NCBI RefSeq assembly: GCF_031180975.1
Contig: NZ_JAPSLI010000006.1
Location: 1-64,000 of the forward strand
DNA: 64,000 nucleotides
Source: Microbacterium sp.
GTDB lineage: Bacteria > Actinomycetota > Actinomycetes > Actinomycetales > Microbacteriaceae
Reading direction: 5' to 3'
Positions 1 through 64,000 of this stretch are shown here, piece by piece; positions within the stretch are counted from its first letter, which is position 1, and the number at the start of each line of letters is the position of its first letter. A program made the position numbers and the translations under genes. The notes under the pieces are model-generated. The model had not been told where the DNA came from. It saw only the letters and a list, made by a program, of their open reading frames with translations, and ran no database searches.

Positions 1-645
1 CTGGCGCTGGATGTGTTGTTGACGGGGGCGCCAGTCGGGCATGACACCCCGGACGGCCGGTTGGCGGGGATCGTTGCGCAGGTGAGTGTCACGATCCCGG
101 TGACCACCCTGATGGGCGCCGGCGGGGTGGATACGCCTGCGGCGGAGCTGAACGGGCGCACCCCGATCGACCCGCACACCGCCCGACTCCTCGCCGGTGC
201 CGCGTCCGGGTGGGATCGGGTGCTCACCCACCCCATCACCGGCGCCCTGCTCGCGGTGGACCGGTACCGGCCGGGGGAGCAGCTGCGCCGGCACCTGCGG
301 GCCCGGGATCAACGCTGCCGGTTCACCTGCTGCGGCATGCCCGCCCGGCACAGCGACCTCGACCACACCCACGACGCCGCCCTCGGCGGCCCCACCGACG
401 AAACCAACCTCGGCACCCTCTGCCGACGCCACCACGTGTTGAAGCATCACTCCCCGTGGCATGTCACCCAGCTCGGTGGCGGGCTGCTGGAATGGACCAG
501 CCCCACCGGTCGGGTCTACATCGACCGCCCACCCGCGCAGAACACCGTCACCTTCACCGACACCGACCCACCCCCGCCGCACGAACAAGCATGGCGCGAC
601 CATGCCTGGGCCACCCCACCACCGCAGATCGACGCACCCTTCTGA
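1..645 (+). CDS. HNH endonuclease / DUF222 protein, C-terminal part
   Basis: The gene starts before the window and its reading frame is open from base 1; only the last 214 codons are present. The visible part carries a typical HNH nuclease motif: RDQRCRFTCCG supplies the first zinc-type cysteines, DLDHTHDAALGG the HNH core, and NLGTLCRRHHVLKH the closing CxxxHH segment. This is the usual C-terminal end of the DUF222/HNH ('13E12 repeat') proteins that occur in many copies in actinobacterial genomes. Their role is not well established; a mobile-element or DNA-modification role is inferred. The N-terminal DUF222 region is not visible. No neighbour is co-transcribed with it. Confidence 0.85.
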   Translation: MALDVLLTGAPVGHDTPDGRLAGIVAQVSVTIPVTTLMGAGGVDTPAAELNGRTPIDPHTARLLAGAASGWDRVLTHPITGALLAVDRYRPGEQLRRHLRARDQRCRFTCCGMPARHSDLDHTHDAALGGPTDETNLGTLCRRHHVLKHHSPWHVTQLGGGLLEWTSPTGRVYIDRPPAQNTVTFTDTDPPPPHEQAWRDHAWATPPPQIDAPF

Positions 646-652
646 ACCCGGC

Positions 653-798
653 GCGTTTCGTCTCGCGCCGCCTGCGGCGGTGCTCGCTCAACGACCGGAA
701 AGGAGCGACCCGTACCAGCGCGGAGCGTTTCGTCTCGGGCGCGCTCCGCGCGCCTCGCTCAACGACCGGAAAGCGGCGGTGCCCGTTCAACGACCGGG
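653..798. repeat. Dispersed repeat family A, three tandem copies
   Basis: Three copies of the unit GCGTTTCGTCTCG...GCTCGCTCAACGACCGG lie at 653-698, 725-769 and (3' part only) 781-798. The same unit recurs at 26392-26513, inside a gene at 41624-41657, and as short fragments at 49547-49607. Copy 1 has an internal self-complementary core (CGCCGCCTGCGGCG). The rest of the 646-997 gap holds no gene, only the upstream region of the binding-protein gene at 998. Confidence 0.85.
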
Positions 799-997
799 AT
801 GAGGCGACCCGGTGCGATGCCCGGCGTGCGTCAGCGCCTGGAGGTCACGTTGACTGCACGGCAGAACCTCCCGCCCGGCACTCCCACGATGCGATGCCCG
901 CCGTCTGGGTGTTCTTCCAATTGAGCGGTGACCGCCGACGAAGCAGAGTGGCTCACTGTCCCCCACCAGTCGACGACGACGGGAAGAGAAGATCAGG

Positions 998-1873
998 ATG
1001 AACACGAAGAAGTTGGTCATCACCGCAGTCACCGCCACACTCGCGTTGGGCATTACGGCGTGCGGCTCCAGCACCCCTGAAGAGCCCGCGTCGGCGAAGC
1101 CGGCGGGCAACGGCGGCGAATACGGCCTCCCCGCGGACGTCACGAAGTTCACCATCGGCACGTCCGTGGGGACGGCGCCTTACGAGTACTACGAAGCCGG
1201 CAGCAACGAGGTCGCCGGCTACGAACCGGACCTGCTCGCCGAAGTCGCCGACCGCCTGGGTGTCGAGATCGAATGGAACCCCACCGACTTCGGCGCAATG
1301 TTCTCCGCTCTTGAGGCCGGCCGCACCGACTTCATCGCGAACGGTCTCATCGATCGCAAGAGCCGACAGGCTGACTTCGACATGCTCGACTACATCAAGG
1401 ATGCCTCCGGGTTCCTCGGGCTGGAGGGCACCACGGCTCAGCTGAAGACGATGGAGGACGTCTGCGGTCATTCGCTCGCGGTCCCCTCCGGGACGACCTG
1501 GGAGGGATACTTCGACGAGCAGTCCAAGAAGTGCATCGAGAACGGCGACGAGAAGATCGAGATCGTGCTCGTCAAGGACCCGACCGCCGCCACCCTCGCC
1601 GTCACATCCAAGCGCGTCGAGTTCGCCGTGAACCAGCAGCCCCTGCTCGCCTTCGCCGCACAGCAGACCCAGGGTCTGGAGGTCGGCGATCTGACCTACC
1701 TCGAGGGCGTCGTCGCGATGGCCTTCCCGAAGGACAGCGACCTGCTGGAGCCGGTGCAGAAGGTGCTGGACGAGATGATCGCAGACGGCACCTATCTCGA
1801 AATCCTGGAGAAGTGGGGCATGGACGACCTCGCCGTCGAGAAGACGTCGGTGAACGCCGGGACCGCCGAGTAG
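998..1873 (+). CDS. Amino-acid-type ABC transporter substrate-binding lipoprotein (family 3)
   Basis: A 291-residue secreted lipoprotein. The N-terminus has the KK-plus-hydrophobic signal and lipobox ITAC, giving lipidated Cys22. The body follows the polar amino acid binding protein (SBP_bac_3) pattern: GTSVGTAPYEYYEAG, the GYEPDLLAEVADRLG helix, and the late pseudo-repeat PKDSDLLEPVQKVLDEM. The ATG at 998 is preceded by a purine-rich GGGAAGAGAAGATCAGG leader. It heads an operon with the permease (20 nt later) and ATPase. The ligand is probably a small zwitterion or amine, inferred from the family and from the catabolic genes downstream; the exact ligand cannot be read from sequence. Confidence 0.92.
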   Translation: MNTKKLVITAVTATLALGITACGSSTPEEPASAKPAGNGGEYGLPADVTKFTIGTSVGTAPYEYYEAGSNEVAGYEPDLLAEVADRLGVEIEWNPTDFGAMFSALEAGRTDFIANGLIDRKSRQADFDMLDYIKDASGFLGLEGTTAQLKTMEDVCGHSLAVPSGTTWEGYFDEQSKKCIENGDEKIEIVLVKDPTAATLAVTSKRVEFAVNQQPLLAFAAQQTQGLEVGDLTYLEGVVAMAFPKDSDLLEPVQKVLDEMIADGTYLEILEKWGMDDLAVEKTSVNAGTAE

Positions 1874-1892
1874 CCGGGAGGTGCCCGAGCAC

Positions 1893-2786
1893 ATGAGTGA
1901 TACACAACAGGTGGGAACGAGCGGGCCGGACACCGACCGATTCGGGATCGTCCTCGACGCGAAGCCAGTTCCGCGCCGACACTGGGGCCGCTGGGTCACG
2001 GCGATCCTGGCACTCGCGTTCTTCGCATGGATCACCCTGATCCTTGCCGGTAGCCAGATCCGGTGGGAGCAGATCCCCGCCTACGTCTTCTCCTCATCGA
2101 TCCTGGACGGGCTCGTCGGCACGATCCAACTCACCGTCACGGTCATGCTCCTCGCGATCGTGCTCGGAGTGCTCGTGGCCGTGGCAAGGCAGTCCGGAAA
2201 CCCCGTCCTCGCAGCACTCGCCGGTTTCTACGTATGGATCTTCCGCGGCGTCCCGACGCTCGTGCAGCTTCTGCTGTGGTTCAACCTCGCGCTCATCATC
2301 CCCGAGATCCACCTCGGCCCGCTGTTCTCCGGCTCGACCAACACCCTGATGACGCCGTTCTTCGCAGCGCTGCTCGGGTTGGGCCTGTCGGAGTCGGCAT
2401 ACATGGCCGAGATCGTGCGCGGCGGGATGCTGTCGGTGCCACCAGGACAGGTCGAGGCAGCCCGTTCGATCGGGATGACGCCCGGGATGACGATGCGCCG
2501 CATCATCCTTCCGCAAGCGCTCCCCGTGATCGTCCCTCCCACCGGGAACGAGTTCATCGGAATGCTCAAGTACACGTCGCTCGCATTTGCGGTGTCGTAC
2601 ATGGACCTGCTGAGCCAGGCGCAGAAGATCTACACCTCCAACTTCGCCGTGATCGAGGTTCTGCTCAGCGCGACGGTCTGGTATCTGGTCCTCGTCAGCG
2701 TCTCGATGTTCCTGCAGCGGCAGCTGGAGCGTTCCCTGGCCCGCGGCCGCCGTCGACGGACGCGGCCGATCCGAAAGGCGGTCTGA
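1893..2786 (+). CDS. Amino-acid-type ABC transporter permease
   Basis: A 297-residue inner-membrane subunit of the His/Glu/Gln/Arg permease family. A cytoplasmic N-tail of about 30 residues precedes several membrane spans (around 35-57, 72-95, 105-130, 155-180, 255-280). The ABC-coupling EAA loop is EAARSIGMTPGMTMRRIILP, near residue 190. A GTG at 1881 is in frame, but ATG 1893 has GGGAGG (1877-1882) at proper spacing, so 1893 is chosen. It probably forms a homodimeric channel with the ATPase at 2790. Confidence 0.9.
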   Translation: MSDTQQVGTSGPDTDRFGIVLDAKPVPRRHWGRWVTAILALAFFAWITLILAGSQIRWEQIPAYVFSSSILDGLVGTIQLTVTVMLLAIVLGVLVAVARQSGNPVLAALAGFYVWIFRGVPTLVQLLLWFNLALIIPEIHLGPLFSGSTNTLMTPFFAALLGLGLSESAYMAEIVRGGMLSVPPGQVEAARSIGMTPGMTMRRIILPQALPVIVPPTGNEFIGMLKYTSLAFAVSYMDLLSQAQKIYTSNFAVIEVLLSATVWYLVLVSVSMFLQRQLERSLARGRRRRTRPIRKAV

Positions 2787-2789
2787 TCG

Positions 2790-3554
2790 ATGGGAAGCAT
2801 GGTCTACGCGCAAGGGGTGCACAAGAGCTTCGGTTCGCACCACGTGCTGAAGGGGCTCTCGCTCAAGGTGAGGCAGGGAGAGGTCGTGTGCATCCTCGGC
2901 GCATCCGGCTCCGGCAAGTCCACCTTCCTCCGCACGATCAATCATCTGGAGCGCATCGACTCGGGCCGGATCTTCGTCGAGGACGTGCTGATCGGGTACG
3001 AGGCACGCGGCGGACGACTCCATGAGATGCGCGAGCGCGACATCTGCCGTCAGCGCCAACGGATCGGGATGGTGTTCCAGCACTTCAACCTGTTCGCGCA
3101 CAAGACAGCTCTCGAGAACGTCATGGAGGGGCAGATCCAAGTGCTCGGTCGTAGCCCCCGCGAGGCGGAGCAGCGCGGCCGGAAGCTCCTCGACCGGGTG
3201 GGACTCGGCGACCACTGCGACCACTACCCGAAGCAGCTCTCCGGCGGGCAGCAGCAGCGCGTTGCGATCGCAAGGTCTTTGGCCATGGATCCGCAACTCA
3301 TGCTGTTCGATGAGCCCACCTCCGCTCTCGATCCCGAGCTCGTGGCTGATGTGCTGGCGGTCATGCGCGATCTCGCCGAGCAGGGCATGACGATGATCGT
3401 CGTCACGCACGAGATCGGGTTCGCGCGAGAGGTGGCCGACACCGTGGTGTTCATGGCCGACGGCGTGATCGTCGAGCAGGGCTCCCCCGCGGAAGTCATC
3501 GACAACCCACAGGAGGAGCGCACCAGGCAGTTCCTCGCGAACGTGCTGAAATGA
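2790..3554 (+). CDS. Amino-acid-type ABC transporter ATP-binding protein
   Basis: A 254-residue ATPase of the GlnQ/HisP type. It has Walker [10 protein letters not shown] at 37-45, Q-loop FQHFN, signature LSGGQQQR, Walker [14 protein letters not shown] and the switch-loop [14 protein letters not shown] GlnQ-like extra segment ([14 protein letters not shown]) sits between Walker A and the Q-loop, as in HisP/OccP-type transporters. It lies 3 nt after the permease and its stop overlaps the next start (ATGA). That coupling ties import directly to the acyl-CoA synthetase that follows. Confidence 0.93.
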
Positions 3555-5731
3555 ACGCAGGACAATCGGACACGGCCGTCATGGCGCCGAACGTGCTGGT
3601 GCCGTCGTCGATCCTGGTCGTGGGCTCCGGCTCCGCGTCGACCCGTGCCGGGACGACCCTCCGATCCCTGCGGCGGAACGCGTCTGCCGGCGGGGTCGCG
3701 CACATCGACACGGATTCCGGGCTGGACGCGGTCCGCGCAGCGCTCGCACGCCCGGCATCCCCTCACGTCGATTGCGTACTGGTGTACGACCTCAGTCCGC
3801 GAGAGATCGCAGGGCTGATTCCCGCGCTGTGCCGTCTCGGCGCCCGGACGCTCGTGCTCGGCGCGGGCGACACGGAAGGGCTGCCGGAGCTGATCGGAGC
3901 GGCACGTCGTACCGGCATCCGTGTGCTCGGGCCGGGCGCCTACGGCCCATTCACGGGCGACAGCGGACTTCTGATCAACCCCGTGCATGGCACCGAGCCG
4001 ACCGGTCTGGGGGTGTTCGCCCAGAGCGGCAACGTGGTCCTCGATGTGGTGGCCGCTCTCCGCCGGACGGGCGATCTTCTCCCCCGGTTCGCGTGGGGGC
4101 TCGGGCGCAGCAGCGACCTCGGTCTGGCGGAGGCCGTGGAAGCGGCGGCTGCGGATGACGCCTGCACGGCCATCGCCATTCACGCTGAAGGCTTCAACGA
4201 GGGCGGCAGGCTGTTGCGCGCGGTATCGGAGGCAGCCCGATCAAAGCCGGTTCTCCTTCTCCAGGGCGGCACGTCAGCCGCGGGCAGTGCTTCTGCGCTG
4301 TCCCACACAGGCAGCCTCAGCACCTCGCGGGCCATCGTGAGCGGTCTGTTCCGGCAGGCCGGGGCGCAGGTGGTCGAGCGGGTCGACGATCTCACCGTCC
4401 TCGGTGCCGCGCTGTCAACGCTGCGCGAGCCCCGTGCGGACGCCGTCGCCGTCGTCGCGGACGGCGGCGGTCAGGCGACGCTGATGATGGATGCACTCGC
4501 CGACCGCGACGTTCCAACGGCGTCGCTGTCCGCCTCCACGGTCGAGCGGGTGGCAAACCTCCTCGGCGCAGGGAGCCACGTCGCGAACCCGGTTGATGTC
4601 GGAGTGAGCCCCGTCGCGCGCCCGACCGTCGCCTTCGAGGTCGCAAGCGTCCTGCTGCGCGCAGCAGAGGTGGACTGCATCGTCGTGGTCGGAGTCGTGG
4701 GCGGCTATGCAGTGCACTTCGCGGCTCCGGAGCTCGAAGGCGAGGAGACGGCTGCCGCGGGGGCGATTGCCGACGAGGCGGCGCGTCTCGGAAAGACCCT
4801 GGTCTTCGTGTCCAGCTATTCGGGCGATCTGCCCCCGGCCTATCGCGCGCTGCGCCGCGCCGGCTTCCCCGTGGTGGATTCCATCGACGACGCCGCGACG
4901 ATCGTGAGCGCCGTGCGCGAACGGGCCGCGTTCCTGCGCACGGCGGACGCCCGGTCCCGTTTCATCAACGCGGCCGAGCCGAGCGATTCCGATTCCTCAG
5001 GGTCGGCGGTCGTTCTGGACGAGGCTGCGAGCCGCGGTAAGCTCGCCGGTTTGGGACTCCCCCTCGGTTCCTTCGATGTGGTCCGCACCGCGGACGAGGC
5101 GGTCGCGGCGATGGAGCCCGGGCGGGAGTACGTCATCAAGATCGTCTCGCCCGACATCTCCCACAAATCGGATGCCGGTGGGGTACGGCTTCGCGTCGCT
5201 CGGGAGAACGCTGTTGCCGAGTACCACCGGCTGCTGTCGGACGTGAGGAGGAACGAGCCCGACGCGCGCATAGACGGCGTCTCCGTGGCACCGATGGCAG
5301 AGCCCGGCGTCGAGATCCTCGTGGGCGCCTATCGCGATCCGCAGTTCGGCGCCTGCATCGCTGTCGGGTCCGGCGGCATCCTCGCCGAACTGATCCGGGA
5401 CACCGTGGTTCGGGCCGCGCCCGTGACATCACATGAAGCGGCCGAGATGCTGACGATGACGCGGAGCGCGCGACTGTTCTCGGGCTATCGTGGTGCGCCT
5501 GCCTCTGATCTGGACGGACTCGTCGAACTCATCGTGACGGTGAGCGAGATCGCGGCCGCTCACCCCGAGATCCTGGAGATCGACCTCAACCCCGTGATCG
5601 TTTCGCCCACGTCGCCGCAAGTCGCCGATGCACGGGTCGTCCTCAGGCAGGATGCCCCGGCACCCCACCCTGGCACCCACATGGCGGAGACGCCACCACA
5701 ACACACCACCACATCAAGGAGACCGACATGA
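3551..5731 (+). CDS. ADP-forming acyl-CoA synthetase (acetate-CoA ligase family), alpha-beta fusion
   Basis: A 726-residue fused NDP-forming acyl-CoA synthetase. The N-terminal CoA-binding Rossmann region (about 15-140) is followed by the succinyl-CoA-synthetase-like ligase region. This holds the phosphorylated histidine in ALSHTGSLS (His252). The C-terminal ATP-grasp half begins near residue 485 and has [19 protein letters not shown] from about 527 and EIDLNPVIV near 675. The reaction is acid + CoA + ATP to acyl-CoA + ADP + Pi. The N-terminal glycine motif is looser ([11 protein letters not shown]) than the usual GxSxxxG. The start overlaps the ATPase stop and the stop overlaps the ALDH start, so the three are translationally coupled. 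The acid substrate is unknown, probably the product of the neighbouring dehydrogenase. Confidence 0.88.
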
Positions 5732-7164
5732 CTGGCGCGATGATGACCGCTGAGACCCTGTTCGACGCCTGGCGTGTCGAGATCGGGACCGCCGATTCCT
5801 CGACCGTCCACAACCCCGCGACCGGCGAAGCCATCGCCGCCTACCGGAATGCGTCGCCCAGCGACGTCGATGACGTGGTCGCGGTCGCGAAGGACGCATT
5901 CGACAGTTGGGGACGGACGACTCCCTCGGAGCGTTCATCTCTCCTGCTGCGGCTCGCGGACCGCCTGGAAGAGACGGTGGCCGACTTCGCCGCCATCGAG
6001 AGCCGCAACACCGGCAAGCCGGCGTCGCACGCGGTGGCCGAGGTGGCGGGCAACATCGACTTCGTGCGCTTCATCGCGGGCGCCGCGCGGGTCTCCCACG
6101 GTCTGGGCGGCGGCGAGTACGTGCTCGGCAGGACGTCGGCCGTGCATCGCGAGCCGATCGGCGTGGTCGGCCTCATCACGCCGTGGAACTACCCCCTGAT
6201 GGAAGCGATCTGGAAGGTGATCCCCGCTCTGGCCGCCGGAAACACCGTCGTCGTCAAGCCCTCCGAACTCACGCCGGAGACGACCATCAGACTCGTCGAG
6301 CTTGCCCAGGAGACCCTACCGGCAGGCGTGCTCAACCTCATCCTCGGCGACGGCAGGGCCGGCGCAGCGCTCGTCGAGCATCCGGACGTGCGGATGGTCT
6401 CGCTCACCGGCGACACGTCCACCGGAAGGAAGGTCGCCGCGGCAGGAGCAGCCTCGCTCACGCGAATCCACCTCGAGCTCGGTGGCAAGGCAGCCGTGAT
6501 GGTGTTCGCGGATGCTCCTATCACCGAAGTGGCGGAGAGGCTCGCCCCCGGCGCGTACGTCAACGCCGGCCAGAACTGCACTGCGCCTTGCCGCATCATC
6601 GTCGAAGCCTCGGCCTATGACGAGTTCGTGGCGGCGTACTGCGCCGCCGTCGCGTCGCTCAGTGCGGGTGCCCCCGAGGAGGACGCGGACCTGGGTCCGC
6701 TGATCTCACAGCGCCAGTTGGACCGGGTGAGCGGGTTCGTCGAGCGGGCCCGCGCTGCGGGCGCGACGGTTCCAGTCGGGGGAGCCCGGATCGACCGCCC
6801 CGGGTACTTCTACGCACCCACAGTGGTGCTGGACCCCGCGCAGGACTCCGAGATCATTCAGAACGAGGTCTTCGGGCCGGTGGTCACGATTCAGGCGGCC
6901 GAATCCGAAGCAGAGATGCTCGAGATGGCCAACGGAGTTCAGTACGGTCTCGCGGCGAGCGTGTGGACGTCGAGCCTCGATCGGAGCCTGCGTCTCTCCC
7001 GAGCACTGACTTTCGGCACGGTCTGGGTGAACGAGCACGACGTGCTCGCCAACGAGATGCCGTTCGGCGGATTCGGTCAGTCGGGATACGGCAAGGAGCT
7101 GTCGGCTCACGCCATCGACGAGTACTCGCAGTTCAAGCACGTGATGATGGCCGCCTCGCTCTGA
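5728..7164 (+). CDS. NAD(P)-dependent aldehyde dehydrogenase (betaine/aminobutyraldehyde type)
   Basis: A 478-residue ALDH. It has catalytic Cys284 in NAGQNCTAPCR, general-base Glu250 in LELGGK, the nucleotide motif LTGDTSTGRKV, TPWNYPL for the oxyanion Asn, and EVFGPVVT near the end. It oxidises an aldehyde to a carboxylic acid. The NAGQNCTAPCR pattern and overall length fit betaine-aldehyde or gamma-aminobutyraldehyde dehydrogenases, which would suit an amino-aldehyde intermediate; that is inference. It starts inside the stop of the acyl-CoA synthetase, so its acid product may be passed to CoA activation. Confidence 0.9.
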   Translation: MTGAMMTAETLFDAWRVEIGTADSSTVHNPATGEAIAAYRNASPSDVDDVVAVAKDAFDSWGRTTPSERSSLLLRLADRLEETVADFAAIESRNTGKPASHAVAEVAGNIDFVRFIAGAARVSHGLGGGEYVLGRTSAVHREPIGVVGLITPWNYPLMEAIWKVIPALAAGNTVVVKPSELTPETTIRLVELAQETLPAGVLNLILGDGRAGAALVEHPDVRMVSLTGDTSTGRKVAAAGAASLTRIHLELGGKAAVMVFADAPITEVAERLAPGAYVNAGQNCTAPCRIIVEASAYDEFVAAYCAAVASLSAGAPEEDADLGPLISQRQLDRVSGFVERARAAGATVPVGGARIDRPGYFYAPTVVLDPAQDSEIIQNEVFGPVVTIQAAESEAEMLEMANGVQYGLAASVWTSSLDRSLRLSRALTFGTVWVNEHDVLANEMPFGGFGQSGYGKELSAHAIDEYSQFKHVMMAASL

Positions 7165-7227
7165 CCCGACCGCCCCGCCACCCGCACACATCCATCGGCT
7201 CGCAATGGGCCGCCGAGAAGGAGAACC

Positions 7228-8331
7228 ATGAAAGCCGCACTGGCCACCGAGATCGGGCCCGAGGCTCGCTTCGACATCGTCGACCTCGAGATCGACGCTC
7301 CGAAGGGACGCGAAGTCCTCCTCGACGTCCGGGCCTCCGGACTGTGTCACAGCGACCTGCACGCCATCCGCAACGACTGGGGTTTCCCCGTCCCTGCGGT
7401 CTTCGGCCACGAGATCGCCGGCGTCGTGCTGGAGGTCGGTCCAGCTGTGACCGATGTCAAGGTGGGTGACCACGTGGTCGCGTGCGTCGTCCCGTACTGC
7501 GGAAGCTGCCGGAACTGCCTTGCCGGACGCAGCGTCGACTGCCTCCACCCGGATTACATCGACCGGCGCGCCGGTGAGCCGCCGCGCATCACGATGAACG
7601 GTGAACCGATCGTGCAGCAGTTCGCGGTCGGCGGCTTCGCCGACAAGGCACTCGTCAACGAGAACATCCTCGCGGTCATCGACAAGGAGGTGCCGTTTCC
7701 GCAGGCATGCGTGATCGGTTGCGCCGTCGCGACCGGAGCCGGCGCAGTCATCAATGCAGCACACGTGCGGGTCGGCGACAGCGTCGCGGTGTTCGGCACC
7801 GGAGGTGTCGGACTGAACGGCATCAGCGGTGCCGTCCTGGCCGGGGCCGGCCGCATCATCGCAGTGGACATCGACGATGCCAAGCTCGACGTCGCCCGCA
7901 GATTCGGCGCCACGCACACGGTGAACTCCTCACAGGAGGATGCCGTCGCCGCCATCCGCGAGCTCACGGGAGGCGGAGTCGACCACTCATTCGAGTTCAT
8001 CGGTCTTCAGGTGACGCAGCGCCAGGCCTACGAATGCCTCGGCAAGGGTGGCTCCGCGTACGTCGTCGGCATGGCGAAGTCCGGCTCGACGGTCGTGCTC
8101 GACACGTCGGTCCCGTTCCTCAGCGCCGGCAAGGCCGTGCGCGGGGTGTCCATGGGCTCGACCAACCTCAAGCGCGACATCCCGATGTACGCCGACTTCT
8201 ACCTGCAGGGGCGGATGAACCTGGACGACCTGGTCTCCCAGGAGATCGCCTTGAGCGAGATCAACGACGCGTACGACCAGCTGAGCCGGGGCGGAATCAT
8301 CCGTTCCGTGATCACTGACTGGACCCGATGA
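7228..8331 (+). CDS. Zinc-dependent alcohol dehydrogenase, MDR family (class III-like)
   Basis: A 367-residue medium-chain dehydrogenase. Catalytic zinc ligands are Cys40, His61-Glu62 and Cys165 (GCAVATGAG). The structural zinc lobe has Cys91, Cys94, Cys97 and Cys105. The NAD site is GTGGVG (about 190) with an acidic AVDIDD after the second strand. The ATG has AAGGAGAACC directly upstream. It is 63 nt after the ALDH and could supply its aldehyde. The sequence resembles the long-chain, class III / NDMA-dependent group of actinobacteria; which cofactor is used cannot be decided here. Confidence 0.9.
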   Translation: MKAALATEIGPEARFDIVDLEIDAPKGREVLLDVRASGLCHSDLHAIRNDWGFPVPAVFGHEIAGVVLEVGPAVTDVKVGDHVVACVVPYCGSCRNCLAGRSVDCLHPDYIDRRAGEPPRITMNGEPIVQQFAVGGFADKALVNENILAVIDKEVPFPQACVIGCAVATGAGAVINAAHVRVGDSVAVFGTGGVGLNGISGAVLAGAGRIIAVDIDDAKLDVARRFGATHTVNSSQEDAVAAIRELTGGGVDHSFEFIGLQVTQRQAYECLGKGGSAYVVGMAKSGSTVVLDTSVPFLSAGKAVRGVSMGSTNLKRDIPMYADFYLQGRMNLDDLVSQEIALSEINDAYDQLSRGGIIRSVITDWTR

Positions 8332-8381
8332 CGCCTGCCTTGGTAGTCCAACAACGAACCGCTCCTCTCGACGTGGGCGAT

Positions 8382-8414
8382 CCAATGGTCGGCGCCTGAC
8401 GCGGCCCATACGCT
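8382..8414 (+). promoter_or_regulatory. Promoter box shared with the APC permease operon
   Basis: CCAATGG at 8382-8388 is followed 27 nt downstream (start to start) by a -10-like TACGCT (8409-8414) inside CCCATACGCTCG. The same arrangement lies before the permease at 20935 (CCAATGG 20809, TACGCT 20837). Both are also preceded by CGACGTG. This probably marks the promoter and an activator site of the oxidase gene at 8492. Confidence 0.5.
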
Positions 8415-8491
8415 CGTGTGGAAGCTCTCGAGCACCCAACCCCGTGGCCGCCGGCGGCGGCCGGACACTTCTCCAAGGAGGCGAAGAAGCT

Positions 8492-9706
8492 GTGACCAAA
8501 TCGATCATCGTCGTCGGCGGTGGACTGGTCGGCACATCGACCGCGTACCACGCGGCGAAGGCCGGCCTCGACGTGACGCTCATCGAGCAGAAGCACGTCG
8601 CGCACGGCGCGTCCGGTCGCAATCCCGGTTTCGTCTGGCTGCACTGCCGCAACCCCGGATGGGCGCTGGACATCTCCCTCAAGGGTGTGGAACTGCTGCG
8701 GCAGCTCCGCCAGGACCTCCCTGTGCCGTTCGAGTTCCGGCAGGAGGGTGGGCTCATCTACTTCACCCAGGAATCTCAGCGGAAGGTCATGGAGGAGTTC
8801 GTCGAGCTGCGCAGTCGCCACGGGCTCGATATGGATCTGATCGACACCCACGCCGTGAAGGAGAAGGTGCCGGCGCTGCGCGACGACGTTCTGGGAGCCA
8901 GCTTCTGCGCCAACGACGCCCAGATCAAGACTCCGACGGTCGTCGCCGCTCTCGCGGCCGGTGCGGTCGCCCATGGCGCGCGCATCCACGAGCGTCTGCC
9001 CGTCACCAAGCTGCTCCGCTCCGGCGACGCCGTCGTCGGCGTGCGCACCCCGGATGGGGACTTCTACGCGGATGTCGTCGTGGTGGCCACCGGAGCGTGG
9101 ACGGAGCACTTCATGCGCGACGCGCTGGGGCTCGAAGTGCGTGTCGGGCGCGAACGGCTCCAGGTGATGGCGACCGAGAAGTTGCCGCGCAGCGTGGGCC
9201 CGATCACCTACGGCCCCGAGACGGCCAAGGTGTACACGCTCTTCCGTGACCTGCCGTCCTGGAATGAGGAGGCGTTCACGTCCGACATCGAGCGTGAACT
9301 CGGCCACACCATGTTGACGCTTGCCGCACAGCGCGCGGACGGCGAGATCCTGCTGGGCTGCCCGATCGACTATCCGGGCCACGTCGACCTGCGCCCTACG
9401 CTCGACGGACTCGGAGCCATCTCGAAGACAATCGCGCGCGACTTCCCCAGCCTCGCAGACGCCGCCATCGACCGCGTGTGGGCGGGTGTGCTGCCCTTCA
9501 CGTCGGACATGGTGCCCATTGTGGACTTCGCCTCGCCGGGGCTGTTCCTCGCGGCCGGGCACGTCTTCGGCAACTCCTCTGGTCCCATGACCGGCAAGGT
9601 CGTGGCGCAGATGCTCCTCGGCGAGGAGACCGACGTCGACATGCATGAGACTCGCTGGGATCGGCCGCTGGACCCCATCGTCCCGGGCAAGACTGTGGTG
9701 TGGTGA
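8492..9706 (+). CDS. FAD-dependent amine/amino-acid oxidoreductase (DAO family)
   Basis: A 404-residue flavoprotein of the D-amino-acid oxidase / sarcosine oxidase fold. It has an N-terminal dinucleotide motif VVGGGLVGTSTAYHAAKAG (from residue 7), Glu ending strand 2 in LIEQKHVAHGASGRN, and the C-terminal FAD motif LFLAAGHVFGNSSGPMTGK. It would oxidise a C-N bond to an imine. The start is GTG 8492, with AAGGAGG at 8475-8481; an upstream in-frame start at 8444 lacks a ribosome site. It has its own promoter region and ends at a strong hairpin. A second paralogue sits at 11789-12937. Confidence 0.88.
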   Translation: MTKSIIVVGGGLVGTSTAYHAAKAGLDVTLIEQKHVAHGASGRNPGFVWLHCRNPGWALDISLKGVELLRQLRQDLPVPFEFRQEGGLIYFTQESQRKVMEEFVELRSRHGLDMDLIDTHAVKEKVPALRDDVLGASFCANDAQIKTPTVVAALAAGAVAHGARIHERLPVTKLLRSGDAVVGVRTPDGDFYADVVVVATGAWTEHFMRDALGLEVRVGRERLQVMATEKLPRSVGPITYGPETAKVYTLFRDLPSWNEEAFTSDIERELGHTMLTLAAQRADGEILLGCPIDYPGHVDLRPTLDGLGAISKTIARDFPSLADAAIDRVWAGVLPFTSDMVPIVDFASPGLFLAAGHVFGNSSGPMTGKVVAQMLLGEETDVDMHETRWDRPLDPIVPGKTVVW

Positions 9707-9722
9707 CGACGAGTCGTTCATG

Positions 9723-9765
9723 ACACGAAGAAGAGGGGCGGATCATCCGCCCCTCTTCTTCGTGT
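9723..9765. terminator. Bidirectional terminator hairpin
   Basis: A perfect 19-bp inverted repeat (ACACGAAGAAGAGGGGCGG with its complement) around an ATCAT loop lies between the convergent oxidase (ends 9706) and deacetylase (ends 9785) genes. The arms are A/T-rich at the outer ends, so it can work in both directions. Confidence 0.9.
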
Positions 9766-9784
9766 GAGCGGTCAGTCGCCGCGC

Positions 9785-10627
9785 TCAGTCGTCCGTCCAG
9801 CGATCCACGATGTCGCTGATCGTGGCGAACCAGACTCCGTCGTGGGATGCCACATGCTCGAGGAATCGCTCGAACATGAGCAGGTGGTGGCCTCGCGCAA
9901 TGGTCTGCGGGTGCACGGTCAGCGTGAAGACGCCGTTCGGCACGCGCTCGTAGGCGAAGTCGAAGAGGTCGATCCAGCGGCGCAGCACGCCCTCGGTGTC
10001 GACCATGCCCACGCTGCGCGGCAGGTTCTCCAGCACCGGGAAGTCGTCAAGATACCAGGAGACTGGGACCTCGACGAAGGCGCTGGGGGTCCCGAAGACG
10101 TTTCCCTCCTCAAGCGAGAGGGACGCCATCCGACGAGGACGGTACAACTCGAAGTCTCGTGCCATGAGCGAGGAGTCCCACGCGAAGCCGTACTCCTCCA
10201 GAATGTCGGCCGTCGCCGCGCTGAAGTTCCACGAAGGCGAGCGGTAGCCACGCGGCCTGTGGCCGACGATGCGCTCGTGAGCGGCCAGCTGGACGTCCAT
10301 GAGCCGGCGCTCCTCGTCGCGCTCCATCTTGTGGATCGGCTCGTGGTAGACCCCGTGCGCGGCGATCTCGTGCCCCGCCTGCAGGATGGCGTCGGCGGCG
10401 GCCGGGAACGTCAGCAGCGAGTGGCTGGGCACGCACCAGGTCGCCGGTATCGCGTGCCGGGCGAGCGCGTCGAGGACCCGTGGAACGCCGACTTCGGCAC
10501 CGAATTCGCCTCGCGAGAGATACGAGGGGGAGTCGGCGCCGAAGGTGCCCATCCAGACGGCCTGGGCGTCGAGATCGGAGGTGATGGCGACAGCGAATCT
10601 CGTGCCATCGGGGAGCGCCAGCGGCAT
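9785..10627 (-). CDS. Polysaccharide-deacetylase-family (CE4) hydrolase
   Basis: A 280-residue cytoplasmic CE4 fold protein without signal peptide. The metal triad is visible: Asp in TSDLDAQ (Asp18/Asp20) and His91 and His95 in AHGVYH; RGYRSPSWNFS supplies the active-site Arg/Trp region. Cytoplasmic CE4 proteins of this kind (compare PuuE allantoinase) cleave amides or cyclic ureides rather than peptidoglycan. In this operon a C-N hydrolase role is more likely than cell-wall editing; that is inference. ATG 10627 follows CAGGAGAATGAC. It is the last gene of the minus operon starting at 14551, 25 nt after the acyl-CoA dehydrogenase. Confidence 0.85.
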   Translation of the reverse strand: MPLALPDGTRFAVAITSDLDAQAVWMGTFGADSPSYLSRGEFGAEVGVPRVLDALARHAIPATWCVPSHSLLTFPAAADAILQAGHEIAAHGVYHEPIHKMERDEERRLMDVQLAAHERIVGHRPRGYRSPSWNFSAATADILEEYGFAWDSSLMARDFELYRPRRMASLSLEEGNVFGTPSAFVEVPVSWYLDDFPVLENLPRSVGMVDTEGVLRRWIDLFDFAYERVPNGVFTLTVHPQTIARGHHLLMFERFLEHVASHDGVWFATISDIVDRWTDD

Positions 10628-10652
10628 GTCATTCTCCTGAGGGTGGGGGTGG

Positions 10653-11792
10653 TCAGATCCAGGCGAGGTCGGGTTCGCCCGCCGTGGTGCGGGCGCCGAC
10701 GAGAGGCTCGAGGACGCTGTTGGCGCCTTCACCGGCGAGGAAGAGCGCGGCGTCGCGCAGGTGGCGCGCGAAATCCAGTTCCTCGGTGTAGCCCATGCCG
10801 CCGCCGAGCTCCATCGCGGTGGTCGCTGCATGCATCGCCGCTTCCGCGGCGACGATTTTCGCGGCCGCGGTCTCCGCGTCGTGGCGGCCGCCACCGTTCT
10901 TGCGCTCGGCGGCGAGCAGCACCAGACCCTTCGCCGCCGCGATCCTCGTCGTCATGCCCGCGATCCGGTGGCGTACGAGTGCGTTCTCGCTGAGGGGAGC
11001 CCCGAAGGCCGCCCTCTCCCGGACGCGCTCGACGGCACGCCACAGAGCCGAACGCGCGACGCCCACAGCCGCGGCCGCCACGGCCAGACGGCCGACCTCG
11101 AGCGCGTCCATGATCTGCTCGAACCCCCTGCCGGGGACAGCGCCGATGAGACGATCCGCGCCGACTGTGATCGTGTGCGCACTGATACGACAGGTCTCCA
11201 CACCCAGAGTTCCGAGCTTGGGCAGCCGGCGCTCGACCACCCACTGCTCCCGGTCGATCAGGAAGAGGCTGAGCGCCCTCGCGCCGCCGGCGTCCTCTCC
11301 TTCGCTGCGCACCAGCACGAGCATGTGGTCGGCGTGCTCCGCGTGAGTGATGAGGGTCTTCTCGATCGAGAGGATCCAGTCGTCCCCCTCACGGTGTCCG
11401 CTCGAGGTGATCGCCTGCAGGTCAGAGCCCGCCCCCGGTTCGGTGAGCCCGAGGCACGACAGACGAGCACCGGTTGCCAGCAGCGGGAGCCATCGGTCGC
11501 GCTGCTCTGGCGTGCCGTGATGCTCGAACGTCCACACCGCGGACGAATGCGCGTTGACGATCGGGACGAGGCTCAGCCACGCCCTGCCCATCTCCTCCAG
11601 AGCGAGCGCGTACGCGCGCAGGTCCCCGCCGCACAGCCCGAACAGACCCAGCTCCCGCATCTGCGGGAGGAGATGCGCCGGGTACCCGCCGGCGGCATCC
11701 CATTCGTGCGCGTGGGATCGGACAAGATCGGCGAAGGCCGTCACGGGAGCCAGCCCCTCGACGAGGGAGTCGATGACGACTCCTCCGGTCAT
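10653..11792 (-). CDS. Acyl-CoA dehydrogenase family protein
   Basis: A 379-residue flavoenzyme that introduces an alpha,beta double bond into an acyl-CoA. Visible family features are LGLTEPGAGSDL (flavin/substrate loop), the middle beta-domain, a C-terminal four-helix region with RERAAFGAPLSEN, and the late segment ELGGGMGYTEELDFARHLRDA. Its start overlaps the stop of the upstream FAD oxidase by ATGA (11789-11792). It probably acts on the CoA ester made by one of the ligases in the cluster; the electron acceptor (ETF) is not encoded nearby. Confidence 0.88.
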   Translation of the reverse strand: MTGGVVIDSLVEGLAPVTAFADLVRSHAHEWDAAGGYPAHLLPQMRELGLFGLCGGDLRAYALALEEMGRAWLSLVPIVNAHSSAVWTFEHHGTPEQRDRWLPLLATGARLSCLGLTEPGAGSDLQAITSSGHREGDDWILSIEKTLITHAEHADHMLVLVRSEGEDAGGARALSLFLIDREQWVVERRLPKLGTLGVETCRISAHTITVGADRLIGAVPGRGFEQIMDALEVGRLAVAAAAVGVARSALWRAVERVRERAAFGAPLSENALVRHRIAGMTTRIAAAKGLVLLAAERKNGGGRHDAETAAAKIVAAEAAMHAATTAMELGGGMGYTEELDFARHLRDAALFLAGEGANSVLEPLVGARTTAGEPDLAWI

Positions 11793-12937
11793 GAGGCCGG
11801 CGCCATCGTCTTCAACGACGGTCGATCGGCCGCGAAGCGTGCGAGGTCGCCCACCGTCGTCTCGCCGGCGATCAGCTGGGCGATGCGCTGTCCCGCCAGC
11901 GGAGCGGTCAGTGCACCGTTGACGTGGCCGGTGCTCACGTAGAGACCGCCGACTCGGTCCACGATCGGTGCGGCATCCATGGTGATCCCCACGAGTCCGG
12001 CCCACAGCCCGGTGACGCCCAGCGTTCCGAGCTCGGGATGCCGGCGCTGCAGCGAGCCGATGAGGTGTGATGCAGCATCCGCGGTCAGATGCGGGTTGAG
12101 CGACTCAGCACGATCGAAGGTCGATCCGATGACGATGCGACCCTCCGCGTTCTGGACATACGTCTCTTCGAACCGCAGACGCTGCGACCGACCCTCCAGC
12201 AGCGCACTGGCGCTGCGAGCGAGTCGGGTCGAGATGGCGCCGGTGGGCTGCGTCTGCAGCATCCCCACCCTGACCACCTCGAGCGGCAGCTCGACACCGT
12301 CGGGGACGAGCTGCTGGGTCCAGGGCCCGGCGGCCCAGACGACGGCGGAGGCGTGCACCTCGCCGCGAGTGGTCAGCACTCCGGTCGCCTCGTCGCCATG
12401 CCGAAGAACCCGGAGCACCGGAGTGTGCTCGTACACGCGCACACCGAGCTGCATGCAGAGCGCTCCGAGACTGCGCACGAAGGACGCGATGTCCAGGCGC
12501 CCGTCTTCCGCCGACAGCGCCCCGCCGACCGCTGTGTCGGGCACGAAAGCCGACTCGGCGCGGGCCTCTTCCGTGGAAAGCAGCCGCACATCGAGGCCGA
12601 TGGCCTGCTGCGCATCGACCAGCGCGCGCAGCTCCGTCATCTCGGCGTCATCCTCGGCAAAGACCACACCCCCCACCCGGGAGAAATCCGTCTTCAGGCC
12701 ATGATCTGCGACGAGCCGACGGTACAGATCGTTGGTCGCACGCAGATCCTGCACGTCGTCGTCTGTGCGCAGCCCCTGCGTCCAGATCGCGCCCAGGCTC
12801 CGTCCCGATGCCCCGAACGCGAGGAACCGCTGTTCCAGGAGCACGACGTCGAACCCGCGCTCGCGCAGCGCGAAAGCCGTCGAAACCCCCGCCACGCCGC
12901 CCCCGACGACGACGACATCCGTCTGCTCCAGTTGCAT
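11789..12937 (-). CDS. FAD-dependent oxidoreductase (DAO family), second copy
   Basis: A 382-residue DAO-fold oxidase with FAD motif VVVVGGGVAGVSTAFALRERG at residues 8-28, VVLLEQRFLAFGASGRSLG, and C-terminal GGLYVSTGHVNGALTAPLAG. It is related to the oxidase at 8492 (compare FGASGRS with HGASGRN) but clearly diverged, so the two probably act on different C-N bonds or at different steps. The ATG follows GGAGGAAGAG. It lies 49 nt after the SDR and overlaps the acyl-CoA dehydrogenase by 4 nt. Confidence 0.87.
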   Translation of the reverse strand: MQLEQTDVVVVGGGVAGVSTAFALRERGFDVVLLEQRFLAFGASGRSLGAIWTQGLRTDDDVQDLRATNDLYRRLVADHGLKTDFSRVGGVVFAEDDAEMTELRALVDAQQAIGLDVRLLSTEEARAESAFVPDTAVGGALSAEDGRLDIASFVRSLGALCMQLGVRVYEHTPVLRVLRHGDEATGVLTTRGEVHASAVVWAAGPWTQQLVPDGVELPLEVVRVGMLQTQPTGAISTRLARSASALLEGRSQRLRFEETYVQNAEGRIVIGSTFDRAESLNPHLTADAASHLIGSLQRRHPELGTLGVTGLWAGLVGITMDAAPIVDRVGGLYVSTGHVNGALTAPLAGQRIAQLIAGETTVGDLARFAADRPSLKTMAPAS

Positions 12938-12986
12938 CTCTTCCTCCAGATCGTGCCGTTGGCCAGAGCCTACGCTGACGCCCGCG

Positions 12987-13751
12987 TCAGGTGGCGGTCC
13001 AGCCGCCGTCCACGCTGATCACCTGGCCGGTCAGGTAGCTCGCGCTGTCGTCGGCCAGGAAGCGGACGACGTCCGCGATCTCCCGCGGCTCGCCGCTCCG
13101 GCCAGCGGGGACGAAGGCATCCATCATGTCGCTGGTCGCCCCTACCCCGCGATTCACGTCGACGATCCCCTGCAGCTGCTCCGCCGAGTTGGCGCGGATG
13201 TCGGTCTTGATCACTCCGGGGGCGACCACATTGCTGGTGATTCCGTGCGGTGCGAGGTCGATCGCGAGTCGGCGGTTCATGCCCTCGAGACCGGCCTTGC
13301 TGGCGGCGTACGCGAGTCCGTCCGCCGCACCGCGCTGCCCGGCGACGGAACCGATGATGATGATCCGTCCGCGTCGCTGCGGGATCATGAGGTCCGACGC
13401 GGCCTTGACGCCGTAAAACGCGCCCGTGAGGTTCACGCCGATGATACGGTCCCAGAGCGTCGGGGTGGTCTCATCGATGCCGGCGTAGCCGTCGAAGATG
13501 CCGGCGTTGCTCACGAACACGTCGAGCCCGCCGTCAGCGCCGGCGCTCTCTACGAACGAGCGCACGGCATCGGGGTCTGTGACATCCGCCACCGTAGTGC
13601 GAATGTCACTGCCGATCGCCTGCTGCGCGGCCTCGAGCCTGGCAGCGGAGATGTCGGCGATGTGCACGCGGTCGCCGTACTCGGCGAACGCCTGCGCGAT
13701 GGCGAGGCCGATGCCCGACCCGGCTCCGGTGATGGCGACGTTCCTGCTCAT
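12987..13751 (-). CDS. SDR-family oxidoreductase
   Basis: A 254-residue classical short-chain dehydrogenase. It has TGAGSGIG at 8-15, Asp33 after strand 2 (prefers NAD), NAG at 82-84, and catalytic Ser135, Tyr148 and Lys152 (YAASK). The C-terminal VDGGWTAT ending is typical. It resembles 3-oxoacyl-ACP reductase / 3-hydroxyacyl-CoA dehydrogenase-like SDRs. An in-frame start at 13766 exists, but ATG 13751 overlaps the upstream stop (ATGA), so it is preferred. In the operon it could oxidise the hydroxyacyl intermediate before the lyase step. Confidence 0.87.
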   Translation of the reverse strand: MSRNVAITGAGSGIGLAIAQAFAEYGDRVHIADISAARLEAAQQAIGSDIRTTVADVTDPDAVRSFVESAGADGGLDVFVSNAGIFDGYAGIDETTPTLWDRIIGVNLTGAFYGVKAASDLMIPQRRGRIIIIGSVAGQRGAADGLAYAASKAGLEGMNRRLAIDLAPHGITSNVVAPGVIKTDIRANSAEQLQGIVDVNRGVGATSDMMDAFVPAGRSGEPREIADVVRFLADDSASYLTGQVISVDGGWTAT

Positions 13752-14551
13752 CGTGCGTACTCCCATTCCGTGGGCAGCGACCTCTCGTCACTGCTGTACT
13801 CGACCTGATCCGGATGGATGATGCGGATCGGAGTGCGCGACGCGAGTTCCTCGGACACATGCGCGACGACGCCGGGAAGTGTAGAGATGATCGAGATGCC
13901 GGTGCTCTCCTCCGCGGTGTACCCGAGCTGTGCGAGCAGCAGACCCATCATCCCGACGTCGTTGACCGGAATGGATTCTTTCCCCGGCAAGGCGGTGAAG
14001 GCCCGGTGCAGCGCCTCATAGACGTCGCCGACGCTGTTCCACACACCCTCCTCGATCGCGACGTCGCGGAGCTTCTGCGCCCGAGGGTCTTCGAAGCGGA
14101 AGACCGGATGCCCGATCCCGGGGATGCGCTTCTTCTCGGCGCGCAGTTGCGCGACAGCCCGCTCCGCGAATGCCTCCAGGCTCTCATCGGACGCCTCGAA
14201 CGCTCGCGACTGTTCAAGCGCGAACCGGACGGTGTCCGAAGGGTCGAGCGTGTACTCGCCGACCGCCAGCGCCGCTCCGGCCAGCGCAGCGCTCATGGAC
14301 GGATTCGCGGAGGCGATAAAGCGCGCGGCGACGGTGCCCGGCTTCTGCAGGGCGTAGTCGAGCACTGCCGTGAGCACGCTGTCCAGAACGCGCCGTTCGC
14401 CTTTCGTCGGCAGCTCACCGCGGATCAGCAGGTGGACCGAGTCCGCGTAGGTCAGTCTGCCGATCAGAGTCTCCAGGTCGTACCCACGCACTCGGACGGT
14501 GCTGTCCCCGACCACGCTCACGTCAGAACGCCAATAAGCCGACTCAGTCAT
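13748..14551 (-). CDS. Citrate-synthase-superfamily protein, citryl-CoA-lyase type
   Basis: A 267-residue protein, far shorter than citrate synthase (about 430) and the size of stand-alone citryl-CoA lyase domains. The GxGHPVFRxxDPRA motif (PGIGHPVFRFEDPRA, His148) matches the citrate synthase segment carrying an active-site His. NDVGM near residue 201 may supply the acidic residue that follows VDG in ATP-citrate lyase. The early HG-type histidine loop of full-length citrate synthases is missing. It may cleave or form a branched hydroxyacyl-CoA. It is the first gene of a five-gene minus operon, divergent from pucR-type gene 14702. The substrate is unknown. Confidence 0.8.
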   Translation of the reverse strand: MTESAYWRSDVSVVGDSTVRVRGYDLETLIGRLTYADSVHLLIRGELPTKGERRVLDSVLTAVLDYALQKPGTVAARFIASANPSMSAALAGAALAVGEYTLDPSDTVRFALEQSRAFEASDESLEAFAERAVAQLRAEKKRIPGIGHPVFRFEDPRAQKLRDVAIEEGVWNSVGDVYEALHRAFTALPGKESIPVNDVGMMGLLLAQLGYTAEESTGISIISTLPGVVAHVSEELASRTPIRIIHPDQVEYSSDERSLPTEWEYAR

Positions 14552-14644
14552 GTGCTGCCCTTCGATCGTCGCTCGTCACGAGGAAGAAGCTATCTCGCAG
14601 GCCACGCCAGGTCTCTCGTAAATCTCCCCACGCTGTCGCCCGGC

Positions 14645-14662
14645 TTTGAGTACCGATTCAAA
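14645..14662. promoter_or_regulatory. Inverted repeat in the citryl-lyase / PucR divergent region
   Basis: TTTGA-N8-TCAAA sits in the 150-bp gap between the divergent citryl-CoA-lyase-like gene (start 14551) and the PucR regulator (start 14702). It is the only obvious A/T-rich dyad there, so it is a candidate autoregulatory operator. The role is inferred from position. Confidence 0.4.
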
Positions 14663-14701
14663 GCACGGCTGCGTCAGACTGTTCACGGATGGAGGTTCCC
14701 C

Positions 14702-16372
14702 GTGAGCATGCGAAGTGCTGCCGCCTGCACGATCGCGACGCTCGTCGAGAGCGATGCGGTCCGCCTCGAGCACGTCGCCGGCCCGGATGCTGCTGAGCGC
14801 GCCGTCTTCTCCGCCACGTGCATCGTCCGCAGAGAGGACCTCGACACCCTTCGCGAAGGCGATCTCGTCGTCATCGGGGTGCTCCCGGTGCTCGAGCAGC
14901 TGCCGCCCCGGGAGTTCGCCGATCTGTGCGCCCGCGCACGCGTGTCCGCGATCGCCTGGCCGGAATGGATGTCCGCCGGAATCCCGGCGGCGATCGTCGA
15001 GGGCATCAGCGCCGGCGGCGTCGCCTGTTACGTCCTTCCCGGGCAGGCTCGCCTGGCAGATGTCGTCGAGGCCATCGCGCACGCGCATGCCGCTCCAGAC
15101 GTCACACGTTTTCAGCGTCTGCTGCACATGCAGCAGCAACTCGTCGAGTCGCTGCTCGACGAGCCCCCGGTGGAGTCGATGGTCCGCAAGCTCGCCGATC
15201 TCACCGGAGGAATCGCCGGCGTCACCGACGAGAGGGGCAACGTCGAGGCGGCATCGGGAGTGCTGCCGTTCGTGCTTCTCCGGCAGGAGGCCGCCGCGAC
15301 CAGTGCGTCGGACGGCGTCATCGAAGTCGCGGGATGGGTCGCCGTCGGTCGGCGGCTTCGCAGCCTGCCCGGCGAGGCGGTGCGGTGGCTTTTCGTCGCG
15401 CGCCGTCATCAGGGGTTCGCGACCAGCTACGTGCAGGCCGCAGCCAACGTGACGGCCGCTCTCCTCGACGGAACGCGGCGCATCAACGAGATCATCGCGC
15501 ACCAGGATCTCGCGACCAGGGCGTTCGTGCTCAAGGAGGCTTTGGAGACCGAGCCGTACGAGACCTCAGAGCTCCTCGCGACGAGGGCGGGCGCGCTGGG
15601 CATTGACTTCGCAGCCGAGGCGCGCGTCATCGAGGTGCGCCGCGCGCGGCAGCTGACCGTCAGTGCGGCCGGGCCGCGGAGCCTTCGGGATGCCGTGTTG
15701 GCCGCCTTCACCACCGCCTCGCTGCTCGTCCTCGAGCACGACGGAGGCGCCACCGTCCTGGTGCAGAGCAGCACGGAGGACCTGGACCAGGGGCTCGACC
15801 GTCTCCTGCGCAGCGCCCCGGGTCTGCTCGTCGGCGTCGGACGTCCTCTCCGCCGGATCGGTGAGGCTCGGGTGTCCTGGCATGACGCGACGCTCGCGGC
15901 ACAGACCGCGCAACGGACGAGGGGCAGGTCCGTCGTGCGCTACGACGATTTCGATCTGGGTACGCGTCTGCTCGCCGATGTGGACCGGACGGACATGTCG
16001 TATTGGGTCGACGAGCTGCTGGCACCGTTGCGAGAACGGCCGATGCTGATGGAGTCGCTGGTGGCGTACTTCGACCAGAGCCTCGACATTATGAAAGCCG
16101 CGAAGCAGCTGGACATCCATCACAACACGATGCGTTACCGGCTGACGAAGGTCGAAGAGGCGCTGGGGGGATCCATCCAGTCGCCGGCGCGGATAGCATC
16201 CTTGCATCTGGCTCTCTCGGTCGAGGCGACCCAGCGCGCCGGCACGAAGCCGCTGAAGCCCGCCGTGCGACCCATTCATCATGCCGCTGACATCGGCGAC
16301 ACGGATGTGCTCCGCGGCGGAGCGGTCGATCCGGGCTTCACGGGCGCCGGCGAGCAACCGATCATCGGCTGA
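14702..16372 (+). CDS. PucR-family transcriptional regulator
   Basis: A 556-residue regulator. The N-terminal PucR ligand domain (about 5-125, with EGDLVVIG and ARVSAIAWPEWMSAGIPAA) and a central GGDEF-related domain are followed by the C-terminal PucR-type helix-turn-helix (KAAKQLDIHHNTMRYRLTKVEEALG near 462-486). Family members sense purine or amino-acid catabolites and usually activate nearby catabolic genes. Start GTG 14702 has GGAGG at 14691-14695; ATG 14708 in the same frame is the alternative. It has a low-complexity tail after the HTH. By position it is the likely regulator of the surrounding island. Confidence 0.88.
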   Translation: MSMRSAAACTIATLVESDAVRLEHVAGPDAAERAVFSATCIVRREDLDTLREGDLVVIGVLPVLEQLPPREFADLCARARVSAIAWPEWMSAGIPAAIVEGISAGGVACYVLPGQARLADVVEAIAHAHAAPDVTRFQRLLHMQQQLVESLLDEPPVESMVRKLADLTGGIAGVTDERGNVEAASGVLPFVLLRQEAAATSASDGVIEVAGWVAVGRRLRSLPGEAVRWLFVARRHQGFATSYVQAAANVTAALLDGTRRINEIIAHQDLATRAFVLKEALETEPYETSELLATRAGALGIDFAAEARVIEVRRARQLTVSAAGPRSLRDAVLAAFTTASLLVLEHDGGATVLVQSSTEDLDQGLDRLLRSAPGLLVGVGRPLRRIGEARVSWHDATLAAQTAQRTRGRSVVRYDDFDLGTRLLADVDRTDMSYWVDELLAPLRERPMLMESLVAYFDQSLDIMKAAKQLDIHHNTMRYRLTKVEEALGGSIQSPARIASLHLALSVEATQRAGTKPLKPAVRPIHHAADIGDTDVLRGGAVDPGFTGAGEQPIIG

Positions 16373-16398
16373 TGCCGGCACCCGCGCCCGACCGGTCG

Positions 16399-17439
16399 TC
16401 AGGCGAGCGAGGAGAGAATCTCGTCTGCCTGCGCCGCCATCCCGCGGACGATGTCGCCGGCGGGCGTGAGCTCGTACACCGAACTGATCCCCTGGCCGGC
16501 CGGCATCATGCCCCACTCGAGGTCACCGTCCTGATACCCGGTCTCCACCCGCATACCCGCCACCGCGTACTGTCCGGGGAAGGCCGCCGGCTGCGTGGCT
16601 GACTCCTCCCACTGCGAGGTCCAGCGATTGCGGAAGGCACGCAGCGGCTTGCCCGTGTACGCCCGGGTCAGCGTGAGTTCCCTGCTTTCGCCCTGTACCA
16701 CGCGCTGCTTGAAGGCCTCGTGCCCGAACGCCTCGGGCGACGCGATGAAGCGGGTCCCCACCCAGACGCCGTCGGCGCCGAGCGCTCGCGCAGCGGCCAG
16801 ACCTCGACCGTCAACGATTCCACCGGCCGCGAGCACGGGCAGGCTCACACGGTCGACGACCGCGGGGATCAGGGGGAGGGTGCCGGTGTATCCGGTGTGG
16901 CCGCCGCCTTCGGTGCCCTGTGCGATGAGCAGGTCCACGCCCGCCTGCTCTGCTGCGATCGCCCGCCCGGTCGAGCCGACGAGTGCGGCCACCTTGATTC
17001 CACGCCGGTGGCATTCCTCGATGAAGTCGCCCGGCGCCGCGAAGGTCAGGACGACGAGGGCGGGGGCGGCGTCCAGCACGACCTCGACCTGGCCGCGAAC
17101 GGCCCCGGGCGTGAGCAGGGGCTCGACTCCTGCCATCTTTCCGCGGTCAGTGGGGTCGAGCTGAGCCCACAGCTCCCGCACCGGACGCCACTGGTCGTCG
17201 TCATCGCTCGTGAGCGAATCCGGGAGCAGGAGGTTGACGGCGAATGGCTTGCTGGTCGTCGCCCTGATGCGCTCGATCTCGGCTCGCAGCGCCTCCGGGA
17301 GGAAGCTCACTCCGCCCAGGCAGCCCATCCCGCCCGCCTCGGACACGGCCGCGACGAGGGGCGCTTGCGCCACTCTGGCCATGCCCGCGGAGAAGATCGG
17401 GTGCTCGATTCCGAACATCTCGGTGGCCCTGGTCTTCAT
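16399..17439 (-). CDS. Nitronate monooxygenase / 2-nitropropane dioxygenase-like FMN protein
   Basis: A 346-residue TIM-barrel FMN enzyme of the NMO/NPD family. It has IEHPIFSAGMARVAQAPL at the N-terminus, AQGTEGGGHTG (the conserved glycine-rich loop with the His of the NMO signature), and LPVLAAGGIVDGRGLAAARALGADGVWVGTRF for phosphate binding. Its role would be flavin-dependent oxidation of a nitronate or a related carbanion; many homologues lack a known substrate. ATG 17439 overlaps the thioesterase stop (ATGA). It ends 26 nt from the convergent PucR gene. Confidence 0.87.
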   Translation of the reverse strand: MKTRATEMFGIEHPIFSAGMARVAQAPLVAAVSEAGGMGCLGGVSFLPEALRAEIERIRATTSKPFAVNLLLPDSLTSDDDDQWRPVRELWAQLDPTDRGKMAGVEPLLTPGAVRGQVEVVLDAAPALVVLTFAAPGDFIEECHRRGIKVAALVGSTGRAIAAEQAGVDLLIAQGTEGGGHTGYTGTLPLIPAVVDRVSLPVLAAGGIVDGRGLAAARALGADGVWVGTRFIASPEAFGHEAFKQRVVQGESRELTLTRAYTGKPLRAFRNRWTSQWEESATQPAAFPGQYAVAGMRVETGYQDGDLEWGMMPAGQGISSVYELTPAGDIVRGMAAQADEILSSLA

Positions 17440-17855
17440 GATGACTCTCCTTGGTGCTGGGCGATCGCCACGAGGCGCTCGCGAATCGGTTGCGGGATGG
17501 GCGCCGAGCGCCCTACCCCTGATGTCACGTTGACGTAGGTCGTGGTGATGCTGGCCAGGTCGTGTTCGCCGCGCCGGACGACGAAGTGGAGCACCGTGCT
17601 GGTGGTGCCCACGTGGGTGCAGGTCACCGTCACGACCAGATCGTCCCCCAGGCGCGCAGGCGCCCGGAAACGCAGGTCGATGGCCACGACGGCGGGGTCG
17701 AAGCCGAGGGCGATCAATTGCGGGTACGTCCACCCGAACCCGTCGAAGAACTCGGTCATCGCGGCATCCGCCAGTTCCAGGTACCGACCGTTGAAGACGA
17801 TGCCCTGGTGGTCCACCTCATAGGAGCGCACTCGATGCGCGTAAGTGAACGTCAT
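17436..17855 (-). CDS. Acyl-CoA thioesterase (hotdog, 4-hydroxybenzoyl-CoA thioesterase/YbgC type)
   Basis: A 139-residue single hotdog domain. YEVDHQGIVFNGRYLELAD is the typical catalytic Asp-x-x-Gly helix start of 4HBT/YbgC thioesterases (usual family length 130-150). It would hydrolyse an acyl-CoA in the pathway or release CoA from dead-end esters. Both ends overlap neighbours by 4 nt (nitrilase-fold gene upstream, NMO downstream), showing strict co-translation. Confidence 0.87.
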   Translation of the reverse strand: MTFTYAHRVRSYEVDHQGIVFNGRYLELADAAMTEFFDGFGWTYPQLIALGFDPAVVAIDLRFRAPARLGDDLVVTVTCTHVGTTSTVLHFVVRRGEHDLASITTTYVNVTSGVGRSAPIPQPIRERLVAIAQHQGESS

Positions 17856-18751
17856 GCCTGCTCACCCAGGCGTCGGTAGAGGTCCTCGCGAACGTTCGCG
17901 AGCCCGGGTGGTTCCGGATTCCGCCGAGAGGCGCGCAGCAGGTCGAAGTCGAGTCGCGCGTGGAGCAGATCCCCCTCGCGCGTGTCAGTCACTTGCGCCC
18001 ACACCCCGTCGTTCCGCCCGAAGGTGCGGTCGAGAGGCACGGCGATGCGCGCGTTCCCGGTGCCGTGAATCGCCCCGTCGACGGGGTAGCCCATCGACGC
18101 CACGAGGGGCGACACGACGACGTACATCTGATTCTCCATCGCACGCGCATGCGCGCCGATTCGCACCCGCTCCGCACCGCGAGTGTTCCAGGTGAGAGAT
18201 GGACAGAAGATGACCTCGACATCGCGCCCGGCGAGGAGTCTGGGCACCTCGGGGAACTCGATGTCCGCGCAGATCTGCACCGCGGCCCTCACGCCGTCGA
18301 CCTCGAAGACGGCGACGGCCTCCCCGGGCTCGACCCCCATCTTCTGCTCGGCCGGGGTGAGATGGAGCTTGTCCTGCTGCACCAGGCGGCCATCCGGGAA
18401 CGCGACGTAACAGGTGTTCCGGACGGCACCGCCGTCCGTCGCGCGCAGATGACTGCCGCCGACAACGATCAGATCCAGCGCACGGGCGATCTCGCGGTAG
18501 AGGCCGATGACCTCATCCGTGAAGCGCGGGAAATGCTCGCGGTACACGCGATCCAGATCAGCGACGCGGAGCTCCTCCCTGTCCGGGCGGGCCGCGAGCA
18601 GCGAGGTGGTCACGAGTTCCGGCAACACCAGCACACGGCTGCCCGCTGTGGATGCCGCATGGGCCGTCTCCGTCACTCGACGGGCGAACGTGGCGAAGTC
18701 GTCGTCCGCGGCAAGCGCGAACTGAGCCGAAGTGATCTCCAGCGCAGTCAT
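17852..18751 (-). CDS. Carbon-nitrogen hydrolase (nitrilase superfamily amidase)
   Basis: A 299-residue nitrilase-fold hydrolase with the complete Glu-Lys-Cys triad: Glu45 (VLPELVT), Lys128 (QQDKLHLTP) and Cys161 (VQICADIEFPE). It cleaves an amide or nitrile C-N bond and releases ammonia or an amine. The position in the acyl-CoA operon suggests removal of amide nitrogen from the substrate or from an omega-amide. It overlaps both neighbouring genes by ATGA. Confidence 0.9.
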   Translation of the reverse strand: MTALEITSAQFALAADDDFATFARRVTETAHAASTAGSRVLVLPELVTTSLLAARPDREELRVADLDRVYREHFPRFTDEVIGLYREIARALDLIVVGGSHLRATDGGAVRNTCYVAFPDGRLVQQDKLHLTPAEQKMGVEPGEAVAVFEVDGVRAAVQICADIEFPEVPRLLAGRDVEVIFCPSLTWNTRGAERVRIGAHARAMENQMYVVVSPLVASMGYPVDGAIHGTGNARIAVPLDRTFGRNDGVWAQVTDTREGDLLHARLDFDLLRASRRNPEPPGLANVREDLYRRLGEQA

Positions 18752-20220
18752 GACCGCACCGCCAGCTGTTCTTCGACGCGACGCCGGTCGATCTTGCCGG
18801 TTCGCTCATTCACCGGGAACGAGTCGACGACCACGACCTCTTCCGGCACCTTGTAACCGGCCAGTTCGTCGCGACACCGAGCAAGGACGGCCTCCGCATC
18901 GGGGTGCACGCCGTCCGCCCCTGTCACGACGACGACGATGCGCTGACCGAACCGCTCATCAGGCAGGCCGAGCGCCACGGCATCCGCGACATCGGGCTCC
19001 TGACGCACAACGCGCTCGATCTCGGCGGGTGCCACGTTCGCGCCACCGCGGATGATCATGCCGGAAAGCCGTCCGAGCACGCGGATCAATCCGTCCGCTC
19101 GGACCTCCACCAGATCGCCCGTCCGGTACCAGCCGTCCGTGAGCACCCGCGCGGTCGTCTCCGGATCACCCTGATACTCGGTGAAGAGCGCGGGCCCGCG
19201 GGCATAGGCCTCGCCGATCCCCGGAGATTCGATCCGCTGACCGGTGTCGGGGTCTCTGAGCTGGAGATCGGCCCCGGGTACGACCCGCCCGGCGCATCCT
19301 TCGACGGGGACAGGATCGATCACGGGGTCGTAGGTGACGACGGGAAAGCACTCGGAGGCCGCGTACACGTCGTGAACCGGCACTCCGGTGAGGGCTCGCC
19401 ACCGATCGAACACGCCCTCGTTGCGCGGTTCTCCCCCGGAGATGCACAACCGGATCCGGTGCTCGTCGAGGCCGCCCCTGGTTTCGATCAGATCGACGAG
19501 TTTCGCGAAGATGGTCGTGACGCCCGCCACGAAGGTGACGCGGTCCGCGCTGATCGCCTCGAGGACCGCCTCGGGCTTGGACCGCCGGACCGAGCGGACG
19601 CGACCGCCGGAGAGCAGGGCGGCCATCGAGGTCGTGACGAGTCCGAACGCCCAGGCCATGGGCAGGACGACCAGTGTCGTGTCCCCCGGCCCCAGGCGCC
19701 AGACGTCGCCGTAGGCCGCAGCGCCGGCGAGCACGCTCGCGTGACTGTGCACGACCGCTTTCGGGCGCTGCGTCGACCCCGAGGTGTAGCACACCAGGGC
19801 TGCCGCGCCGCCGTCGGGTTCCGGCCCCGCGAAGGGCCCGGTCGGGACGACGTGACGCGTGAGGGAACGCGTCTGGGTTCCCTCCGGGATGCGCTCCGCG
19901 AGTTCTTCGTCCGCAAAGGTGAGCTGCACGCCGGAATGCTCGAGTGCGTAGGCGATCTCCGCCGCGGGCGAAGACGGGTACACCGTGACGAGGGTCGCCC
20001 CGGCCCGCCACACGCCGAACGCATGGGCGAGGAATCGTGCCGAGTTGCTCGCGATCACGGCGACGTTCTGCGCGCCGGCGGCGCGCACCTCGTGGGCGAC
20101 GGCGTCCGCCAGTGCGTCCAGGTCGGCGTTCGTCATGTCGCCGTGCTCATCTATCACGGCGACGCCGGCCGGATCCGCCCCCGCGCGCTGCCGCAGATGT
20201 TCGGAGAAGGTGCCAGGCAT
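18748..20220 (-). CDS. AMP-forming acyl-CoA synthetase/ligase
   Basis: A 490-residue ANL-superfamily ligase. It has P-loop YTSGSTQRPKAVVH (145-158), AASE region YAASECFPVV, YRTGDLVEV hinge region, and the catalytic C-terminal Lys in NERTGKIDRR. The reaction is acid + ATP + CoA to acyl-CoA + AMP + PPi. It is the second CoA ligase of the island besides the ADP-forming one at 3551, so the pathway seems to need two activation steps or two acids. Start ATG 20218-20220 follows GAGGACCTC, 7 nt after the MaoC stop. Confidence 0.9.
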   Translation of the reverse strand: MPGTFSEHLRQRAGADPAGVAVIDEHGDMTNADLDALADAVAHEVRAAGAQNVAVIASNSARFLAHAFGVWRAGATLVTVYPSSPAAEIAYALEHSGVQLTFADEELAERIPEGTQTRSLTRHVVPTGPFAGPEPDGGAAALVCYTSGSTQRPKAVVHSHASVLAGAAAYGDVWRLGPGDTTLVVLPMAWAFGLVTTSMAALLSGGRVRSVRRSKPEAVLEAISADRVTFVAGVTTIFAKLVDLIETRGGLDEHRIRLCISGGEPRNEGVFDRWRALTGVPVHDVYAASECFPVVTYDPVIDPVPVEGCAGRVVPGADLQLRDPDTGQRIESPGIGEAYARGPALFTEYQGDPETTARVLTDGWYRTGDLVEVRADGLIRVLGRLSGMIIRGGANVAPAEIERVVRQEPDVADAVALGLPDERFGQRIVVVVTGADGVHPDAEAVLARCRDELAGYKVPEEVVVVDSFPVNERTGKIDRRRVEEQLAVRS

Positions 20221-20227
20221 GAGGTCC

Positions 20228-20683
20228 TCAGCTCGAGCGCTTGAACATGACGATCCACTGACCGTCCTGGCACACCGTGCCGTTCTGATTCTCGACGCGC
20301 ACATCGAACGTCACAATCCCACGATCGGGCTTGGAGGACGACGGCTTGACCTCGGCGACGCTCTGCTCGACGTGAATGGTGTCGCCCACCTTCACGGGCG
20401 CCTTCAGGTTCCAGGTCATCCCGAGGAATGCGATCGCGGTGCCTTCCTTGAGGCCGAGGCGCGACTCCAGTCCGGTCGCGATTGCGAACACGCCGGGACC
20501 GTGGAAGATGCGGCCGCCGAACGGTGTCGTCTTGGCGAACTCCTCATCCGTGTGCAGGGGGTTGAAGTCTCCGGAGAGACCGGCGAAGAGCGTGAGGTCC
20601 GCCTCGGTGATGGTGCGCGCCGGGCTGCGCCAATGCTGACCCACCTCGAAGTCGTCGAAGAAGAGGGCGGTTCCTTGGGGCAT
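20228..20683 (-). CDS. MaoC-family dehydratase (enoyl-CoA hydratase 2-like)
   Basis: A 151-residue hotdog hydratase. It has FFDDFEVGQHWRSPARTITEAD and the hydratase-2 motif GDFNPLHTDEEFA with catalytic Asp and His. It would hydrate the enoyl-CoA made by the acyl-CoA dehydrogenase. ATG 20683 follows GAGAGGAACACTC. It is the first gene of the minus operon running down to 16399, and is divergent from the permease at 20935 across a 251-bp gap. Confidence 0.88.
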   Translation of the reverse strand: MPQGTALFFDDFEVGQHWRSPARTITEADLTLFAGLSGDFNPLHTDEEFAKTTPFGGRIFHGPGVFAIATGLESRLGLKEGTAIAFLGMTWNLKAPVKVGDTIHVEQSVAEVKPSSSKPDRGIVTFDVRVENQNGTVCQDGQWIVMFKRSS

Positions 20684-20808
20684 GAGTGTTCCTCTCGCGA
20701 TGGTTCGTCGGTGCCCTCGTCGCTGGCACCTTCTGACACGATCCCCGATCGCTCCCACCGGCCGTAGTGGAAGATTTCCTATACAGACGCTTCTACGACG
20801 TGAGGACA

Positions 20809-20842
20809 CCAATGGAACGGGGCTGAGCCTTCCCCATACGCT
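20809..20842 (+). promoter_or_regulatory. Promoter box shared with the oxidase gene at 8492
   Basis: CCAATGG (20809-20815) and TACGCT (20837-20842, within CCCATACGCTCG) repeat the block found at 8382-8414 with one nt difference in spacing. It lies about 90 nt before the permease start, in the 251-bp divergent gap, which contains no gene. A second A/T-rich patch (TTTCCTATACAG, 20775-20786) may serve the divergent MaoC operon. Confidence 0.5.
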
Positions 20843-20934
20843 CGCACTGCAACGGCGCAGCTGTTCGTACGCATCCCGATGTCAGCAGAGGCACACGAGG
20901 CACAGCGGCCGGTCCCCTCGATAGGAGCGACACC

Positions 20935-22428
20935 ATGAACACACCCGACACCACCGCCGGCCCCATCGACCTCTCCGCTTCGCCTGCCACGAACGCCGTC
21001 GTCACGACGGACACCGGACGACAACTGGTCGGGCGCCTGCACACCCACGACCTGGTCCTGGCAGCGCTCGCGCTCGCTGGCCCTCTCGCGGCGACCACCG
21101 GTTACACGGCCCTTCTTCTCGGATTCGGCAGTGGACTCGGCACCTCGTGGACGTTCCTCGTCGTGATGGTGGTGCTGCTCTTCTTCGCGATGGCCTATGG
21201 CGCGATGACGCGCAGCGTCGACCGGCCCGGCGCGTTCTACTCGTACATCACGGCCGGGCTGGGCAAGCATGTCGGGCTGGGTTCCAGCTTTCTCATCCTC
21301 GCCTCGTACATCACCATCGGCGTCGGCTTCTACGGTTTCGCGGGACTCTCGCTGGCCGAGTACGTGGTCCGGCTGGGTGGACCGGAACTGCCGTGGTGGC
21401 TCTTCTCGCTCGCGTACTGGGTCGTCGTCGGCACGCTCGCGTACTTCCGCGTCGACCTGTCCGCCAAGGTTCTCGGCGTGCTCCTTCTGCTGGAGGTGGT
21501 CGTCGTCACGATCTTCGACATCGTCTCGATCGCCGGCGGCACTCGGGACCACGGTCTGGCGCTGGCACCGCTGAACCCTGGCACATTCTTCGACGGCAAC
21601 GTCGGGTTCGCACTCGCCTTTGCGGTCGCGCTCTTCACCGGCTTCGAGGCGACCGCGATCTACCGGGAGGAGACGGTCCGGCCGAACAAGACCATCCCGC
21701 GCGCCGCCATCTTCGTCGTGCTCATCATCGGCCTGTTCTACGCGTTCACGGCGTGGGCGTTCATCAACGGTCTCGGCGAGGAGAACGCTGTGGCGCTGTC
21801 CGCGGAGAGCCCGGCCGGCGTGTTCTTCGTCGTTGCGACGCAGTACGGCGGTCCGATCCTGTCCGACATCGCGTCGGTCCTTCTCATCACCAGCGTCTTC
21901 GCCGCCCACCTCGCGATCCAGAACGTGTCGACCCGTTACGTGTATTCGCTCGGCGTCGACGGCATCCTCCCCCGTGCGCTGGGCGTTCCGCACCCTCGCC
22001 ACGGGTCCCCCGCACGGGCGTCTGTGACCGTCAGCCTCACCTACTTGATCTTCACCGGTGCGCTGATCCTGTTCGGCCTCACCGCGCTCGAGATCTACGC
22101 CTGGTTCGCCGGGCTCGCGTCATTCACGCTGATCCTCGCGATGGTGCTGGTAAGCCTGAGCGCGATCGTCTATTACGCGTTCAGCGGCCGTGGCAGGACC
22201 GAGCCGCAGAGCTTCAGCACCCGCATCGCTCCGACCCTCGCGTTCCTGGGCCTCGGCACCATCGCGGTGCTCGTGCAGCTCAACTTCGGCGCGATCACCG
22301 GCGGCTCCCCGCTGCTGAACATCGTGATGATCGTGTGCTCCTACGTCACCTTCGCCGTCGGGATCATCGTCGCCGAGGTGCTGCGCCGACGCGCACCCCA
22401 CGTCTTCAACCGAATCGGGCGTCAGTGA
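20935..22428 (+). CDS. APC-superfamily amino acid/amine permease
   Basis: A 497-residue integral membrane transporter with about 12 hydrophobic spans. The N-terminal GYTALLLGFGSGLGTSW segment and the FxGFEATAIYREETVRPNKTIPRA loop after span 6 are typical of APC amino-acid permeases. The ATG follows TAGGAGCGACACC. With the ABC importer at 998 it is the second uptake route of the island. It is probably co-transcribed with the GMC oxidoreductase 29 nt downstream, suggesting that its substrate is an amino alcohol or amine oxidised by that enzyme. Confidence 0.9.
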   Translation: MNTPDTTAGPIDLSASPATNAVVTTDTGRQLVGRLHTHDLVLAALALAGPLAATTGYTALLLGFGSGLGTSWTFLVVMVVLLFFAMAYGAMTRSVDRPGAFYSYITAGLGKHVGLGSSFLILASYITIGVGFYGFAGLSLAEYVVRLGGPELPWWLFSLAYWVVVGTLAYFRVDLSAKVLGVLLLLEVVVVTIFDIVSIAGGTRDHGLALAPLNPGTFFDGNVGFALAFAVALFTGFEATAIYREETVRPNKTIPRAAIFVVLIIGLFYAFTAWAFINGLGEENAVALSAESPAGVFFVVATQYGGPILSDIASVLLITSVFAAHLAIQNVSTRYVYSLGVDGILPRALGVPHPRHGSPARASVTVSLTYLIFTGALILFGLTALEIYAWFAGLASFTLILAMVLVSLSAIVYYAFSGRGRTEPQSFSTRIAPTLAFLGLGTIAVLVQLNFGAITGGSPLLNIVMIVCSYVTFAVGIIVAEVLRRRAPHVFNRIGRQ

Positions 22429-22457
22429 CGCGCCAGGGCCCAGTGAGAGGAAATCCC

Positions 22458-23960
22458 TTGTCCAAGACGGAGTACGACTTCATCATCGTCGGAGGCGGAA
22501 GCGCCGGTGCCACGCTGGCTCGCAAGCTCGCGGACAGCACCCCCGCCTCCATCCTCCTCATCGAGGGAGGCCCCGCCTACGAGGACGACCCCAAGGTGAT
22601 GTATTTGAAGGAGTCGCTGGGGCTGGTCGGCGACCCGACGTACGACTACGACTATCCCCTCGTCCCGCAGGAGCGCGGCAACTCGCTGCTGCGGATCAGC
22701 CGGGCGAAGATGCTGGGCGGCTGCAGCGCGCACAACGACGCGTGGGCGCTGCGCGCACCCGACGCAGACATGGACCGGTGGGAGGCCGCGGGCGCGGACG
22801 GCTGGAACGCGGCGACGACGGGACCCTACTTCGAGCAGGTGCTGACGGACATGAAGGTCCACCCGGTCACCCGGACCGCGGAGCTGTCCCAGGCCTGGAT
22901 CGCCGCGGCCGCCGAACGAGGGTGGCCGGAGATCGACAACACTCGGGGTGAGTACGGGCAGGGCATCTCGTGGGTGTCCCTGAACGAGCACGAGGGACTG
23001 CGCTATTCGACCGCGATGGCCTACCTGTTCCCGCTGTCGGACCTGGCGCCGAACCTCACGGTGCAGCTGGAAACACTCGTGAGCCGTGTGCTGTTCGACG
23101 GCACCCGCGCGATCGGTGTGGAGACCGATCGCGGTTCGTTCTACGCGTCCAAGGAGATCATCCTCAGCGCCGGCTCGATCGACACACCGAAGATCCTGAT
23201 GCTCTCGGGAGTGGGGCCGGCCGACCACCTGGCCGAGGTGGGCATCGACGTGCTCATCGACTCTCCAGGCGTCGGATCGAATCTCCAGGACCACATCGAG
23301 ACGCCGGTGACATGGGAGGCGACCCGCCCGGCGGGCGAGAGCATCAACGGCCTCGACCTCGGCATGTACGCGTCGCTCGGGCGCAGCGACGAGGACTTCG
23401 ACACCCAGATCACGATCGGGCATTTCAACTACTGGCTCGAGACGGAGCCGTTCGACGAGCTCGAGCACACCGAGCTCGCCTTCACCTTCGCCCCCAACGT
23501 CGCCCGGCCGTCGTCGCGAGGCGTCGTGCGCCTCGCATCCTCGGACTGGCGGGACAAGCCGCTGGTCGACCCCCGGTACTTCACTGATGAGGCGAACGAG
23601 GACGAGGCGAAGCTCATCGCCGGAATCAAGCTGGCACGCGAGTTCGCTCAGACCGAGGCGCTCCGCGGGTGGATCGTCCGCGAGATCGCTCCTGGCCCGA
23701 GTGTTCAGACCGACGAAGAGCTGGGTGCGTACGCACGGCGCTACTCGAACACCGTCTACCACCCCATGTGCACGGCGAAGATGGGGAGTGACGACGACCC
23801 CATGGCCGTCGTTGATGGTCGCCTGCGAGTGCGAGGAACTGAGGGTCTTCGCGTCGTCGACGGTTCGGTGATGCCCGAAATCGTGCGGGTGAACCCGAAC
23901 ATCACCATCGTGATGATCGGCGCCCGCGCAGCCGACCTGATCGCGGAGGATCACGCGTAA
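22458..23960 (+). CDS. GMC-family FAD oxidoreductase (choline-dehydrogenase-like)
   Basis: A 500-residue glucose-methanol-choline oxidoreductase. It has the FAD motif [13 protein letters not shown] at 9-21, GMC signature 1 ([12 protein letters not shown]), signature 2 ([18 protein letters not shown]), the catalytic His in [10 protein letters not shown] and the partner Asn in [10 protein letters not shown]. It oxidises a primary alcohol to an aldehyde. TTG 22458 is preferred because GAGAGG (22445-22450) is well spaced; GTG 22443 in frame lacks one. The usual Gly-Thr after the catalytic His is Met-Cys here, so the substrate may not be choline. Confidence 0.9.
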
Positions 23961-24141
23961 ACAAGAACGCGAAAGTGCTCCCGGCGCGGTGAGAGCTGCG
24001 CTGGGAGCGAGCGTACGTCGCCTGGTAGAGCGGCGAGATCGCCGTGTGGGATACAGGTGCGCCTGAGCACGAAGGATGCCGCAGGCCCGTGGAACGGCAT
24101 CCGTTGCGACCCGAACGAGCCGCCGGACGCGGGGTCCGGCC
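23961..24141. other. Intergenic gap between convergent genes
   Basis: No gene is visible. It contains a half copy of dispersed repeat family B (24091-24118, ggcatccgttgcgaccc-like) and a short D-arm-like string near 24020 that does not fold as a tRNA. Confidence 0.6.
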
Positions 24142-25164
24142 TCAGGCCGAGCGCCCCGCGGGGACGGCATCCGGCTCAGAATCGGGCTCGCTCTGCGGAA
24201 CGGCCTCCGGACCGGCATCCGCCACCGACGGCTCTCCCAGCTTGACGAGGATGACCCCGCCGAGCACCAGCGCTCCGCCGAACGCCTGCGCCGGCCCTGG
24301 GATCTGGCCGAGCATCAGTGCGCCGAACACCATCGCGGCGACCACCTCGCAGAGCGCGACGAACGACGCCAAGCGCGAGCCGAGCATGCGGGTCGATGCG
24401 ATTCCGAGACTGTAGGCAATCGCCGTGGAGACGACGCCCACCGCCAGGGCGGGGACGTACCAGGGCACGGTGACGAAGCGGAAGTCGACGTCGGCGGTCG
24501 TCCACTCGAACGGCAGCGCGCCGGTCGCCGAGGCGATCGTAAGACCGACGGCTCCGATCAGGAGACCCAGCCCCGCGAGGGCGATGGGCGGCAGCCCGGT
24601 GTCCCCGCGGCCGGACAGCACGAAGTACGTCGCCGCTCCGATCATGGCGCCCAGCGCGAACAGGATCCCGCCCACGTGCACCTGCGCACCAGTGAGCACG
24701 TCGAGCATGAGGACGAGCCCCGCGAAGGCGAGCAGAGCACCGAGGATGCTGCGTCGGGTGGGCCTCTCGCCCCGTCGCAGCCACAGCCAGAGGATCACAG
24801 CGATAGGCGCGGTGTACTCGATGAGCAACGCGATGCCGACGTCCATCACCGCGACCGCCTGGAAGTAGCAGAGCTGTGCGGCGGTGACGGCGAGCAGGCC
24901 GTACAGCAGGATCATCCCGGCGTTGTGGCGGACACTCGTCCACCTGCCGCGCAACGCCACGAGCGTCGGGATGAGCAGCACGAGAGCGGCGACCCACATC
25001 CGCACCGTCACGGCCGCGCCGGGCGACCAGCCGGCGTCGATGAGGCCACGCGCGAAGACGCCGGACGTGCCGAACGTCAGGGCGGCCCCGACTGCTACCA
25101 GCAACCCCGCGTTCACGCCGCGACGGGGGGCGCCTCGACGGATGTCATCGACAACAGTGCTCAT
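24142..25164 (-). CDS. EamA/RhtA-type exporter (DMT superfamily)
   Basis: A 340-residue membrane protein with ten hydrophobic spans arranged as two EamA repeats. LTFGTSGVFARGLIDAGWSP starts repeat 1 and STAIAYSLGIASTRMLGSRLASFVALCEVVAA is the conserved end of repeat 2. Family members export amino acids, amines or other metabolites. A charged Glu/Pro-rich tail ends the protein. It is divergent from the CGNR regulator, whose promoter lies 40 nt away; this pairing suggests the regulator controls the exporter. Confidence 0.88.
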   Translation of the reverse strand: MSTVVDDIRRGAPRRGVNAGLLVAVGAALTFGTSGVFARGLIDAGWSPGAAVTVRMWVAALVLLIPTLVALRGRWTSVRHNAGMILLYGLLAVTAAQLCYFQAVAVMDVGIALLIEYTAPIAVILWLWLRRGERPTRRSILGALLAFAGLVLMLDVLTGAQVHVGGILFALGAMIGAATYFVLSGRGDTGLPPIALAGLGLLIGAVGLTIASATGALPFEWTTADVDFRFVTVPWYVPALAVGVVSTAIAYSLGIASTRMLGSRLASFVALCEVVAAMVFGALMLGQIPGPAQAFGGALVLGGVILVKLGEPSVADAGPEAVPQSEPDSEPDAVPAGRSA

Positions 25165-25191
25165 GACATGTGACGCTACTCCCGCACGGTG

Positions 25192-25203
25192 TAAGATGTC
25201 AAC
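25192..25203 (+). promoter_or_regulatory. -10 box of a leaderless CGNR gene
   Basis: TAAGAT (25192-25197) ends 6 nt before the GTG at 25204. There is no ribosome site, so transcription probably starts at the start codon itself. Confidence 0.55.
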
Positions 25204-25743
25204 GTGATCTTCACCGATGACACCGAGGATGCGCTGCGGGCGGCGGTCTGGCTGGTCAACTCCGCGGAGGACCCGGACACGCTGACCACCGTCGCCGACG
25301 AGGAGGTGCTGCTCGCGGAGTACCCCTACACCGGCCGTATCGACCGTGATGCGGCGGAGCTCGCCTCCCTCCGCGATCTGCGCGCACGGCTGCGGACCAT
25401 GCTCCTTGCGCCGCGCGACGAGATGGCCGAGCACGTCAACGCGGCGCTCGCCGACTCGTCACTGTCCCCCCAGCTGCGCCGCCACGACGGCCTGGACTGG
25501 CACCTGCACGCCGTCGCCGACGACCGCCCCCTCGCAGAGCGGGTGCTGATCGAGACCGCGATGGCCCTCATCGACGTCATCCGCGCCGACGAGGGTGGCC
25601 GGATCAGCGTCTGCGCGGATGCCGGATGCCAGGCGCTCGCGCTCGATCTGTCCCGCAACCGGTCGAAGCGCTACTGCTCCACCACGTGCGCGAACCGCAA
25701 CGCGGTCGCCGCGTACCGCGCCCGGCGTGGCGGCGGGCGCTGA
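25204..25743 (+). CDS. CGNR zinc-finger / ABATE-domain regulator
   Basis: A 179-residue protein. The N-terminal helical ABATE region (stress-binding) is followed by a C-terminal zinc finger with Cys137, Cys142, Cys158 and Cys162. In the hallmark segment the usual CGNR is CANR, followed by NAVAAYRARR. Proteins of this family are putative stress-responsive DNA-binding regulators. It is divergent from the EamA exporter with only 39 nt between the start codons, so one small region must control both. GTG start, predicted leaderless. Confidence 0.85.
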   Translation: MIFTDDTEDALRAAVWLVNSAEDPDTLTTVADEEVLLAEYPYTGRIDRDAAELASLRDLRARLRTMLLAPRDEMAEHVNAALADSSLSPQLRRHDGLDWHLHAVADDRPLAERVLIETAMALIDVIRADEGGRISVCADAGCQALALDLSRNRSKRYCSTTCANRNAVAAYRARRGGGR

Positions 25744-25772
25744 GCCGGACGGCATCCGCACAGCATCCGCGC

Positions 25773-25920
25773 GGTCGCAGATTCGGTTGCCGAATCTGCC
25801 GCTCCGCGACCCAGCCCACCGCTCAGGTCGCAGAAACTGCCGCTTCAGGATCGGCCCGGCCACTCAGGTCGCGGAAAACGCCGCTGCACGCGAGCCAGAG
25901 CGGCAGATTTCGCGACCCGA
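25773..25920. repeat. Repeat family B copies with terminator hairpin
   Basis: Three pieces of family B (GGTCGCAG...GCGACC) at 25773-25811, 25825-25850 and 25865-25920 fill the gap between the convergent CGNR and VOC genes. The first contains a perfect 10-bp hairpin with a TTG loop (25777-25799, GCAGATTCGG stem) that can act as terminator. Confidence 0.7.
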
Positions 25921-25942
25921 ACGAGCCCGGAGCATCCGCGGA

Positions 25943-26305
25943 TCAGCCGCCGACGACGCCCTCGAACAGACCGATATGGTTGCCGTCGGGGTCGACGATC
26001 ACGGCCCAGGCGCTGGTGTCCGTGATCGGCTGCTTCGCCATGGCGACGCTCCCGCCCGACGCCTCGGCCGCGGCGATCGTGTCGTCGATCGAGTCCACCT
26101 CGACATATGAGCGCGGCTGCGTGAAACCCTCGTCGCGGGGCGCGAGCCCGCCACCGGAGACGCCGTTCGGCGCCTGCCACATCGGGTAGCCCTCGAACCC
26201 GGGCATCTCGGCGATGTTCCACCCGAACAGGCCCGAGTAGAAGGCGGACGCCTTCGCCAGATCGCTCACCGGGATGTCGATGTGCGTGATGTCACCGTGT
26301 GCCAT
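25943..26305 (-). CDS. VOC-family protein (glyoxalase/bleomycin-resistance fold)
   Basis: A 120-residue vicinal-oxygen-chelate protein with two beta-alpha-beta-beta-beta halves. It starts ITHIDIPVSDLAKASAFYSGLFGW and ends AWAVIVDPDGNHIGLFE, with metal-ligand type His (HID) and Glu (LFE) in the expected places. Substrate unknown; small single-gene VOC proteins of this kind are often annotated as glyoxalase-like. ATG 26305 is chosen because the family core begins there. Confidence 0.85.
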   Translation of the reverse strand: MAHGDITHIDIPVSDLAKASAFYSGLFGWNIAEMPGFEGYPMWQAPNGVSGGGLAPRDEGFTQPRSYVEVDSIDDTIAAAEASGGSVAMAKQPITDTSAWAVIVDPDGNHIGLFEGVVGG

Positions 26306-26391
26306 GTCCTGCTCCTCCCGGCCGCCGCCGTCGGCTGCCGCGGTCAGTCTGCTCCTCGATGGGGGCGACGACAAGAGGGATGCCGGAAGGC

Positions 26392-26513
26392 GCGTTTCGT
26401 CTCGCTCCGCCTGCGGCGGCGCTCGCTCAACGACCGGGAAGAGGGGCTCCGGGAAGTGGGCGCTCGCTCAACGGCCGGGGAACGGGAAGCGGGCGCGCTC
26501 GCTCAACGACCGG
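26392..26513. repeat. Dispersed repeat family A, cluster
   Basis: A full copy at 26392-26437 and two 3' fragments at 26461-26479 and 26494-26513 (GCTCGCTCAACGACCGG). The last fragment supplies the stop codon (26503-26505) and the final residues of the cupin isomerase gene. The rest of the 26306-26502 gap has no gene. Confidence 0.8.
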
Positions 26514-27120
26514 AAGGCGCAGCGCGGTACCCCCGGTGATCCGGGTTCGGCGCCAGCGCCCAGCCGTCGCCGTCGGCGACGACGAGGTTCTTCATGCCCC
26601 CGGCATCCGAGATCACGGCGTAGTCCTGACCGGCGTCCGCGTCGTAGCAGAACAGCGTGACGAACGGCTCGTCGCCCACGTTCACGCTGCGGTGGATCCA
26701 GTGCCCCGGCACGTTCACGGCCTTCCCCGGCGTGAGCTCGATCGCCGACGACTGGCCGTCCAGGGTCTCCAGCAGCATGACGCCGTGACCGCTCAGGCAG
26801 TGGTAGAGCTCCGCCCGATCCGCGATCGCGTGCAGGTGCCCGCGGGTCACCGCGAACTCGTCGCCGATCCGGCCGGGCAGCAGGGTGCTCGTCCCGACGA
26901 TGAGCGCCCCAGGGCCCTCCTGGTAGCGGTGGTCGTCCACCCAGTACACGAGTTCGTCCGCGCCGCGGTCCTCGACCGCCGCCTCCCAGGCCGCCGCGTC
27001 GCGGTACACCCCGGCCATGTCACCGAGGAACTTCTCGTAGCGCCGGCTGCGCCCCTCGATCCCGCCCTGCGCCGAGATCTCCAGAACGACCGGCGTGTCG
27101 ACGGCCTGCTGCGTGCTCAA
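26503..27120 (-). CDS. Cupin-type glucose-6-phosphate isomerase
   Basis: A 205-residue cupin PGI as known from archaea (Pyrococcus type) and some bacteria. The four metal ligands are in place: His95, His97 (RGHLHA), Glu104 and His140. It interconverts aldose and ketose 6-phosphates, normally glucose-6-P and fructose-6-P. The TTG start at 27120 has CAGGAGGTTGAT upstream. It is divergent from the FGGY kinase operon over a shared palindrome (27136-27151). A second, non-orthologous PGI in a sugar locus suggests a related phosphate ester as substrate. The stop codon comes from a repeat-A copy. Confidence 0.85.
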   Translation of the reverse strand: MSTQQAVDTPVVLEISAQGGIEGRSRRYEKFLGDMAGVYRDAAAWEAAVEDRGADELVYWVDDHRYQEGPGALIVGTSTLLPGRIGDEFAVTRGHLHAIADRAELYHCLSGHGVMLLETLDGQSSAIELTPGKAVNVPGHWIHRSVNVGDEPFVTLFCYDADAGQDYAVISDAGGMKNLVVADGDGWALAPNPDHRGYRAAPSGR

Positions 27121-27135
27121 ATCAACCTCCTGGGA

Positions 27136-27156
27136 ACTTGTAATTACAGGTATACT
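27136..27156. promoter_or_regulatory. Operator ACTTGTAATTACAGGT with -10 box
   Basis: The palindrome at 27136-27151 (7 of 8 half-site positions match) abuts TATACT (27151-27156), the likely -10 of the plus-strand kinase operon, and lies 15 nt upstream of the divergent isomerase start. Similar sites occur at 35882, 46144, 46171 and 60817. Confidence 0.6.
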
Positions 27157-27195
27157 CCGAAACACCCGAAACCGCGACCCGGATTGGCACGAACT

Positions 27196-28686
27196 GTGAT
27201 CATCGCGCACGACCTCGGCACGACCGGCAACAAGGCGTCTCTGCACGACGACGACGGCCACCTGCTGGCATCCGTCACGGTCCCATATCCGGCGCGGTTC
27301 GCCGACGGCGGTGTCGCCGAGCAGAACCCGCAGGACTGGTGGGGTGCCGTGGTCGCCGCCACCCGTGACCTCGTCGCGCGCACCGCCACGGACCCGGCCA
27401 CGGTGACCGGTCTGGTCGTGAGCGGCCAGATGATGGGCGCGGTGCTGCTGGATGCCGACGGGCAGCCCGTCCGGCCCGCGATCATCTGGGCCGACACCCG
27501 CTCCGGCGCGCAGCAGCGCGAGCTCGAACAGGCGCTGGGCGCCGAGCACGCCTACCGGGTGCTCGGGCACCGGCTGAACCCCACCTACTCGGTCGAGAAG
27601 ATCATGTGGGTGCGCGACAACGAACCGGAGGTGTGGACGCGCGTGCGCCGCGTCTGCGTCGCGAAGGACTTCATCGTGCTCCGCCTCACCGGACGCCTCG
27701 CCACCGACCGCTCCGACGCCTCCGGCACCAACGCGTACGACCAGCAGGCCGGCACGTGGTCGCCCGAGGTGCTCGAGGCCGCCCGTCTCGACCCCGCACT
27801 GTTCCCCGAGATCCTCGAGTCGACCGCGATCGCCGGCACGCTGACGGATGCCGCCGCCGAGGCCCTCGGCCTGCCGGCATCCGTCCCGGTGGTGATGGGC
27901 GGGGGCGACGGCCCGCTCGCCGCTGTCGGCTCCGGCGTCGTCGCCCCGGAGGACGGCGCGTACGTCTGCCTCGGCACGAGCTCGTGGATCTCGTTCGCCG
28001 CCGACTCACCGCTGCACGACCCGGGGATGCGGACGTTCACGTTCAACAACGTGGTGCCGGGGTCGTTCGTCCCGACCGCGACCATGCAGGCGGGCGGCGC
28101 GTCGGTGCAGTGGATCGCCGAAGCGCTCTCCCCCGACCCGTCCCGCCCGGAGACCGGGCGGCTCACCGCCGAGGCCGCGGACGACGTCGACACCGAGGAC
28201 CTGTACTTCCTGCCCTACCTGCTCGGCGAGCGCGCCCCGCTGTGGGACCCGGACGCCCGCGGCGCCTTCGTCGGCATCGGCCGACACCACACCCGCGCCC
28301 ACCTGGTCCGCGCGGTGCTGGAGGGCACCGCGTTCAACCTGCTCACCTGCATCCAGGCGTTCCGCGAGTCCGGCGCCGTCATCGACCGCATCGACGCGGT
28401 CGGCGGCGGGGCGCAGAGCGACGCCTACCTGTCTGTGCTCGCCGACGTGTGGGGCGTGCCGGTGCGCCGCCGCACCGTCGTCGAGGAGGCCAACAGCCTC
28501 GGCGCCGCCGTCACCGGCGCGGTCGGACTGGGGCTGGCGGACTTCTCCGCCGCCCGCGCGCTCAGCGAGGTGACCGCCGAGTTCCTCCCGGATGCCGGCC
28601 GCCACGCGGTCTACGCCGAGCGGCACGCCCGGTTCACCGACGCCTACACGGCCCTGAGGCCGTGGTTCGCGGGGAGGCCGCACTGA
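27196..28686 (+). CDS. xylB: FGGY-family carbohydrate kinase (xylulokinase-like)
   Basis: A 496-residue FGGY kinase with the phosphate-1 loop AHDLGTTGNKASL at the N-terminus, catalytic-base region MGGGDGPLAAVGSG (about 235), LPYLLGERAPLWDPDARGAFVGI, and the second FGGY signature with VGGGAQSDAYLSVLADVWGVPV near 397. Closest in pattern to xylulokinases, which phosphorylate C5 of a ketopentose. GTG 27196 has only a weak ribosome site; the promoter TATACT lies 40 nt upstream. It heads a five-gene operon to 31877. The partner genes are not those of standard xylose use, so the true sugar may differ. Confidence 0.82.
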   Translation: MIIAHDLGTTGNKASLHDDDGHLLASVTVPYPARFADGGVAEQNPQDWWGAVVAATRDLVARTATDPATVTGLVVSGQMMGAVLLDADGQPVRPAIIWADTRSGAQQRELEQALGAEHAYRVLGHRLNPTYSVEKIMWVRDNEPEVWTRVRRVCVAKDFIVLRLTGRLATDRSDASGTNAYDQQAGTWSPEVLEAARLDPALFPEILESTAIAGTLTDAAAEALGLPASVPVVMGGGDGPLAAVGSGVVAPEDGAYVCLGTSSWISFAADSPLHDPGMRTFTFNNVVPGSFVPTATMQAGGASVQWIAEALSPDPSRPETGRLTAEAADDVDTEDLYFLPYLLGERAPLWDPDARGAFVGIGRHHTRAHLVRAVLEGTAFNLLTCIQAFRESGAVIDRIDAVGGGAQSDAYLSVLADVWGVPVRRRTVVEEANSLGAAVTGAVGLGLADFSAARALSEVTAEFLPDAGRHAVYAERHARFTDAYTALRPWFAGRPH

Positions 28687-29636
28687 TGGGCACGATCCTC
28701 GTCACCAGCCGCTCCTTCTCGGACGGCGACCTCGACCTCGTCGCCCGCGCCACCGCCGCCGGGCACCGCATCATGCGCGGGCCGGCGCACCACGACCTCG
28801 GCGAGCTGCGCGCCCTGCTGCATGGCACGGATGCCTGGATCGCCGGCACCGGGCCGATCACCGACGCGCACCTCGCGGCCGCCCCGAAGCTGAAGATCAT
28901 CGCCCGCTACGGGGTGGGCACCGAGTCCGTCGACCTCGCGGCCGCCGCCGCACGCGGCATCCCGGTGACCAACACTCCCGGCGCCAACGCGGATGCCGTC
29001 GCCGACCACGCCGTCGGACTCACGCTCGCGGCGCTGCGGTTCATCACCGACGGCGACCGCCGCGTGCGCGACGGCGACTGGGCCGTGCGCCGCGGACGCG
29101 AGCTCGGCGCCGCCACCGTCGGCATCGTCGGCTTCGGGCGCATCGGTCAAGGGGTCGCGCGGCGGTTGAGCGGCTTCGGTGCCCGCATCCTCGCCGCCGA
29201 CCCGTATCTGCCCGACGAGGCCGTGCGCGCCGCCGGTGCCGAGCCGACCGACCTCGACGAGCTGTTCCGCACCGCCGACGTCATCACCCTGCACGCACCC
29301 GGTGGGCAGCGCCTCGTCGACGCCGACCGCGTCTCCGGCATCCGCTCCGGCACGGTGCTGGTGAACACCGCCCGCGCCGACCTGATCGACGAGCTCGAGG
29401 TGGCCGGGGCGCTGCGCGACGGCATCCTGTCGGCGTACGCGGCCGACACCCTCGAGGGTGACACGGCGGCGTCCGCCAGCCCCCTGCTGGCCGCCGACCT
29501 CGCGGACCGGGTGATCGTCACCCCGCACCTGGGTGCGCAGACCACGCAGGCTGTCGACAACATGGGCCGGATGTCGCTCGACGACGTCATCGCCGTGCTC
29601 GGCGGAAACGAGCCCGCCCACCCCGTCATCCGCTGA
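28686..29636 (+). CDS. D-isomer 2-hydroxyacid dehydrogenase (phosphoglycerate-dehydrogenase-like)
   Basis: A 316-residue NAD-dependent 2-hydroxyacid dehydrogenase. It has the NAD motif GIVGFGRIGQG near 146, catalytic Arg in NTARADLIDE, acidic DTLEGD, and catalytic His in TPHLGAQTTQ. It lacks the ACT tail of housekeeping SerA, so it is a catabolic paralogue, probably acting on a sugar acid or its phosphate. The start overlaps the kinase stop (TGATG). Confidence 0.88.
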   Translation: MGTILVTSRSFSDGDLDLVARATAAGHRIMRGPAHHDLGELRALLHGTDAWIAGTGPITDAHLAAAPKLKIIARYGVGTESVDLAAAAARGIPVTNTPGANADAVADHAVGLTLAALRFITDGDRRVRDGDWAVRRGRELGAATVGIVGFGRIGQGVARRLSGFGARILAADPYLPDEAVRAAGAEPTDLDELFRTADVITLHAPGGQRLVDADRVSGIRSGTVLVNTARADLIDELEVAGALRDGILSAYAADTLEGDTAASASPLLAADLADRVIVTPHLGAQTTQAVDNMGRMSLDDVIAVLGGNEPAHPVIR

Positions 29637-29652
29637 TGCCGCAAGGAGAGTC

Positions 29653-30615
29653 ATGACCACCACCCCCGCCGCCTCCGAGTCGCCCGCCGACGCCTCGCCG
29701 GCCGCCGATTACATGGGCTTCGTGGGCGTCACCACGGCCTCGTCGTCGATCATGAAGGTCTTCCCGCTGTGGGCCGACATCCTCGGCCTGCCCACACGCA
29801 CCCTGATCGGGCACGACCTGCCCATGGACGCCGACCCCGCTCGGTACCGGGCGATGGTCGAGCAGATCCGCGACGACCCGCACCACCGCGGCGCACTGGT
29901 CACCACGCACAAGATGAACGTGTACGCGGCGGCATCCGACCTGTTCGACGAGCTCGACCCGTTCGCGGTGTCGTGCTCGGAGATCTCCAGCATCTCCAAG
30001 CGCGGCTCGCAGCTGATCGGCCGCGCCAAGGACCCGATCACGGTCGACCTGGCACTGAACGACTTCCTGCCCGTCGACCACTTCGCGGCCACCGGTGCGG
30101 AGGTGGTGATCCTCGGTGCGGGCGGATCGGGCACCGCGCTGAGCTGGGCGCTGGCCGAGCGCGCCGACGCCCCCGCCCGCGTCACCGTGACCGCCCGCAC
30201 CCAGGACAAGCTCGACCACCTGCGCGAGGTGCACCGCCAGCACGGCACTGACGAAGGCCTGATCCGGTACGTCGTCACCGAGACGCCGGAGCAGGCGGAT
30301 GCCGTCGTCGCGGCCGCCCCGGCCGGATCGGTGATCGCGAACGCGACGGGTCTCGGCAAGGACCGGCCCGGCTCGCCGCTCACCGACGCGGTGGTCTTCC
30401 CCGAACGCGCCTGGGCGTGGGAGTTCAACTACCGGGGGTCGCTGGAGTTCCTGCACCAGGCCGTCGCGCAGCAGGACGCCAGGAACCTGCAGATCGTCGA
30501 CGGTTGGCGCTACTTCATCCACGGCTGGTCGCAGGTCGTCGCCGACGTGTTCGAGCTGACGCTCACCCCGTCCGTCGTCGAGGAACTCGCCGCCGCCGCG
30601 GAGTCGGTGCGTTGA
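29653..30615 (+). CDS. Shikimate-dehydrogenase-like protein
   Basis: A 320-residue protein with the AroE two-domain plan: an N-terminal substrate domain with ALVTTHKMNV (Lys87, equivalent to the AroE catalytic Lys) and a C-terminal NAD(P) domain with ILGAGGSGTA near 157. The AroE-typical cGAVNT segment is replaced by FAVSCSEISSI and about 25 extra N-terminal residues precede the domain, so it is probably not biosynthetic shikimate dehydrogenase. An oxidoreductase acting on a polyol acid is inferred. GGAGAG ribosome site directly before ATG 29653. Confidence 0.78.
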   Translation: MTTTPAASESPADASPAADYMGFVGVTTASSSIMKVFPLWADILGLPTRTLIGHDLPMDADPARYRAMVEQIRDDPHHRGALVTTHKMNVYAAASDLFDELDPFAVSCSEISSISKRGSQLIGRAKDPITVDLALNDFLPVDHFAATGAEVVILGAGGSGTALSWALAERADAPARVTVTARTQDKLDHLREVHRQHGTDEGLIRYVVTETPEQADAVVAAAPAGSVIANATGLGKDRPGSPLTDAVVFPERAWAWEFNYRGSLEFLHQAVAQQDARNLQIVDGWRYFIHGWSQVVADVFELTLTPSVVEELAAAAESVR

Positions 30616-31571
30616 TGAGCGCGGTTCGCACCGTCCTCGGCGACATCGACCCGGCGCAGCTGGGCCGCGTGAACTACCACGAGCACCTGTTCCAGATCTC
30701 GCCGCTGCTCGCCGGTGACGAGCTGAACGACGAGCGGGCATCCGGCGAGGAGGCCGCGCTGCTCAAGGCGAGCGGTTTCGACACGATGGTCGACGCCACC
30801 CCGCTCGGCCTCGGCCGAGACCCGGAGGCCGTGGCGAGGATCAGTGCTGCCACCGGTCTCGCCGTCGTCGCCACCACCGGGCGGCACCGCGAGGCGCACT
30901 ACGCCGCGGACCACCGCACCCGATCCTGGGACGCCGCCGAGCTCGCCGAGCTGTTCATCTCCGACGTGGAGGGCGGGATGCCGGCATCCGACGACACGCC
31001 GGAGGGGCCGCGGGCGCTCGCCCCCGACGGGTCGCCTGTGCGCGCCGGGATGCTGAAGGGCGGCGTCGACTACTGGCGGATCAGCCCGTTCGAGCGGACC
31101 ACGCTGGTCGCCCTCGCCGCCGCGCACCGGGCGACGGGCGCACCGATCATGGTGCACCTGGAGTTCTGCACGGCCGCGCACGAGGTGCTGGATCTGCTCG
31201 CCGCCGAAGGCGTGGCATCCGATCGCGTCGTGCTGGCGCACGCCGATCGCGACCCGGATGCCGGGCTGCACGCCTCCCTCGCCGAACGCGGCGCGTACCT
31301 CGGCTACGACGGGTTCGCGCGGCAGCGCACCCGGTCGGATGCCGAGTTGCTCGCCCTCACCGCCGCGGTCGTCGAAGCGGGAGCCGCCGAGCGCATCGTG
31401 CTCGGCGGCGACGTCGCCCGGCGCACCCGCTACATCGCCTACGGCGGGATGCCGGGCCTCGGCTACCTCGGCGAGCGCTACCTGCCGCGGTTGCGTGCGC
31501 TGATCGGCGACGACGCCGTCGACCGGATGCTGGTCGACAATCCCGCGCGCCTGCTCACCCTCTCGGATTAG
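30615..31571 (+). CDS. Phosphotriesterase-family metal hydrolase (probable lactonase)
   Basis: A 318-residue amidohydrolase-superfamily protein. It has the HxH motif in NYHEHL (His22, His24), a HLEF segment in place of later ligands, VLAHADRDPDAG and LGGDVAR near the end with the last Asp ligand. Phosphotriesterase-homology proteins in sugar operons often hydrolyse (phospho)lactones. In this operon a sugar-lactone step between dehydrogenase and acid use would fit; that is inference. TGATG overlap with the preceding gene. Confidence 0.82.
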   Translation: MSAVRTVLGDIDPAQLGRVNYHEHLFQISPLLAGDELNDERASGEEAALLKASGFDTMVDATPLGLGRDPEAVARISAATGLAVVATTGRHREAHYAADHRTRSWDAAELAELFISDVEGGMPASDDTPEGPRALAPDGSPVRAGMLKGGVDYWRISPFERTTLVALAAAHRATGAPIMVHLEFCTAAHEVLDLLAAEGVASDRVVLAHADRDPDAGLHASLAERGAYLGYDGFARQRTRSDAELLALTAAVVEAGAAERIVLGGDVARRTRYIAYGGMPGLGYLGERYLPRLRALIGDDAVDRMLVDNPARLLTLSD

Positions 31572-31579
31572 GAGCCCCG

Positions 31580-31877
31580 ATGCCACAGCCGACCATCCTG
31601 CACGCCACGTTCACCGCTCGCCCTGGCGAGGCAGATCGCGTCGCCCCCCCTGCTGCGCGATTTCGCGGATGCCGTGCGCGCCGAGCCCGGCTGCGTCGTC
31701 TTCGACGCCACGCGCCTGGTCGAGGACGACCACCGGTTCTTCGTGTACGAGGTGTACGTCGATGAGGCCGCGTTCCAGGCGCACCTCGCCAACCCGGCGG
31801 GCGGTCCGTTCAACGCGGCCCTGCAGCAGCTGATCGTCGAGCCCGCCTCGCAGCTGACGTTCCTCAGGCGGATCTGA
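31580..31877 (+). pseudogene. Antibiotic-biosynthesis-monooxygenase (ABM) domain protein, frameshifted
   Basis: The gene begins MPQPTILHATFTARPGEADRV and, in another frame, ends DAVRAEPGCVVFDATRL...LTFLRRI. The two halves join into one 98-residue ABM/YgiN-like domain if the C7 tract at 31644-31650 is read as C6, giving RVAPLLRDFADAVRAEPG. As written the frame breaks after about 23 codons. It is either a sequencing error, a real inactivation, or a slippage-prone tract. It is the last gene of the kinase operon, 9 nt after the phosphotriesterase gene. Confidence 0.8.
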
Positions 31878-31892
31878 GGCCAGGTTCCGTTC

Positions 31893-31990
31893 CGGTCGCA
31901 GAAACCGCCGGAATCCCAGCATCCCGGCATCCTACGGTCTCAAAACCTGCCGGAATCCCGGCGGGAAAGCGGCCCTTTCCGCGACCTGAG
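31893..31990. repeat. Repeat family B, composite copy
   Basis: Begins CGGTCGCAGAAACCGCC and ends CCGCGACCTGAGCG, with an inner part rich in CGGCATCC and CCGGAATCCC. It lies in the gap between the convergent ABM gene and sugar-binding protein gene. Confidence 0.7.
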
Positions 31991-32009
31991 CGCCGGCCGC
32001 AGACGGAAA

Positions 32010-32037
32010 GGGCCCCTCGCCCGAAGGTGAGGGGCCC
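32010..32037. terminator. Terminator hairpin between convergent operons
   Basis: A 9-bp stem (GGGCCCCTC/GAGGGGCCC) extended by three further pairs (GCC/GGT) around a CGAA tetraloop. It sits 18 nt after the minus-strand binding-protein gene end (32056). Confidence 0.8.
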
Positions 32038-32055
32038 CGACCGCTGGAAAGCGGG

Positions 32056-33063
32056 TCACTGGTAGAGGACCTCGGCGATCTCCGGGTCGTCGATGTTGTT
32101 CTTGTCGTACCAGTACGAACCGGTGTCGTAGAACTCCTCGACCTCTTCACCGTTGGCGGCGTCGTAGGCGGCCTGCACGACCTGCTCGCCGATGCCGATC
32201 GGGTCCTGGGTGATCGCGCCGGCCATGGTGCCGTCCTTGATCGCGTTGATCTGCGCAGCGCCCGAGTCGAAGCCGATGATGGTCAGCTTGCCCTTCTCGA
32301 GGCCGAGCTCGTTCACGGCGTTGACGACACCGATGGCCGAGCCCTCGTTGGTGCCGTAGATGCCCTTGAGGTTCGGGTGGGCGGCGATCATCGCCTTGGC
32401 GATGTCCGCGGACTTCAGGTGGTCGCCGTCACCGTACTGGATGTCGACGATCTCGATGTCCGGGAAGTCGGCCTCCATCTTCTCGACGAAGCCGTCGCGG
32501 CGCTCGACACCGGTCGAGTTGATCTGCGAGTGGCCGACGATCGCGATCTCGCCCTTGCCGCCGATCAGCTCGGCCATGTGCTCTGCGGCGAGCGCGCCGG
32601 CCTTCTTGCTGTCGGTGGCGGCCAGGCTCAGTCCGACGTCGCCGTTGCACGGGGCGTCGAAGTACACCACGGGGATGTCCTGCGACTTCGCGCGCTCCAG
32701 CGGCGCCACGCACGCCTCGGGGTCGAGGGCCGCGTACGCGATGGCGTCCGGGTTCTTGTCGATCGCCGCGGTGAGCATGTCGAGCTGCTGGGTGACCTCG
32801 GTCTCGGCGGCGGGGCCCTCGAACGTGATCCTCACGCCCAGCTCCTCGGCCTTCTGCTCGGCGCCCTTCTTGACCGCCTGCCAGAACTGGTGCTGGAAGC
32901 CCTTCGAGACCATGGCGATGTACATCTCGCCGTCGCCCGAGCCGCCGCCGTCTCCGCCTGCGCCGCCGCCCTCTTCGATGACACCACCGCCGCCACAGCC
33001 CGCGAGGGCGAGTGCGGAGGCTGCGACCAGCGCCGCGAATGCGGTCTTCCTGCCGAATTTCAT
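32056..33063 (-). CDS. Sugar ABC transporter substrate-binding lipoprotein (RbsB type)
   Basis: A 335-residue periplasmic-binding-protein type 1 sugar receptor. The signal ends in lipobox LAGC (Cys23) followed by a Gly-rich linker. The mature part has MVSKGFQHQFWQAVKKGAEQKAEELG, the hinge residues around DAIAYAALDPEACVAPL, and GFDSGAAQINAIKDGTMAGAITQDP. This pattern fits ribose/aldose binding proteins. It is the last gene of an importer operon (ATPase, permease, binding protein); the 140-nt gap before it holds no gene. By position it may bind L-fucose or the sugar of the kinase operon. Confidence 0.92.
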   Translation of the reverse strand: MKFGRKTAFAALVAASALALAGCGGGGVIEEGGGAGGDGGGSGDGEMYIAMVSKGFQHQFWQAVKKGAEQKAEELGVRITFEGPAAETEVTQQLDMLTAAIDKNPDAIAYAALDPEACVAPLERAKSQDIPVVYFDAPCNGDVGLSLAATDSKKAGALAAEHMAELIGGKGEIAIVGHSQINSTGVERRDGFVEKMEADFPDIEIVDIQYGDGDHLKSADIAKAMIAAHPNLKGIYGTNEGSAIGVVNAVNELGLEKGKLTIIGFDSGAAQINAIKDGTMAGAITQDPIGIGEQVVQAAYDAANGEEVEEFYDTGSYWYDKNNIDDPEIAEVLYQ

Positions 33064-33203
33064 GAGAACTCCATTGATCTGTGTGTCCGGCTCCGCAGCC
33101 GGGTGGGGGACATTCCGGTGTGTGCCAGTGCGGATCGCTCCGCGGTTTCGGCCAGGGCCGATCGGATGGCGTCAGGCACGGGTGTTCGGCGCCATCCGAA
33201 CCC

Positions 33204-34231
33204 TCAGGTGCGCTGCCTGTTGCGCAGCGAGTCGAAGAATACGGCGAGCAGCACGACGATGCCGACCACGATGTTCTGCCACTCGGTCTGGATCGACATG
33301 ATCCGCAGGCCGTTCACCAGCACGCTCATGATCAGCGCGCCGATGACGGTGCCGAGGATCGATCCGCGGCCCCCCAGCAGCGAGGTGCCGCCGATGATGA
33401 CCGCGGCGATCGCCTGCAGCTCGTAGCCCATGCCGATCTGCGGCTGAGCCGAGTCGAGCCGGGAGGCGATCACCACACCGGCGATGCCGGTGAAGGCGCC
33501 CGCGAACATGTAGATGAGGATCGTCCAGCGGCGGGTGTTGACGCCCGACAGCCGCGCGGCCTCCTCGTTCGACCCGATCGCGTAGGTGTAGCGGCCCAGG
33601 AGCGTCTTGTTCAGCACGACGTACCCGAGGATCGCCAGCACGGCCGTGATGAGGACGGCGTTCGGGATGCCGGGGATGATGACGCCCAGTGCGATGCGCT
33701 TGAAGTCCGGAGCGGACGTGGAGAAGTAGATCGGCGCGACGCCCGAGATCACCAGCGCCAGACCACCCGCGATCATCATCATCGCCAGGGTGGCGATGAA
33801 CGGGGGCAGCCGCAGGAACGTGATGTTCACGCCGTTGACGAGCCCCATCAGCACACCGGTCAGGATGCCGCCGATCACGCCCACGACGATGGGCAGGCCC
33901 ATATTCGTGATGAACACACCCGTCATCACCGCGCACAGCGCCATGCCGGTGCCGATGGACAGGTCGATGCCGCCGGTGATGATCACGAAGGTCGTGCCGA
34001 GGGCGAGGATGCCGATCACCGCGGTGGACAGCAGCACCGAGGCGATGTTGCTGAACGTGAAGAAGCTGGGGCTGGCGATCGAGAAGAAGATCACCAGCAC
34101 GACGAGGGTGCCGAACGCCAGCGACTGCTGCAGCTGGCGCTTCAGGAACCCCGCGACGTCGCGCTTGTCGGTGTTCTCGTTGACGGCCTGCTGGATGACG
34201 GTCGTCGTCGAGCCGGAATTCTGTGGGGTGC

Positions 34232-34235
<4 letters not shown>
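33204..34235 (-). CDS. Sugar ABC transporter permease (RbsC type)
   Basis: A 343-residue permease of the ribose/xylose type with about 8-10 spans. Family marks are ITGGIDLSIGTGMALCAVMTG, GLVNGVNITFLRLPPFIATLAMMM, IGSNEEAARLSGVN (the ATPase-coupling loop) and AAVIIGGTSLLGGRGSILGTVIGALI. ATG 34235 has GGGGAGGAAGAAGA upstream and overlaps the ATPase stop (ATGA). Confidence 0.93.
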
Positions 34236-35737
<1,502 letters not shown>

Positions 35738-35927
35738 GGTCGCACCTGCTCCCTTGAAGGTCGTTCTGCGTCGGACGCCACGGGCGTGGAATCCATTTCA
35801 AACATCGGATCAATATTGCGCCCGCATCGCCGTCGACGCAAGTTGTATCTAAATGTATCTAAGCTGACGGCGTCGGGGAAGGCCTGTAATAACATCTTGG
35901 TCACAGCTCTGCTCGCGGCCGCTCGCC
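35738..35927. promoter_or_regulatory. Upstream region of the RbsABC-type operon with two operator types
   Basis: ACATCGGATCA at 35802-35812 matches the FadR-linked motif (40685, 44733). GCCTGTAATAACATCT at 35882-35897 matches 12 of 16 positions of the ACCTGTAATTACAGGT class. Between them TTGTATCTAAATGTATCTAA is a tandem A/T-rich repeat that can hold the minus-strand -10. No gene lies here. Confidence 0.5.
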
Positions 35928-36797
35928 TCAGTGCAGCCGGATCGAGTTCACGGCCACGAGCTTGTCGCGGATGAAGCGGTTCGCGTGCGCGCCGAGCTCG
36001 TCGTTGTCGGTCCACAGGTTGCGCCAGATGCCCAGCATCCGGCTGAGGTCGGGCGCGACGACGGCCGACGAGAACGACTCGAAGACGATCGGGCCGTCGT
36101 AGCCGATCCGCCCGAGCGCCTTGAAGAACGTGTCGAAGTCGACCGACCCGGTGCCCAGGTAGCCGCGATGACTCTCGCCGATGTGCACATAGCGCAGGCG
36201 CGGTTCGGCATCGAGCACGGGCCCGATCATGTCGGACTCCTCGATGTTCATGTGGTACGTGTCCAGGTGCACACCGAGGTTGGGCCGGTCGACCTCGGAG
36301 AGGTACGCCATCGCCTGACGTGCCGTGTTCAGCACGTTCGTCTCGTAGCGGTTGACCACCTCGACGGAGACCTGCACGCCGCGCTCGGCGGCGTGATCGG
36401 CCACCCGGCCGATGACGCGTCGGCTGCTCTCCAGGCCCGCCCGCGTCACCGGCTCCATGTACTTCTTCATGGCGGAGTAGATCACGCCGCAGAAGTGGGT
36501 GCCGCCCATGTCTGCGAGCACGTCGACGGCTCGGATCAGCAGTGCCTCGCCGGCCCCGACCACCGACGGGTCGGCGCTGGTGATGTCGGTCGCCTCCGAC
36601 AGGCCGAGGGAGGCGCTGACGGCGAGGCCGCTCGCTTCGAGAGCGCGGACGGCCGCCTGCGTGTCGAAGGAGAACGGGTCCATGAGGGGGAACTCGATGA
36701 GATCGAAGCCGGCCGCAGCGGTCTTGTCGACCGCGAGGCCGATCCCGTCGGCGTCGAACCGGCCCGTCCATACCAGACCGTGGCATCCGATGTTCAT
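35928..36797 (-). CDS. Sugar phosphate isomerase/epimerase (ketose 3-epimerase-like TIM barrel)
   Basis: A 289-residue xylose-isomerase-like TIM barrel resembling D-tagatose/D-allulose 3-epimerases. Expected metal and acid residues appear in SVEVVNRYE, HLDTYHMNIEE, HIGESHRG and IVFESFSS. It would epimerise a ketose at C3, or isomerise a related sugar. ATG 36797 follows GAAGGAGCTCAC. It is divergent from the LacI regulator and stands alone between regulator and importer operon. Confidence 0.87.
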   Translation of the reverse strand: MNIGCHGLVWTGRFDADGIGLAVDKTAAAGFDLIEFPLMDPFSFDTQAAVRALEASGLAVSASLGLSEATDITSADPSVVGAGEALLIRAVDVLADMGGTHFCGVIYSAMKKYMEPVTRAGLESSRRVIGRVADHAAERGVQVSVEVVNRYETNVLNTARQAMAYLSEVDRPNLGVHLDTYHMNIEESDMIGPVLDAEPRLRYVHIGESHRGYLGTGSVDFDTFFKALGRIGYDGPIVFESFSSAVVAPDLSRMLGIWRNLWTDNDELGAHANRFIRDKLVAVNSIRLH

Positions 36798-36828
36798 GTG
36801 AGCTCCTTCGCTGCCGTCCGCACCGCAC

Positions 36829-36887
36829 TTGGCACGTTCCAATTCGGTGTGTCGACGACATTACGCACCGCACTTGCAACGTGTCAA
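36829..36887. promoter_or_regulatory. Two LacI-type operators in the epimerase/LacI divergent gap
   Basis: TTGGCACGTTCCAA (36829-36842) and TTGCAACGTGTCAA (36874-36887) are ACGT-centred imperfect palindromes, each preceded by GCACCGCAC. They flank the start region of both divergent genes. TATGGT (36894-36899) is a possible -10 for the LacI gene. Assignment to the adjacent LacI protein is inferred. Confidence 0.55.
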
Positions 36888-36920
36888 TCCCTCGCTATGG
36901 TTGACCTGGGAGGTGGCGTC

Positions 36921-37922
36921 ATGCCGGCCAGCGTCAAAGACGTCGCGGCGATCGCGGGAGTATCCGCGTCGACGGTGTCGAACTACCTCAATCACCCCCA
37001 GTTGCTGAGTGCTCGGACCAAGGAGAGGGTGAGCGCGGCGATCGAGAAGCTCGGCTACGTGCCGAACGAGTCGGCGCGGCAGCTTCGAGCCGGTTCGGGC
37101 AAGGCGATCGCGCTGATCCTGTTGGACGCCTGGCTGCCGTTCTTCAACGAGTTGTCCCGTGGCGTCGAGGAGGTCACGCGCGCCGGCGGGTGGTCGCCGT
37201 TCTTCAGCAACAGCAATCGTGACCGCGTGCAGGAGCTGCGCAACATCGAGATGTTCGAAGCGCACCGCGCGCGCGGCATCATCATCTATCCGCTCGGCGA
37301 CGTGGTGCCTGCACTCGAACGGCTGGCCGTGCGCGGCATCCGCTCCGTCGTGATCGGGCCGTCGCAGCCGTCACCCGCCGTCGGGTTCGTGCGCTTCGAC
37401 GACGTCGGCGGAGGACGGCTGGCCGGCGAGCATCTGGCGTCGCTGGGCCGGAGGCGGATCGCATTCCTCGGCCACCCGGAGCGCGTCAGCGAGTCCGCCG
37501 ACCGCCTCGCCGGATTCACGGATGCCGTCGGTGAGCGCGCACAGGTCCGCACGGTCATCACCCCGGACCTGACCATCGATGCCGGGATGGCCGCCGCGGA
37601 GGAGTTGCTGCGCCTGCCCGTCGAGGACCGCCCCGACGCTCTGTTCGCTACCAACGACATGCTCGCGATCGGCGCGCTCACCGTGCTGCTGCGCGCCGGG
37701 TTGTCCGTTCCCGGAGACGTGGCGATCGTGGGCTTCGACGACGTCGATCAGGCCCGCCAGGCGATCGTGCCGCTCACGACGATCCGGCAGCCCGCGTACG
37801 AGATCGGCCGCGCGGCGGCATCCGCTCTGCTCCGGCAGCTCGAGGAGCCCACCGCCCCCGCGCCGGAGGTGACCCCGTTCCCGGCGGAGCTGATCGTGCG
37901 CGAGTCCACCGTCGGGCGGTGA
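36921..37922 (+). CDS. LacI-family transcriptional regulator
   Basis: A 333-residue repressor with a clear N-terminal HTH (VKDVAAIAGVSASTVSNYLN, residues 5-24) and hinge helix (NESARQLRAGSG), followed by the PBP1 sugar-sensing domain (RRRIAFLGHPE, DALFATNDMLAIGAL, VAIVGFDDVDQARQAIVPLTTIRQP). ATG 36921 has GGGAGG (36908-36913) at good spacing; an upstream ATG at 36895 lies in the promoter. It probably represses the divergent epimerase gene. Confidence 0.92.
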   Translation: MPASVKDVAAIAGVSASTVSNYLNHPQLLSARTKERVSAAIEKLGYVPNESARQLRAGSGKAIALILLDAWLPFFNELSRGVEEVTRAGGWSPFFSNSNRDRVQELRNIEMFEAHRARGIIIYPLGDVVPALERLAVRGIRSVVIGPSQPSPAVGFVRFDDVGGGRLAGEHLASLGRRRIAFLGHPERVSESADRLAGFTDAVGERAQVRTVITPDLTIDAGMAAAEELLRLPVEDRPDALFATNDMLAIGALTVLLRAGLSVPGDVAIVGFDDVDQARQAIVPLTTIRQPAYEIGRAAASALLRQLEEPTAPAPEVTPFPAELIVRESTVGR

Positions 37923-37941
37923 GGCGACCGGCCGGGCGCGA

Positions 37942-38361
37942 TCAGGCCGACGGATGCCCGACGACGCCCTTGCGCAGCAGCGCGTTGCCGTACTTGCGGG
38001 TCTCCCCCGTGCGCACCATGAGGTACGCGCCGCGGGCGACGTCGTAGTAAGCGAACCGCTCGACGAACCGGGTGGTGGTCTCGTCGGTGCCCGCCGCGGT
38101 CATCAGCTCGCGCTGTACGTCGAGCACGGTGGCATCCGCCGACTCCATCAGATCCATGCCGGGCGCGTCGTCCAGCGGCAGCACGGTGCGGATCGCGGCG
38201 ACCACCTCGGGCGTCGTCGTGCCAGGCAGGTCGACGACCCGATCTCCGAGCCCCCACGCGGGGAAGTGCGCATCGGCGACGACGACCGCGTCGGAGTGAC
38301 CCATCCGGTCGAGGTGCAGCAGCAGCTCACCGGTCAGCAGCGGGTTGATGCCTTCAAGCAC
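37942..38361 (-). CDS. fucU: L-fucose mutarotase-like protein (RbsD/FucU family)
   Basis: A 139-residue RbsD/FucU pyranase-mutarotase. Catalytic-type His22 is in MGHSDAVVVADAHFPA, and the C-terminus has VRTGETRKYGNALLRKGVV, closer to FucU than to RbsD (compare the RbsD-like gene at 47276). It interconverts anomers of L-fucose, supplying the form used by the dehydrogenase. It is the last gene of the minus operon with the aldo/keto reductase and dehydratase. Confidence 0.85.
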   Translation of the reverse strand: MLEGINPLLTGELLLHLDRMGHSDAVVVADAHFPAWGLGDRVVDLPGTTTPEVVAAIRTVLPLDDAPGMDLMESADATVLDVQRELMTAAGTDETTTRFVERFAYYDVARGAYLMVRTGETRKYGNALLRKGVVGHPSA

Positions 38362-38388
38362 GGTGTCTCCTTCGTTCTTCCGGCTGTG

Positions 38389-39354
38389 TCAGGCCGGGAT
38401 GAGCCGCTCGGCTTCGAGTTCCTGCCACAGCGCGTCGGGGATGGGCAGCGCGGCGTATTCGGTGTTCTGGCGCAGCTGCGCGGGGCGGCTGCCGCCCACG
38501 ACGACCGAGCGCACCGACGCGGCACGCAGCGGGAACTGGATCGCGGCAGCGGGCAGGGGCACGCCGTGGTTCCGGCAGACGTCCGCGATGCGCACCAGCC
38601 GGTCCCACAGCTCGTCGGGTAGCCGGCCGTACTCGTACCGGCCGTCCCGGCGCGGCTCGCTCTGCGCGAGCAGGCCCGAGTTGAACACCGACGCCGCAAC
38701 GATCCCGGTCCCGCGCTCGTCGCACGCGGGCAGCACCTCGGCCGCGGCCGGCTGCTCGAGCAGCGTGTAACGGCCGGCCACCATGATGATGTCGAGATCG
38801 GCCTCCCGGACAGCGCGCGCGATGGCATCCGACACCATCGAGCCGATCCCGATCGCGGCGACCGTCCCCTCGTCGCGCACCGCCTCGAGGGCGGGGAACG
38901 CCTCGGCGAGCGCGAGGTCGAGGTCGTGCCGCTCGGGGTCGTGCAGGTAGAGCAGGTCGATGCGCTCGATGCCGAGGCGCTCCTGCGACTCGGCGATGCT
39001 GGCGCGGATGCCGGCTGCGGAGAAGTCCCACACGCGCTGCAGGTCGTCGGGAACGTGGAAGTCGTTCGCGGTGTCCAGGCCGCCAGGCTGGTGGTCCGGG
39101 TTGGGGCGCAGCAGGCGCCCGACCTTGGTGGACAGCACGAACTCGTCGCGCGGCTTGGTCTGCAGAAAGGTGCCCAGGCGTCGCTCGGACAGCCCCAGCC
39201 CGTAATGCGGTGCGGTGTCGTAGTAGCGGATGCCGGAATCCCAGGCCGCCTCGAGCACCGCCCACGCCTCGTCGTCGGTGAGCGGACGGAACAGGTTGCC
39301 GACGTTCGCGGCACCGTAGCCGAGGGTCGGGAGCGTCAGGTCAGTCGGTGACAT
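38389..39354 (-). CDS. Aldo/keto reductase, probable L-fucose (D-threo-aldose) 1-dehydrogenase
   Basis: A 321-residue AKR. The tetrad appears as Asp and Tyr in [11 protein letters not shown], Lys in STKVGR and His in YLHDP. The sequence [20 protein letters not shown] and SERRLG fits D-threo-aldose 1-dehydrogenases, which oxidise L-fucose to its lactone. It overlaps the fuconate dehydratase by 14 nt and precedes the mutarotase by 27 nt, so all three are one operon. Confidence 0.85.
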
Positions 39355-40630
39355 GCTGTCCGGTCCAGGTGTAGCGGGCGATGCTGTCGGCCTTCATCTC
39401 CATTCCGGCGCCGGGTGCCGTGGGCGCCATGTAGGAGCCGCCGCGGATGTCGGTGGGCACAACGAAGTGCTCGTGCAGATGGTCGACGTATTCGATGAGC
39501 CGCCCGTCGCGGGTGCCGCTGACCGCGACGAAGTCGAACATCGACAGGTGCTGCACGGCTTCACACAGGCCGACGCCGCCGGCATGAGGGCAGACCGGCA
39601 CGCCGAACTTCGCAGCGAGCAACAGGTTGGCGATGTTCTCGTTCACGCCCGCCACCCGCACAGCGTCGATCTGCATCACGCTGATCGCGTCGGCCTGCAG
39701 CAGCTGCTTGAAGATCATCCGGTTCTGGGCGTGCTCGCCGGTTGCGACGCGGATCGGCGCGACGCCGCGCGCGATCTCGGCGTGACCGAGGATGTCGTCG
39801 GGGCTGGTCGGCTCCTCGATCCAGGCTGGTTCGAACTCGGCGAGCGCGTTCACCCACTCGATCGCCTCGTCGACCTCCCAGCGCTGGTTGGCGTCGATCG
39901 CGATCGGGAAGTCCGGCCCGCACACCTCGCGCGCCTTGCGGAAGCGGCGGATGTCGTCCTCGAGGTCCGCGCCGACCTTGAGCTTGATCTGCGTGAAGCC
40001 GTCGGCCATGGCCTCGCGGGCGAGCCGCTCCAGCTTCTCGTCGGAGTAGCCCAGCCACCCGGGGCTGGTGGTGTAACCGGGGTAGCCGGTGGCGAGCAGC
40101 TGCTGTTCGCGTTCCGCGCGGCCGGGTTCGGCGGCGCGGAGGATCTCGAGTGCGTCCTCGCGGGTCAGGGCGTTCGTGAGGTAGCGGAAGTCGACCAGGT
40201 CGACGATCTCCTCCGGCGTCATCCGCGCGAGCAGCTGCCACAGCGGCAGACCGGCCCGCTTGGCCTTGATGTCCCACAGCGCGTTGATCACGGCGCCGAT
40301 GGCCATGTGCATGACGCCCTTCTCGGGGCCGAGCCAGCGCAGCTGTGAATCGCCGATGAGCTCTCGGAAGGTGCCGCCCATGTCGTCGAGCAGCGGCTCG
40401 AGTTCCCGCCCCACGAGATGGCCGGCGAGGGCGTCGATGGCGGCGACCTGCACGTCGTTGCCGCGGCCGATCGTGAACACGAAGGCGTGCCCCGCGTCCC
40501 CCGCGTCGGTGCGGACGATCACGTAGGCGGCCGAGTAGTCGGGATCGGGGTTCATGGCATCCGAACCGTCCAGGCTCAGCGACGTGGGAAAGCGGATGTC
40601 GCTGGTGTCCAGCGCGACGATACGGCTCAC
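39341..40630 (-). CDS. L-fuconate dehydratase (enolase superfamily)
   Basis: A 429-residue enolase-superfamily dehydratase. Catalytic residues match the fuconate dehydratase pattern: Lys216/Lys218 (QIKLKVG), metal ligands Asp247 (IAIDANQRW), Glu273 (IEEPTSPDD) and Glu299 (GEHAQNR), and base His349 (CPHAGGVGL). The reaction is L-fuconate to 2-keto-3-deoxy-L-fuconate. GTG 40630 follows GAAGGAGCCCC. Its promoter is divergent from the FAH hydrolase over the operator at 40685. Confidence 0.88.
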
Positions 40631-40673
40631 GGGGCTCCTTCGGTGTCTCGCCGCTGTACCGCGGTCGAACCAC

Positions 40674-40702
40674 TTGGAGTGTAAACATCCGATGTCTATA
40701 CT
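40674..40702 (+). promoter_or_regulatory. Promoter with ACATCCGATGT operator in the spacer
   Basis: TTGGAG (40674-40679), a 17-nt spacer, and TATACT (40697-40702) form a sigma70-type promoter for the FAH gene. The perfect 5-1-5 palindrome ACATC-C-GATGT (40685-40695) fills the spacer, so a bound repressor would block it. It also lies 55 nt before the divergent dehydratase start. Confidence 0.65.
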
Positions 40703-40754
40703 GTCAACGGCACGTGCGGTCGTCGCACGCCGCCGGCAGAGGTGAGGAGAGCCC

Positions 40755-41615
40755 ATGAAGTTCGCGCGACTTGGAGAGCCGGGTGCCGAGGTGCCGGTCG
40801 TCATCGACGGCGACCGAACGTACGATCTGCGGCCCGTCACATCCGACGTGAACGGCGACTTCCTCGCCGACGATCCGGTCGGGCGCACGCAGGCGGCTCT
40901 CGACGCGGGAACCCTCACCGAGCTGCCGGATGCCGCGGAGCGGCGCATCGGGGCACCGATCGCGCGCCCGAGCGCGGTGGTGTGCGTGGGCCAGAACTAC
41001 GCGGCGCACGCCAGGGAGTCGGGCTCCGAACCGCCGACCGTGCCGATCATCTTCCTGAAGACACCCAACACGGTGGTCGGGCCGAACGACGCCGTCACGA
41101 TCCCGCGCGGCAGCGAGAAGACCGACTGGGAGGTCGAGCTGGGCGTCGTCATCGGCTCGCGCACCGCATACCTCGACTCGCCCGAGGAGGCCGCCGCGCA
41201 CATCGCCGGCTACGTGGTCGCGAACGACGTCTCCGAGCGGGCGTTCCAGATGGAGGTGTCGGGCGGGCAGTGGTCGAAGGGCAAGATCGCAGCGGGCTTC
41301 AACCCCACGGGGCCCTGGCTGGTCACCGCCGACGAGGTCGACCCCTCGGGACTCCGGCTGCGCAGCTGGGTGAACGGCGAACCGCGGCAGGACTCGAACA
41401 CGAGCGACATGATCTTCGACGTGCCGACGATCGTGCACCACCTGTCGCAGTACATGACCCTCGAGCCGGGCGACCTCATCCTGACGGGCACGCCGCAGGG
41501 CGTGGCGTTCGGCGGCAGGTTCCCATACCTGAAGGCGGGCGACGTCGTGGAGATCGAGATCGAGGGCCTCGGCCGGCAACGGCAGGAGTTCGCGGCGTGG
41601 GAGGCACAGCGATGA
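40755..41615 (+). CDS. Fumarylacetoacetate-hydrolase-family protein, probable 2,4-diketo-3-deoxy-L-fuconate hydrolase
   Basis: A 286-residue FAH-domain hydrolase. It has [11 protein letters not shown], the metal-binding EVELGVVIG (Glu ligands), [14 protein letters not shown] and [18 protein letters not shown]. In the non-phosphorylative L-fucose route such an enzyme cleaves the diketo acid to L-lactate and pyruvate. ATG 40755 has GGTGAGGAGAGCCC upstream. Its stop overlaps the SDR start. Confidence 0.85.
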
Positions 41616-42397
41616 GCGGTTCGCCGGTCGTTGAGCGAGCGAAGCGAGACGAAACGCTTTCGGGTCTGGTCGCCATCGTCACCGGCGGTGCGTCCGGCAT
41701 CGGCGCGGCGATCGCCCGCCGCCTGCACGACGAGGGCGCGCAGATCGCCGTGCTCGACCGTGACATCTCCGGGGCCGACGACCGCTTCGCAGCCTTCACC
41801 GCCGATGTCTCCGACCGCGATTCGGTGAACGCGGCCGTGGCGGCCGTGGCGGAGCGTTTCGGCCGCATCGACATCGTGATCAACAACGCCGGCATCGGCG
41901 CGCAGGGCGACATCACCGCGAACGACGACGACGAGTGGGCGCGAGTGCTCTCGATCAACGTGACCGGCATCGCGCGGGTGACGGGGGCGGCGCTGCCGTG
42001 GCTGCGCAAGTCACCGGCCGCGGCGGTGTGCAACACGGCATCCATCGCATCGACCACCGGCTTGCCGCAGCGCGCGCTGTACTCGGCGTCGAAGGGGGCC
42101 GTGTCCGCGCTGACCCGCGCGATGGCGGCCGATCATCTGCGGGAGGGGATCCGCGTGAACGCGGTGAACCCGGGCACCGCCGACACCCCGTGGGTGGGGC
42201 GGCTGCTCGATTCTGCCGACGACCCCGCGGCCGAGCGCGCCGCGCTCGAAGCTCGCCAGCCGCATGGGCGGCTCGTCTCCCCCGACGAGGTCGCCGGCGC
42301 TGTGCTGTACCTGGTCAGCCCAGCATCCGGTTCGACCACCGGCACGTTCATCGAGGTCGACGGCGGCATGGCGCAACTGCGCCTGCGGGCGGAGTGA
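41612..42397 (+). CDS. SDR oxidoreductase, probable 2-keto-3-deoxy-L-fuconate dehydrogenase
   Basis: A 261-residue classical SDR: TGGASGIGAAIA near 24, Asp ending strand 2 (LDRDISG; NAD type), NNAGIGAQGD, YSASKGA catalytic Tyr/Lys, VDGGMAQL end. In the L-fucose pathway it would oxidise 2-keto-3-deoxy-L-fuconate before hydrolytic cleavage. Codons 4-16 (VVERAKRDETL and flanks) are a copy of dispersed repeat A in reverse orientation, so the N-terminus before the Rossmann strand comes from a repeat. Start ATG 41612 overlaps the FAH stop. Confidence 0.88.
   Translation: MSGSPVVERAKRDETLSGLVAIVTGGASGIGAAIARRLHDEGAQIAVLDRDISGADDRFAAFTADVSDRDSVNAAVAAVAERFGRIDIVINNAGIGAQGDITANDDDEWARVLSINVTGIARVTGAALPWLRKSPAAAVCNTASIASTTGLPQRALYSASKGAVSALTRAMAADHLREGIRVNAVNPGTADTPWVGRLLDSADDPAAERAALEARQPHGRLVSPDEVAGAVLYLVSPASGSTTGTFIEVDGGMAQLRLRAE
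41624..41657 (-). repeat. Repeat family A copy inside a coding sequence
   Basis: CCGGTCGTTGAGCGAGCGAA through GAGACGAAACGC is the reverse complement of the intergenic unit at 653 and 26392. It is read in frame as part of the SDR N-terminus. Confidence 0.85.
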
Positions 42398-42434
42398 CCC
42401 AGCGCACTCGTCCGCGTCCCGGTCCTCCACCGCC

Positions 42435-42578
42435 AAGTCGCAGAATCTGTCGCTCCGCGCGCGCGAAACCGGCATCCATCGCGACCCGAACGCGCGACGC
42501 GACGCACCCCGACGCCCAGGTCGCAAAAACTGTCGCACCGCACGCCCGAAACCGGCATCCGTTGCGACCTGAATGGGC
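42435..42578. repeat. Repeat family B, two full copies
   Basis: Copies at 42435-42496 and 42518-42578, each about 60 bp, start RGTCGCARAAWCTGTCGC and end CCGGCATCC-RTYGCGACCYGAA. The two ends (GTCGCA and TGCGAC) are complementary. They fill most of the 265-bp gap before the gene at 42663. Confidence 0.8.
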
Positions 42579-42662
42579 GCGCCTTCGTGATGCCACTCGG
42601 GCGTGGCCGGTGCCTGTGGATAACCCACCCGCGCGCTCGGTCGATCGTGCCACCGTATCGCG

Positions 42663-43646
42663 ATGAGAACTCCGCACCCGTTGCCGAAGGAACTCGGCTG
42701 GCGCTTCTCGGTGCAGCAGGCCAGGGACGCAGGGGTGAGCGCGGGCCGGCTGCGTCGCGCGGACCTGGATCGGCCGTTCCACGGCATCCGCGCCCTGCGG
42801 CATCCGCTCGACTTGCCCGAGATGGACCCGTACGAGCGGCAGGCAGCCGAGCACCGGGTGAGCGCGCGGCAGTACGCGCCCCGCCTTCGCCCCCGTCAGT
42901 TCCTCAGCCATGAGACCGCCGTCGCACTCCTCGGCGGGCCGAGTCCACTGGCCGTTGCGCGACCCGCATTCGACGGGCCGCCGGTTCCGTTGGATGGGCG
43001 CAGCCTACCCGTCCATGTGAGCACCCTCGGCGATGGCCCGCTCGTTCGCGCGGCCGGGGTCCGCGGCCATCGTGCCGACCCGAAGACGACTCGGATCGCT
43101 CGGGCAGACGGCGTGCCGATCGCCCACCCGACGACGATCTGGTGCCAACTCGGCAGCTGGCCTCTGCTCGACCTCGTCGCGCTCGGCGACTTCTTCTGCC
43201 GCGTCTGGCGCGAAGGGCCGGGTCGCCCGGTCGGGAAACAGCCGTTGACTACCGTCGACGAGCTCGCGGCGGCGCTGGCGGCCGGTCGGCGGCCCGGCAT
43301 CCGACGTCTGCGGCAGGCTCTCGAGTTCGTACGCGAGGACTCCTGGTCACCCCGGGAATCAAAGCTGCGCTGCCACCTCGTCCTCGCCGGTCTGCCCGAG
43401 CCCACCCTTAACCACGACGTGTACGACGACAAGGGTCGCTTCCTGGGGTGTGTCGACCTCGCCTATCCCGAACGCAAGATCGCCATCGAGTACCACGGCA
43501 CGCTGCATCACTCCCGGTATGCCGAGGACGTCGAGCGCATCGCCGCCCTCCGGGCGGCCGGCTGGATAGTGATCGAGGTCACCAGCGCTCTCTTCGCCCG
43601 ACCGGATGCCGTGGTGGCGAGGGTCCGCGCCGCGCTCGGTCTCTGA
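42663..43646 (+). CDS. DUF559-type (Vsr-fold) protein with AbiEi-like N-terminal region
   Basis: A 327-residue protein. The C-terminal third (about 215-325) has the DUF559/very-short-patch-repair endonuclease pattern: SPRESKLRCHLVLAG, FLGCVDLAYPERKIAIEYHG (acidic and His active-site strand), LRAAGWIVIEVTSALF. The N-terminal part resembles AbiEi-like winged-helix antitoxin proteins common in actinobacteria. No partner toxin is next to it. It stands alone between repeat-B clusters on both sides. Function unknown; a DNA-cleaving defence or repair role is only inferred. Confidence 0.75.
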   Translation: MRTPHPLPKELGWRFSVQQARDAGVSAGRLRRADLDRPFHGIRALRHPLDLPEMDPYERQAAEHRVSARQYAPRLRPRQFLSHETAVALLGGPSPLAVARPAFDGPPVPLDGRSLPVHVSTLGDGPLVRAAGVRGHRADPKTTRIARADGVPIAHPTTIWCQLGSWPLLDLVALGDFFCRVWREGPGRPVGKQPLTTVDELAAALAAGRRPGIRRLRQALEFVREDSWSPRESKLRCHLVLAGLPEPTLNHDVYDDKGRFLGCVDLAYPERKIAIEYHGTLHHSRYAEDVERIAALRAAGWIVIEVTSALFARPDAVVARVRAALGL

Positions 43647-43677
43647 GTCGGCGAATCGCGGTGAAGGCTGCCCCCTT

Positions 43678-43821
43678 CAGATCGCAGAAAACGCCGCTTC
43701 GCGCGCCGCTTACCGGCATCCGCTGCGACCTGAGCGCGCGAAACCACCCCCAGCCCTCTGGGTCGCAGAAAACGCCGCTCTGCGCGCGGGATTCCGGCAT
43801 CCGTTGCGACCTGAACGCGCG
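43678..43821. repeat. Repeat family B, two full copies
   Basis: Copies at 43678-43740 and 43760-43821 (GGTCGCAGAAAACGCCGC ... CCGGCATCCG-TTGCGACCTGA). With the pair at 42435-42578 they bracket the DUF559 gene. The 203-bp gap holds nothing else. Confidence 0.8.
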
Positions 43822-43849
43822 AGGGCAGCCCCCGAGCGCACGATCCTCG

Positions 43850-44713
43850 TCACGGGATGCCGTAGAACCGCGCCCCGTTCCCCCAGAACAGCCCGTCCAT
43901 GTCGACACCGCGCGAGACCGCCCAGTCCGCGACCGTGCGGAACCAGCGGTCGCGGGCACCGGGCAGCGAAGCCGCGGCGTCGACGGCCGAGACCGGCCAG
44001 TCGCTTCCCCACATCAACCGGTCGGCGCCGAACGAGTCGAGCGCGGCGTCCAGGAAGGGCGCGACCTGGGCATCCGTCCAGACTCCGCCGCTCTCGGCGG
44101 GCAGCCCAGACACCTTGCAGAACACCTGTGGACTCGCCGCGAGCTCCCGCAGGTCGCCCAGCCATGCCGCCGATGGCTCCACCGGTGCGTCCACGCTGCC
44201 GATCACCGGCTTGCCGAGGTGATCGAGGACGATCCGCAGCTCCGGCACCGCCGCCGCGAGCGCGGTGACGTCGGCGATCTGATGCTGGCGCACGCACGCA
44301 TCGAACGTCCACCCCCGATCGGCGACCGAGCGCGCCCCGGCGACGAACTCCGCCGATCGCGCCAGGCCGTCCCGCTCGCCCTGCAGCAGATGCCGAACGC
44401 CCACCACCCGCGCAGACCCGGCGAGCTCGTTCAGCTCCGCCTCAGTGACGGCGCCCTGGTCGAGGCGCGCGCCGGCGACGATCGCGACGACGCCAACGGC
44501 ATCCGCGATCGATTCCACCCAGCGCACCTCCGCGACGTGCTGCTCCGCGACGGTCCCGGCCTGCACGAAGACCGCCGTCTCCTGCTCCGGCCCGTGCAGC
44601 CGCTCGTCGCCCAGCTCCTCCGCCGCGAAACGCCGCTCCAACGGGCCGCTCAGCCAGTCGTAGCGCAGAGCCTCGGGGTTCCACAGGTGCAGGTGGCTGT
44701 CCAGAACGCGCAT
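43850..44713 (-). CDS. Amidohydrolase-family lactonase, probable L-fuconolactonase
   Basis: A 287-residue amidohydrolase of the COG3618 lactonase group. It starts MRVLDSHLHLWNPEALRYDWL (HxH metal motif), has IVLDHLGKP and ends with MWGSDWPVS (metal Asp) and NGARFYGIP. In the pathway it hydrolyses L-fucono-lactone to L-fuconate. ATG 44713 is chosen because GGCAGG (44723-44728) is well spaced; ATG 44722 is the alternative. It is divergent from the FadR-type gene, 47 nt apart. Confidence 0.83.
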   Translation of the reverse strand: MRVLDSHLHLWNPEALRYDWLSGPLERRFAAEELGDERLHGPEQETAVFVQAGTVAEQHVAEVRWVESIADAVGVVAIVAGARLDQGAVTEAELNELAGSARVVGVRHLLQGERDGLARSAEFVAGARSVADRGWTFDACVRQHQIADVTALAAAVPELRIVLDHLGKPVIGSVDAPVEPSAAWLGDLRELAASPQVFCKVSGLPAESGGVWTDAQVAPFLDAALDSFGADRLMWGSDWPVSAVDAAASLPGARDRWFRTVADWAVSRGVDMDGLFWGNGARFYGIP

Positions 44714-44732
44714 GTCGACCATCCTGCCGGAA

Positions 44733-44760
44733 ACATCCGATCAATGGCTAGGATGCCGGT
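44733..44760 (+). promoter_or_regulatory. Operator ACATCCGATCA and -10 of the leaderless FadR-type gene
   Basis: ACATCCGATCA (44733-44743) directly precedes TAGGAT (44749-44754), which ends 6 nt before ATG 44761. The location over the regulator's own promoter suggests autoregulation and names this protein as the best candidate to bind the motif at 35802 and 40685. Confidence 0.6.
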
Positions 44761-45441
44761 ATGGCAGTGACCGACGAGGCGATCGAGAAGATCAAGGCGA
44801 TGATCGTGTCGGGTGAGCTCGGGCCGGGCGATCGGCTCCCGCCCGAGAAGGAGCTCGCCGAACGCCTCGGCCTGTCGCGCAGTTCGATGCGCGAGGCCGT
44901 GAAGGCGCTCGAGGTCATCCGCGTGCTCGACGTGCGCCGCGGCGACGGCACCTACGTCACGAGCCTCGAACCGCACCTGCTGCTCGAGGCGATCAGCTTC
45001 GTCATCGACATGCACGACGACGACTCGCTGCTGGAACTGTTCGCCGTTCGGCGGATGCTGGAATCCCAGGCGACCGGCCTGGCGGCGAGCAACGCCACCG
45101 CCGAAGCCGCCGAGGCTCTGCAGGCCGAGATCGCCGCGGTCGACCCGGCGACCGTGAGCATCGACGACCTGGTGGCCCACGACATCCGCTTCCACCGCGA
45201 CATCGTGCGGATGACGGGCAACGGCTACCTCGCGAGCCTCATCGAGAGCCTGAGCAGCCAGACCATCCGGGCGCGCGTCTGGCGCGGACTCACCGAGTCC
45301 GGAGCCGTCGAGCGCACGCTGTCCGAGCACCGTGCGATCGCCGAGGCCATCGCCCAGCACGACTCCGCGCTGGCGACCTCCCTGGCCACCGCGCACATCG
45401 CCGGCGTGGAGCGGTGGCTGCGCCAGGCGGCATCCGCCTGA
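44761..45441 (+). CDS. FadR-subfamily GntR regulator of the L-fucose genes
   Basis: A 226-residue GntR/FCD regulator. The winged helix (residues 4-68; PPEKELAERLGLSRSSMREAVKALE is the recognition region, GDGTYVT the wing) is followed by an FCD domain with metal or ligand His/Asp positions in HDIRFHRDIVRM, EHRAIAEAI and AHIAGVERW. It is predicted leaderless. By operator distribution it may control the fuconate operon, the FAH-SDR operon, the lactonase and the importer. Confidence 0.88.
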   Translation: MAVTDEAIEKIKAMIVSGELGPGDRLPPEKELAERLGLSRSSMREAVKALEVIRVLDVRRGDGTYVTSLEPHLLLEAISFVIDMHDDDSLLELFAVRRMLESQATGLAASNATAEAAEALQAEIAAVDPATVSIDDLVAHDIRFHRDIVRMTGNGYLASLIESLSSQTIRARVWRGLTESGAVERTLSEHRAIAEAIAQHDSALATSLATAHIAGVERWLRQAASA

Positions 45442-45443
45442 CC

Positions 45444-45475
45444 GCTGACCCGCTGGGTGCGACGCGGGTGTCAGC
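45444..45475. terminator. Possible terminator between convergent genes
   Basis: GCTGACCCGC and GCGGGTGTCAGC form a stem with one bulge pair. It overlaps the stop codon of the minus-strand transaldolase-like gene. Confidence 0.4.
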
Positions 45476-46127
45476 CCCCGAGCCGCGCCATGGCCGCGTC
45501 GAACTCGGCGGCCGAGCTGTCGCTCACGTCGTGGAACAGCAGCTGCTCGATCACATCCGGAGCGGCGGTGAAGTACGGCACCCCCGCCTCGCGCAAGCCC
45601 ACGATGTCTTCCGGCGAGCGCAGGCTCGCGGCGAGCACGTCGGTCGCAGAGCCCTCACACGCGGCCTGCATCCGTGCGATCAGCGCGTCGCCGTCGACTC
45701 CGGCATCCCGCAGCCTGCCGAGGTACGGGGCGATGTACTGCACGCCGATGCTTGCGCAGGCCAGCGCCTGCCCGACCGAGTACACCGCGGTGACGAGCAC
45801 GCTGGCTCCGTCGCGCACCAGAGCGGATGCCGCGGCGAACCCGTCCGCGGTGGCGGGGACCTTTACGGCCACGCGGTCGCCGAGCGCGAGGATCCCCTCG
45901 GCGTTGCGCAGGAACGACGCGGTGTCGCCGCCCCAGGTCTGGAAGAACACCTCGCGGGCGCCCTGACCGACCCAGCGCTCGTAGAGGGCAGGGATGTCCT
46001 CGGCCGTGCGGCCGCTGCGCTCGAGAATCGTGGGATTCGTCGTCACGCCGTGCACGACGCCCGCCCCCAGCAGACGACCCACCCGGTCGACGTCGGCGCT
46101 GTCCACGTAAAGGCGGGGAGCGGTCAT
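45471..46127 (-). CDS. Transaldolase / fructose-6-phosphate aldolase-like protein
   Basis: A 218-residue TalC/FSA-size aldolase. YVDSADVDRV and GVTTNPTIL give the N-terminal signature, and Schiff-base Lys89 is in RVAVKVPATADG. It is the small transaldolase form (about 215-220), cleaving or forming C3-C4 bonds of sugar phosphates. ATG has GAGAGGACTCGTC upstream. It is divergent from rbsK over two candidate operators. Confidence 0.87.
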   Translation of the reverse strand: MTAPRLYVDSADVDRVGRLLGAGVVHGVTTNPTILERSGRTAEDIPALYERWVGQGAREVFFQTWGGDTASFLRNAEGILALGDRVAVKVPATADGFAAASALVRDGASVLVTAVYSVGQALACASIGVQYIAPYLGRLRDAGVDGDALIARMQAACEGSATDVLAASLRSPEDIVGLREAGVPYFTAAPDVIEQLLFHDVSDSSAAEFDAAMARLGG

Positions 46128-46143
46128 GACGAGTCCTCTCAGA

Positions 46144-46186
46144 ACCTGTCGTTACAGGTAGGGTCCTCCATAATGTAATGACAGCA
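46144..46186. promoter_or_regulatory. Two operators in the transaldolase/rbsK divergent gap
   Basis: ACCTGTCGTTACAGGT (46144-46159; outer half-sites perfect) and the weaker TAATGTAATGACAGCA (46171-46186) have centres 27 bp apart. They belong to the class seen at 27136 and 60817. TAGGGT (46159-46164) and TAATGT (46171-46176) are possible -10 boxes for the plus strand. Confidence 0.6.
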
Positions 46187-46219
46187 TCCACCGCACGTCA
46201 AAGGCGATCGAGGAGTTCC

Positions 46220-47206
46220 ATGTCTGTCACACCGTCCGAGCGCCGAGGCGTCGTCATCGTCGGCAGCGTCACCGCGGATGTCACCACCTTCTCGCAGCGC
46301 CTCCCCGCTCGCGGTGAGACCATCCTGGGCGACCAGTTCACACTGCTCCTCGGCGGCAAAGGGGCGAACCAGGCGGTCGCGGCCGGCCTGGCCGGCGCAC
46401 GGACGAGCTTCGTGGGATGCGTGGGCGACGACCTGTTCCACGACCTGGTCGTCGACGGCCTCAGCTCCGCCGGCGTCGACCTGACCCATCTGCGCACGGT
46501 TCCCGGCCCGACCGGCATCGCGCACATCCGCGTCGACGCGTCGGCGCAGAACGACATCGTGATGGTGCCGCTCGCCAACGCGTCGCTGAGCGCGGAGCAG
46601 ATCGACGCGGCGCTTGCCGCCCTCGCCCCGACGACCTCGGTGCTGCTGACGCAGCTCGAGACTCCGGCATCCCTCACCCTCCACATCACCACCCGGGCGC
46701 GCGAGCACGGCATGACCGTCGTGCTCGACCCGGCGCCCGCTGCCCAACTCGACGCGGAGGTGTGGCGCAGCATCGACATCGTCACCCCCAACGAGACCGA
46801 GGCGACGCTGATCAGCGGCATTCCGGTCAGCGATCCGGCCTCCGCGGAGAACGCCGGGCGCTGGTTCCTCGAGCAGGGCGTCGGCGCCGCGGTGATCACC
46901 CTCGCCGAGCGCGGGTCCGTGGTCGTGACCTCGGAGAGGACGACGTTCATCGAGCCGATCCCGGTCGAGGCGGTCGACACCACCGCCGCAGGTGACGCGT
47001 ACGCCGGCTACCTCGGTGCGGCCCTGGCCGAGGGCATGGACCTCGCTGCCGCAACGAGGCTCGCGAGCGCCGCCGGCGCGATCGCAGTCACGCGCCAGGG
47101 CGCGTCGCCGAGTCTGCCGCGCCGCGAGGAGGTCGACGCGCTGCTCGCCGCGCAGCGCGCCGCCGCGCAGCCCGCCGCCGCCGCGCGGCCGGTCGGCTCA
47201 CTCTGA
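46220..47206 (+). CDS. rbsK: Ribokinase-like PfkB carbohydrate kinase
   Basis: A 328-residue PfkB kinase. It has LGGKGANQAVAAGLAGA (substrate signature 1), TPNETEA, and the catalytic signature 2 in DTTAAGDAYAGYL, the form found in true ribokinases. It phosphorylates ribose or a related sugar at O5. ATG 46220 follows GAGGAG (46210-46215); an earlier in-frame ATG at 46178 lies in the operator. It is followed by an rbsD-like gene and a GntR regulator in the same direction. Confidence 0.86.
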   Translation: MSVTPSERRGVVIVGSVTADVTTFSQRLPARGETILGDQFTLLLGGKGANQAVAAGLAGARTSFVGCVGDDLFHDLVVDGLSSAGVDLTHLRTVPGPTGIAHIRVDASAQNDIVMVPLANASLSAEQIDAALAALAPTTSVLLTQLETPASLTLHITTRAREHGMTVVLDPAPAAQLDAEVWRSIDIVTPNETEATLISGIPVSDPASAENAGRWFLEQGVGAAVITLAERGSVVVTSERTTFIEPIPVEAVDTTAAGDAYAGYLGAALAEGMDLAAATRLASAAGAIAVTRQGASPSLPRREEVDALLAAQRAAAQPAAAARPVGSL

Positions 47207-47275
47207 CGCGGCGGCGTCCCACCCGCCGAGCGACCACCTGCCCTCCGCACTCAGCGCACGACCGAAGGAGCCCTG

Positions 47276-47680
47276 ATGCGCAAGACCTCCACCACGATCA
47301 ACCCCGCGCTCTCCCGCGTCATCAGCGAGACCGGCCACACCGACCTGATCGTCGTGACGGATGCCGGGCTGCCGATCCCCCCGGGCGCGGAGCGCATCGA
47401 CCTGGCCTATCGGCCCGGCGCCCCGGCCTTTCTGGACGTGCTCGACACCGTGCTCGCCGAGATGGTCGTCGAGGGCGCGACGGTCTCGGAGGAGGTCGCC
47501 GAGCGCAGCCCCGAAGTGCTCGAGGCGCTGCGCGAACGGTTCGCGGGGATGGGCTTCGAGATCGAGATGGTGCCGCACGTCGAGTTCAAGCACCGCACCC
47601 ACGCCGCCCGCGCCTTCGTGCGCTCGGGCGAGTTCACGCCGTACGCGAACGTGATCCTGCACGCGGGGGTCGCGTACTGA
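47276..47680 (+). CDS. rbsD: D-ribose pyranase-like protein (RbsD)
   Basis: A 134-residue RbsD-family pyranase with catalytic His21 in ISETGHTDLIVVTDAGLPIP and the sugar-binding VRSGEFTPYANVIL end. It converts beta-pyranose to furanose form ahead of the kinase. It sits 69 nt after rbsK with GAAGGAG before the ATG. Its stop overlaps the regulator start (TGATG). Confidence 0.88.
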   Translation: MRKTSTTINPALSRVISETGHTDLIVVTDAGLPIPPGAERIDLAYRPGAPAFLDVLDTVLAEMVVEGATVSEEVAERSPEVLEALRERFAGMGFEIEMVPHVEFKHRTHAARAFVRSGEFTPYANVILHAGVAY

Positions 47681-48447
47681 TGAGCGCCGACGCGATCGAC
47701 CGCCGCTCCGCGGCACCGATGTACGACCAGCTGCGCCAGCTGATCATCGACCACATCCACCGCGAGAACCTGCAGCCAGGAGACGGCCTGCCCGGCGAGC
47801 ACCGGCTCTGCGAACAGTACGGCATCTCCCGCACCGTGGTGCGGCAGGCGCTCGCGCAGCTCGAGCACGAGGGTCTCGTAGAGCGGGTGAAGGGCAAGGG
47901 CACATTCGTGGCGCGGCCCCGCACCAGCGAATCCCTGGTGCACACCCTGGAGGGCCTGTACGACGAAGTCGAGCGCCGCGGCGGACACGTGCACAGCGAG
48001 GTGCTGCGGCACGAGCGGACCGTCGCCGATGGCGAGGTGGCGGCGGCGCTGGAGGTGCCGGTCGGTGCGCCCGTGGTCGTGCTCGAGCGGCTGCGGTACG
48101 TCGACGGCGACGCCTGGTCGCTGTCCACCACCTGGATGCCGGATGAGGTCGGCAGCCTCACCCTGGGCGCCGATCTCAGCGAGTCCTCGCTGTACCGGCT
48201 GCTGGGCGAGCACGGCATCCACGCCACCCACGGTGTGCGGTCCGCGGAGGCGACCGTCGCGACGCACGAGCAGGCCAAGCATCTCGGCGTCAGTGCCGGC
48301 TCGGCACTGCTGCGGCTGCGCAGCGTCAGCCGCGACGACCACGATCGGGTGATCGAGTTCTTCCTCGCGTACCACCGCGGCGACCGGTCGCGCTTCGAGT
48401 TCCAGCTCAACCGCGAGCAGTCGCAGGCGTCACTGGTGCGCATCTGA
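47680..48447 (+). CDS. HutC-subfamily GntR regulator with UTRA domain
   Basis: A 255-residue regulator: winged helix with [41 protein letters not shown] (about 38-78) and a C-terminal UTRA ligand domain (about 95-245, [56 protein letters not shown]). Co-transcribed with rbsK-rbsD. It is the best candidate to bind the ACYTGTMATTACAGGT sites, as HutC-type proteins use such short palindromes; direct evidence is absent. Confidence 0.9.
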
Positions 48448-48466
48448 CGACGCGGGGACTCCCCGA

Positions 48467-48478
48467 TACGCTCGAGGC
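48467..48478 (+). promoter_or_regulatory. -10 box of a leaderless PLP-enzyme gene
   Basis: TACGCT (48467-48472) ends 6 nt before ATG 48479; no ribosome site is present. Confidence 0.55.
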
Positions 48479-49534
48479 ATGAGCGAATGGGCAGGGCGTG
48501 CGATCCGGATGCTGGAGGCCGACGCCAACCGCAGCGCCGACACTCACCTGCACGTGTTCCCGCTGCCTGACGACTGGGGCATCGACCTCTATCTGAAGGA
48601 CGAGTCGGTGCACCCCACCGGGTCGCTCAAGCACCGCCTGGCGCGGTCGCTGATCCTGTACGGACTGGTGAACGGCCTCATCGACGAGGGCACCACCCTG
48701 GTCGAGTCGTCGAGCGGGTCGACGGCGGTCTCCGAGGCCTACTTCGCCCGGATGCTGGGGCTGGATTTCATCACGGTCGTGCCGCGCTCCACGAGCCGCG
48801 AGAAGGTGGAGCTGATCGAGTTCCACGGCGGCCGCTGCCACTTCGTCGACCATGCGTCGGACATGTCCGCAGAGGCGGAGCGCCTGGCAGCCGGCTGCGG
48901 CGGACACTATCTCGACCAGTTCACCTACGCCGAGCGCGCGACCGACTGGCGCGGAAACAACAACATCGCCGAGAGCGTGTTCAGCCAGCTGGCGCAGGAA
49001 CGGCATCCAACCCCGTCGTGGATCGTCGTCGGCGCGGGCACGGGCGGCACGAGCGCGACCTTCGGGCGGTACGTCCGCTACCGCCGACACGACACCCGGA
49101 TCGCCGTGGTCGATCCGGAGGGCTCGGCCTTCTACGGCGGCTGGCGAGACCGCAACCCTGCGCACACCACGGGCACGCCCAGTCGCATCGAGGGCATCGG
49201 CCGGCCGCGCGTGGAGCCGTCATTCGTCCCCGGAGTGATCGACGAGATGATCCCGGTGCCGGATGCCGCCTCGATCGCGGCGATCCGGCTGCTGCGCGAC
49301 CGCACCCTGCACTGGGCCGGCGGCTCGACCGGCACCAACCTGTTCGGCGCGTTCCAGATCATCGCCGGGATGAGGGATGCCGGTGAGCAGGGCAGCGTCG
49401 TGACCCTGATCTGCGACAGTGGTGTGCGCTATGCGAACACCTACTACTCCGACGAGTGGGTGGCGGCGCAGGGCTGGGACCTCGCCCCTCACCGCGAGCG
49501 GATGGAGCGGTTCCTGGCCGGAGGCGCCTGGTGA
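48479..49534 (+). CDS. Cysteine-synthase-family PLP enzyme (Cds1-like L-cysteine desulfhydrase)
   Basis: A 351-residue fold-type II PLP enzyme. The PLP Lys51 is in [23 protein letters not shown] follows, and [16 protein letters not shown] binds the cofactor phosphate. The KHR after the Lys and the RGNNNIAES segment fit the Cds1-like group, which releases H2S, pyruvate and ammonia from cysteine, rather than CysK. It appears monocistronic and leaderless, ending near repeat-A fragments. Confidence 0.78.
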
Positions 49535-49546
49535 GCGCGCACGCCG

Positions 49547-49607
49547 CCGGCCGTTGAGCACGCCCTCGGTCGTTGAGCACGCCCCCGGTCGTTGAGCGAG
49601 ACGAAGC
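49547..49607 (-). repeat. Repeat family A fragments
   Basis: Three fragments of CGGTCGTTGAGC at 49547, 49567 and 49586, the last reading on to GAGACGAAGCG. Confidence 0.75.
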
Positions 49608-49645
49608 GTACGCGAGGCGGCACGCCCCTCGCGTACGCTGACGTC
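49605..49645. promoter_or_regulatory. 13-bp hairpin overlapping the promoter of the ACT gene
   Basis: AGCGTACGCGAGG (49605-49617) and its exact complement (49627-49639) flank a 9-nt loop. The right arm contains TACGCT (49634-49639), which ends 6 nt before ATG 49646. It could terminate the upstream gene and also carry the -10. Confidence 0.55.
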
Positions 49646-50152
49646 ATGACCACGCTCATCCTCACCGTCGCGGGAGCGGACCGCCCCGGACTCGTCGCCG
49701 CCGTCGCCGAAGTCGTCGAAGCGCACGGCGGCAACTGGGAGAACAGCCAGCTGTCGGAGCTCGCCGGGGTGTTCGCCGGCGTCATCGAGATCTCCGTGCC
49801 CGACGATCGCACCGAGGGCCTGCAGTCGGCGCTGCGCGAACTGGACGGCCTGCTCACCGTCGACGTGCGCACCGGCACGCCCGACAACCCGGAGTCGTCC
49901 GACCGGATCACGCTGTCCGTGCTCGGCAACGATCGCCCGGGCATCGTGCGCGAGGTATCCGGGGTGCTCAGCGACCACTCGCTGAGCATCGAGAGCATGA
50001 CGACAGAGACCCGCGACGCCGCCATGGCAGGCGGTCGGCTGTTCGAATCCACCGTGACGGCCACGGCCCCGGCATCCGCCGATCTCGACGACCTCCGGGC
50101 AGACCTCGAGCGCATCGCCGACGAGATCCAGGTCGACATCACACTGGAATGA
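49646..50152 (+). CDS. Double ACT-domain protein (GcvR-like)
   Basis: A 168-residue protein made of two ACT domains (about 3-75, LTVAGADRPGLVAAVAEVV; and about 88-165, LSVLGNDRPGIVREVSGVL). ACT domains bind amino acids; the two-domain form resembles the glycine cleavage regulator GcvR. The ATG at 49646 is predicted leaderless. It ends adjacent to the convergent FadR gene with no gap. Confidence 0.85.
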   Translation: MTTLILTVAGADRPGLVAAVAEVVEAHGGNWENSQLSELAGVFAGVIEISVPDDRTEGLQSALRELDGLLTVDVRTGTPDNPESSDRITLSVLGNDRPGIVREVSGVLSDHSLSIESMTTETRDAAMAGGRLFESTVTATAPASADLDDLRADLERIADEIQVDITLE

Positions 50153-50851
50153 TCAGTCGTCGGTGAGGCCGGATGCGGCCGGCTGCAGCCGGCGCAGCCA
50201 GTACTCGGTCTGCGCCACGTGTCCGGCTGCGGCAGCGCCCGCGGCGATGGGGTCGCGCGCCTGCAGTCCCCGCAGGATCGCGCGGTGCCCGGCGTCGGAG
50301 TGCAGCTTGATCTCAGCCGCGCTGTCGGTCGTGAAGATCCGGTACGCCCGCGAGCGCGAACGGAACACGGCCAGCATGCTCGCCAGCGCCTCGTTGCCCG
50401 CGACCTCGGCGATGCGCATGTGGAAGTGGTGGTCCAGCTCCGACTGCGCCTCGGGGTCCTCCGTGCGCTCCAGCTCATCCAGCACACCGCCGAGTTCCGC
50501 GACCACGTCGTCGTCGATACGAGCGGATGCCAGCGACGCGGCGTGCGCCTCGAGGGCGCGGCGCATCTCGTACAGCTCGAGGATGGAGTCCAGCGGCAGC
50601 AGGCCGACGGTCAATGACAGGCTGCGGATCAGGTCGGCGGCGTTCAGGTCGCCGACGTAGCTGCCCGACCCGTGGCGCGTCTCCAGCACGCCGAGTGCCG
50701 CCATCATCCTGATGGCCTCGCGCATGGAGCCGCGCGAGACGCCGAGACGATCGGACAGCTCGCCCTCGCTGGGCAGCCGATCGCCGGGGCGCAGCGTGCC
50801 GTCAGCGATGAGCTCGCGCAGCCCGTGCAGCGCGATGTCCAAGGCGCTCAT
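50153..50851 (-). CDS. FadR-subfamily GntR regulator
   Basis: A 232-residue GntR/FCD regulator: LPSEGELSDRLGVSRGSMREAIRMMAALGVLETRHGSGSYV gives the winged helix, and ELDHHFHMRIAEVAGN plus HRAILRGLQARD and AGHVAQTEYW mark the FCD ligand domain. Divergent from the aminotransferase/ABC operon (51016-55460), its probable target, over two candidate operators. Confidence 0.9.
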   Translation of the reverse strand: MSALDIALHGLRELIADGTLRPGDRLPSEGELSDRLGVSRGSMREAIRMMAALGVLETRHGSGSYVGDLNAADLIRSLSLTVGLLPLDSILELYEMRRALEAHAASLASARIDDDVVAELGGVLDELERTEDPEAQSELDHHFHMRIAEVAGNEALASMLAVFRSRSRAYRIFTTDSAAEIKLHSDAGHRAILRGLQARDPIAAGAAAAGHVAQTEYWLRRLQPAASGLTDD

Positions 50852-50913
50852 GACGATGCCCTCCCCGTTCGTGTGCGGTGCAGTGAGTCTCTCGGACGCT
50901 CAACCGGAATCCA

Positions 50914-50992
50914 AGTCGTACGACAACTTAGCGCCCAAGTCCGGAAATTTCTCGACTTGTCGGCCCGACTGTGGCAAGGTTGTGCAACAACT
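50914..50992. promoter_or_regulatory. Pair of FadR-type operators before the aminotransferase operon
   Basis: AGTCGT-ACG-ACAACT (50914-50928) and GGTTGT-GCA-ACAACT (50978-50992) share the plan AGTTGT-N3-ACAACT; each differs from it by one base per site. Centres are 64 bp apart, about six helical turns, in the 164-bp divergent gap. Confidence 0.5.
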
Positions 50993-51015
50993 TCCCTTTT
51001 CCGCAGTGAGGACAG

Positions 51016-52251
51016 ATGACGGTCACCGCCACGCTCAAACCCGTCCGGCTGAAGACGTACGGGCGCGCCCGCGACGCCTGGCCACTCGATCCCGAGGTGG
51101 TCCATCTCAACCACGGGTCGTTCGGGGCGGTGCCGAGCAGAGTCGTCGAGGCGCAGGACGCGTTGCGGCGCCGCGCCGACCGCAGCCCGGTGGACTGGTT
51201 CCCCCGTCTCGCCGGCCTCGTCGCCGAGGCACGTGAGCGCACCGCGCCGTTCGTCGGCGCCCGCGCCGACGACGCCGTGTTCGTGCCGAACGCGTCCGCG
51301 GCTGCCACCGTCGTCTACAACGCGCTCCGCCTGGAGCCCGGCGACGAGATCCTGGTCACCGACCACGGCTACGGGGCGGTCACGATGGGCGCGCAGCGCC
51401 TCGCCCGCCGATTCGGCGCGGGCGTGCGCACGGTGGAGCTGCCGCTGCTGGCATCCGATGACGAGATCGTGCAGCACTTCGCCGACGCCCTGACCGCGCG
51501 CACGCGCCTGATCGTCGTCGATCAGATCACCTCGCCGACAGCCCGCCTGCTGCCCACCCGCCGCATCGCGGAGCTCGCCGCGGAGCGGGGCGTGCGCACC
51601 CTCGTCGACGGGGCCCACGCGCCCGGACTCATCCCCGACGCTGCCACGGCAGGCGGCGGCGACTGGTGGTTCGGCAACCTGCACAAGTGGCCGTGCGCGC
51701 CGCGCGGGTCCGCGCTGCTCGTCACGGCCGCGGCGGACCGCCAGGAACTGTGGCCGCTGATCGACTCGTGGGGTGCACCGGAGCCGTACCCGCACCGCTT
51801 CGACACCCAGGGCACGGTCGACGTCACCACCTACCTGGCCACGCCTGCCGCCATCGACTTCATCGAGGGCGAGTACGGCTGGGACGCCACCCGCCGCACC
51901 ATGTCGGCTCTCGCGGATGCCGGTGCCGAGACCATCGCCCAGGCGCTGCGCCCGTTCAGCACGGTGGAGCCGCTCACGCCCCTCCCGTCGCCGGTGCCGT
52001 CGATGCGCCTCGTGCGGCTGCCGGACGGCCTCGGAGCGACGCGCGAGGACGCCGACGAGCTGCGGATGGAGCTGCTCGACGAGACCGGTGTGGAGACCGC
52101 GTTCACGAGCTTCCGCGGCATCGGCTATTTCCGCCTCTCCGCGCACCTGTACACCGAGGGGACCGACTTCGAGGCGTTCGCCGAGCGCTGCGTGCCGCAG
52201 ATCCTGCGCCGCGCCGGCATCGTCGCCCCTGCCACCACCACCATCCCCTGA
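51016..52251 (+). CDS. Class V aminotransferase (isopenicillin-N-epimerase-like)
   Basis: A 411-residue fold-type I PLP enzyme of the class V group. It starts VVHLNHGSFGAVP, has LVDGAHAPG (Asp198 contacts the pyridine N) and PLP Lys224 in GNLHKWPCAPRG. The family includes isopenicillin-N epimerase-like racemases and C-N/C-S lyases. It leads an operon with a MalFG-type sugar importer 30 nt downstream, so an amino-sugar or amino-acid conjugate could be the substrate. The exact reaction is unknown. Confidence 0.83.
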   Translation: MTVTATLKPVRLKTYGRARDAWPLDPEVVHLNHGSFGAVPSRVVEAQDALRRRADRSPVDWFPRLAGLVAEARERTAPFVGARADDAVFVPNASAAATVVYNALRLEPGDEILVTDHGYGAVTMGAQRLARRFGAGVRTVELPLLASDDEIVQHFADALTARTRLIVVDQITSPTARLLPTRRIAELAAERGVRTLVDGAHAPGLIPDAATAGGGDWWFGNLHKWPCAPRGSALLVTAAADRQELWPLIDSWGAPEPYPHRFDTQGTVDVTTYLATPAAIDFIEGEYGWDATRRTMSALADAGAETIAQALRPFSTVEPLTPLPSPVPSMRLVRLPDGLGATREDADELRMELLDETGVETAFTSFRGIGYFRLSAHLYTEGTDFEAFAERCVPQILRRAGIVAPATTTIP

Positions 52252-52281
52252 CCCGAACACCCCCAACAAGAGAGGCACATC

Positions 52282-53589
52282 GTGAAGCGAAAGTTCTTGA
52301 CGACGGCCGCGAGCATCGGCACCGTCGCCGCCATCGCCCTCACCGGCTGCTCGTCCGGCGGAGGTCAGTCCGCCGACGGCACCGTCACCCTGCAGATGGT
52401 CGAGAGCCTGACCAATCCCGCCCGCACGGACCTGATCAAGGGCCTGCTCGAGGAGTTCGAGAAGGAGAACCCGAAGATCAAGGTCAACCTGGTCTCGCCC
52501 CCCACCGAGCAGGCGGACCAGAAGATCCAGCAGATGCTGCAGTCGGGCAAGGGCGTCGACGTGCTCGAGGTGCGCGACATCACGGTCGGGCCCTTCTCGA
52601 ACAACGGCTGGCTGTACGACATGACCGACGACCTGTCGAGCTGGAAGGGCTGGGACGCCCTCACCGAGAACGCGAAGTCCGCCGCCAAGACCGACGACGA
52701 GACGCTGTTCGTGCCCTACGGGTTCTACGGGCTGTCCCTGTTCTACCGCAAGGACCTGCTCGAGCAGGCCGGCTTCGATGGTCCTCCGCACAGCTGGAAG
52801 GACCTGCTCGAGCAGGCGTCCGCCATTCAGGACCCATCGAAGAACGTGTACGGCTACGCGTTCCGCGGCGGGCAGAACGCGAACAGCAACGTCGTGGCCG
52901 CGATCGAGGCGTACACGATCGACGGACTGGACGTCGACAATGCCTTCCTCATGAAGGACGGATCGACCATCTTCGCCGCGCCGGAGGCCCAGGAAGCGGT
53001 CGACGACTACTTCGCACTGTTCGAGAAGGCTTCGCCGCCCTCCGCCGTCTCGTGGGGTTACCCCGAGATGGTCGCGGGCTTCACCAACGGCTCCACCGCG
53101 TTCCTGTTGCAGGACCCCGAGGTCATCGCCACGGTGCAGGACTCGCAGCTCAAGCCGGATCAGTGGGACACCGCTCCGCTGCTGGTCGGACCGACCGGCA
53201 AGGCCGCGCAGCCGCTGGCCGTCGCCGGGTGGGGTGTCGCCGAGAACAGCCAGCACAAGGATGCCGCTGTGAAGCTCGTGCAGTTCCTCTCCTCGGAGGG
53301 ACCCGCGACCGAGTTCGCGCAGGCCAACAGCCTGGTCCCGATCATCGCCTCGGCGGCAGAGGACGAGTTCTACTCGTCCGGTCCGTGGACCAGCTACGTC
53401 ACCATGACCGAGAACCCCGACACCTACGTCAACGTGCGTCAGCCCCGCGGCGTGAGCTGGTGGACGGAATGGATCCAGAAGTCCGACCAGGACGTGCAGA
53501 GCGTCCTGCTCGGCAACATGACCACCAGCGAACTGCTGGAGTCGTGGGACGCCTTCTGGACGGAGAAGTACGCCACGGAGAAGGGCTGA
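52282..53589 (+). CDS. Sugar ABC transporter substrate-binding lipoprotein (family 1)
   Basis: A 435-residue lipoprotein with lipobox ALTGC (Cys23). The body has the family 1 pattern: LLEEFEKENPKIKVNLVSPP, LFYRKDLLEQAGFDGPPHSWKDLLE, VAGWGVAENSQHKDAAVKLVQFLSS. GTG 52282 has AGAGAGG upstream. It is the receptor for the permeases at 53593 and 54537; the sugar is not known. Confidence 0.92.
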   Translation: MKRKFLTTAASIGTVAAIALTGCSSGGGQSADGTVTLQMVESLTNPARTDLIKGLLEEFEKENPKIKVNLVSPPTEQADQKIQQMLQSGKGVDVLEVRDITVGPFSNNGWLYDMTDDLSSWKGWDALTENAKSAAKTDDETLFVPYGFYGLSLFYRKDLLEQAGFDGPPHSWKDLLEQASAIQDPSKNVYGYAFRGGQNANSNVVAAIEAYTIDGLDVDNAFLMKDGSTIFAAPEAQEAVDDYFALFEKASPPSAVSWGYPEMVAGFTNGSTAFLLQDPEVIATVQDSQLKPDQWDTAPLLVGPTGKAAQPLAVAGWGVAENSQHKDAAVKLVQFLSSEGPATEFAQANSLVPIIASAAEDEFYSSGPWTSYVTMTENPDTYVNVRQPRGVSWWTEWIQKSDQDVQSVLLGNMTTSELLESWDAFWTEKYATEKG

Positions 53590-53592
53590 CCC

Positions 53593-54540
53593 GTGGCACG
53601 CCGCATTCACGAAGGAGGCTCCGCCGGTTCCCCCGGCGGGGCCTCCCCGGCATCCCGCCGCCGCAGCTTCGGGCGGCGCCAGGCGTTGACGCTGTTCGCG
53701 TTCATGGCACCCGCGATCGTCTTTGTCTGCTGGTTCACGTACTGGCCGATGCTGCAGGGCGCCCGGATGGCGTTCCACGACTGGAACCTGTGGGATCTCA
53801 CCTCGACGCCGTTCGTCGGGCTCGACAACTTCCTCGCCGTGTTCCGCGACCCCGCCTTCCCCGTCGTCGCGTGGAACTCCGTGCTGTGGGTGATCGGGTC
53901 GCTGGTGCCGCAGCTGGTGATCGGCTTCCTCATCGCGCTCGCGCTGCGCAAGCGGTTCCGCTTCCGCGGGCTGTATCAGGCGCTGGTGTTCTTCCCGTGG
54001 GCCGTGTCCGGCTTCCTGATCGGGATGCTGTTCCGATGGATGTTCAACGCCGAGTTCGGCGTCGTCAACGACCTGCTCATGAAGGCCGGGCTCATCTCGC
54101 AGCCCGTGCCGTGGCTCGCCGATCCGAGGGCGGCGATGTTCGCGGTGATCGTGGCGAACGTCTGGTACGGCGTCACGTTCTTCGCCATTATGATCCTCGC
54201 CGCCCTGCAGTCCGTCCCGGACGAAGTGCTCGAGGCGGCGAGCCTGGACGGGGCCGGCAAGGTGCGACAGCTGTTCTCGATCATCATCCCGTACATCTCG
54301 ATGACGCTGCTGCTGACAGTGCTGCTGCGCGTCATCTGGATCTTCAACTTCCCCGACATCATCTACGCGATGACGAACGGCGGCCCCGCGAACCAGACGC
54401 ACATCATCACGACCTGGATGATCAACTACACCCAGCAGGGCAACTACGGCATCGCCAGCGCCATCGGCCTGATCGTGGTGGCCTTCCTGTTCGTGTTCTG
54501 CGCGTTCTATCTGATGGCCATGAGGAGAGTGCAGCGATGA
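53593..54540 (+). CDS. Sugar ABC transporter permease (MalF type)
   Basis: A 315-residue permease with six spans after a basic N-tail. Family marks are TYWPMLQGARMAFHDWNLW and the EAA loop EAASLDGAGKVRQLFSIIIPYI near 214. GTG 53593 lies 3 nt after the receptor stop; no strong ribosome site, so coupled translation is likely. Confidence 0.91.
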   Translation: MARRIHEGGSAGSPGGASPASRRRSFGRRQALTLFAFMAPAIVFVCWFTYWPMLQGARMAFHDWNLWDLTSTPFVGLDNFLAVFRDPAFPVVAWNSVLWVIGSLVPQLVIGFLIALALRKRFRFRGLYQALVFFPWAVSGFLIGMLFRWMFNAEFGVVNDLLMKAGLISQPVPWLADPRAAMFAVIVANVWYGVTFFAIMILAALQSVPDEVLEAASLDGAGKVRQLFSIIIPYISMTLLLTVLLRVIWIFNFPDIIYAMTNGGPANQTHIITTWMINYTQQGNYGIASAIGLIVVAFLFVFCAFYLMAMRRVQR

Positions 54541-55460
54541 GCACGCTGACGGACGCTTCCACACGCGGAACCTCGATCACCGAGACACGGCGGGTGACCG
54601 TGCCCGACCCGGCATCCGCTCCCCCCGGCCCCCGCACGGTGACCGTCGGCGGCGTGGTGCGCGCGGTGGGACTGGCGATCTGGCTCATCGTGACGCTGTT
54701 CCCGCTGTACTGGATCGCGCTCACCTCGTTCAAGTCGCCCGGCACGATCAACTCCTATCCGATCGAGTACTGGCCCAGCGAGCCGTCCTTGGACAACTAC
54801 GCGAGCCTGTTCCAGAACAGCCAGTTCGGTGTCTTCCTCGCCAATTCCGCCCTCGTCGCCCTGACCGCGGGGGCGGTGGCGACGCTGATCGCGCTGCTCA
54901 GTGCATACGTGATCGCCCGCTTCGAGTTCCGGGGCAAGGGCGCCGTGCTCATCGCGTTCCTGCTCACGCAGATGATTCCGGCGTTCATCGCGCTCGGCCC
55001 GCTCTACTCGATGATGACCGACCTGGGCCTGGTGGACACCAAGCCCGGCCTGATCCTGGTCTACATCGCGATCTGCATCCCGTTCTCCACCGTGATGCTG
55101 CGCGGGTTCTTCGAGAACGTCCCCGACGCACTGGAGGAGGCGGCGATGATCGACGGATGCTCGCGCCTGGGGGCACTGTTCCGTGTGCTCGTCCCGGTGA
55201 TGACCCCGGGCATCATCGCGGCGTTCATCTTCAACTTCGTGAACTGCTGGAACGAGCTGTTCCTGTCGGTGGTACTGATGAACACCGACGAGAACCGCAC
55301 GGTCCCGTCGGCGCTGAACGGCTTCATCTCCACGTTCAACATCGACTGGGGATCGATGTCGGCGGCGGCCGTGCTCACCATCCTGCCGACGATGGTGATG
55401 TTCGCCCTGGCGAGCCGATGGATCGTGCAGGGGCTCACGTCGGGCGCGGTGAAGGAGTAG
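54537..55460 (+). CDS. Sugar ABC transporter permease (MalG type)
   Basis: A 307-residue permease: FPLYWIALTSFKSPGTI near the first span, NSALVALTAGAVATLIALLSAYVIARF, and the EAA loop EEAAMIDGCSRLGALFRVLVP. The start overlaps the MalF-type stop (ATGA). No ATPase gene follows, so a shared multi-system ATPase (MsiK-like, common in actinobacteria) must power it; that is inference. Confidence 0.92.
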   Translation: MSTLTDASTRGTSITETRRVTVPDPASAPPGPRTVTVGGVVRAVGLAIWLIVTLFPLYWIALTSFKSPGTINSYPIEYWPSEPSLDNYASLFQNSQFGVFLANSALVALTAGAVATLIALLSAYVIARFEFRGKGAVLIAFLLTQMIPAFIALGPLYSMMTDLGLVDTKPGLILVYIAICIPFSTVMLRGFFENVPDALEEAAMIDGCSRLGALFRVLVPVMTPGIIAAFIFNFVNCWNELFLSVVLMNTDENRTVPSALNGFISTFNIDWGSMSAAAVLTILPTMVMFALASRWIVQGLTSGAVKE

Positions 55461-55496
55461 GCGTCCACGTCGGGCCGCGACACCCCGCCTTCACGC

Positions 55497-55536
55497 CGAG
55501 ACCCCGGGTTGCAGACGTCTGCAACCCGGGGTCTCG
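55497..55536. terminator. Perfect 40-bp palindrome between convergent genes
   Basis: CGAGACCCCGGGTTGCAGAC (55497-55516) is followed at once by its exact complement to 55536, with no spacer. It lies between the permease (ends 55460) and the minus-strand aldo/keto reductase (ends 55603), where it can terminate both. Weaker CCCGGGG half copies follow to 55595. Confidence 0.8.
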
Positions 55537-55602
55537 CCGGTTTGCCGGGGTTTCGCGGGCTCGTGCGCGCACAACCCGGGGTGTCGCGGGCTCGCGCGCC
55601 CC

Positions 55603-56616
55603 TCAGACCAGGCGCCGCTTCGGGGACACCGAGTACGTGTCCTCGGGGTCCGCATTCACGACCCCCTCGAGGGCGTCGTCGATGGCGGTCATCACGTCGG
55701 CGTCCAGCGTCACACCCGACGCCTTGACGGTCTCCGCGAGCTGTTCGGGGCGCGACGCCCCGACCAGGGCCGCAGCGACGTTCGGGTTCTGCAGCACCCA
55801 CGCGATCGCGAGCTGGGGCATCGTGAGTCCGGCATCCGCCGCGATCGGCTTGAGCCGCTGGACCGCGGTGAGGATGTCGTCCTGCAGGAAGCGCTGGATG
55901 AAGTGCGCACCCGAGTGCTCGTCGGTCGCGCGCGAACCCTCCGGCACCGGCCGGCCGGGCAGGTACTTGCCGCTGAGCACGCCCTGCGCCATCGGCGACC
56001 ACACGATCTGCGAGATCCCCAGCTCCTCGGATGCCGGGATCACCTTGCCCTCGATCACGCGGTGCAGCATCGAGTACTGCGGCTGGTTCGAGATCAGCTG
56101 GAAGCCGAGCTGCTTCGACAGGGCGTGCCCTTCGCGCAGCTGCTCGGCGGTCCACTCCGATACCCCGATGTACAGCGCCTTGCCCTGCCGGACGACGTCG
56201 GCGAACGCCTGCATCGTCTCCTCGAGCGGGGTCTCGTGGTCGTAGCGGTGCGCCTGGTACAGGTCGACGTAGTCTGTGCCGAGACGCTTCAGTGAGCCGT
56301 CGATGGACTCCATGATGTGCTTGCGGCTGAGGCCGGTGTCGTTCGGGCCCTTCGGCCCGGTGGGGAAATACACCTTGGTGAAGATCTCCAGGCCGGCGCG
56401 CCGTTGACCGGCCAGCGCCCTGCCCAGCACGACCTCGGCCGCGGTGTTCGCGTAGGTGTCGGCCGTGTCGAACGTGGTGATGCCGGCGTCCAACGCGGCG
56501 TGCACGGTCTTCACCGCCGCATCGTCGTCCACCTGTGACGCGTGGGTCACCCAGTTGCCGTAGGTGATCTCCGAGACCTTGAGACCGCTGTTGCCGAGGA
56601 AGCGATAGTTGACCAT
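55603..56616 (-). CDS. Aldo/keto reductase (AKR6 / Kv-beta-like)
   Basis: A 337-residue AKR: Asp/Tyr in TTFDTADTYANTAAE, Lys in IFTKVYFPTG, His in LYQAHRYDHETPLEET, and the NADPH segment LVGASRPEQLAETVKA. It resembles the potassium-channel beta subunit-like reductases and YghZ. The GTG at 56619 and ATG at 56616 are adjacent; ATG is 6 nt after TAGCGT (minus strand 56628-56623), so a leaderless start at 56616 is preferred. Substrate unknown. Confidence 0.85.
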   Translation of the reverse strand: MVNYRFLGNSGLKVSEITYGNWVTHASQVDDDAAVKTVHAALDAGITTFDTADTYANTAAEVVLGRALAGQRRAGLEIFTKVYFPTGPKGPNDTGLSRKHIMESIDGSLKRLGTDYVDLYQAHRYDHETPLEETMQAFADVVRQGKALYIGVSEWTAEQLREGHALSKQLGFQLISNQPQYSMLHRVIEGKVIPASEELGISQIVWSPMAQGVLSGKYLPGRPVPEGSRATDEHSGAHFIQRFLQDDILTAVQRLKPIAADAGLTMPQLAIAWVLQNPNVAAALVGASRPEQLAETVKASGVTLDADVMTAIDDALEGVVNADPEDTYSVSPKRRLV

Positions 56617-56650
56617 CACTCCACGCTACTGGGCGGCCACAGCCGCAGGG

Positions 56651-58243
56651 TCAGACCCCGGCGCGTACCGGTTCGCCCGCAGCCGCAGCGGGTTCGGGGG
56701 CGGCGGATGCGGGAACGGCGGATGCCGTCGCCGGCGCGGCCGCGGATGTCGCGGCATCCGCCGACGTGACGATCGCTGCCCGATCGCGGAAGCCCTCCGC
56801 GGTGACACGGTCGAGGTCGACCTGCCGGCGGATCGCGAGCGCCTTCTCGTACAGCGACGGCTCGCCGTAGCTGGTGAGCACCTTCACGATGACGGGCAGC
56901 AGTTCGATCATGAAGAACAGTGCGGCGATCAGCCAGTGCGCCCAGAAGATCGTGGGCTCCTTCTCGCCGAGTCGGTTCAGACCGGTGATCTGGCTGAGCA
57001 GGCCGATGGCACCGGCGTTGCCCTGCGCGACGGCATCCGCTCTGGCGTTGTACGCGGCGAGTGCGCGCTCGTAGGTGTCGCGCGCGGCCGGGAGCTGATC
57101 CCTGGCCTGCTCACGGTTGGCCGCCTCGGACGCGGAGGTGTTCTGCTTCGCGGCCGACTCCGCCGCGGACAGCTCGTCGTTGGCGGTGCGCAGCTGCGCG
57201 GCCAGCGCGTCGTAGGTCTGCTGCGCCTGGGCGAGCTGCGCCTTGGCGGCGTCGGAGCTGGAGCCCTCCCCGTTCACACCGGTGCAGCCGGGAACCGTGC
57301 CGGCGCCCTCACCGGTGAGCTCGCACTGGTACAGCGCGCGGGCGGAGTCGATGACCTTCTGCTGCTCGGCCATCTTCGCGGTGAGATCGTCGACCGTGGC
57401 CTGCGCGGCGGACGTCGTGGCCGACTCCGACTCGGTCCCGGCGACGATGCCGGTGGCCGCCTGGTTCTCGAGGGCTGCGACCCGTTCGCTCGCCGCGTCG
57501 AGGGCCTTCTTCTCGGGGCCCTTCTCCAGCGCGTCCTGATCGGACTGTGCCTGCACGATGTTGGTGGAGGCCACCTCTCGCGCGATGTCGTTGTGGAACA
57601 CCTGCAGCACGAGCGGCTCGGCGACGAGGAACCCGATCAGCGCCGCCATGGCAACGCGCGGCAGCGCGAGACCGAGCAGCTTGCCGATGCTGCGCGTGGA
57701 CGTCATGGTCGAGGTGAGGAACCGGTCGAGGTTGAAGATGATCGCCGCCCACACCAGCGCCAGCGGAACGGCGAACCACACCGCCACCTGCACCCCTGTG
57801 GTGAGGGCGAACAGCATGGAGATCGCCGACACCAGGGCGGTGCCGGCGAGCACGAAGAACATCTGCACGAAGCGCGGCGTCTCGCCCGGAACCCGGTCGA
57901 GCACGTCGCCCTCCGCGCCGCCCAGGATGGCGAGCGTGCGCAGACGTGACCCCGCGGTCCGCGGCTCGCGCTCGCGCTTCTGGCGCCGCGTGCGACGGGG
58001 ACGGGGAGCGGATGCCGGTGCACCGGCCTCCGCTCCGGGCTCGCGCTCCCGGTCGATGACCTCGGTGGGATGAGTGGGCGCGTCGCCGGCATCCGTCGCC
58101 GGGGTCGCCTTGGAACCGGAGGGCTCAAAACTGCGGAGGAACTCGAGGTCGTCGTCGGTGACCGTGCCGTCGGGGGTGTCGGTCTCGAACGAGATCCGCC
58201 CCTGGGAATCCATCCGGCCCGGGCGATGCGCGGAGTAAGACAT
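56651..58243 (-). CDS. DUF4407-domain membrane protein
   Basis: A 530-residue protein. An acidic then basic N-tail of about 100 residues (TRRQKREREPRT) precedes three hydrophobic spans (about 122-170 and 185-210), a long Ala/Gln-rich coiled-coil extracytoplasmic segment (about 215-420) with two Cys (YQCELTGEG, PGCTG), a final span (IFWAHWLIAALFFMIELLPVIVKVL) and an Ala/Pro-rich tail. This matches DUF4407 proteins, whose function is unknown. The ATG lies 6 nt after TACCCT, so it is probably leaderless. Confidence 0.85.
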   Translation of the reverse strand: MSYSAHRPGRMDSQGRISFETDTPDGTVTDDDLEFLRSFEPSGSKATPATDAGDAPTHPTEVIDREREPGAEAGAPASAPRPRRTRRQKREREPRTAGSRLRTLAILGGAEGDVLDRVPGETPRFVQMFFVLAGTALVSAISMLFALTTGVQVAVWFAVPLALVWAAIIFNLDRFLTSTMTSTRSIGKLLGLALPRVAMAALIGFLVAEPLVLQVFHNDIAREVASTNIVQAQSDQDALEKGPEKKALDAASERVAALENQAATGIVAGTESESATTSAAQATVDDLTAKMAEQQKVIDSARALYQCELTGEGAGTVPGCTGVNGEGSSSDAAKAQLAQAQQTYDALAAQLRTANDELSAAESAAKQNTSASEAANREQARDQLPAARDTYERALAAYNARADAVAQGNAGAIGLLSQITGLNRLGEKEPTIFWAHWLIAALFFMIELLPVIVKVLTSYGEPSLYEKALAIRRQVDLDRVTAEGFRDRAAIVTSADAATSAAAPATASAVPASAAPEPAAAAGEPVRAGV

Positions 58244-58335
58244 CCTTCGAGGGTACGAAAACGCGGCTGTGCGACTCCCGGGCGAACCCTGCACGCGGTT
58301 CTCAGGTTCGGGGTGCGCCCGGGCGCTCACGGTGT

Positions 58336-58347
58336 CAGGCTGGAGAC
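58336..58347 (+). promoter_or_regulatory. -10-like box of the sixA gene
   Basis: CAGGCT (58336-58341) ends 6 nt before ATG 58348. GGAG at 58342-58345 is too close to the start to act as ribosome site. The divergent DUF4407 promoter (TACCCT, minus strand 58255-58250) is 80 nt away. Confidence 0.45.
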
Positions 58348-58830
58348 ATGAAGACGCTGCTGCTCGCCCGCCACGCGAAGTCGGACTGGGGGATGCCGGG
58401 CTTCGCCGACCACGACCGGCCTCTCAACTCCCGCGGTCTCCGTGACGCGCCGGAGATGGCGCAGCGGCTGGTCGATGAGGAGGTGCCCCTCGAGCGCATC
58501 GTGTCGAGCAGCGCGGTGCGCGCCCGCACCACGGCAGACGAGTACGCGACGGCATACGGTCTGCCGGTGGTCGAGGAGCCGCTGCTCTACGCGGCATCCG
58601 CTCGGTCGATCCTCGCGATCGCGGCCGCCCTGCCGGACGACTGCCACGTCGCGATGCTCGTCGGACACAACCCTGGTATGAGCGACGCCGTGTCGGAACT
58701 CACCCGCGAGTACGTACAGCTGGCGACATGTGCGATCGCGGAGTGCGCCGTCGACGTGGGCTCGTGGGCCGAGCTCATCGAGGGCGCCGGGCGCCTGCTG
58801 CGCCTGCGCGCCCCGAAGGACACCGCCTGA
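58348..58830 (+). CDS. sixA: SixA-type phosphohistidine phosphatase
   Basis: A 160-residue histidine-phosphatase-superfamily protein. RHAKSDW (catalytic His9) replaces the RHG of larger members, as in SixA. The second His is in LVGHNPG (His107) and Arg in SSSAVRARTTAD. It removes phosphate from phosphohistidine, or acts on a small phosphate ester. Monocistronic. Confidence 0.88.
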   Translation: MKTLLLARHAKSDWGMPGFADHDRPLNSRGLRDAPEMAQRLVDEEVPLERIVSSSAVRARTTADEYATAYGLPVVEEPLLYAASARSILAIAAALPDDCHVAMLVGHNPGMSDAVSELTREYVQLATCAIAECAVDVGSWAELIEGAGRLLRLRAPKDTA

Positions 58831-58838
58831 CCGGAACG

Positions 58839-58905
58839 GCGCCGAGTGCACGGCATCCCGTCGAGTGCACGGCCGCGCAGCGCCGAGATCCGGTGCACTC
58901 GGCGC
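58839..58905. repeat. Inverted repeat after sixA
   Basis: GCGCCGAGTGCAC (58839-58851) and its exact complement (58893-58905) are separated by 41 nt that contain a further GTCGAGTGCACGG copy. It fills the gap between the convergent sixA and rlmN genes and may help terminate both. Confidence 0.6.
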
Positions 58906-58936
58906 GAGGCGGTGCACTGGGCGCGGCGGGCGGGCG

Positions 58937-60196
58937 TCAGCCCATCGCGGCCGCGGCGGCCTCGTCCTCGGTCGTCGCGACCAGCTGCCCGCAGGCGCCG
59001 TCGATCTCCTTGCCGCGGGTGTCGCGGAGGGTGGTCGGGATGCCGGCGTCGTTGAGCCGCCGCACGAACTCGTCCTGCACGTCGCGTTCGGATGCCGTCC
59101 AGATCGACCCGGGCGTCGGGTTCAGCGGGATCGGGTTGACGTGCACCCACCCGCGGCCGCGGGCGTTGAGCTTGTCCGCGAGCAGGTCGGCCCGCCACGG
59201 GTGGTCGTTCATGTCCTTGATGAGCGCGTACTCGATCGACACGCGGCGGCCGGTCTTCTCGAAGTACTCGCGTGCGGCGTCCAGCGCCTCGTCGACCTTC
59301 CAGCGCGAGTTCACCGGGATCAGCTCGTCGCGCAGCTCGTCGTCCGGGGCGTGCAACGACAGGGCGAACGTGACCGGGATGTCCTCGTCGGCGAGCTTGC
59401 GGATCGCTGGAACCAGCCCGACCGTCGACACTGTGATGCCCCGGGCGCTCATGCCGAGACCCTCCGGTTGCGGGGCGACCATGATCCGCACGGCGTCGAG
59501 GACGCGCTTGTAGTTCGCGAGCGGCTCCCCCATGCCCATGAACACGATGTTCGTGACACGCTCGCCCTCGTGGCCCACGCGACGCGGGTCGCCCAGCCCT
59601 CCGTCGGCGATGACGCGGTTCGCGCGCACGATCTGCTCGATGATCTCGGCGGTCGACATGTTGCGGGTGAGCCCCGCCTGGCCCGTGGCGCAGAACGGGC
59701 AGTTCATGCCGCAGCCGGCCTGGCTCGACACACACAGGGTGATCCGGCCGGGGTAGCGCATGAGCACCGACTCGACCAGGGCGCCGTCGTGCAGCCGCCA
59801 CAGGAACTTGATCGTGTCGCCGCGGTCGGTCTCCAGGCGCCGCACCTCGGTGAGCAGCGGCGGCAGCATGCCGGCGATGAGTTCCTCGCGCTGCGCGGCG
59901 GGCAGGTCGGTCATCGCCGCCGGGTCGGAGGTGTAGTGCGTGAAGTAATGGGTGGCGAGCTGCTTGGCCCGGAACCCGGGCAGGCCCAGCTCCTTCACCT
60001 TCTCGATGCGCTCGGCCGGCGTGAGGTCGGCGAGGTGCACCGGAGGCTTGCCGCGCTTCGGGCTCGCGAACTGCAGGAGCGGACGCCCCTCGGCATCCTT
60101 CTTCTGTGTCCAGCCCTCGGTCGCGGGGCGGACCTGGGGCGTGCCCGCAGGCGCGGTCGCAGGGCGCGTCACGCGCGTGCGGGGAGTCTCGGTCAT
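58937..60196 (-). CDS. rlmN: 23S rRNA (adenine-C2)-methyltransferase RlmN
   Basis: A 419-residue radical SAM methylase. The iron-sulfur motif CGMNCPFC gives Cys162, Cys166 and Cys169. [12 protein letters not shown] binds SAM, and the acceptor Cys is in DGACGQL near the end. It methylates A2503 of 23S rRNA (and A37 of some tRNAs). The N-terminus is about 50 residues longer than E. coli RlmN, as in other actinobacteria. ATG 60196 follows TACCCTGGGAGGT, which can serve as -10 and ribosome site. Confidence 0.95.
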
Positions 60197-60250
60197 ACCT
60201 CCCAGGGTACGGTGTGGCGCATGGGAGAGACCTGGGCCGATGCCCGGGCC

Positions 60251-60262
60251 TAGACTCGGCCC
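60251..60262 (+). promoter_or_regulatory. -10 box of the leaderless L7/L12-like gene
   Basis: TAGACT (60251-60256) ends 6 nt before ATG 60263, with no ribosome site. Confidence 0.55.
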
Positions 60263-60814
60263 ATGGAGCTCTTCTGGCTCATCGCGATCCTTGTCGGCGT
60301 GGTCGTCGGCGCACTGATCATCGCCGCCGCGCTGCGCGGGATGAGACCGCGGATGCCGGAGGCGCAGACCTTCACCCCCGTGCCCGTGATCCGTTCGGGA
60401 TCGGGCACTGCGACGAACACCACCCCGGCCGGCACCTCCCCCGAGGTGATCGCCGAGATCGACCGCCTCGTGGCGTTGGGCCAGCGGTCGAAGGCGATCA
60501 AGGTGCTCCGCACGCACGCCAAGATCGGCGCGAAGGAGGCGAAGGACCGCATCGCGCACTGGTCGATCAGCACCACGCCCCGCCACGCCGCCGCGGTGTC
60601 GCATGCGGAGCCGGCACGTTCTTCCGCCCCGCCGACCCGTGCCGCCTCGCCCACCCGCGCGTCGCTGCCGGCATCCGTCGCTGCGGAGGTCGACCGCCTG
60701 CTCGCCGCCGGAGACCCCGTCACCGCGATCAGAACCGTCCGCGCGCACACCCGACTCGGGCTGCGCGAGGCGAAGGACCTGATCGACGCGTGGACACCGC
60801 CCCACCGCCGCTGA
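60263..60814 (+). CDS. Membrane-anchored protein with two L7/L12-CTD-like motifs
   Basis: A 183-residue protein. One span (residues 3-25, [20 protein letters not shown]) is followed by a linker and two copies of a helix-turn-helix motif like the C-terminal domain of ribosomal protein L7/L12: [19 protein letters not shown]...GAKEAKDRI (about 66-98) and [19 protein letters not shown]...GLREAKDLI (about 143-178). L7/L12 CTDs bind translation factors, but only the short alpha part is present here. Function unknown. Leaderless start. Confidence 0.75.
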
Positions 60815-60816
60815 TC

Positions 60817-60832
60817 ACTTGTCATTACAGGC
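60817..60832. promoter_or_regulatory. Operator ACTTGTCATTACAGGC before KDPG aldolase
   Basis: Differs at two positions from the site at 27136. It lies 45 nt upstream of the aldolase start and just after the stop of the preceding gene. It links this gene to the rbsK/transaldolase and kinase operons. Confidence 0.55.
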
Positions 60833-60876
60833 CCGGCTCGGGGAGAATGGCCGGGTCACCGTCCCGAAGGAGCGCC

Positions 60877-61515
60877 ATGTCCGATCGTCTCGCCCGCACC
60901 CGTGCCGCAGGAGTGCTCGCCGTGCTGCGGGCGCCCTCACCCGAGCAGGCGCTCGACGCGGCGGAGGCCATCATCCGCGGCGGCATCACCGGCATCGAGG
61001 TGACGTACTCCACCCCCGACGCCCCCGCGGTGATCCGTGAGCTCATCGCCCGGCACGGCGACAGCGCGTGCATCGGCGCGGGCACGGTCACCACCGCCGC
61101 GGAGGCGATCGACGCCGCCGACGCGGGTGCCGAGTTCCTGGTCAGCCCTGGCACGCTCCCCGGCCTGACCGGTGCGATGCTCGACACCGGGCGGGTGACC
61201 ATGACCGGCGCGCTCACCCCGACCGAGGTCATGACCGCGCTCGAGCTGGGCGTCGACGTAGTGAAGCTGTTCCCGGCGTCACTCGGCGGCCCGTCGTACC
61301 TGCGCGCGCTGCGCGCACCGTTCCCGGACGCGCCGCTCATGCCCACCGGAGGCGTCAAGCCCGACAACCTCGCCGACTGGTTCGGCGCGGGCGCGGTGGC
61401 CGTCGGTGCGGGCGGCGACCTCGCAAACTCCGCGTCGATCGCCGCCGGCGACTGGGCCGACCTGGAGCAGCGCTCTGCCCGGTTCGCCGCGGCGCTGGCA
61501 TCCGTCCGCCGCTGA
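60877..61515 (+). CDS. eda: 2-keto-3-deoxy-6-phosphogluconate aldolase
   Basis: A 212-residue class I aldolase: Glu41 (GGITGIEVTYSTP), GAGTV, Schiff-base Lys130 (DVVKLFPAS) and the phosphate loop MPTGGVKPDNL. It cleaves KDPG (or a related keto-deoxy acid phosphate) to pyruvate and a phospho-aldehyde. ATG 60877 follows GAAGGAG. It shares an operator motif with the sugar genes 14-34 kb away. Confidence 0.9.
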   Translation: MSDRLARTRAAGVLAVLRAPSPEQALDAAEAIIRGGITGIEVTYSTPDAPAVIRELIARHGDSACIGAGTVTTAAEAIDAADAGAEFLVSPGTLPGLTGAMLDTGRVTMTGALTPTEVMTALELGVDVVKLFPASLGGPSYLRALRAPFPDAPLMPTGGVKPDNLADWFGAGAVAVGAGGDLANSASIAAGDWADLEQRSARFAAALASVRR

Positions 61516-61524
61516 CCCCCGACG

Positions 61525-62214
61525 ATGCTGCGCGCCGCCCTCGCCCTGACCGCCCTCGCGATCGCGCTGACCGGCTGCGCTCCTGACGCGAACGGGCCGA
61601 ACGCACCCCACCCGACGGAGACGACCATGACCGATGCCACACAGGACCTCTTCGCCGCGGCCGCCGCCGGCGACGCCGACGCCGTGCGCGCGGCCATCGA
61701 CGCCGGGGCCGACCTCGAGGCGCGCGGCCAGGACGGCATGACCCCGCTCGTCGCGGCGACCAAGGCGAACCACGTCGAGGCCGCACACGTGCTCATCGAG
61801 GCGGGCGCCGACGTCAACGCGAAGGACGACATCCAGGACTCCGCCTACCTGTACGCCGGCGCGCGCGGCCACGACGAGATCCTGCGGATGACGCTGGACA
61901 ACGGCGCCGACCTGACCAGCACCAACCGCTTCGGCGGGACCGCGCTCATCCCGGCATCCGAGCGCGGGCTGCTCACCACCGTCGAGATCCTGCTCGACGC
62001 AGGAGTCGACCCGAACCACATCAACAACCTCGGCTGGACCGCGCTGCACGAGGCGATCGTGCTCGGCGACGGGTCGGAGAAGTATGTCAGGGTCGTGCGC
62101 GCCCTGATCGACGGCGGCGCCGACGTCACGATCCGCGACGGCGACGGGGTGCTGCCCCGAGACCTCGCCGCACAGCGCGGGTACGACGCGATCGTCGCTG
62201 AGCTGGAACGGTGA
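61525..62214 (+). CDS. Ankyrin-repeat lipoprotein
   Basis: A 229-residue protein: signal with lipobox LTGC (Cys18), a short linker, then about five ankyrin repeats (DLFAAAAAGDADAVRAAIDAGADLEARG, GMTPLVAATKANHVEAAHVLIEAGADVNAKD, and so on). Ankyrins mediate protein contacts; the partner is unknown. 9 nt after the aldolase; its stop overlaps the GTG of the TauE/SafE gene. ATG 61627, without the signal, is the alternative start. Confidence 0.85.
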   Translation: MLRAALALTALAIALTGCAPDANGPNAPHPTETTMTDATQDLFAAAAAGDADAVRAAIDAGADLEARGQDGMTPLVAATKANHVEAAHVLIEAGADVNAKDDIQDSAYLYAGARGHDEILRMTLDNGADLTSTNRFGGTALIPASERGLLTTVEILLDAGVDPNHINNLGWTALHEAIVLGDGSEKYVRVVRALIDGGADVTIRDGDGVLPRDLAAQRGYDAIVAELER

Positions 62215-62942
62215 TCGAGCTCGCACCGTGGGCTTGGGTGCTGCTCGGCCTCGGCGCGGTGGTCACAGGCCTGTCGAAGTCGGCGATCCCCGGCAGCGCG
62301 ACCGTGTCTGTCGTGCTGTTCGCCTCGGTGCTTCCGGCGCGCACCTCGACGGCGGCCATGCTGCTGCTGTTCATCGTCGGCGACGTCTTCGCCCTCTCGG
62401 CGTACCGGCGCCACGCGCACTGGCCGACACTGGTGAGGCTCGCGCCGGCGGTCGTCGCCGGCCTCCTCGCGGGGTTCGCGTTGCTCGCCGTCGGCGACGA
62501 CCGACTGGTGCGGCGGATGATCGGCGTGATCCTGCTCGCCATGGTGGCGGTCACCCTGTGGCGCCGGCACCGGGCCATGGCACCGGCGAAGGGACCGTTC
62601 GTGGCCGGCGGCTACGGCGCGCTGGCGGGGTTCACGACGATGGTCGCGAACGCCGGCGGACCGGTCATGGCGATGTACTTCCTCGCGACGCGCACGCCCG
62701 TGCAGGTGTTCCTCGGCACGTCGGCCTGGTTCTTCGCGATCGTGAACCTGGCGAAGCTGCCGTTCCTGGCCGGCCTCGGGCTGTTCACGCCGCAGGTGCT
62801 GCTCACCGACCTCGCGCTCGCCCCGCTCGTCGTCATCGGCGGGCTGGTCGGGCTCCGGCTCGCGAAGCGGATGCCGCAGCACCTGTTCGACCGGATCGTC
62901 ATCGCGCTGACAGTGCTCGGCGCGGTCTACCTGCTGTTCTGA
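62211..62942 (+). CDS. TauE/SafE-family membrane transporter
   Basis: A 243-residue integral membrane protein with about eight spans. It has GLSKSAIPGSATVSVVLFASVLPARTSTAAMLLLFIVGDV and, in the second half, GFTTMVANAGGPVMAMYFLATRTP, the paired loops of TauE/SafE permeases. Members export sulfite, sulfoacetate or other organic anions. GTG start overlapping the ankyrin stop (GTGA). Confidence 0.88.
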   Translation: MIELAPWAWVLLGLGAVVTGLSKSAIPGSATVSVVLFASVLPARTSTAAMLLLFIVGDVFALSAYRRHAHWPTLVRLAPAVVAGLLAGFALLAVGDDRLVRRMIGVILLAMVAVTLWRRHRAMAPAKGPFVAGGYGALAGFTTMVANAGGPVMAMYFLATRTPVQVFLGTSAWFFAIVNLAKLPFLAGLGLFTPQVLLTDLALAPLVVIGGLVGLRLAKRMPQHLFDRIVIALTVLGAVYLLF

Positions 62943-62954
62943 CGACCTGGCCGC

Positions 62955-63788
62955 TCAGTCCAGGAAGATGTCCGGGTACAGCGCGTCGTCGGGCGTGCCC
63001 GGCACGGCCGCGTACTTCGAGAAGTCGGTCACGCCCTCGGCCTCGAGCACGTCCTCGACGATGAGTTGCTGCCCGGAGTACTCGCGCGCGGGTTTGGTCA
63101 GCACCGTGTACGCCGCGTCCGCGTAGATGTCCGCGGTGCGGCTGGCGGCCATCACCCGGTCACCGCCGAGGAGGTTCTGCACGGCGGCGGTCGCGATCGT
63201 GGTGCGCGGCCACAGCGTGTTGGCGGCGATTCCGGCATCCGCGAACTCCGCCGCGATGCCGAGGGTGACCATCGTCATGCCGAACTTCGCCAGCGAGTAC
63301 CCGGTGTGCGCGCCGAGCCAGCGCGGGGTCGGGTTCAGCGGCGGCGACAGCGACAGGATGTGCGGGTTCGCGGAGTCCTTCAGCATCGGGATCGCCGCGC
63401 GCGACAGCATGAACGTGCCGCGGACGTTGACGTCCTGCATCAGGTCGTACTTCTTCGCCGAGAGGTCGAGGGAACCCGACAGGTCGACGACGCTGGCGTT
63501 GTTGACGACGATGTCGATGCCGCCGAACTCGCCGTGGGTCTTCAGGACCGCCTCTGTGATGTCGTCGTCGTTGCGCACGTCGCCGACGATCGGCAGGGCA
63601 CGGCCGCCCGCCGCGCGGATGGCATCCGCGGCGGTGTGCACGGTGCCCTCGAGCTTCGGATGCGGGGAGTCGGTCTTCGCCAGAAGTGCGACGTTGGCGC
63701 CGTCGGCGGCAGCGCGGAGGGCGATCGCGAGGCCGATGCCGCGGCTGCCGCCGGACATCAGGATGGTCTTGCCTGCGAGGTCTGTCAT
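62955..63788 (-). CDS. SDR-family oxidoreductase (HSDL2-like)
   Basis: A 277-residue SDR with MSGGSRGIGLAIA near 12, an inserted KTDSPHPKLEGTVHTAADAI segment characteristic of hydroxysteroid-dehydrogenase-like-2 proteins, NNAS, and YSLAK (catalytic Tyr/Lys). Likely acts on a fatty acyl or lipid-derived substrate. 12 nt after the partial SDR gene upstream, so the two form an operon. Confidence 0.86.
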   Translation of the reverse strand: MTDLAGKTILMSGGSRGIGLAIALRAAADGANVALLAKTDSPHPKLEGTVHTAADAIRAAGGRALPIVGDVRNDDDITEAVLKTHGEFGGIDIVVNNASVVDLSGSLDLSAKKYDLMQDVNVRGTFMLSRAAIPMLKDSANPHILSLSPPLNPTPRWLGAHTGYSLAKFGMTMVTLGIAAEFADAGIAANTLWPRTTIATAAVQNLLGGDRVMAASRTADIYADAAYTVLTKPAREYSGQQLIVEDVLEAEGVTDFSKYAAVPGTPDDALYPDIFLD

Positions 63789-63800
63789 GGTGCGTGCTCC

Positions 63801-64000
63801 TTACTTCGGGGCCATGCGGATGGCGCCGTCGAGGCGGATGGTCTCGCCGTTGAGGTACCCGTTGGCGATGATGTGCTCGACGAGCGCGGCGTACTCGTCG
63901 GGGCGACCGAGGCGCGCCGGGTACGGCACCTGCTCGCCGAGCGACTGCTGTGCCGCCTCCGGCAGACCTGCGAGCATCGGGGTCTCCATGATCCCGGGCG
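63801..64000 (-). CDS. SDR-family dehydrogenase, C-terminal part
   Basis: Only the last 66 codons or so are inside the window; the frame stays open to the window edge. [13 protein letters not shown] and [18 protein letters not shown] are typical of 3-hydroxyacyl-CoA dehydrogenase type 2 (HSD10-like) SDRs. It would precede the SDR at 62955 in the same operon. Confidence 0.82.

Follow-up and report, generated by a model that had tools for sequence, protein, structure and literature searches.

Background

Among the described systems closest to the locus reported here, the hxn nicotinate pathway of Aspergillus nidulans is reported to employ a dehydrogenase, an imidase and an amidase in series (PMC9304392). 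According to the same paper, HxnM shares 64% identity with a homologue of cyclic imide hydrolase from P. putida, and its closest structure is 3qbu, that of HpPgdA. PuuE, an allantoinase of the same subclass of NodB-fold hydrolases, is described as containing no bound metal. As for enzymes of the citrate synthase fold, a study of human ACLY reports that the Asp matching the catalytic one is essential, its exact role being debated (PMC10115795). The Ccl protein of Hydrogenobacter thermophilus (6hxp) has the His of the AHGG motif together with the motif NVDG.

In this paper we have analysed a stretch of 64,000 nucleotides from Microbacterium sp. (hereafter the window), which contains a 20-gene block of about 23 kb at positions 998..23960. 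Like the hxn pathway, this island encodes a short-chain dehydrogenase (SDR), a CE4 hydrolase (CE4) and a C-N hydrolase (NIT). However, it adds CoA ligases, an acyl-CoA dehydrogenase (ACAD), a MaoC hydratase and a citrate-synthase-fold protein (LYASE); its NIT is of the nitrilase fold whereas HxnN is FAAH-like; and neither a nicotinate hydroxylase nor a 6-hydroxynicotinate monooxygenase family is represented among the 20 genes. No account of this cluster was found in the accessible part of the open-access literature.

Organization of the island

Open reading frames, codon-position GC, and Pfam and NCBIfam scans delimit the block and bear out the layout given in a preliminary description of this DNA, namely 20 genes in two plus-strand sets and two minus-strand operons around one PucR regulator. 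Gene overlaps were noted there too, and those of 4 bases lie at 3551-3554, 5728-5731, 11789-11792, 17436-17439, 17852-17855 and 18748-18751. Probable start positions that differ from those of the longest ORFs are 8492 for DAO1, 10627 for CE4, 11792 for ACAD, 14702 for PucR, 17439 for NMO, 20220 or 20304 for the AMP-forming ligase, 20683 for MaoC and 22458 for GMC. Since the window begins at the first base of the contig, genes to the left of position 998 may be missing.

The first plus-strand set opens with an importer made up of a family-3 amino-acid-type ABC solute-binding protein (SBP, 998..1873; PF00497, 93.8 bits), an amino-acid ABC permease (1881..2786; PF00528) and a polar-amino-acid ABC ATPase (2790..3554; PF00005, with TcyN/EhuA as the best NCBIfam models, under cut-off). 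These are followed by an ADP-forming acyl-CoA ligase of 726 aa (ADPlig, 3551..5731; PF13607 and PF13549), an aminobutyraldehyde-dehydrogenase-like protein (ALDH, 5728..7164; PF00171, and NF010000 at 603.7 bits vs a cut-off of 615), a zinc alcohol dehydrogenase of the class III/NDMA type (ADH, 7228..8331; PF08240 and PF00107, TIGR03989 under cut-off) and a DAO-family FAD oxidase (DAO1, 8492..9706; PF01266). Between DAO1 and the convergent CE4 gene lies a perfect 21-nt inverted repeat (9723..9765, with no strand), which likely functions as a two-way terminator; it is absent from the terminator-scan output, and the scans for consensus promoters and terminators yielded nothing exceeding shuffled sequences.

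The two minus-strand operons flank the plus-strand gene of the PucR-type regulator (14702..16372; HTH_30 and GGDEF_2, PF13556 and PF17853). On one side, in order of coordinates, are CE4, of PuuE/HpPgdA type (9785..10627), ACAD (10653..11792; PF00441, PF02770 and PF02771), a DAO-family oxidase similar to glycine and sarcosine oxidases (DAO2, 11789..12937; PF01266, 219.9 bits; best PDB match 7cyx, a glycine oxidase), SDR (12987..13766; PF13561), and LYASE, a citryl-CoA-lyase-like protein with the motif NDVG and without the catalytic His (13748..14551). On the other side are a flavoprotein of the nitronate monooxygenase/FabK family (NMO, 16399..17439; PF03060, 237 bits), a 4HBT thioesterase (TE, 17436..17855; PF03061 and PF13279), NIT (17852..18751; PF00795), an AMP-forming acyl-CoA ligase (AMPlig, 18748..20220; PF00501 and PF13193) and an R-type enoyl-CoA hydratase-like MaoC protein (20228..20683; PF01575). 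An E-K-C triad can be seen by eye in the NIT sequence, by what we take to be the motif of such hydrolases, and NIT matches N-carbamoylputrescine amidase weakly, among other C-N hydrolase models. The second plus-strand set consists of an APC permease (20935..22428; PF00324/PF13520) and a GMC oxidoreductase (22458..23960; PF00732 and PF05199). The two flavoenzymes previously called FAD amine oxidases are FAD oxidases indeed, but of the DAO/glycine-oxidase and not of the MAO type.

The RlmN protein of this genome is 95% identical to that of Microbacterium, by which Brevibacterium was rejected as the genus. The island is accessory, and was found in 1 of 366 Microbacterium genomes. Its GC content is 0.676 vs 0.700-0.711 in seven other stretches, the GC3 difference being rough as the ORF caller favours high-GC3 frames. 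Searches for the lyase in 396 genomes of the phylum (E 1e-40), for the ADP-forming ligase in 396 genomes of the order (E 1e-100) and for DAO1 in 299 genomes of the family (E 1e-100) each returned the window genome only. A megablast of the whole island against plasmids gave short ABC and ALDH pieces only among the best 20 of 83 records, none of which covers 80% of it.

An eleven-gene core and its recurrence in relatives

Eleven of the genes, MaoC-AMPlig-NIT-TE-NMO, PucR and LYASE-SDR-DAO2-ACAD-CE4, form a core of which parts are found again in other Actinomycetota and in Pseudomonadota. For several of these relatives, the title or source of the record points to isolation from roots or legumes. 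The identical order of all 11 genes is seen in Arthrobacter sp. M4 (NZ_JAIWYX010000013.1, locus L048), which also shares with the island a DAO1 counterpart (64% identity) and the amino-acid type of ABC importer; it differs in carrying a racemase and RidA, and has no match to ADPlig, ALDH, ADH, APC or GMC within the 20 kb examined. Seven further loci (L061, L062, L049, L035, L036, L041 and L058) contain between 8 and 10 of these families, arranged differently. The two minus operons can separate, as in locus L044, where PucR and LYASE-SDR-DAO2-ACAD-CE4 occur with no MaoC operon within the 18 kb examined (of a contig of 34 kb).

Among 20 control ORFs taken from 28-64 kb of the same window, 18 were found at none of 35 relatives' loci, unlike the recurring core genes; one was found at 1/35 (39% identity), and one, of a family not scanned, at 12/35 and never above 33% identity. 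As the background loci of that comparison were short (104 kb vs 674 kb), the counts below set 37 core loci (725 kb) against 10 control lyase loci with flanks of similar size (214 kb), leaving out L067, a 26% match from Planctomyces, and L116, whose contig has the length of that of L036 and was regarded as identical to it. CE4 was present at 26/37 core loci vs 0/10 controls (21/28 vs 0/10 with near-copies merged; Fisher p 4e-5), NIT at 14/37 vs 0/10, and MaoC at 25/37 vs 1/10, with identities to its relatives of up to 78%. At a level of at least 40% identity, SDR occurred at 24/37 core loci and AMPlig at 14/37, each vs 0/10 controls, whereas at E 1e-10 with near-copies merged these two differences were not significant (p 0.06 and 0.14). 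ACAD was no commoner than in the controls (9/37 vs 3/10) and reached at least 40% identity at 2 loci only. NMO shows 65-69% identity in nine actinobacterial relatives. CE4 is missing at 11/37 core loci and a NIT relative at 23/37, and 5 of the 37 loci are shorter than 15 kb. RidA was found by clustering at 13/36 loci, and some of the proteobacterial relatives, as well as one from the actinobacteria, have FAD flavoproteins in pairs together with ETF; both observations fit imine/amine chemistry.

DAO1 travels with this core. Among the 120 matches listed for each of DAO1 and the lyase (434 and 424 were found), 13 contigs of at least 9 kb, that of the window included, were in common, equal size being taken as the same contig and one case of 1,956 bases being left out; the chance level was 1 match over 100 length shifts. 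Five of these contigs are long, from 243 kb to 9.4 Mb, so that neighbourhood is shown only by the 8 of the 12 non-window contigs that are below 65 kb. Relatives of both proteins, at 71-72% identity for the lyase and 80-85% for DAO1, occur on metagenome contigs of 64,012 and 23,378 bases.

The remaining genes behave differently: ADPlig, ADH and GMC are not tied to the core, being present at 0/37, 1/37 (29% identity) and 5/37 core loci (none at 40%), respectively, and no relative of the window SBP was found in the 37 loci at E 1e-10, whereas ALDH (54-59% identity in L043, L058 and L118) and APC (six of 37 loci at E 1e-10) sometimes accompany it. These counts would be expected if the 23 kb held two or more unrelated adjoining pathways, that is, the core, an alcohol/aldehyde/ADP-ligase set served by a separate importer, and an APC-GMC pair. 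We consider such a division unlikely, however, as DAO1, which ends the first plus set, is linked to the core, ALDH and APC recur near it too, and strain variation is common in peripheral genes. The earlier proposal of a single pathway for a nitrogen compound is thus supported for the core, because the two minus operons and PucR form a unit to which DAO1 is linked, and not for the full set of 20 genes: examination of conserved neighbourhoods showed the core genes recurring together, their separation in L044 apart, and the periphery mostly not.

The citrate-synthase-fold protein

LYASE has the citrate synthase fold named in the preliminary description, in its short form, and scores above the cut-off of the NCBIfam citryl-CoA lyase model NF004869 (253.4 vs 212 bits). 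Nevertheless, its designation as a lyase is doubtful, because the catalytic positions are changed. The His of AHGG, whose role we take to be that of H274 in citrate synthase, is Thr in the window protein and is found at 0/37 core loci, which have Thr, Ala or Ser instead. Likewise, the Asp of NxDG, presumably equivalent to D375 of citrate synthase, is displaced. The window protein reads NDVG at this site and all 37 core loci conform to N[DE][VIM]G; of the 120 homologues listed, 117 have N[DE][VI]G and 3 did not fit the pattern. The core proteins thereby differ from H. thermophilus Ccl at both sites. The NDVG-type proteins form one supported clade (100/98), and it is this variant that goes with CE4, the other lyase relatives not doing so.

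An ordinary citryl-CoA or citramalyl-CoA lyase, with a citrate-like acid as the end of the pathway, is very improbable in view of the loss of the His and displacement of the Asp at every core locus. Furthermore, it is the annotated control relatives that have a CoA-transferase within 10 kb (6/6) and, in 4 of them, tricarboxylate or TRAP transport genes. With these residues lost, the chemistry of the protein could also have little in common with C-C cleavage, or the protein could be without activity.

The CE4 hydrolase

The fold of CE4 was found to be nearer to PuuE and HpPgdA than to polysaccharide deacetylases. Its nearest solved relative by sequence is 3qbu, with 34-38% identity in structure alignments, and the zinc-site residues D12, D14, H86, H90 and H247 of HpPgdA correspond to D18, D20, H91, H95 and H239 of CE4, which are invariant in 9 sequences, that of the window included. 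By these comparisons CE4 belongs with the small-molecule cyclic-imide/allantoin hydrolases, and its predicted substrate is a small cyclic amide or imide. Its link to HxnM is through 3qbu, which is the closest structure to that enzyme too. Unlike the cyclic imide hydrolases, HpPgdA and PuuE, CE4 sits among CoA enzymes. Of 21 stretches that carry CE4 but no lyase, 4 have a NIT homologue directly next to CE4 and 2 more have an amidase within 8 kb; a set of 20 stretches in this survey was chosen by hand from search matches. The CE4 gene of locus L083 is located on the same plasmid as the lyase of L073, about 50 kb away.

The nearness of CE4 to PuuE raises the possibility that the ring is a hydantoin or another cyclic ureide, which would be converted to an amino acid by a hydantoin-type racemase, such as the relatives have, with CE4 in the role of hydantoinase and NIT in that of N-carbamoyl hydrolase, the CoA genes treating the side chain. 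The PucR type of the regulator, the weak NIT match to N-carbamoylputrescine amidase among other models, and a family typed as Asp/Glu/hydantoin racemase (PF01177, from one member scanned) at 13/36 loci by clustering are all consistent with this scheme. Yet no racemase is among the 20 genes, the four PF01177 genes of this genome being elsewhere; the excess of racemases is not significant when near-copies are merged (9/28 vs 0/10, p 0.08); and the five zinc-site residues of CE4 match those of HpPgdA, PuuE being the one described as metal-free. We therefore regard a ureide substrate as improbable.

A proposed pathway

It seems to us a tentative but reasonable reading, at somewhat less than an even chance, that the core constitutes one CoA-dependent pathway, in which a cyclic amine is oxidised, a C-C bond is cleaved and the ring is opened by hydrolysis. 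We infer the substrate and the order of the reactions, as well as amine/amide uptake, CoA activation and a β-oxidation-like phase; a plant-derived cyclic amine is our favoured substrate class. After uptake by the ABC importer, the APC permease or both, an alcohol side chain would be converted to an acid via GMC, ADH and ALDH in a strain-specific manner, and AMPlig would form the CoA thioester. DAO1/DAO2 and ACAD might then form C=N and C=C bonds, with MaoC adding water, whereupon the citrate-synthase-fold enzyme, with its rebuilt active site, would release acetyl-CoA by a retro-aldol or Claisen-like cleavage. SDR, perhaps with NMO, would turn the remaining ring into an imide or lactam, which CE4 would open and from which NIT would take off the amide nitrogen, much as is reported for the imidase HxnM and the amidase HxnN in the degradation of nicotinate by Aspergillus. 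TE might recycle CoA, and PucR would sense a compound of the pathway.

A more specific version starts from pyrrolidine-2-acetate-type alkaloid acids, which would be activated, unsaturated and hydrated to a carbinolamine, then split by the citrate-synthase-fold enzyme into acetyl-CoA and 2-pyrrolidinone, with CE4/NIT yielding GABA. In its favour, three rhizobial plasmids carry genes for GABA transaminase and SSADH next to the core, ALDH is close to aminobutyraldehyde dehydrogenase, RidA occurs in the relatives and several of these are recorded as coming from roots or legumes. On the other hand, a GABA transaminase occurs at 3/37 core loci (with a 28% match at a fourth) and is absent from the island; the accessible open-access literature yielded no matching tropane or pyrrolidine catabolism; and for one lactam, two C-N hydrolases are one too many. 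Its probability is accordingly small. Within the broader scheme of cyclic-amine breakdown, we put forward as a possibility, less likely than that scheme itself, a horizontally spread pathway in which the citrate-synthase-fold enzyme (N[DE]VG, no His) cuts acetyl-CoA off an N-heterocyclic acyl-CoA, and the resulting imide or lactam is opened by a hydrolase resembling imidases together with an amidase of the nitrilase fold. This would be a reaction new to the citrate synthase fold and a new way, of general use, into nitrogen rings.

Conclusions

What is new here is a clade of the citrate synthase fold with changed catalytic positions, and the placing of a CE4 protein among small-molecule hydrolases. 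If the proposed pathway is correct, a gene set annotated as "citryl-CoA lyase" and "polysaccharide deacetylase" would mark a common route for dismantling nitrogen rings in scattered soil and root bacteria, and two misleading annotation names would be corrected. It would also mean a new activity for the citrate synthase fold, one of the most thoroughly studied in metabolism, and would provide imide- and amide-opening enzymes in a testable series.

Setting and accessory nature of the island

The twenty genes and families assigned to the island in the preliminary description are borne out, with four-base overlaps in the plus and minus sets alike, and the island as observed is sound and beyond chance. 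DAO1, a DAO-type gene, and CE4, which encodes a NodB-fold hydrolase, converge on a perfect inverted repeat of 21 bases (9723-9765). As the island starts 998 bases from the end of a 243-kb contig, whose first 64 kb make up the window, genes leftward may be missing. The stub (1-998) holds three imperfect 39-base repeats (674-811) and a weak DUF222-like ORF (13-645) that scores under the Pfam cut-off. RlmN, a housekeeping protein encoded at 58937-60037, shares 95% identity with a Microbacterium protein, and all named entries among the matches listed belong to that genus. At 26503-28686, two opposed ORFs overlap, a GPI-type isomerase (minus) and an FGGY kinase (plus); the isomerase domain lies near 26565-27021 (minus), the kinase domain runs from about 27199 (plus), and the long ORFs are over-extended.

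The island is accessory. Among 366 genomes of the genus, three hold a lyase match at E 1e-35. One is the window's own; the matches in the other two, at 38% identity, carry the NIDG of another lyase type. At E 1e-40, the window's genome alone passes among 396 drawn from the phylum. The GC content of the island is 0.676, versus 0.700-0.711 in the remainder of the window and in six stretches of 19 kb from other parts of the genome, and GC3 is 0.843 (16 ORFs) versus 0.884 (97 ORFs; p 0.0006), a rough comparison based on one ORF caller.

A conserved core of genes

A profile built from 28 close lyases, run against a collection with a single genome for each species, detected 34 loci. One of them, at 26%, was left out; the other 33, together with three rhizobial plasmid loci and one actinobacterial locus, make up the core set of 37. 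In Arthrobacter sp. M4, eleven genes have the same order and orientation as in the window, with identities of 78% (MaoC), 49% (AMPlig), 51% (NIT), 46% (TE), 67% (NMO), 38% (PucR), 53% (LYASE), 64% (SDR), 42% (DAO2), 56% (ACAD) and 67% (CE4); DAO1 (64%) flanks the block at one end, and RidA and an importer of the amino-acid ABC type lie at the opposite end. At E 1e-10, the 37 loci contain CE4 in 26, SDR in 28 (24 at ≥40%), MaoC in 25, AMPlig in 22 (14 at ≥40%), DAO-type genes in 25-26, NMO in 20, NIT and PucR in 14 each, and TE and ACAD in 9 each; of the control ORFs from the same window, 18 of 20 are missing from 35 of these loci. DAO1 and the lyase share at least 13 contigs of at least 9 kb among the matches listed, contigs being equated by exact size; not counting the contig of the window itself, at least 12 remain, of which 8 are shorter than 65 kb, and a single match arose over all 100 shifted comparisons. 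From these counts and this sharing, the two minus operons form a unit with PucR and DAO1. That the island is made of unrelated blocks is rather unlikely. One locus (L044) has the lyase operon, with the MaoC operon absent from its 18 kb.

For the other genes, the counts over the 37 loci are ATPase 13, PERM 10, SBP 0, ADPlig 0, ADH 1, GMC 5, APC 6 and ALDH 9, so the ADPlig, ADH and GMC genes are local additions or parts of another pathway. The proposal of one pathway for the whole island is best supported, by recurrence and synteny, for the core and DAO1, which make 12 of the 20 genes, most others being unsupported. In a Pseudomonas locus (L064), the lyase, ATPase and NIT each match in two pieces, whose frames may be broken by sequencing errors or decay.

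Partner genes in other loci

By clustering, RidA and an Asp/Glu/hydantoin racemase each occur in 13 of 36 loci, and ETF genes likewise recur. GABA transaminase and SSADH adjoin the core in three rhizobial plasmids, and elsewhere among the core loci GABA transaminase has just a 28% match (L053). None of RidA, the racemase, ETF and GABA transaminase is among the island's 20 genes; the rest of the genome has four PF01177 and five RidA genes. A route from pyrrolidine to GABA is quite improbable.

In five loci (L032 15526-19975; L073 17504-21958; L045, L056, L059), the ETF pair adjoins two flavoproteins, one of the Pyr_redox_2 type (505 aa) and one of the DAO type (390 aa). The two look like a two-subunit amine dehydrogenase, presumably akin to opine oxidases. 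In Rothia santali (L061 2294-4486), a 730-aa OYE/FadH-type flavoprotein, mycofactocin OYE_2-like but under cut-off, adjoins the core. A tartrate/isopropylmalate-type dehydrogenase does so in four loci (L041 18065-19186; L061 18292-19383; L056, L058), the L041 copy being above the NCBIfam tartrate dehydrogenase cut-off.

CE4 as an imidase-like hydrolase

The nearest solved relatives of CE4 are HpPgdA (3qbu, E 4.4e-59) and 3rxz, with PuuE allantoinase next in line; classical polysaccharide deacetylases rank below a gap in Z, from 28.3 to 21.4 and lower. HpPgdA is reported to be inactive on the sugars tested and was judged a small-molecule binder (PMC3084791), and HxnM of Aspergillus nidulans is described as a cyclic-imide-opening enzyme with a likeness to 3qbu (PMC9304392). 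All five zinc-site residues of HpPgdA are present in CE4 and invariant across nine sequences, the window's included. Of 21 stretches that carry CE4 but no lyase, four have a NIT homologue directly adjoining CE4 (L119 and L120, of one genus, L084 and L085), two others (L083, L130) have an amidase within 8 kb, and 15 have neither nearby. These findings support, without proving, an imidase/half-amidase pair. The two-gene pair of C-N hydrolase and CE4 type lies near PucR/hydantoinase genes on an Agrobacterium plasmid (L084 11027-12918) and near an amine oxidase on a Paenarthrobacter plasmid (L085 5107-6834). A CE4 homologue (52% identity) is also found on two plasmid records labelled Salmonella enterica (H54, H55), an odd host; the records may be mislabelled.

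Pathway and lyase types

We infer the reaction order from family chemistry and the parallel with hxn, the nicotinate pathway of A. nidulans; its weakest joints are the citrate-synthase (CS)-fold step, the part played by NMO and the identity of the ring that opens. The reading we favour, tentatively, is a cyclic amine whose ring would be opened as an imide or lactam; opening of a ureide is an unlikely alternative. That LYASE, which lacks the catalytic His and has NDVG at the place of the NxDG of the catalytic Asp, is an ordinary citryl-CoA lyase is very improbable. The His is also absent in other relatives so named (L033, L144, L145; L147, L150-L152), and four also lack the Asp (NGAG, NVSG, NATG, NVSA); several unexplained active-site types stand under one name. 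The new content is a catalytically altered CS-fold clade linked to an imidase-like hydrolase.
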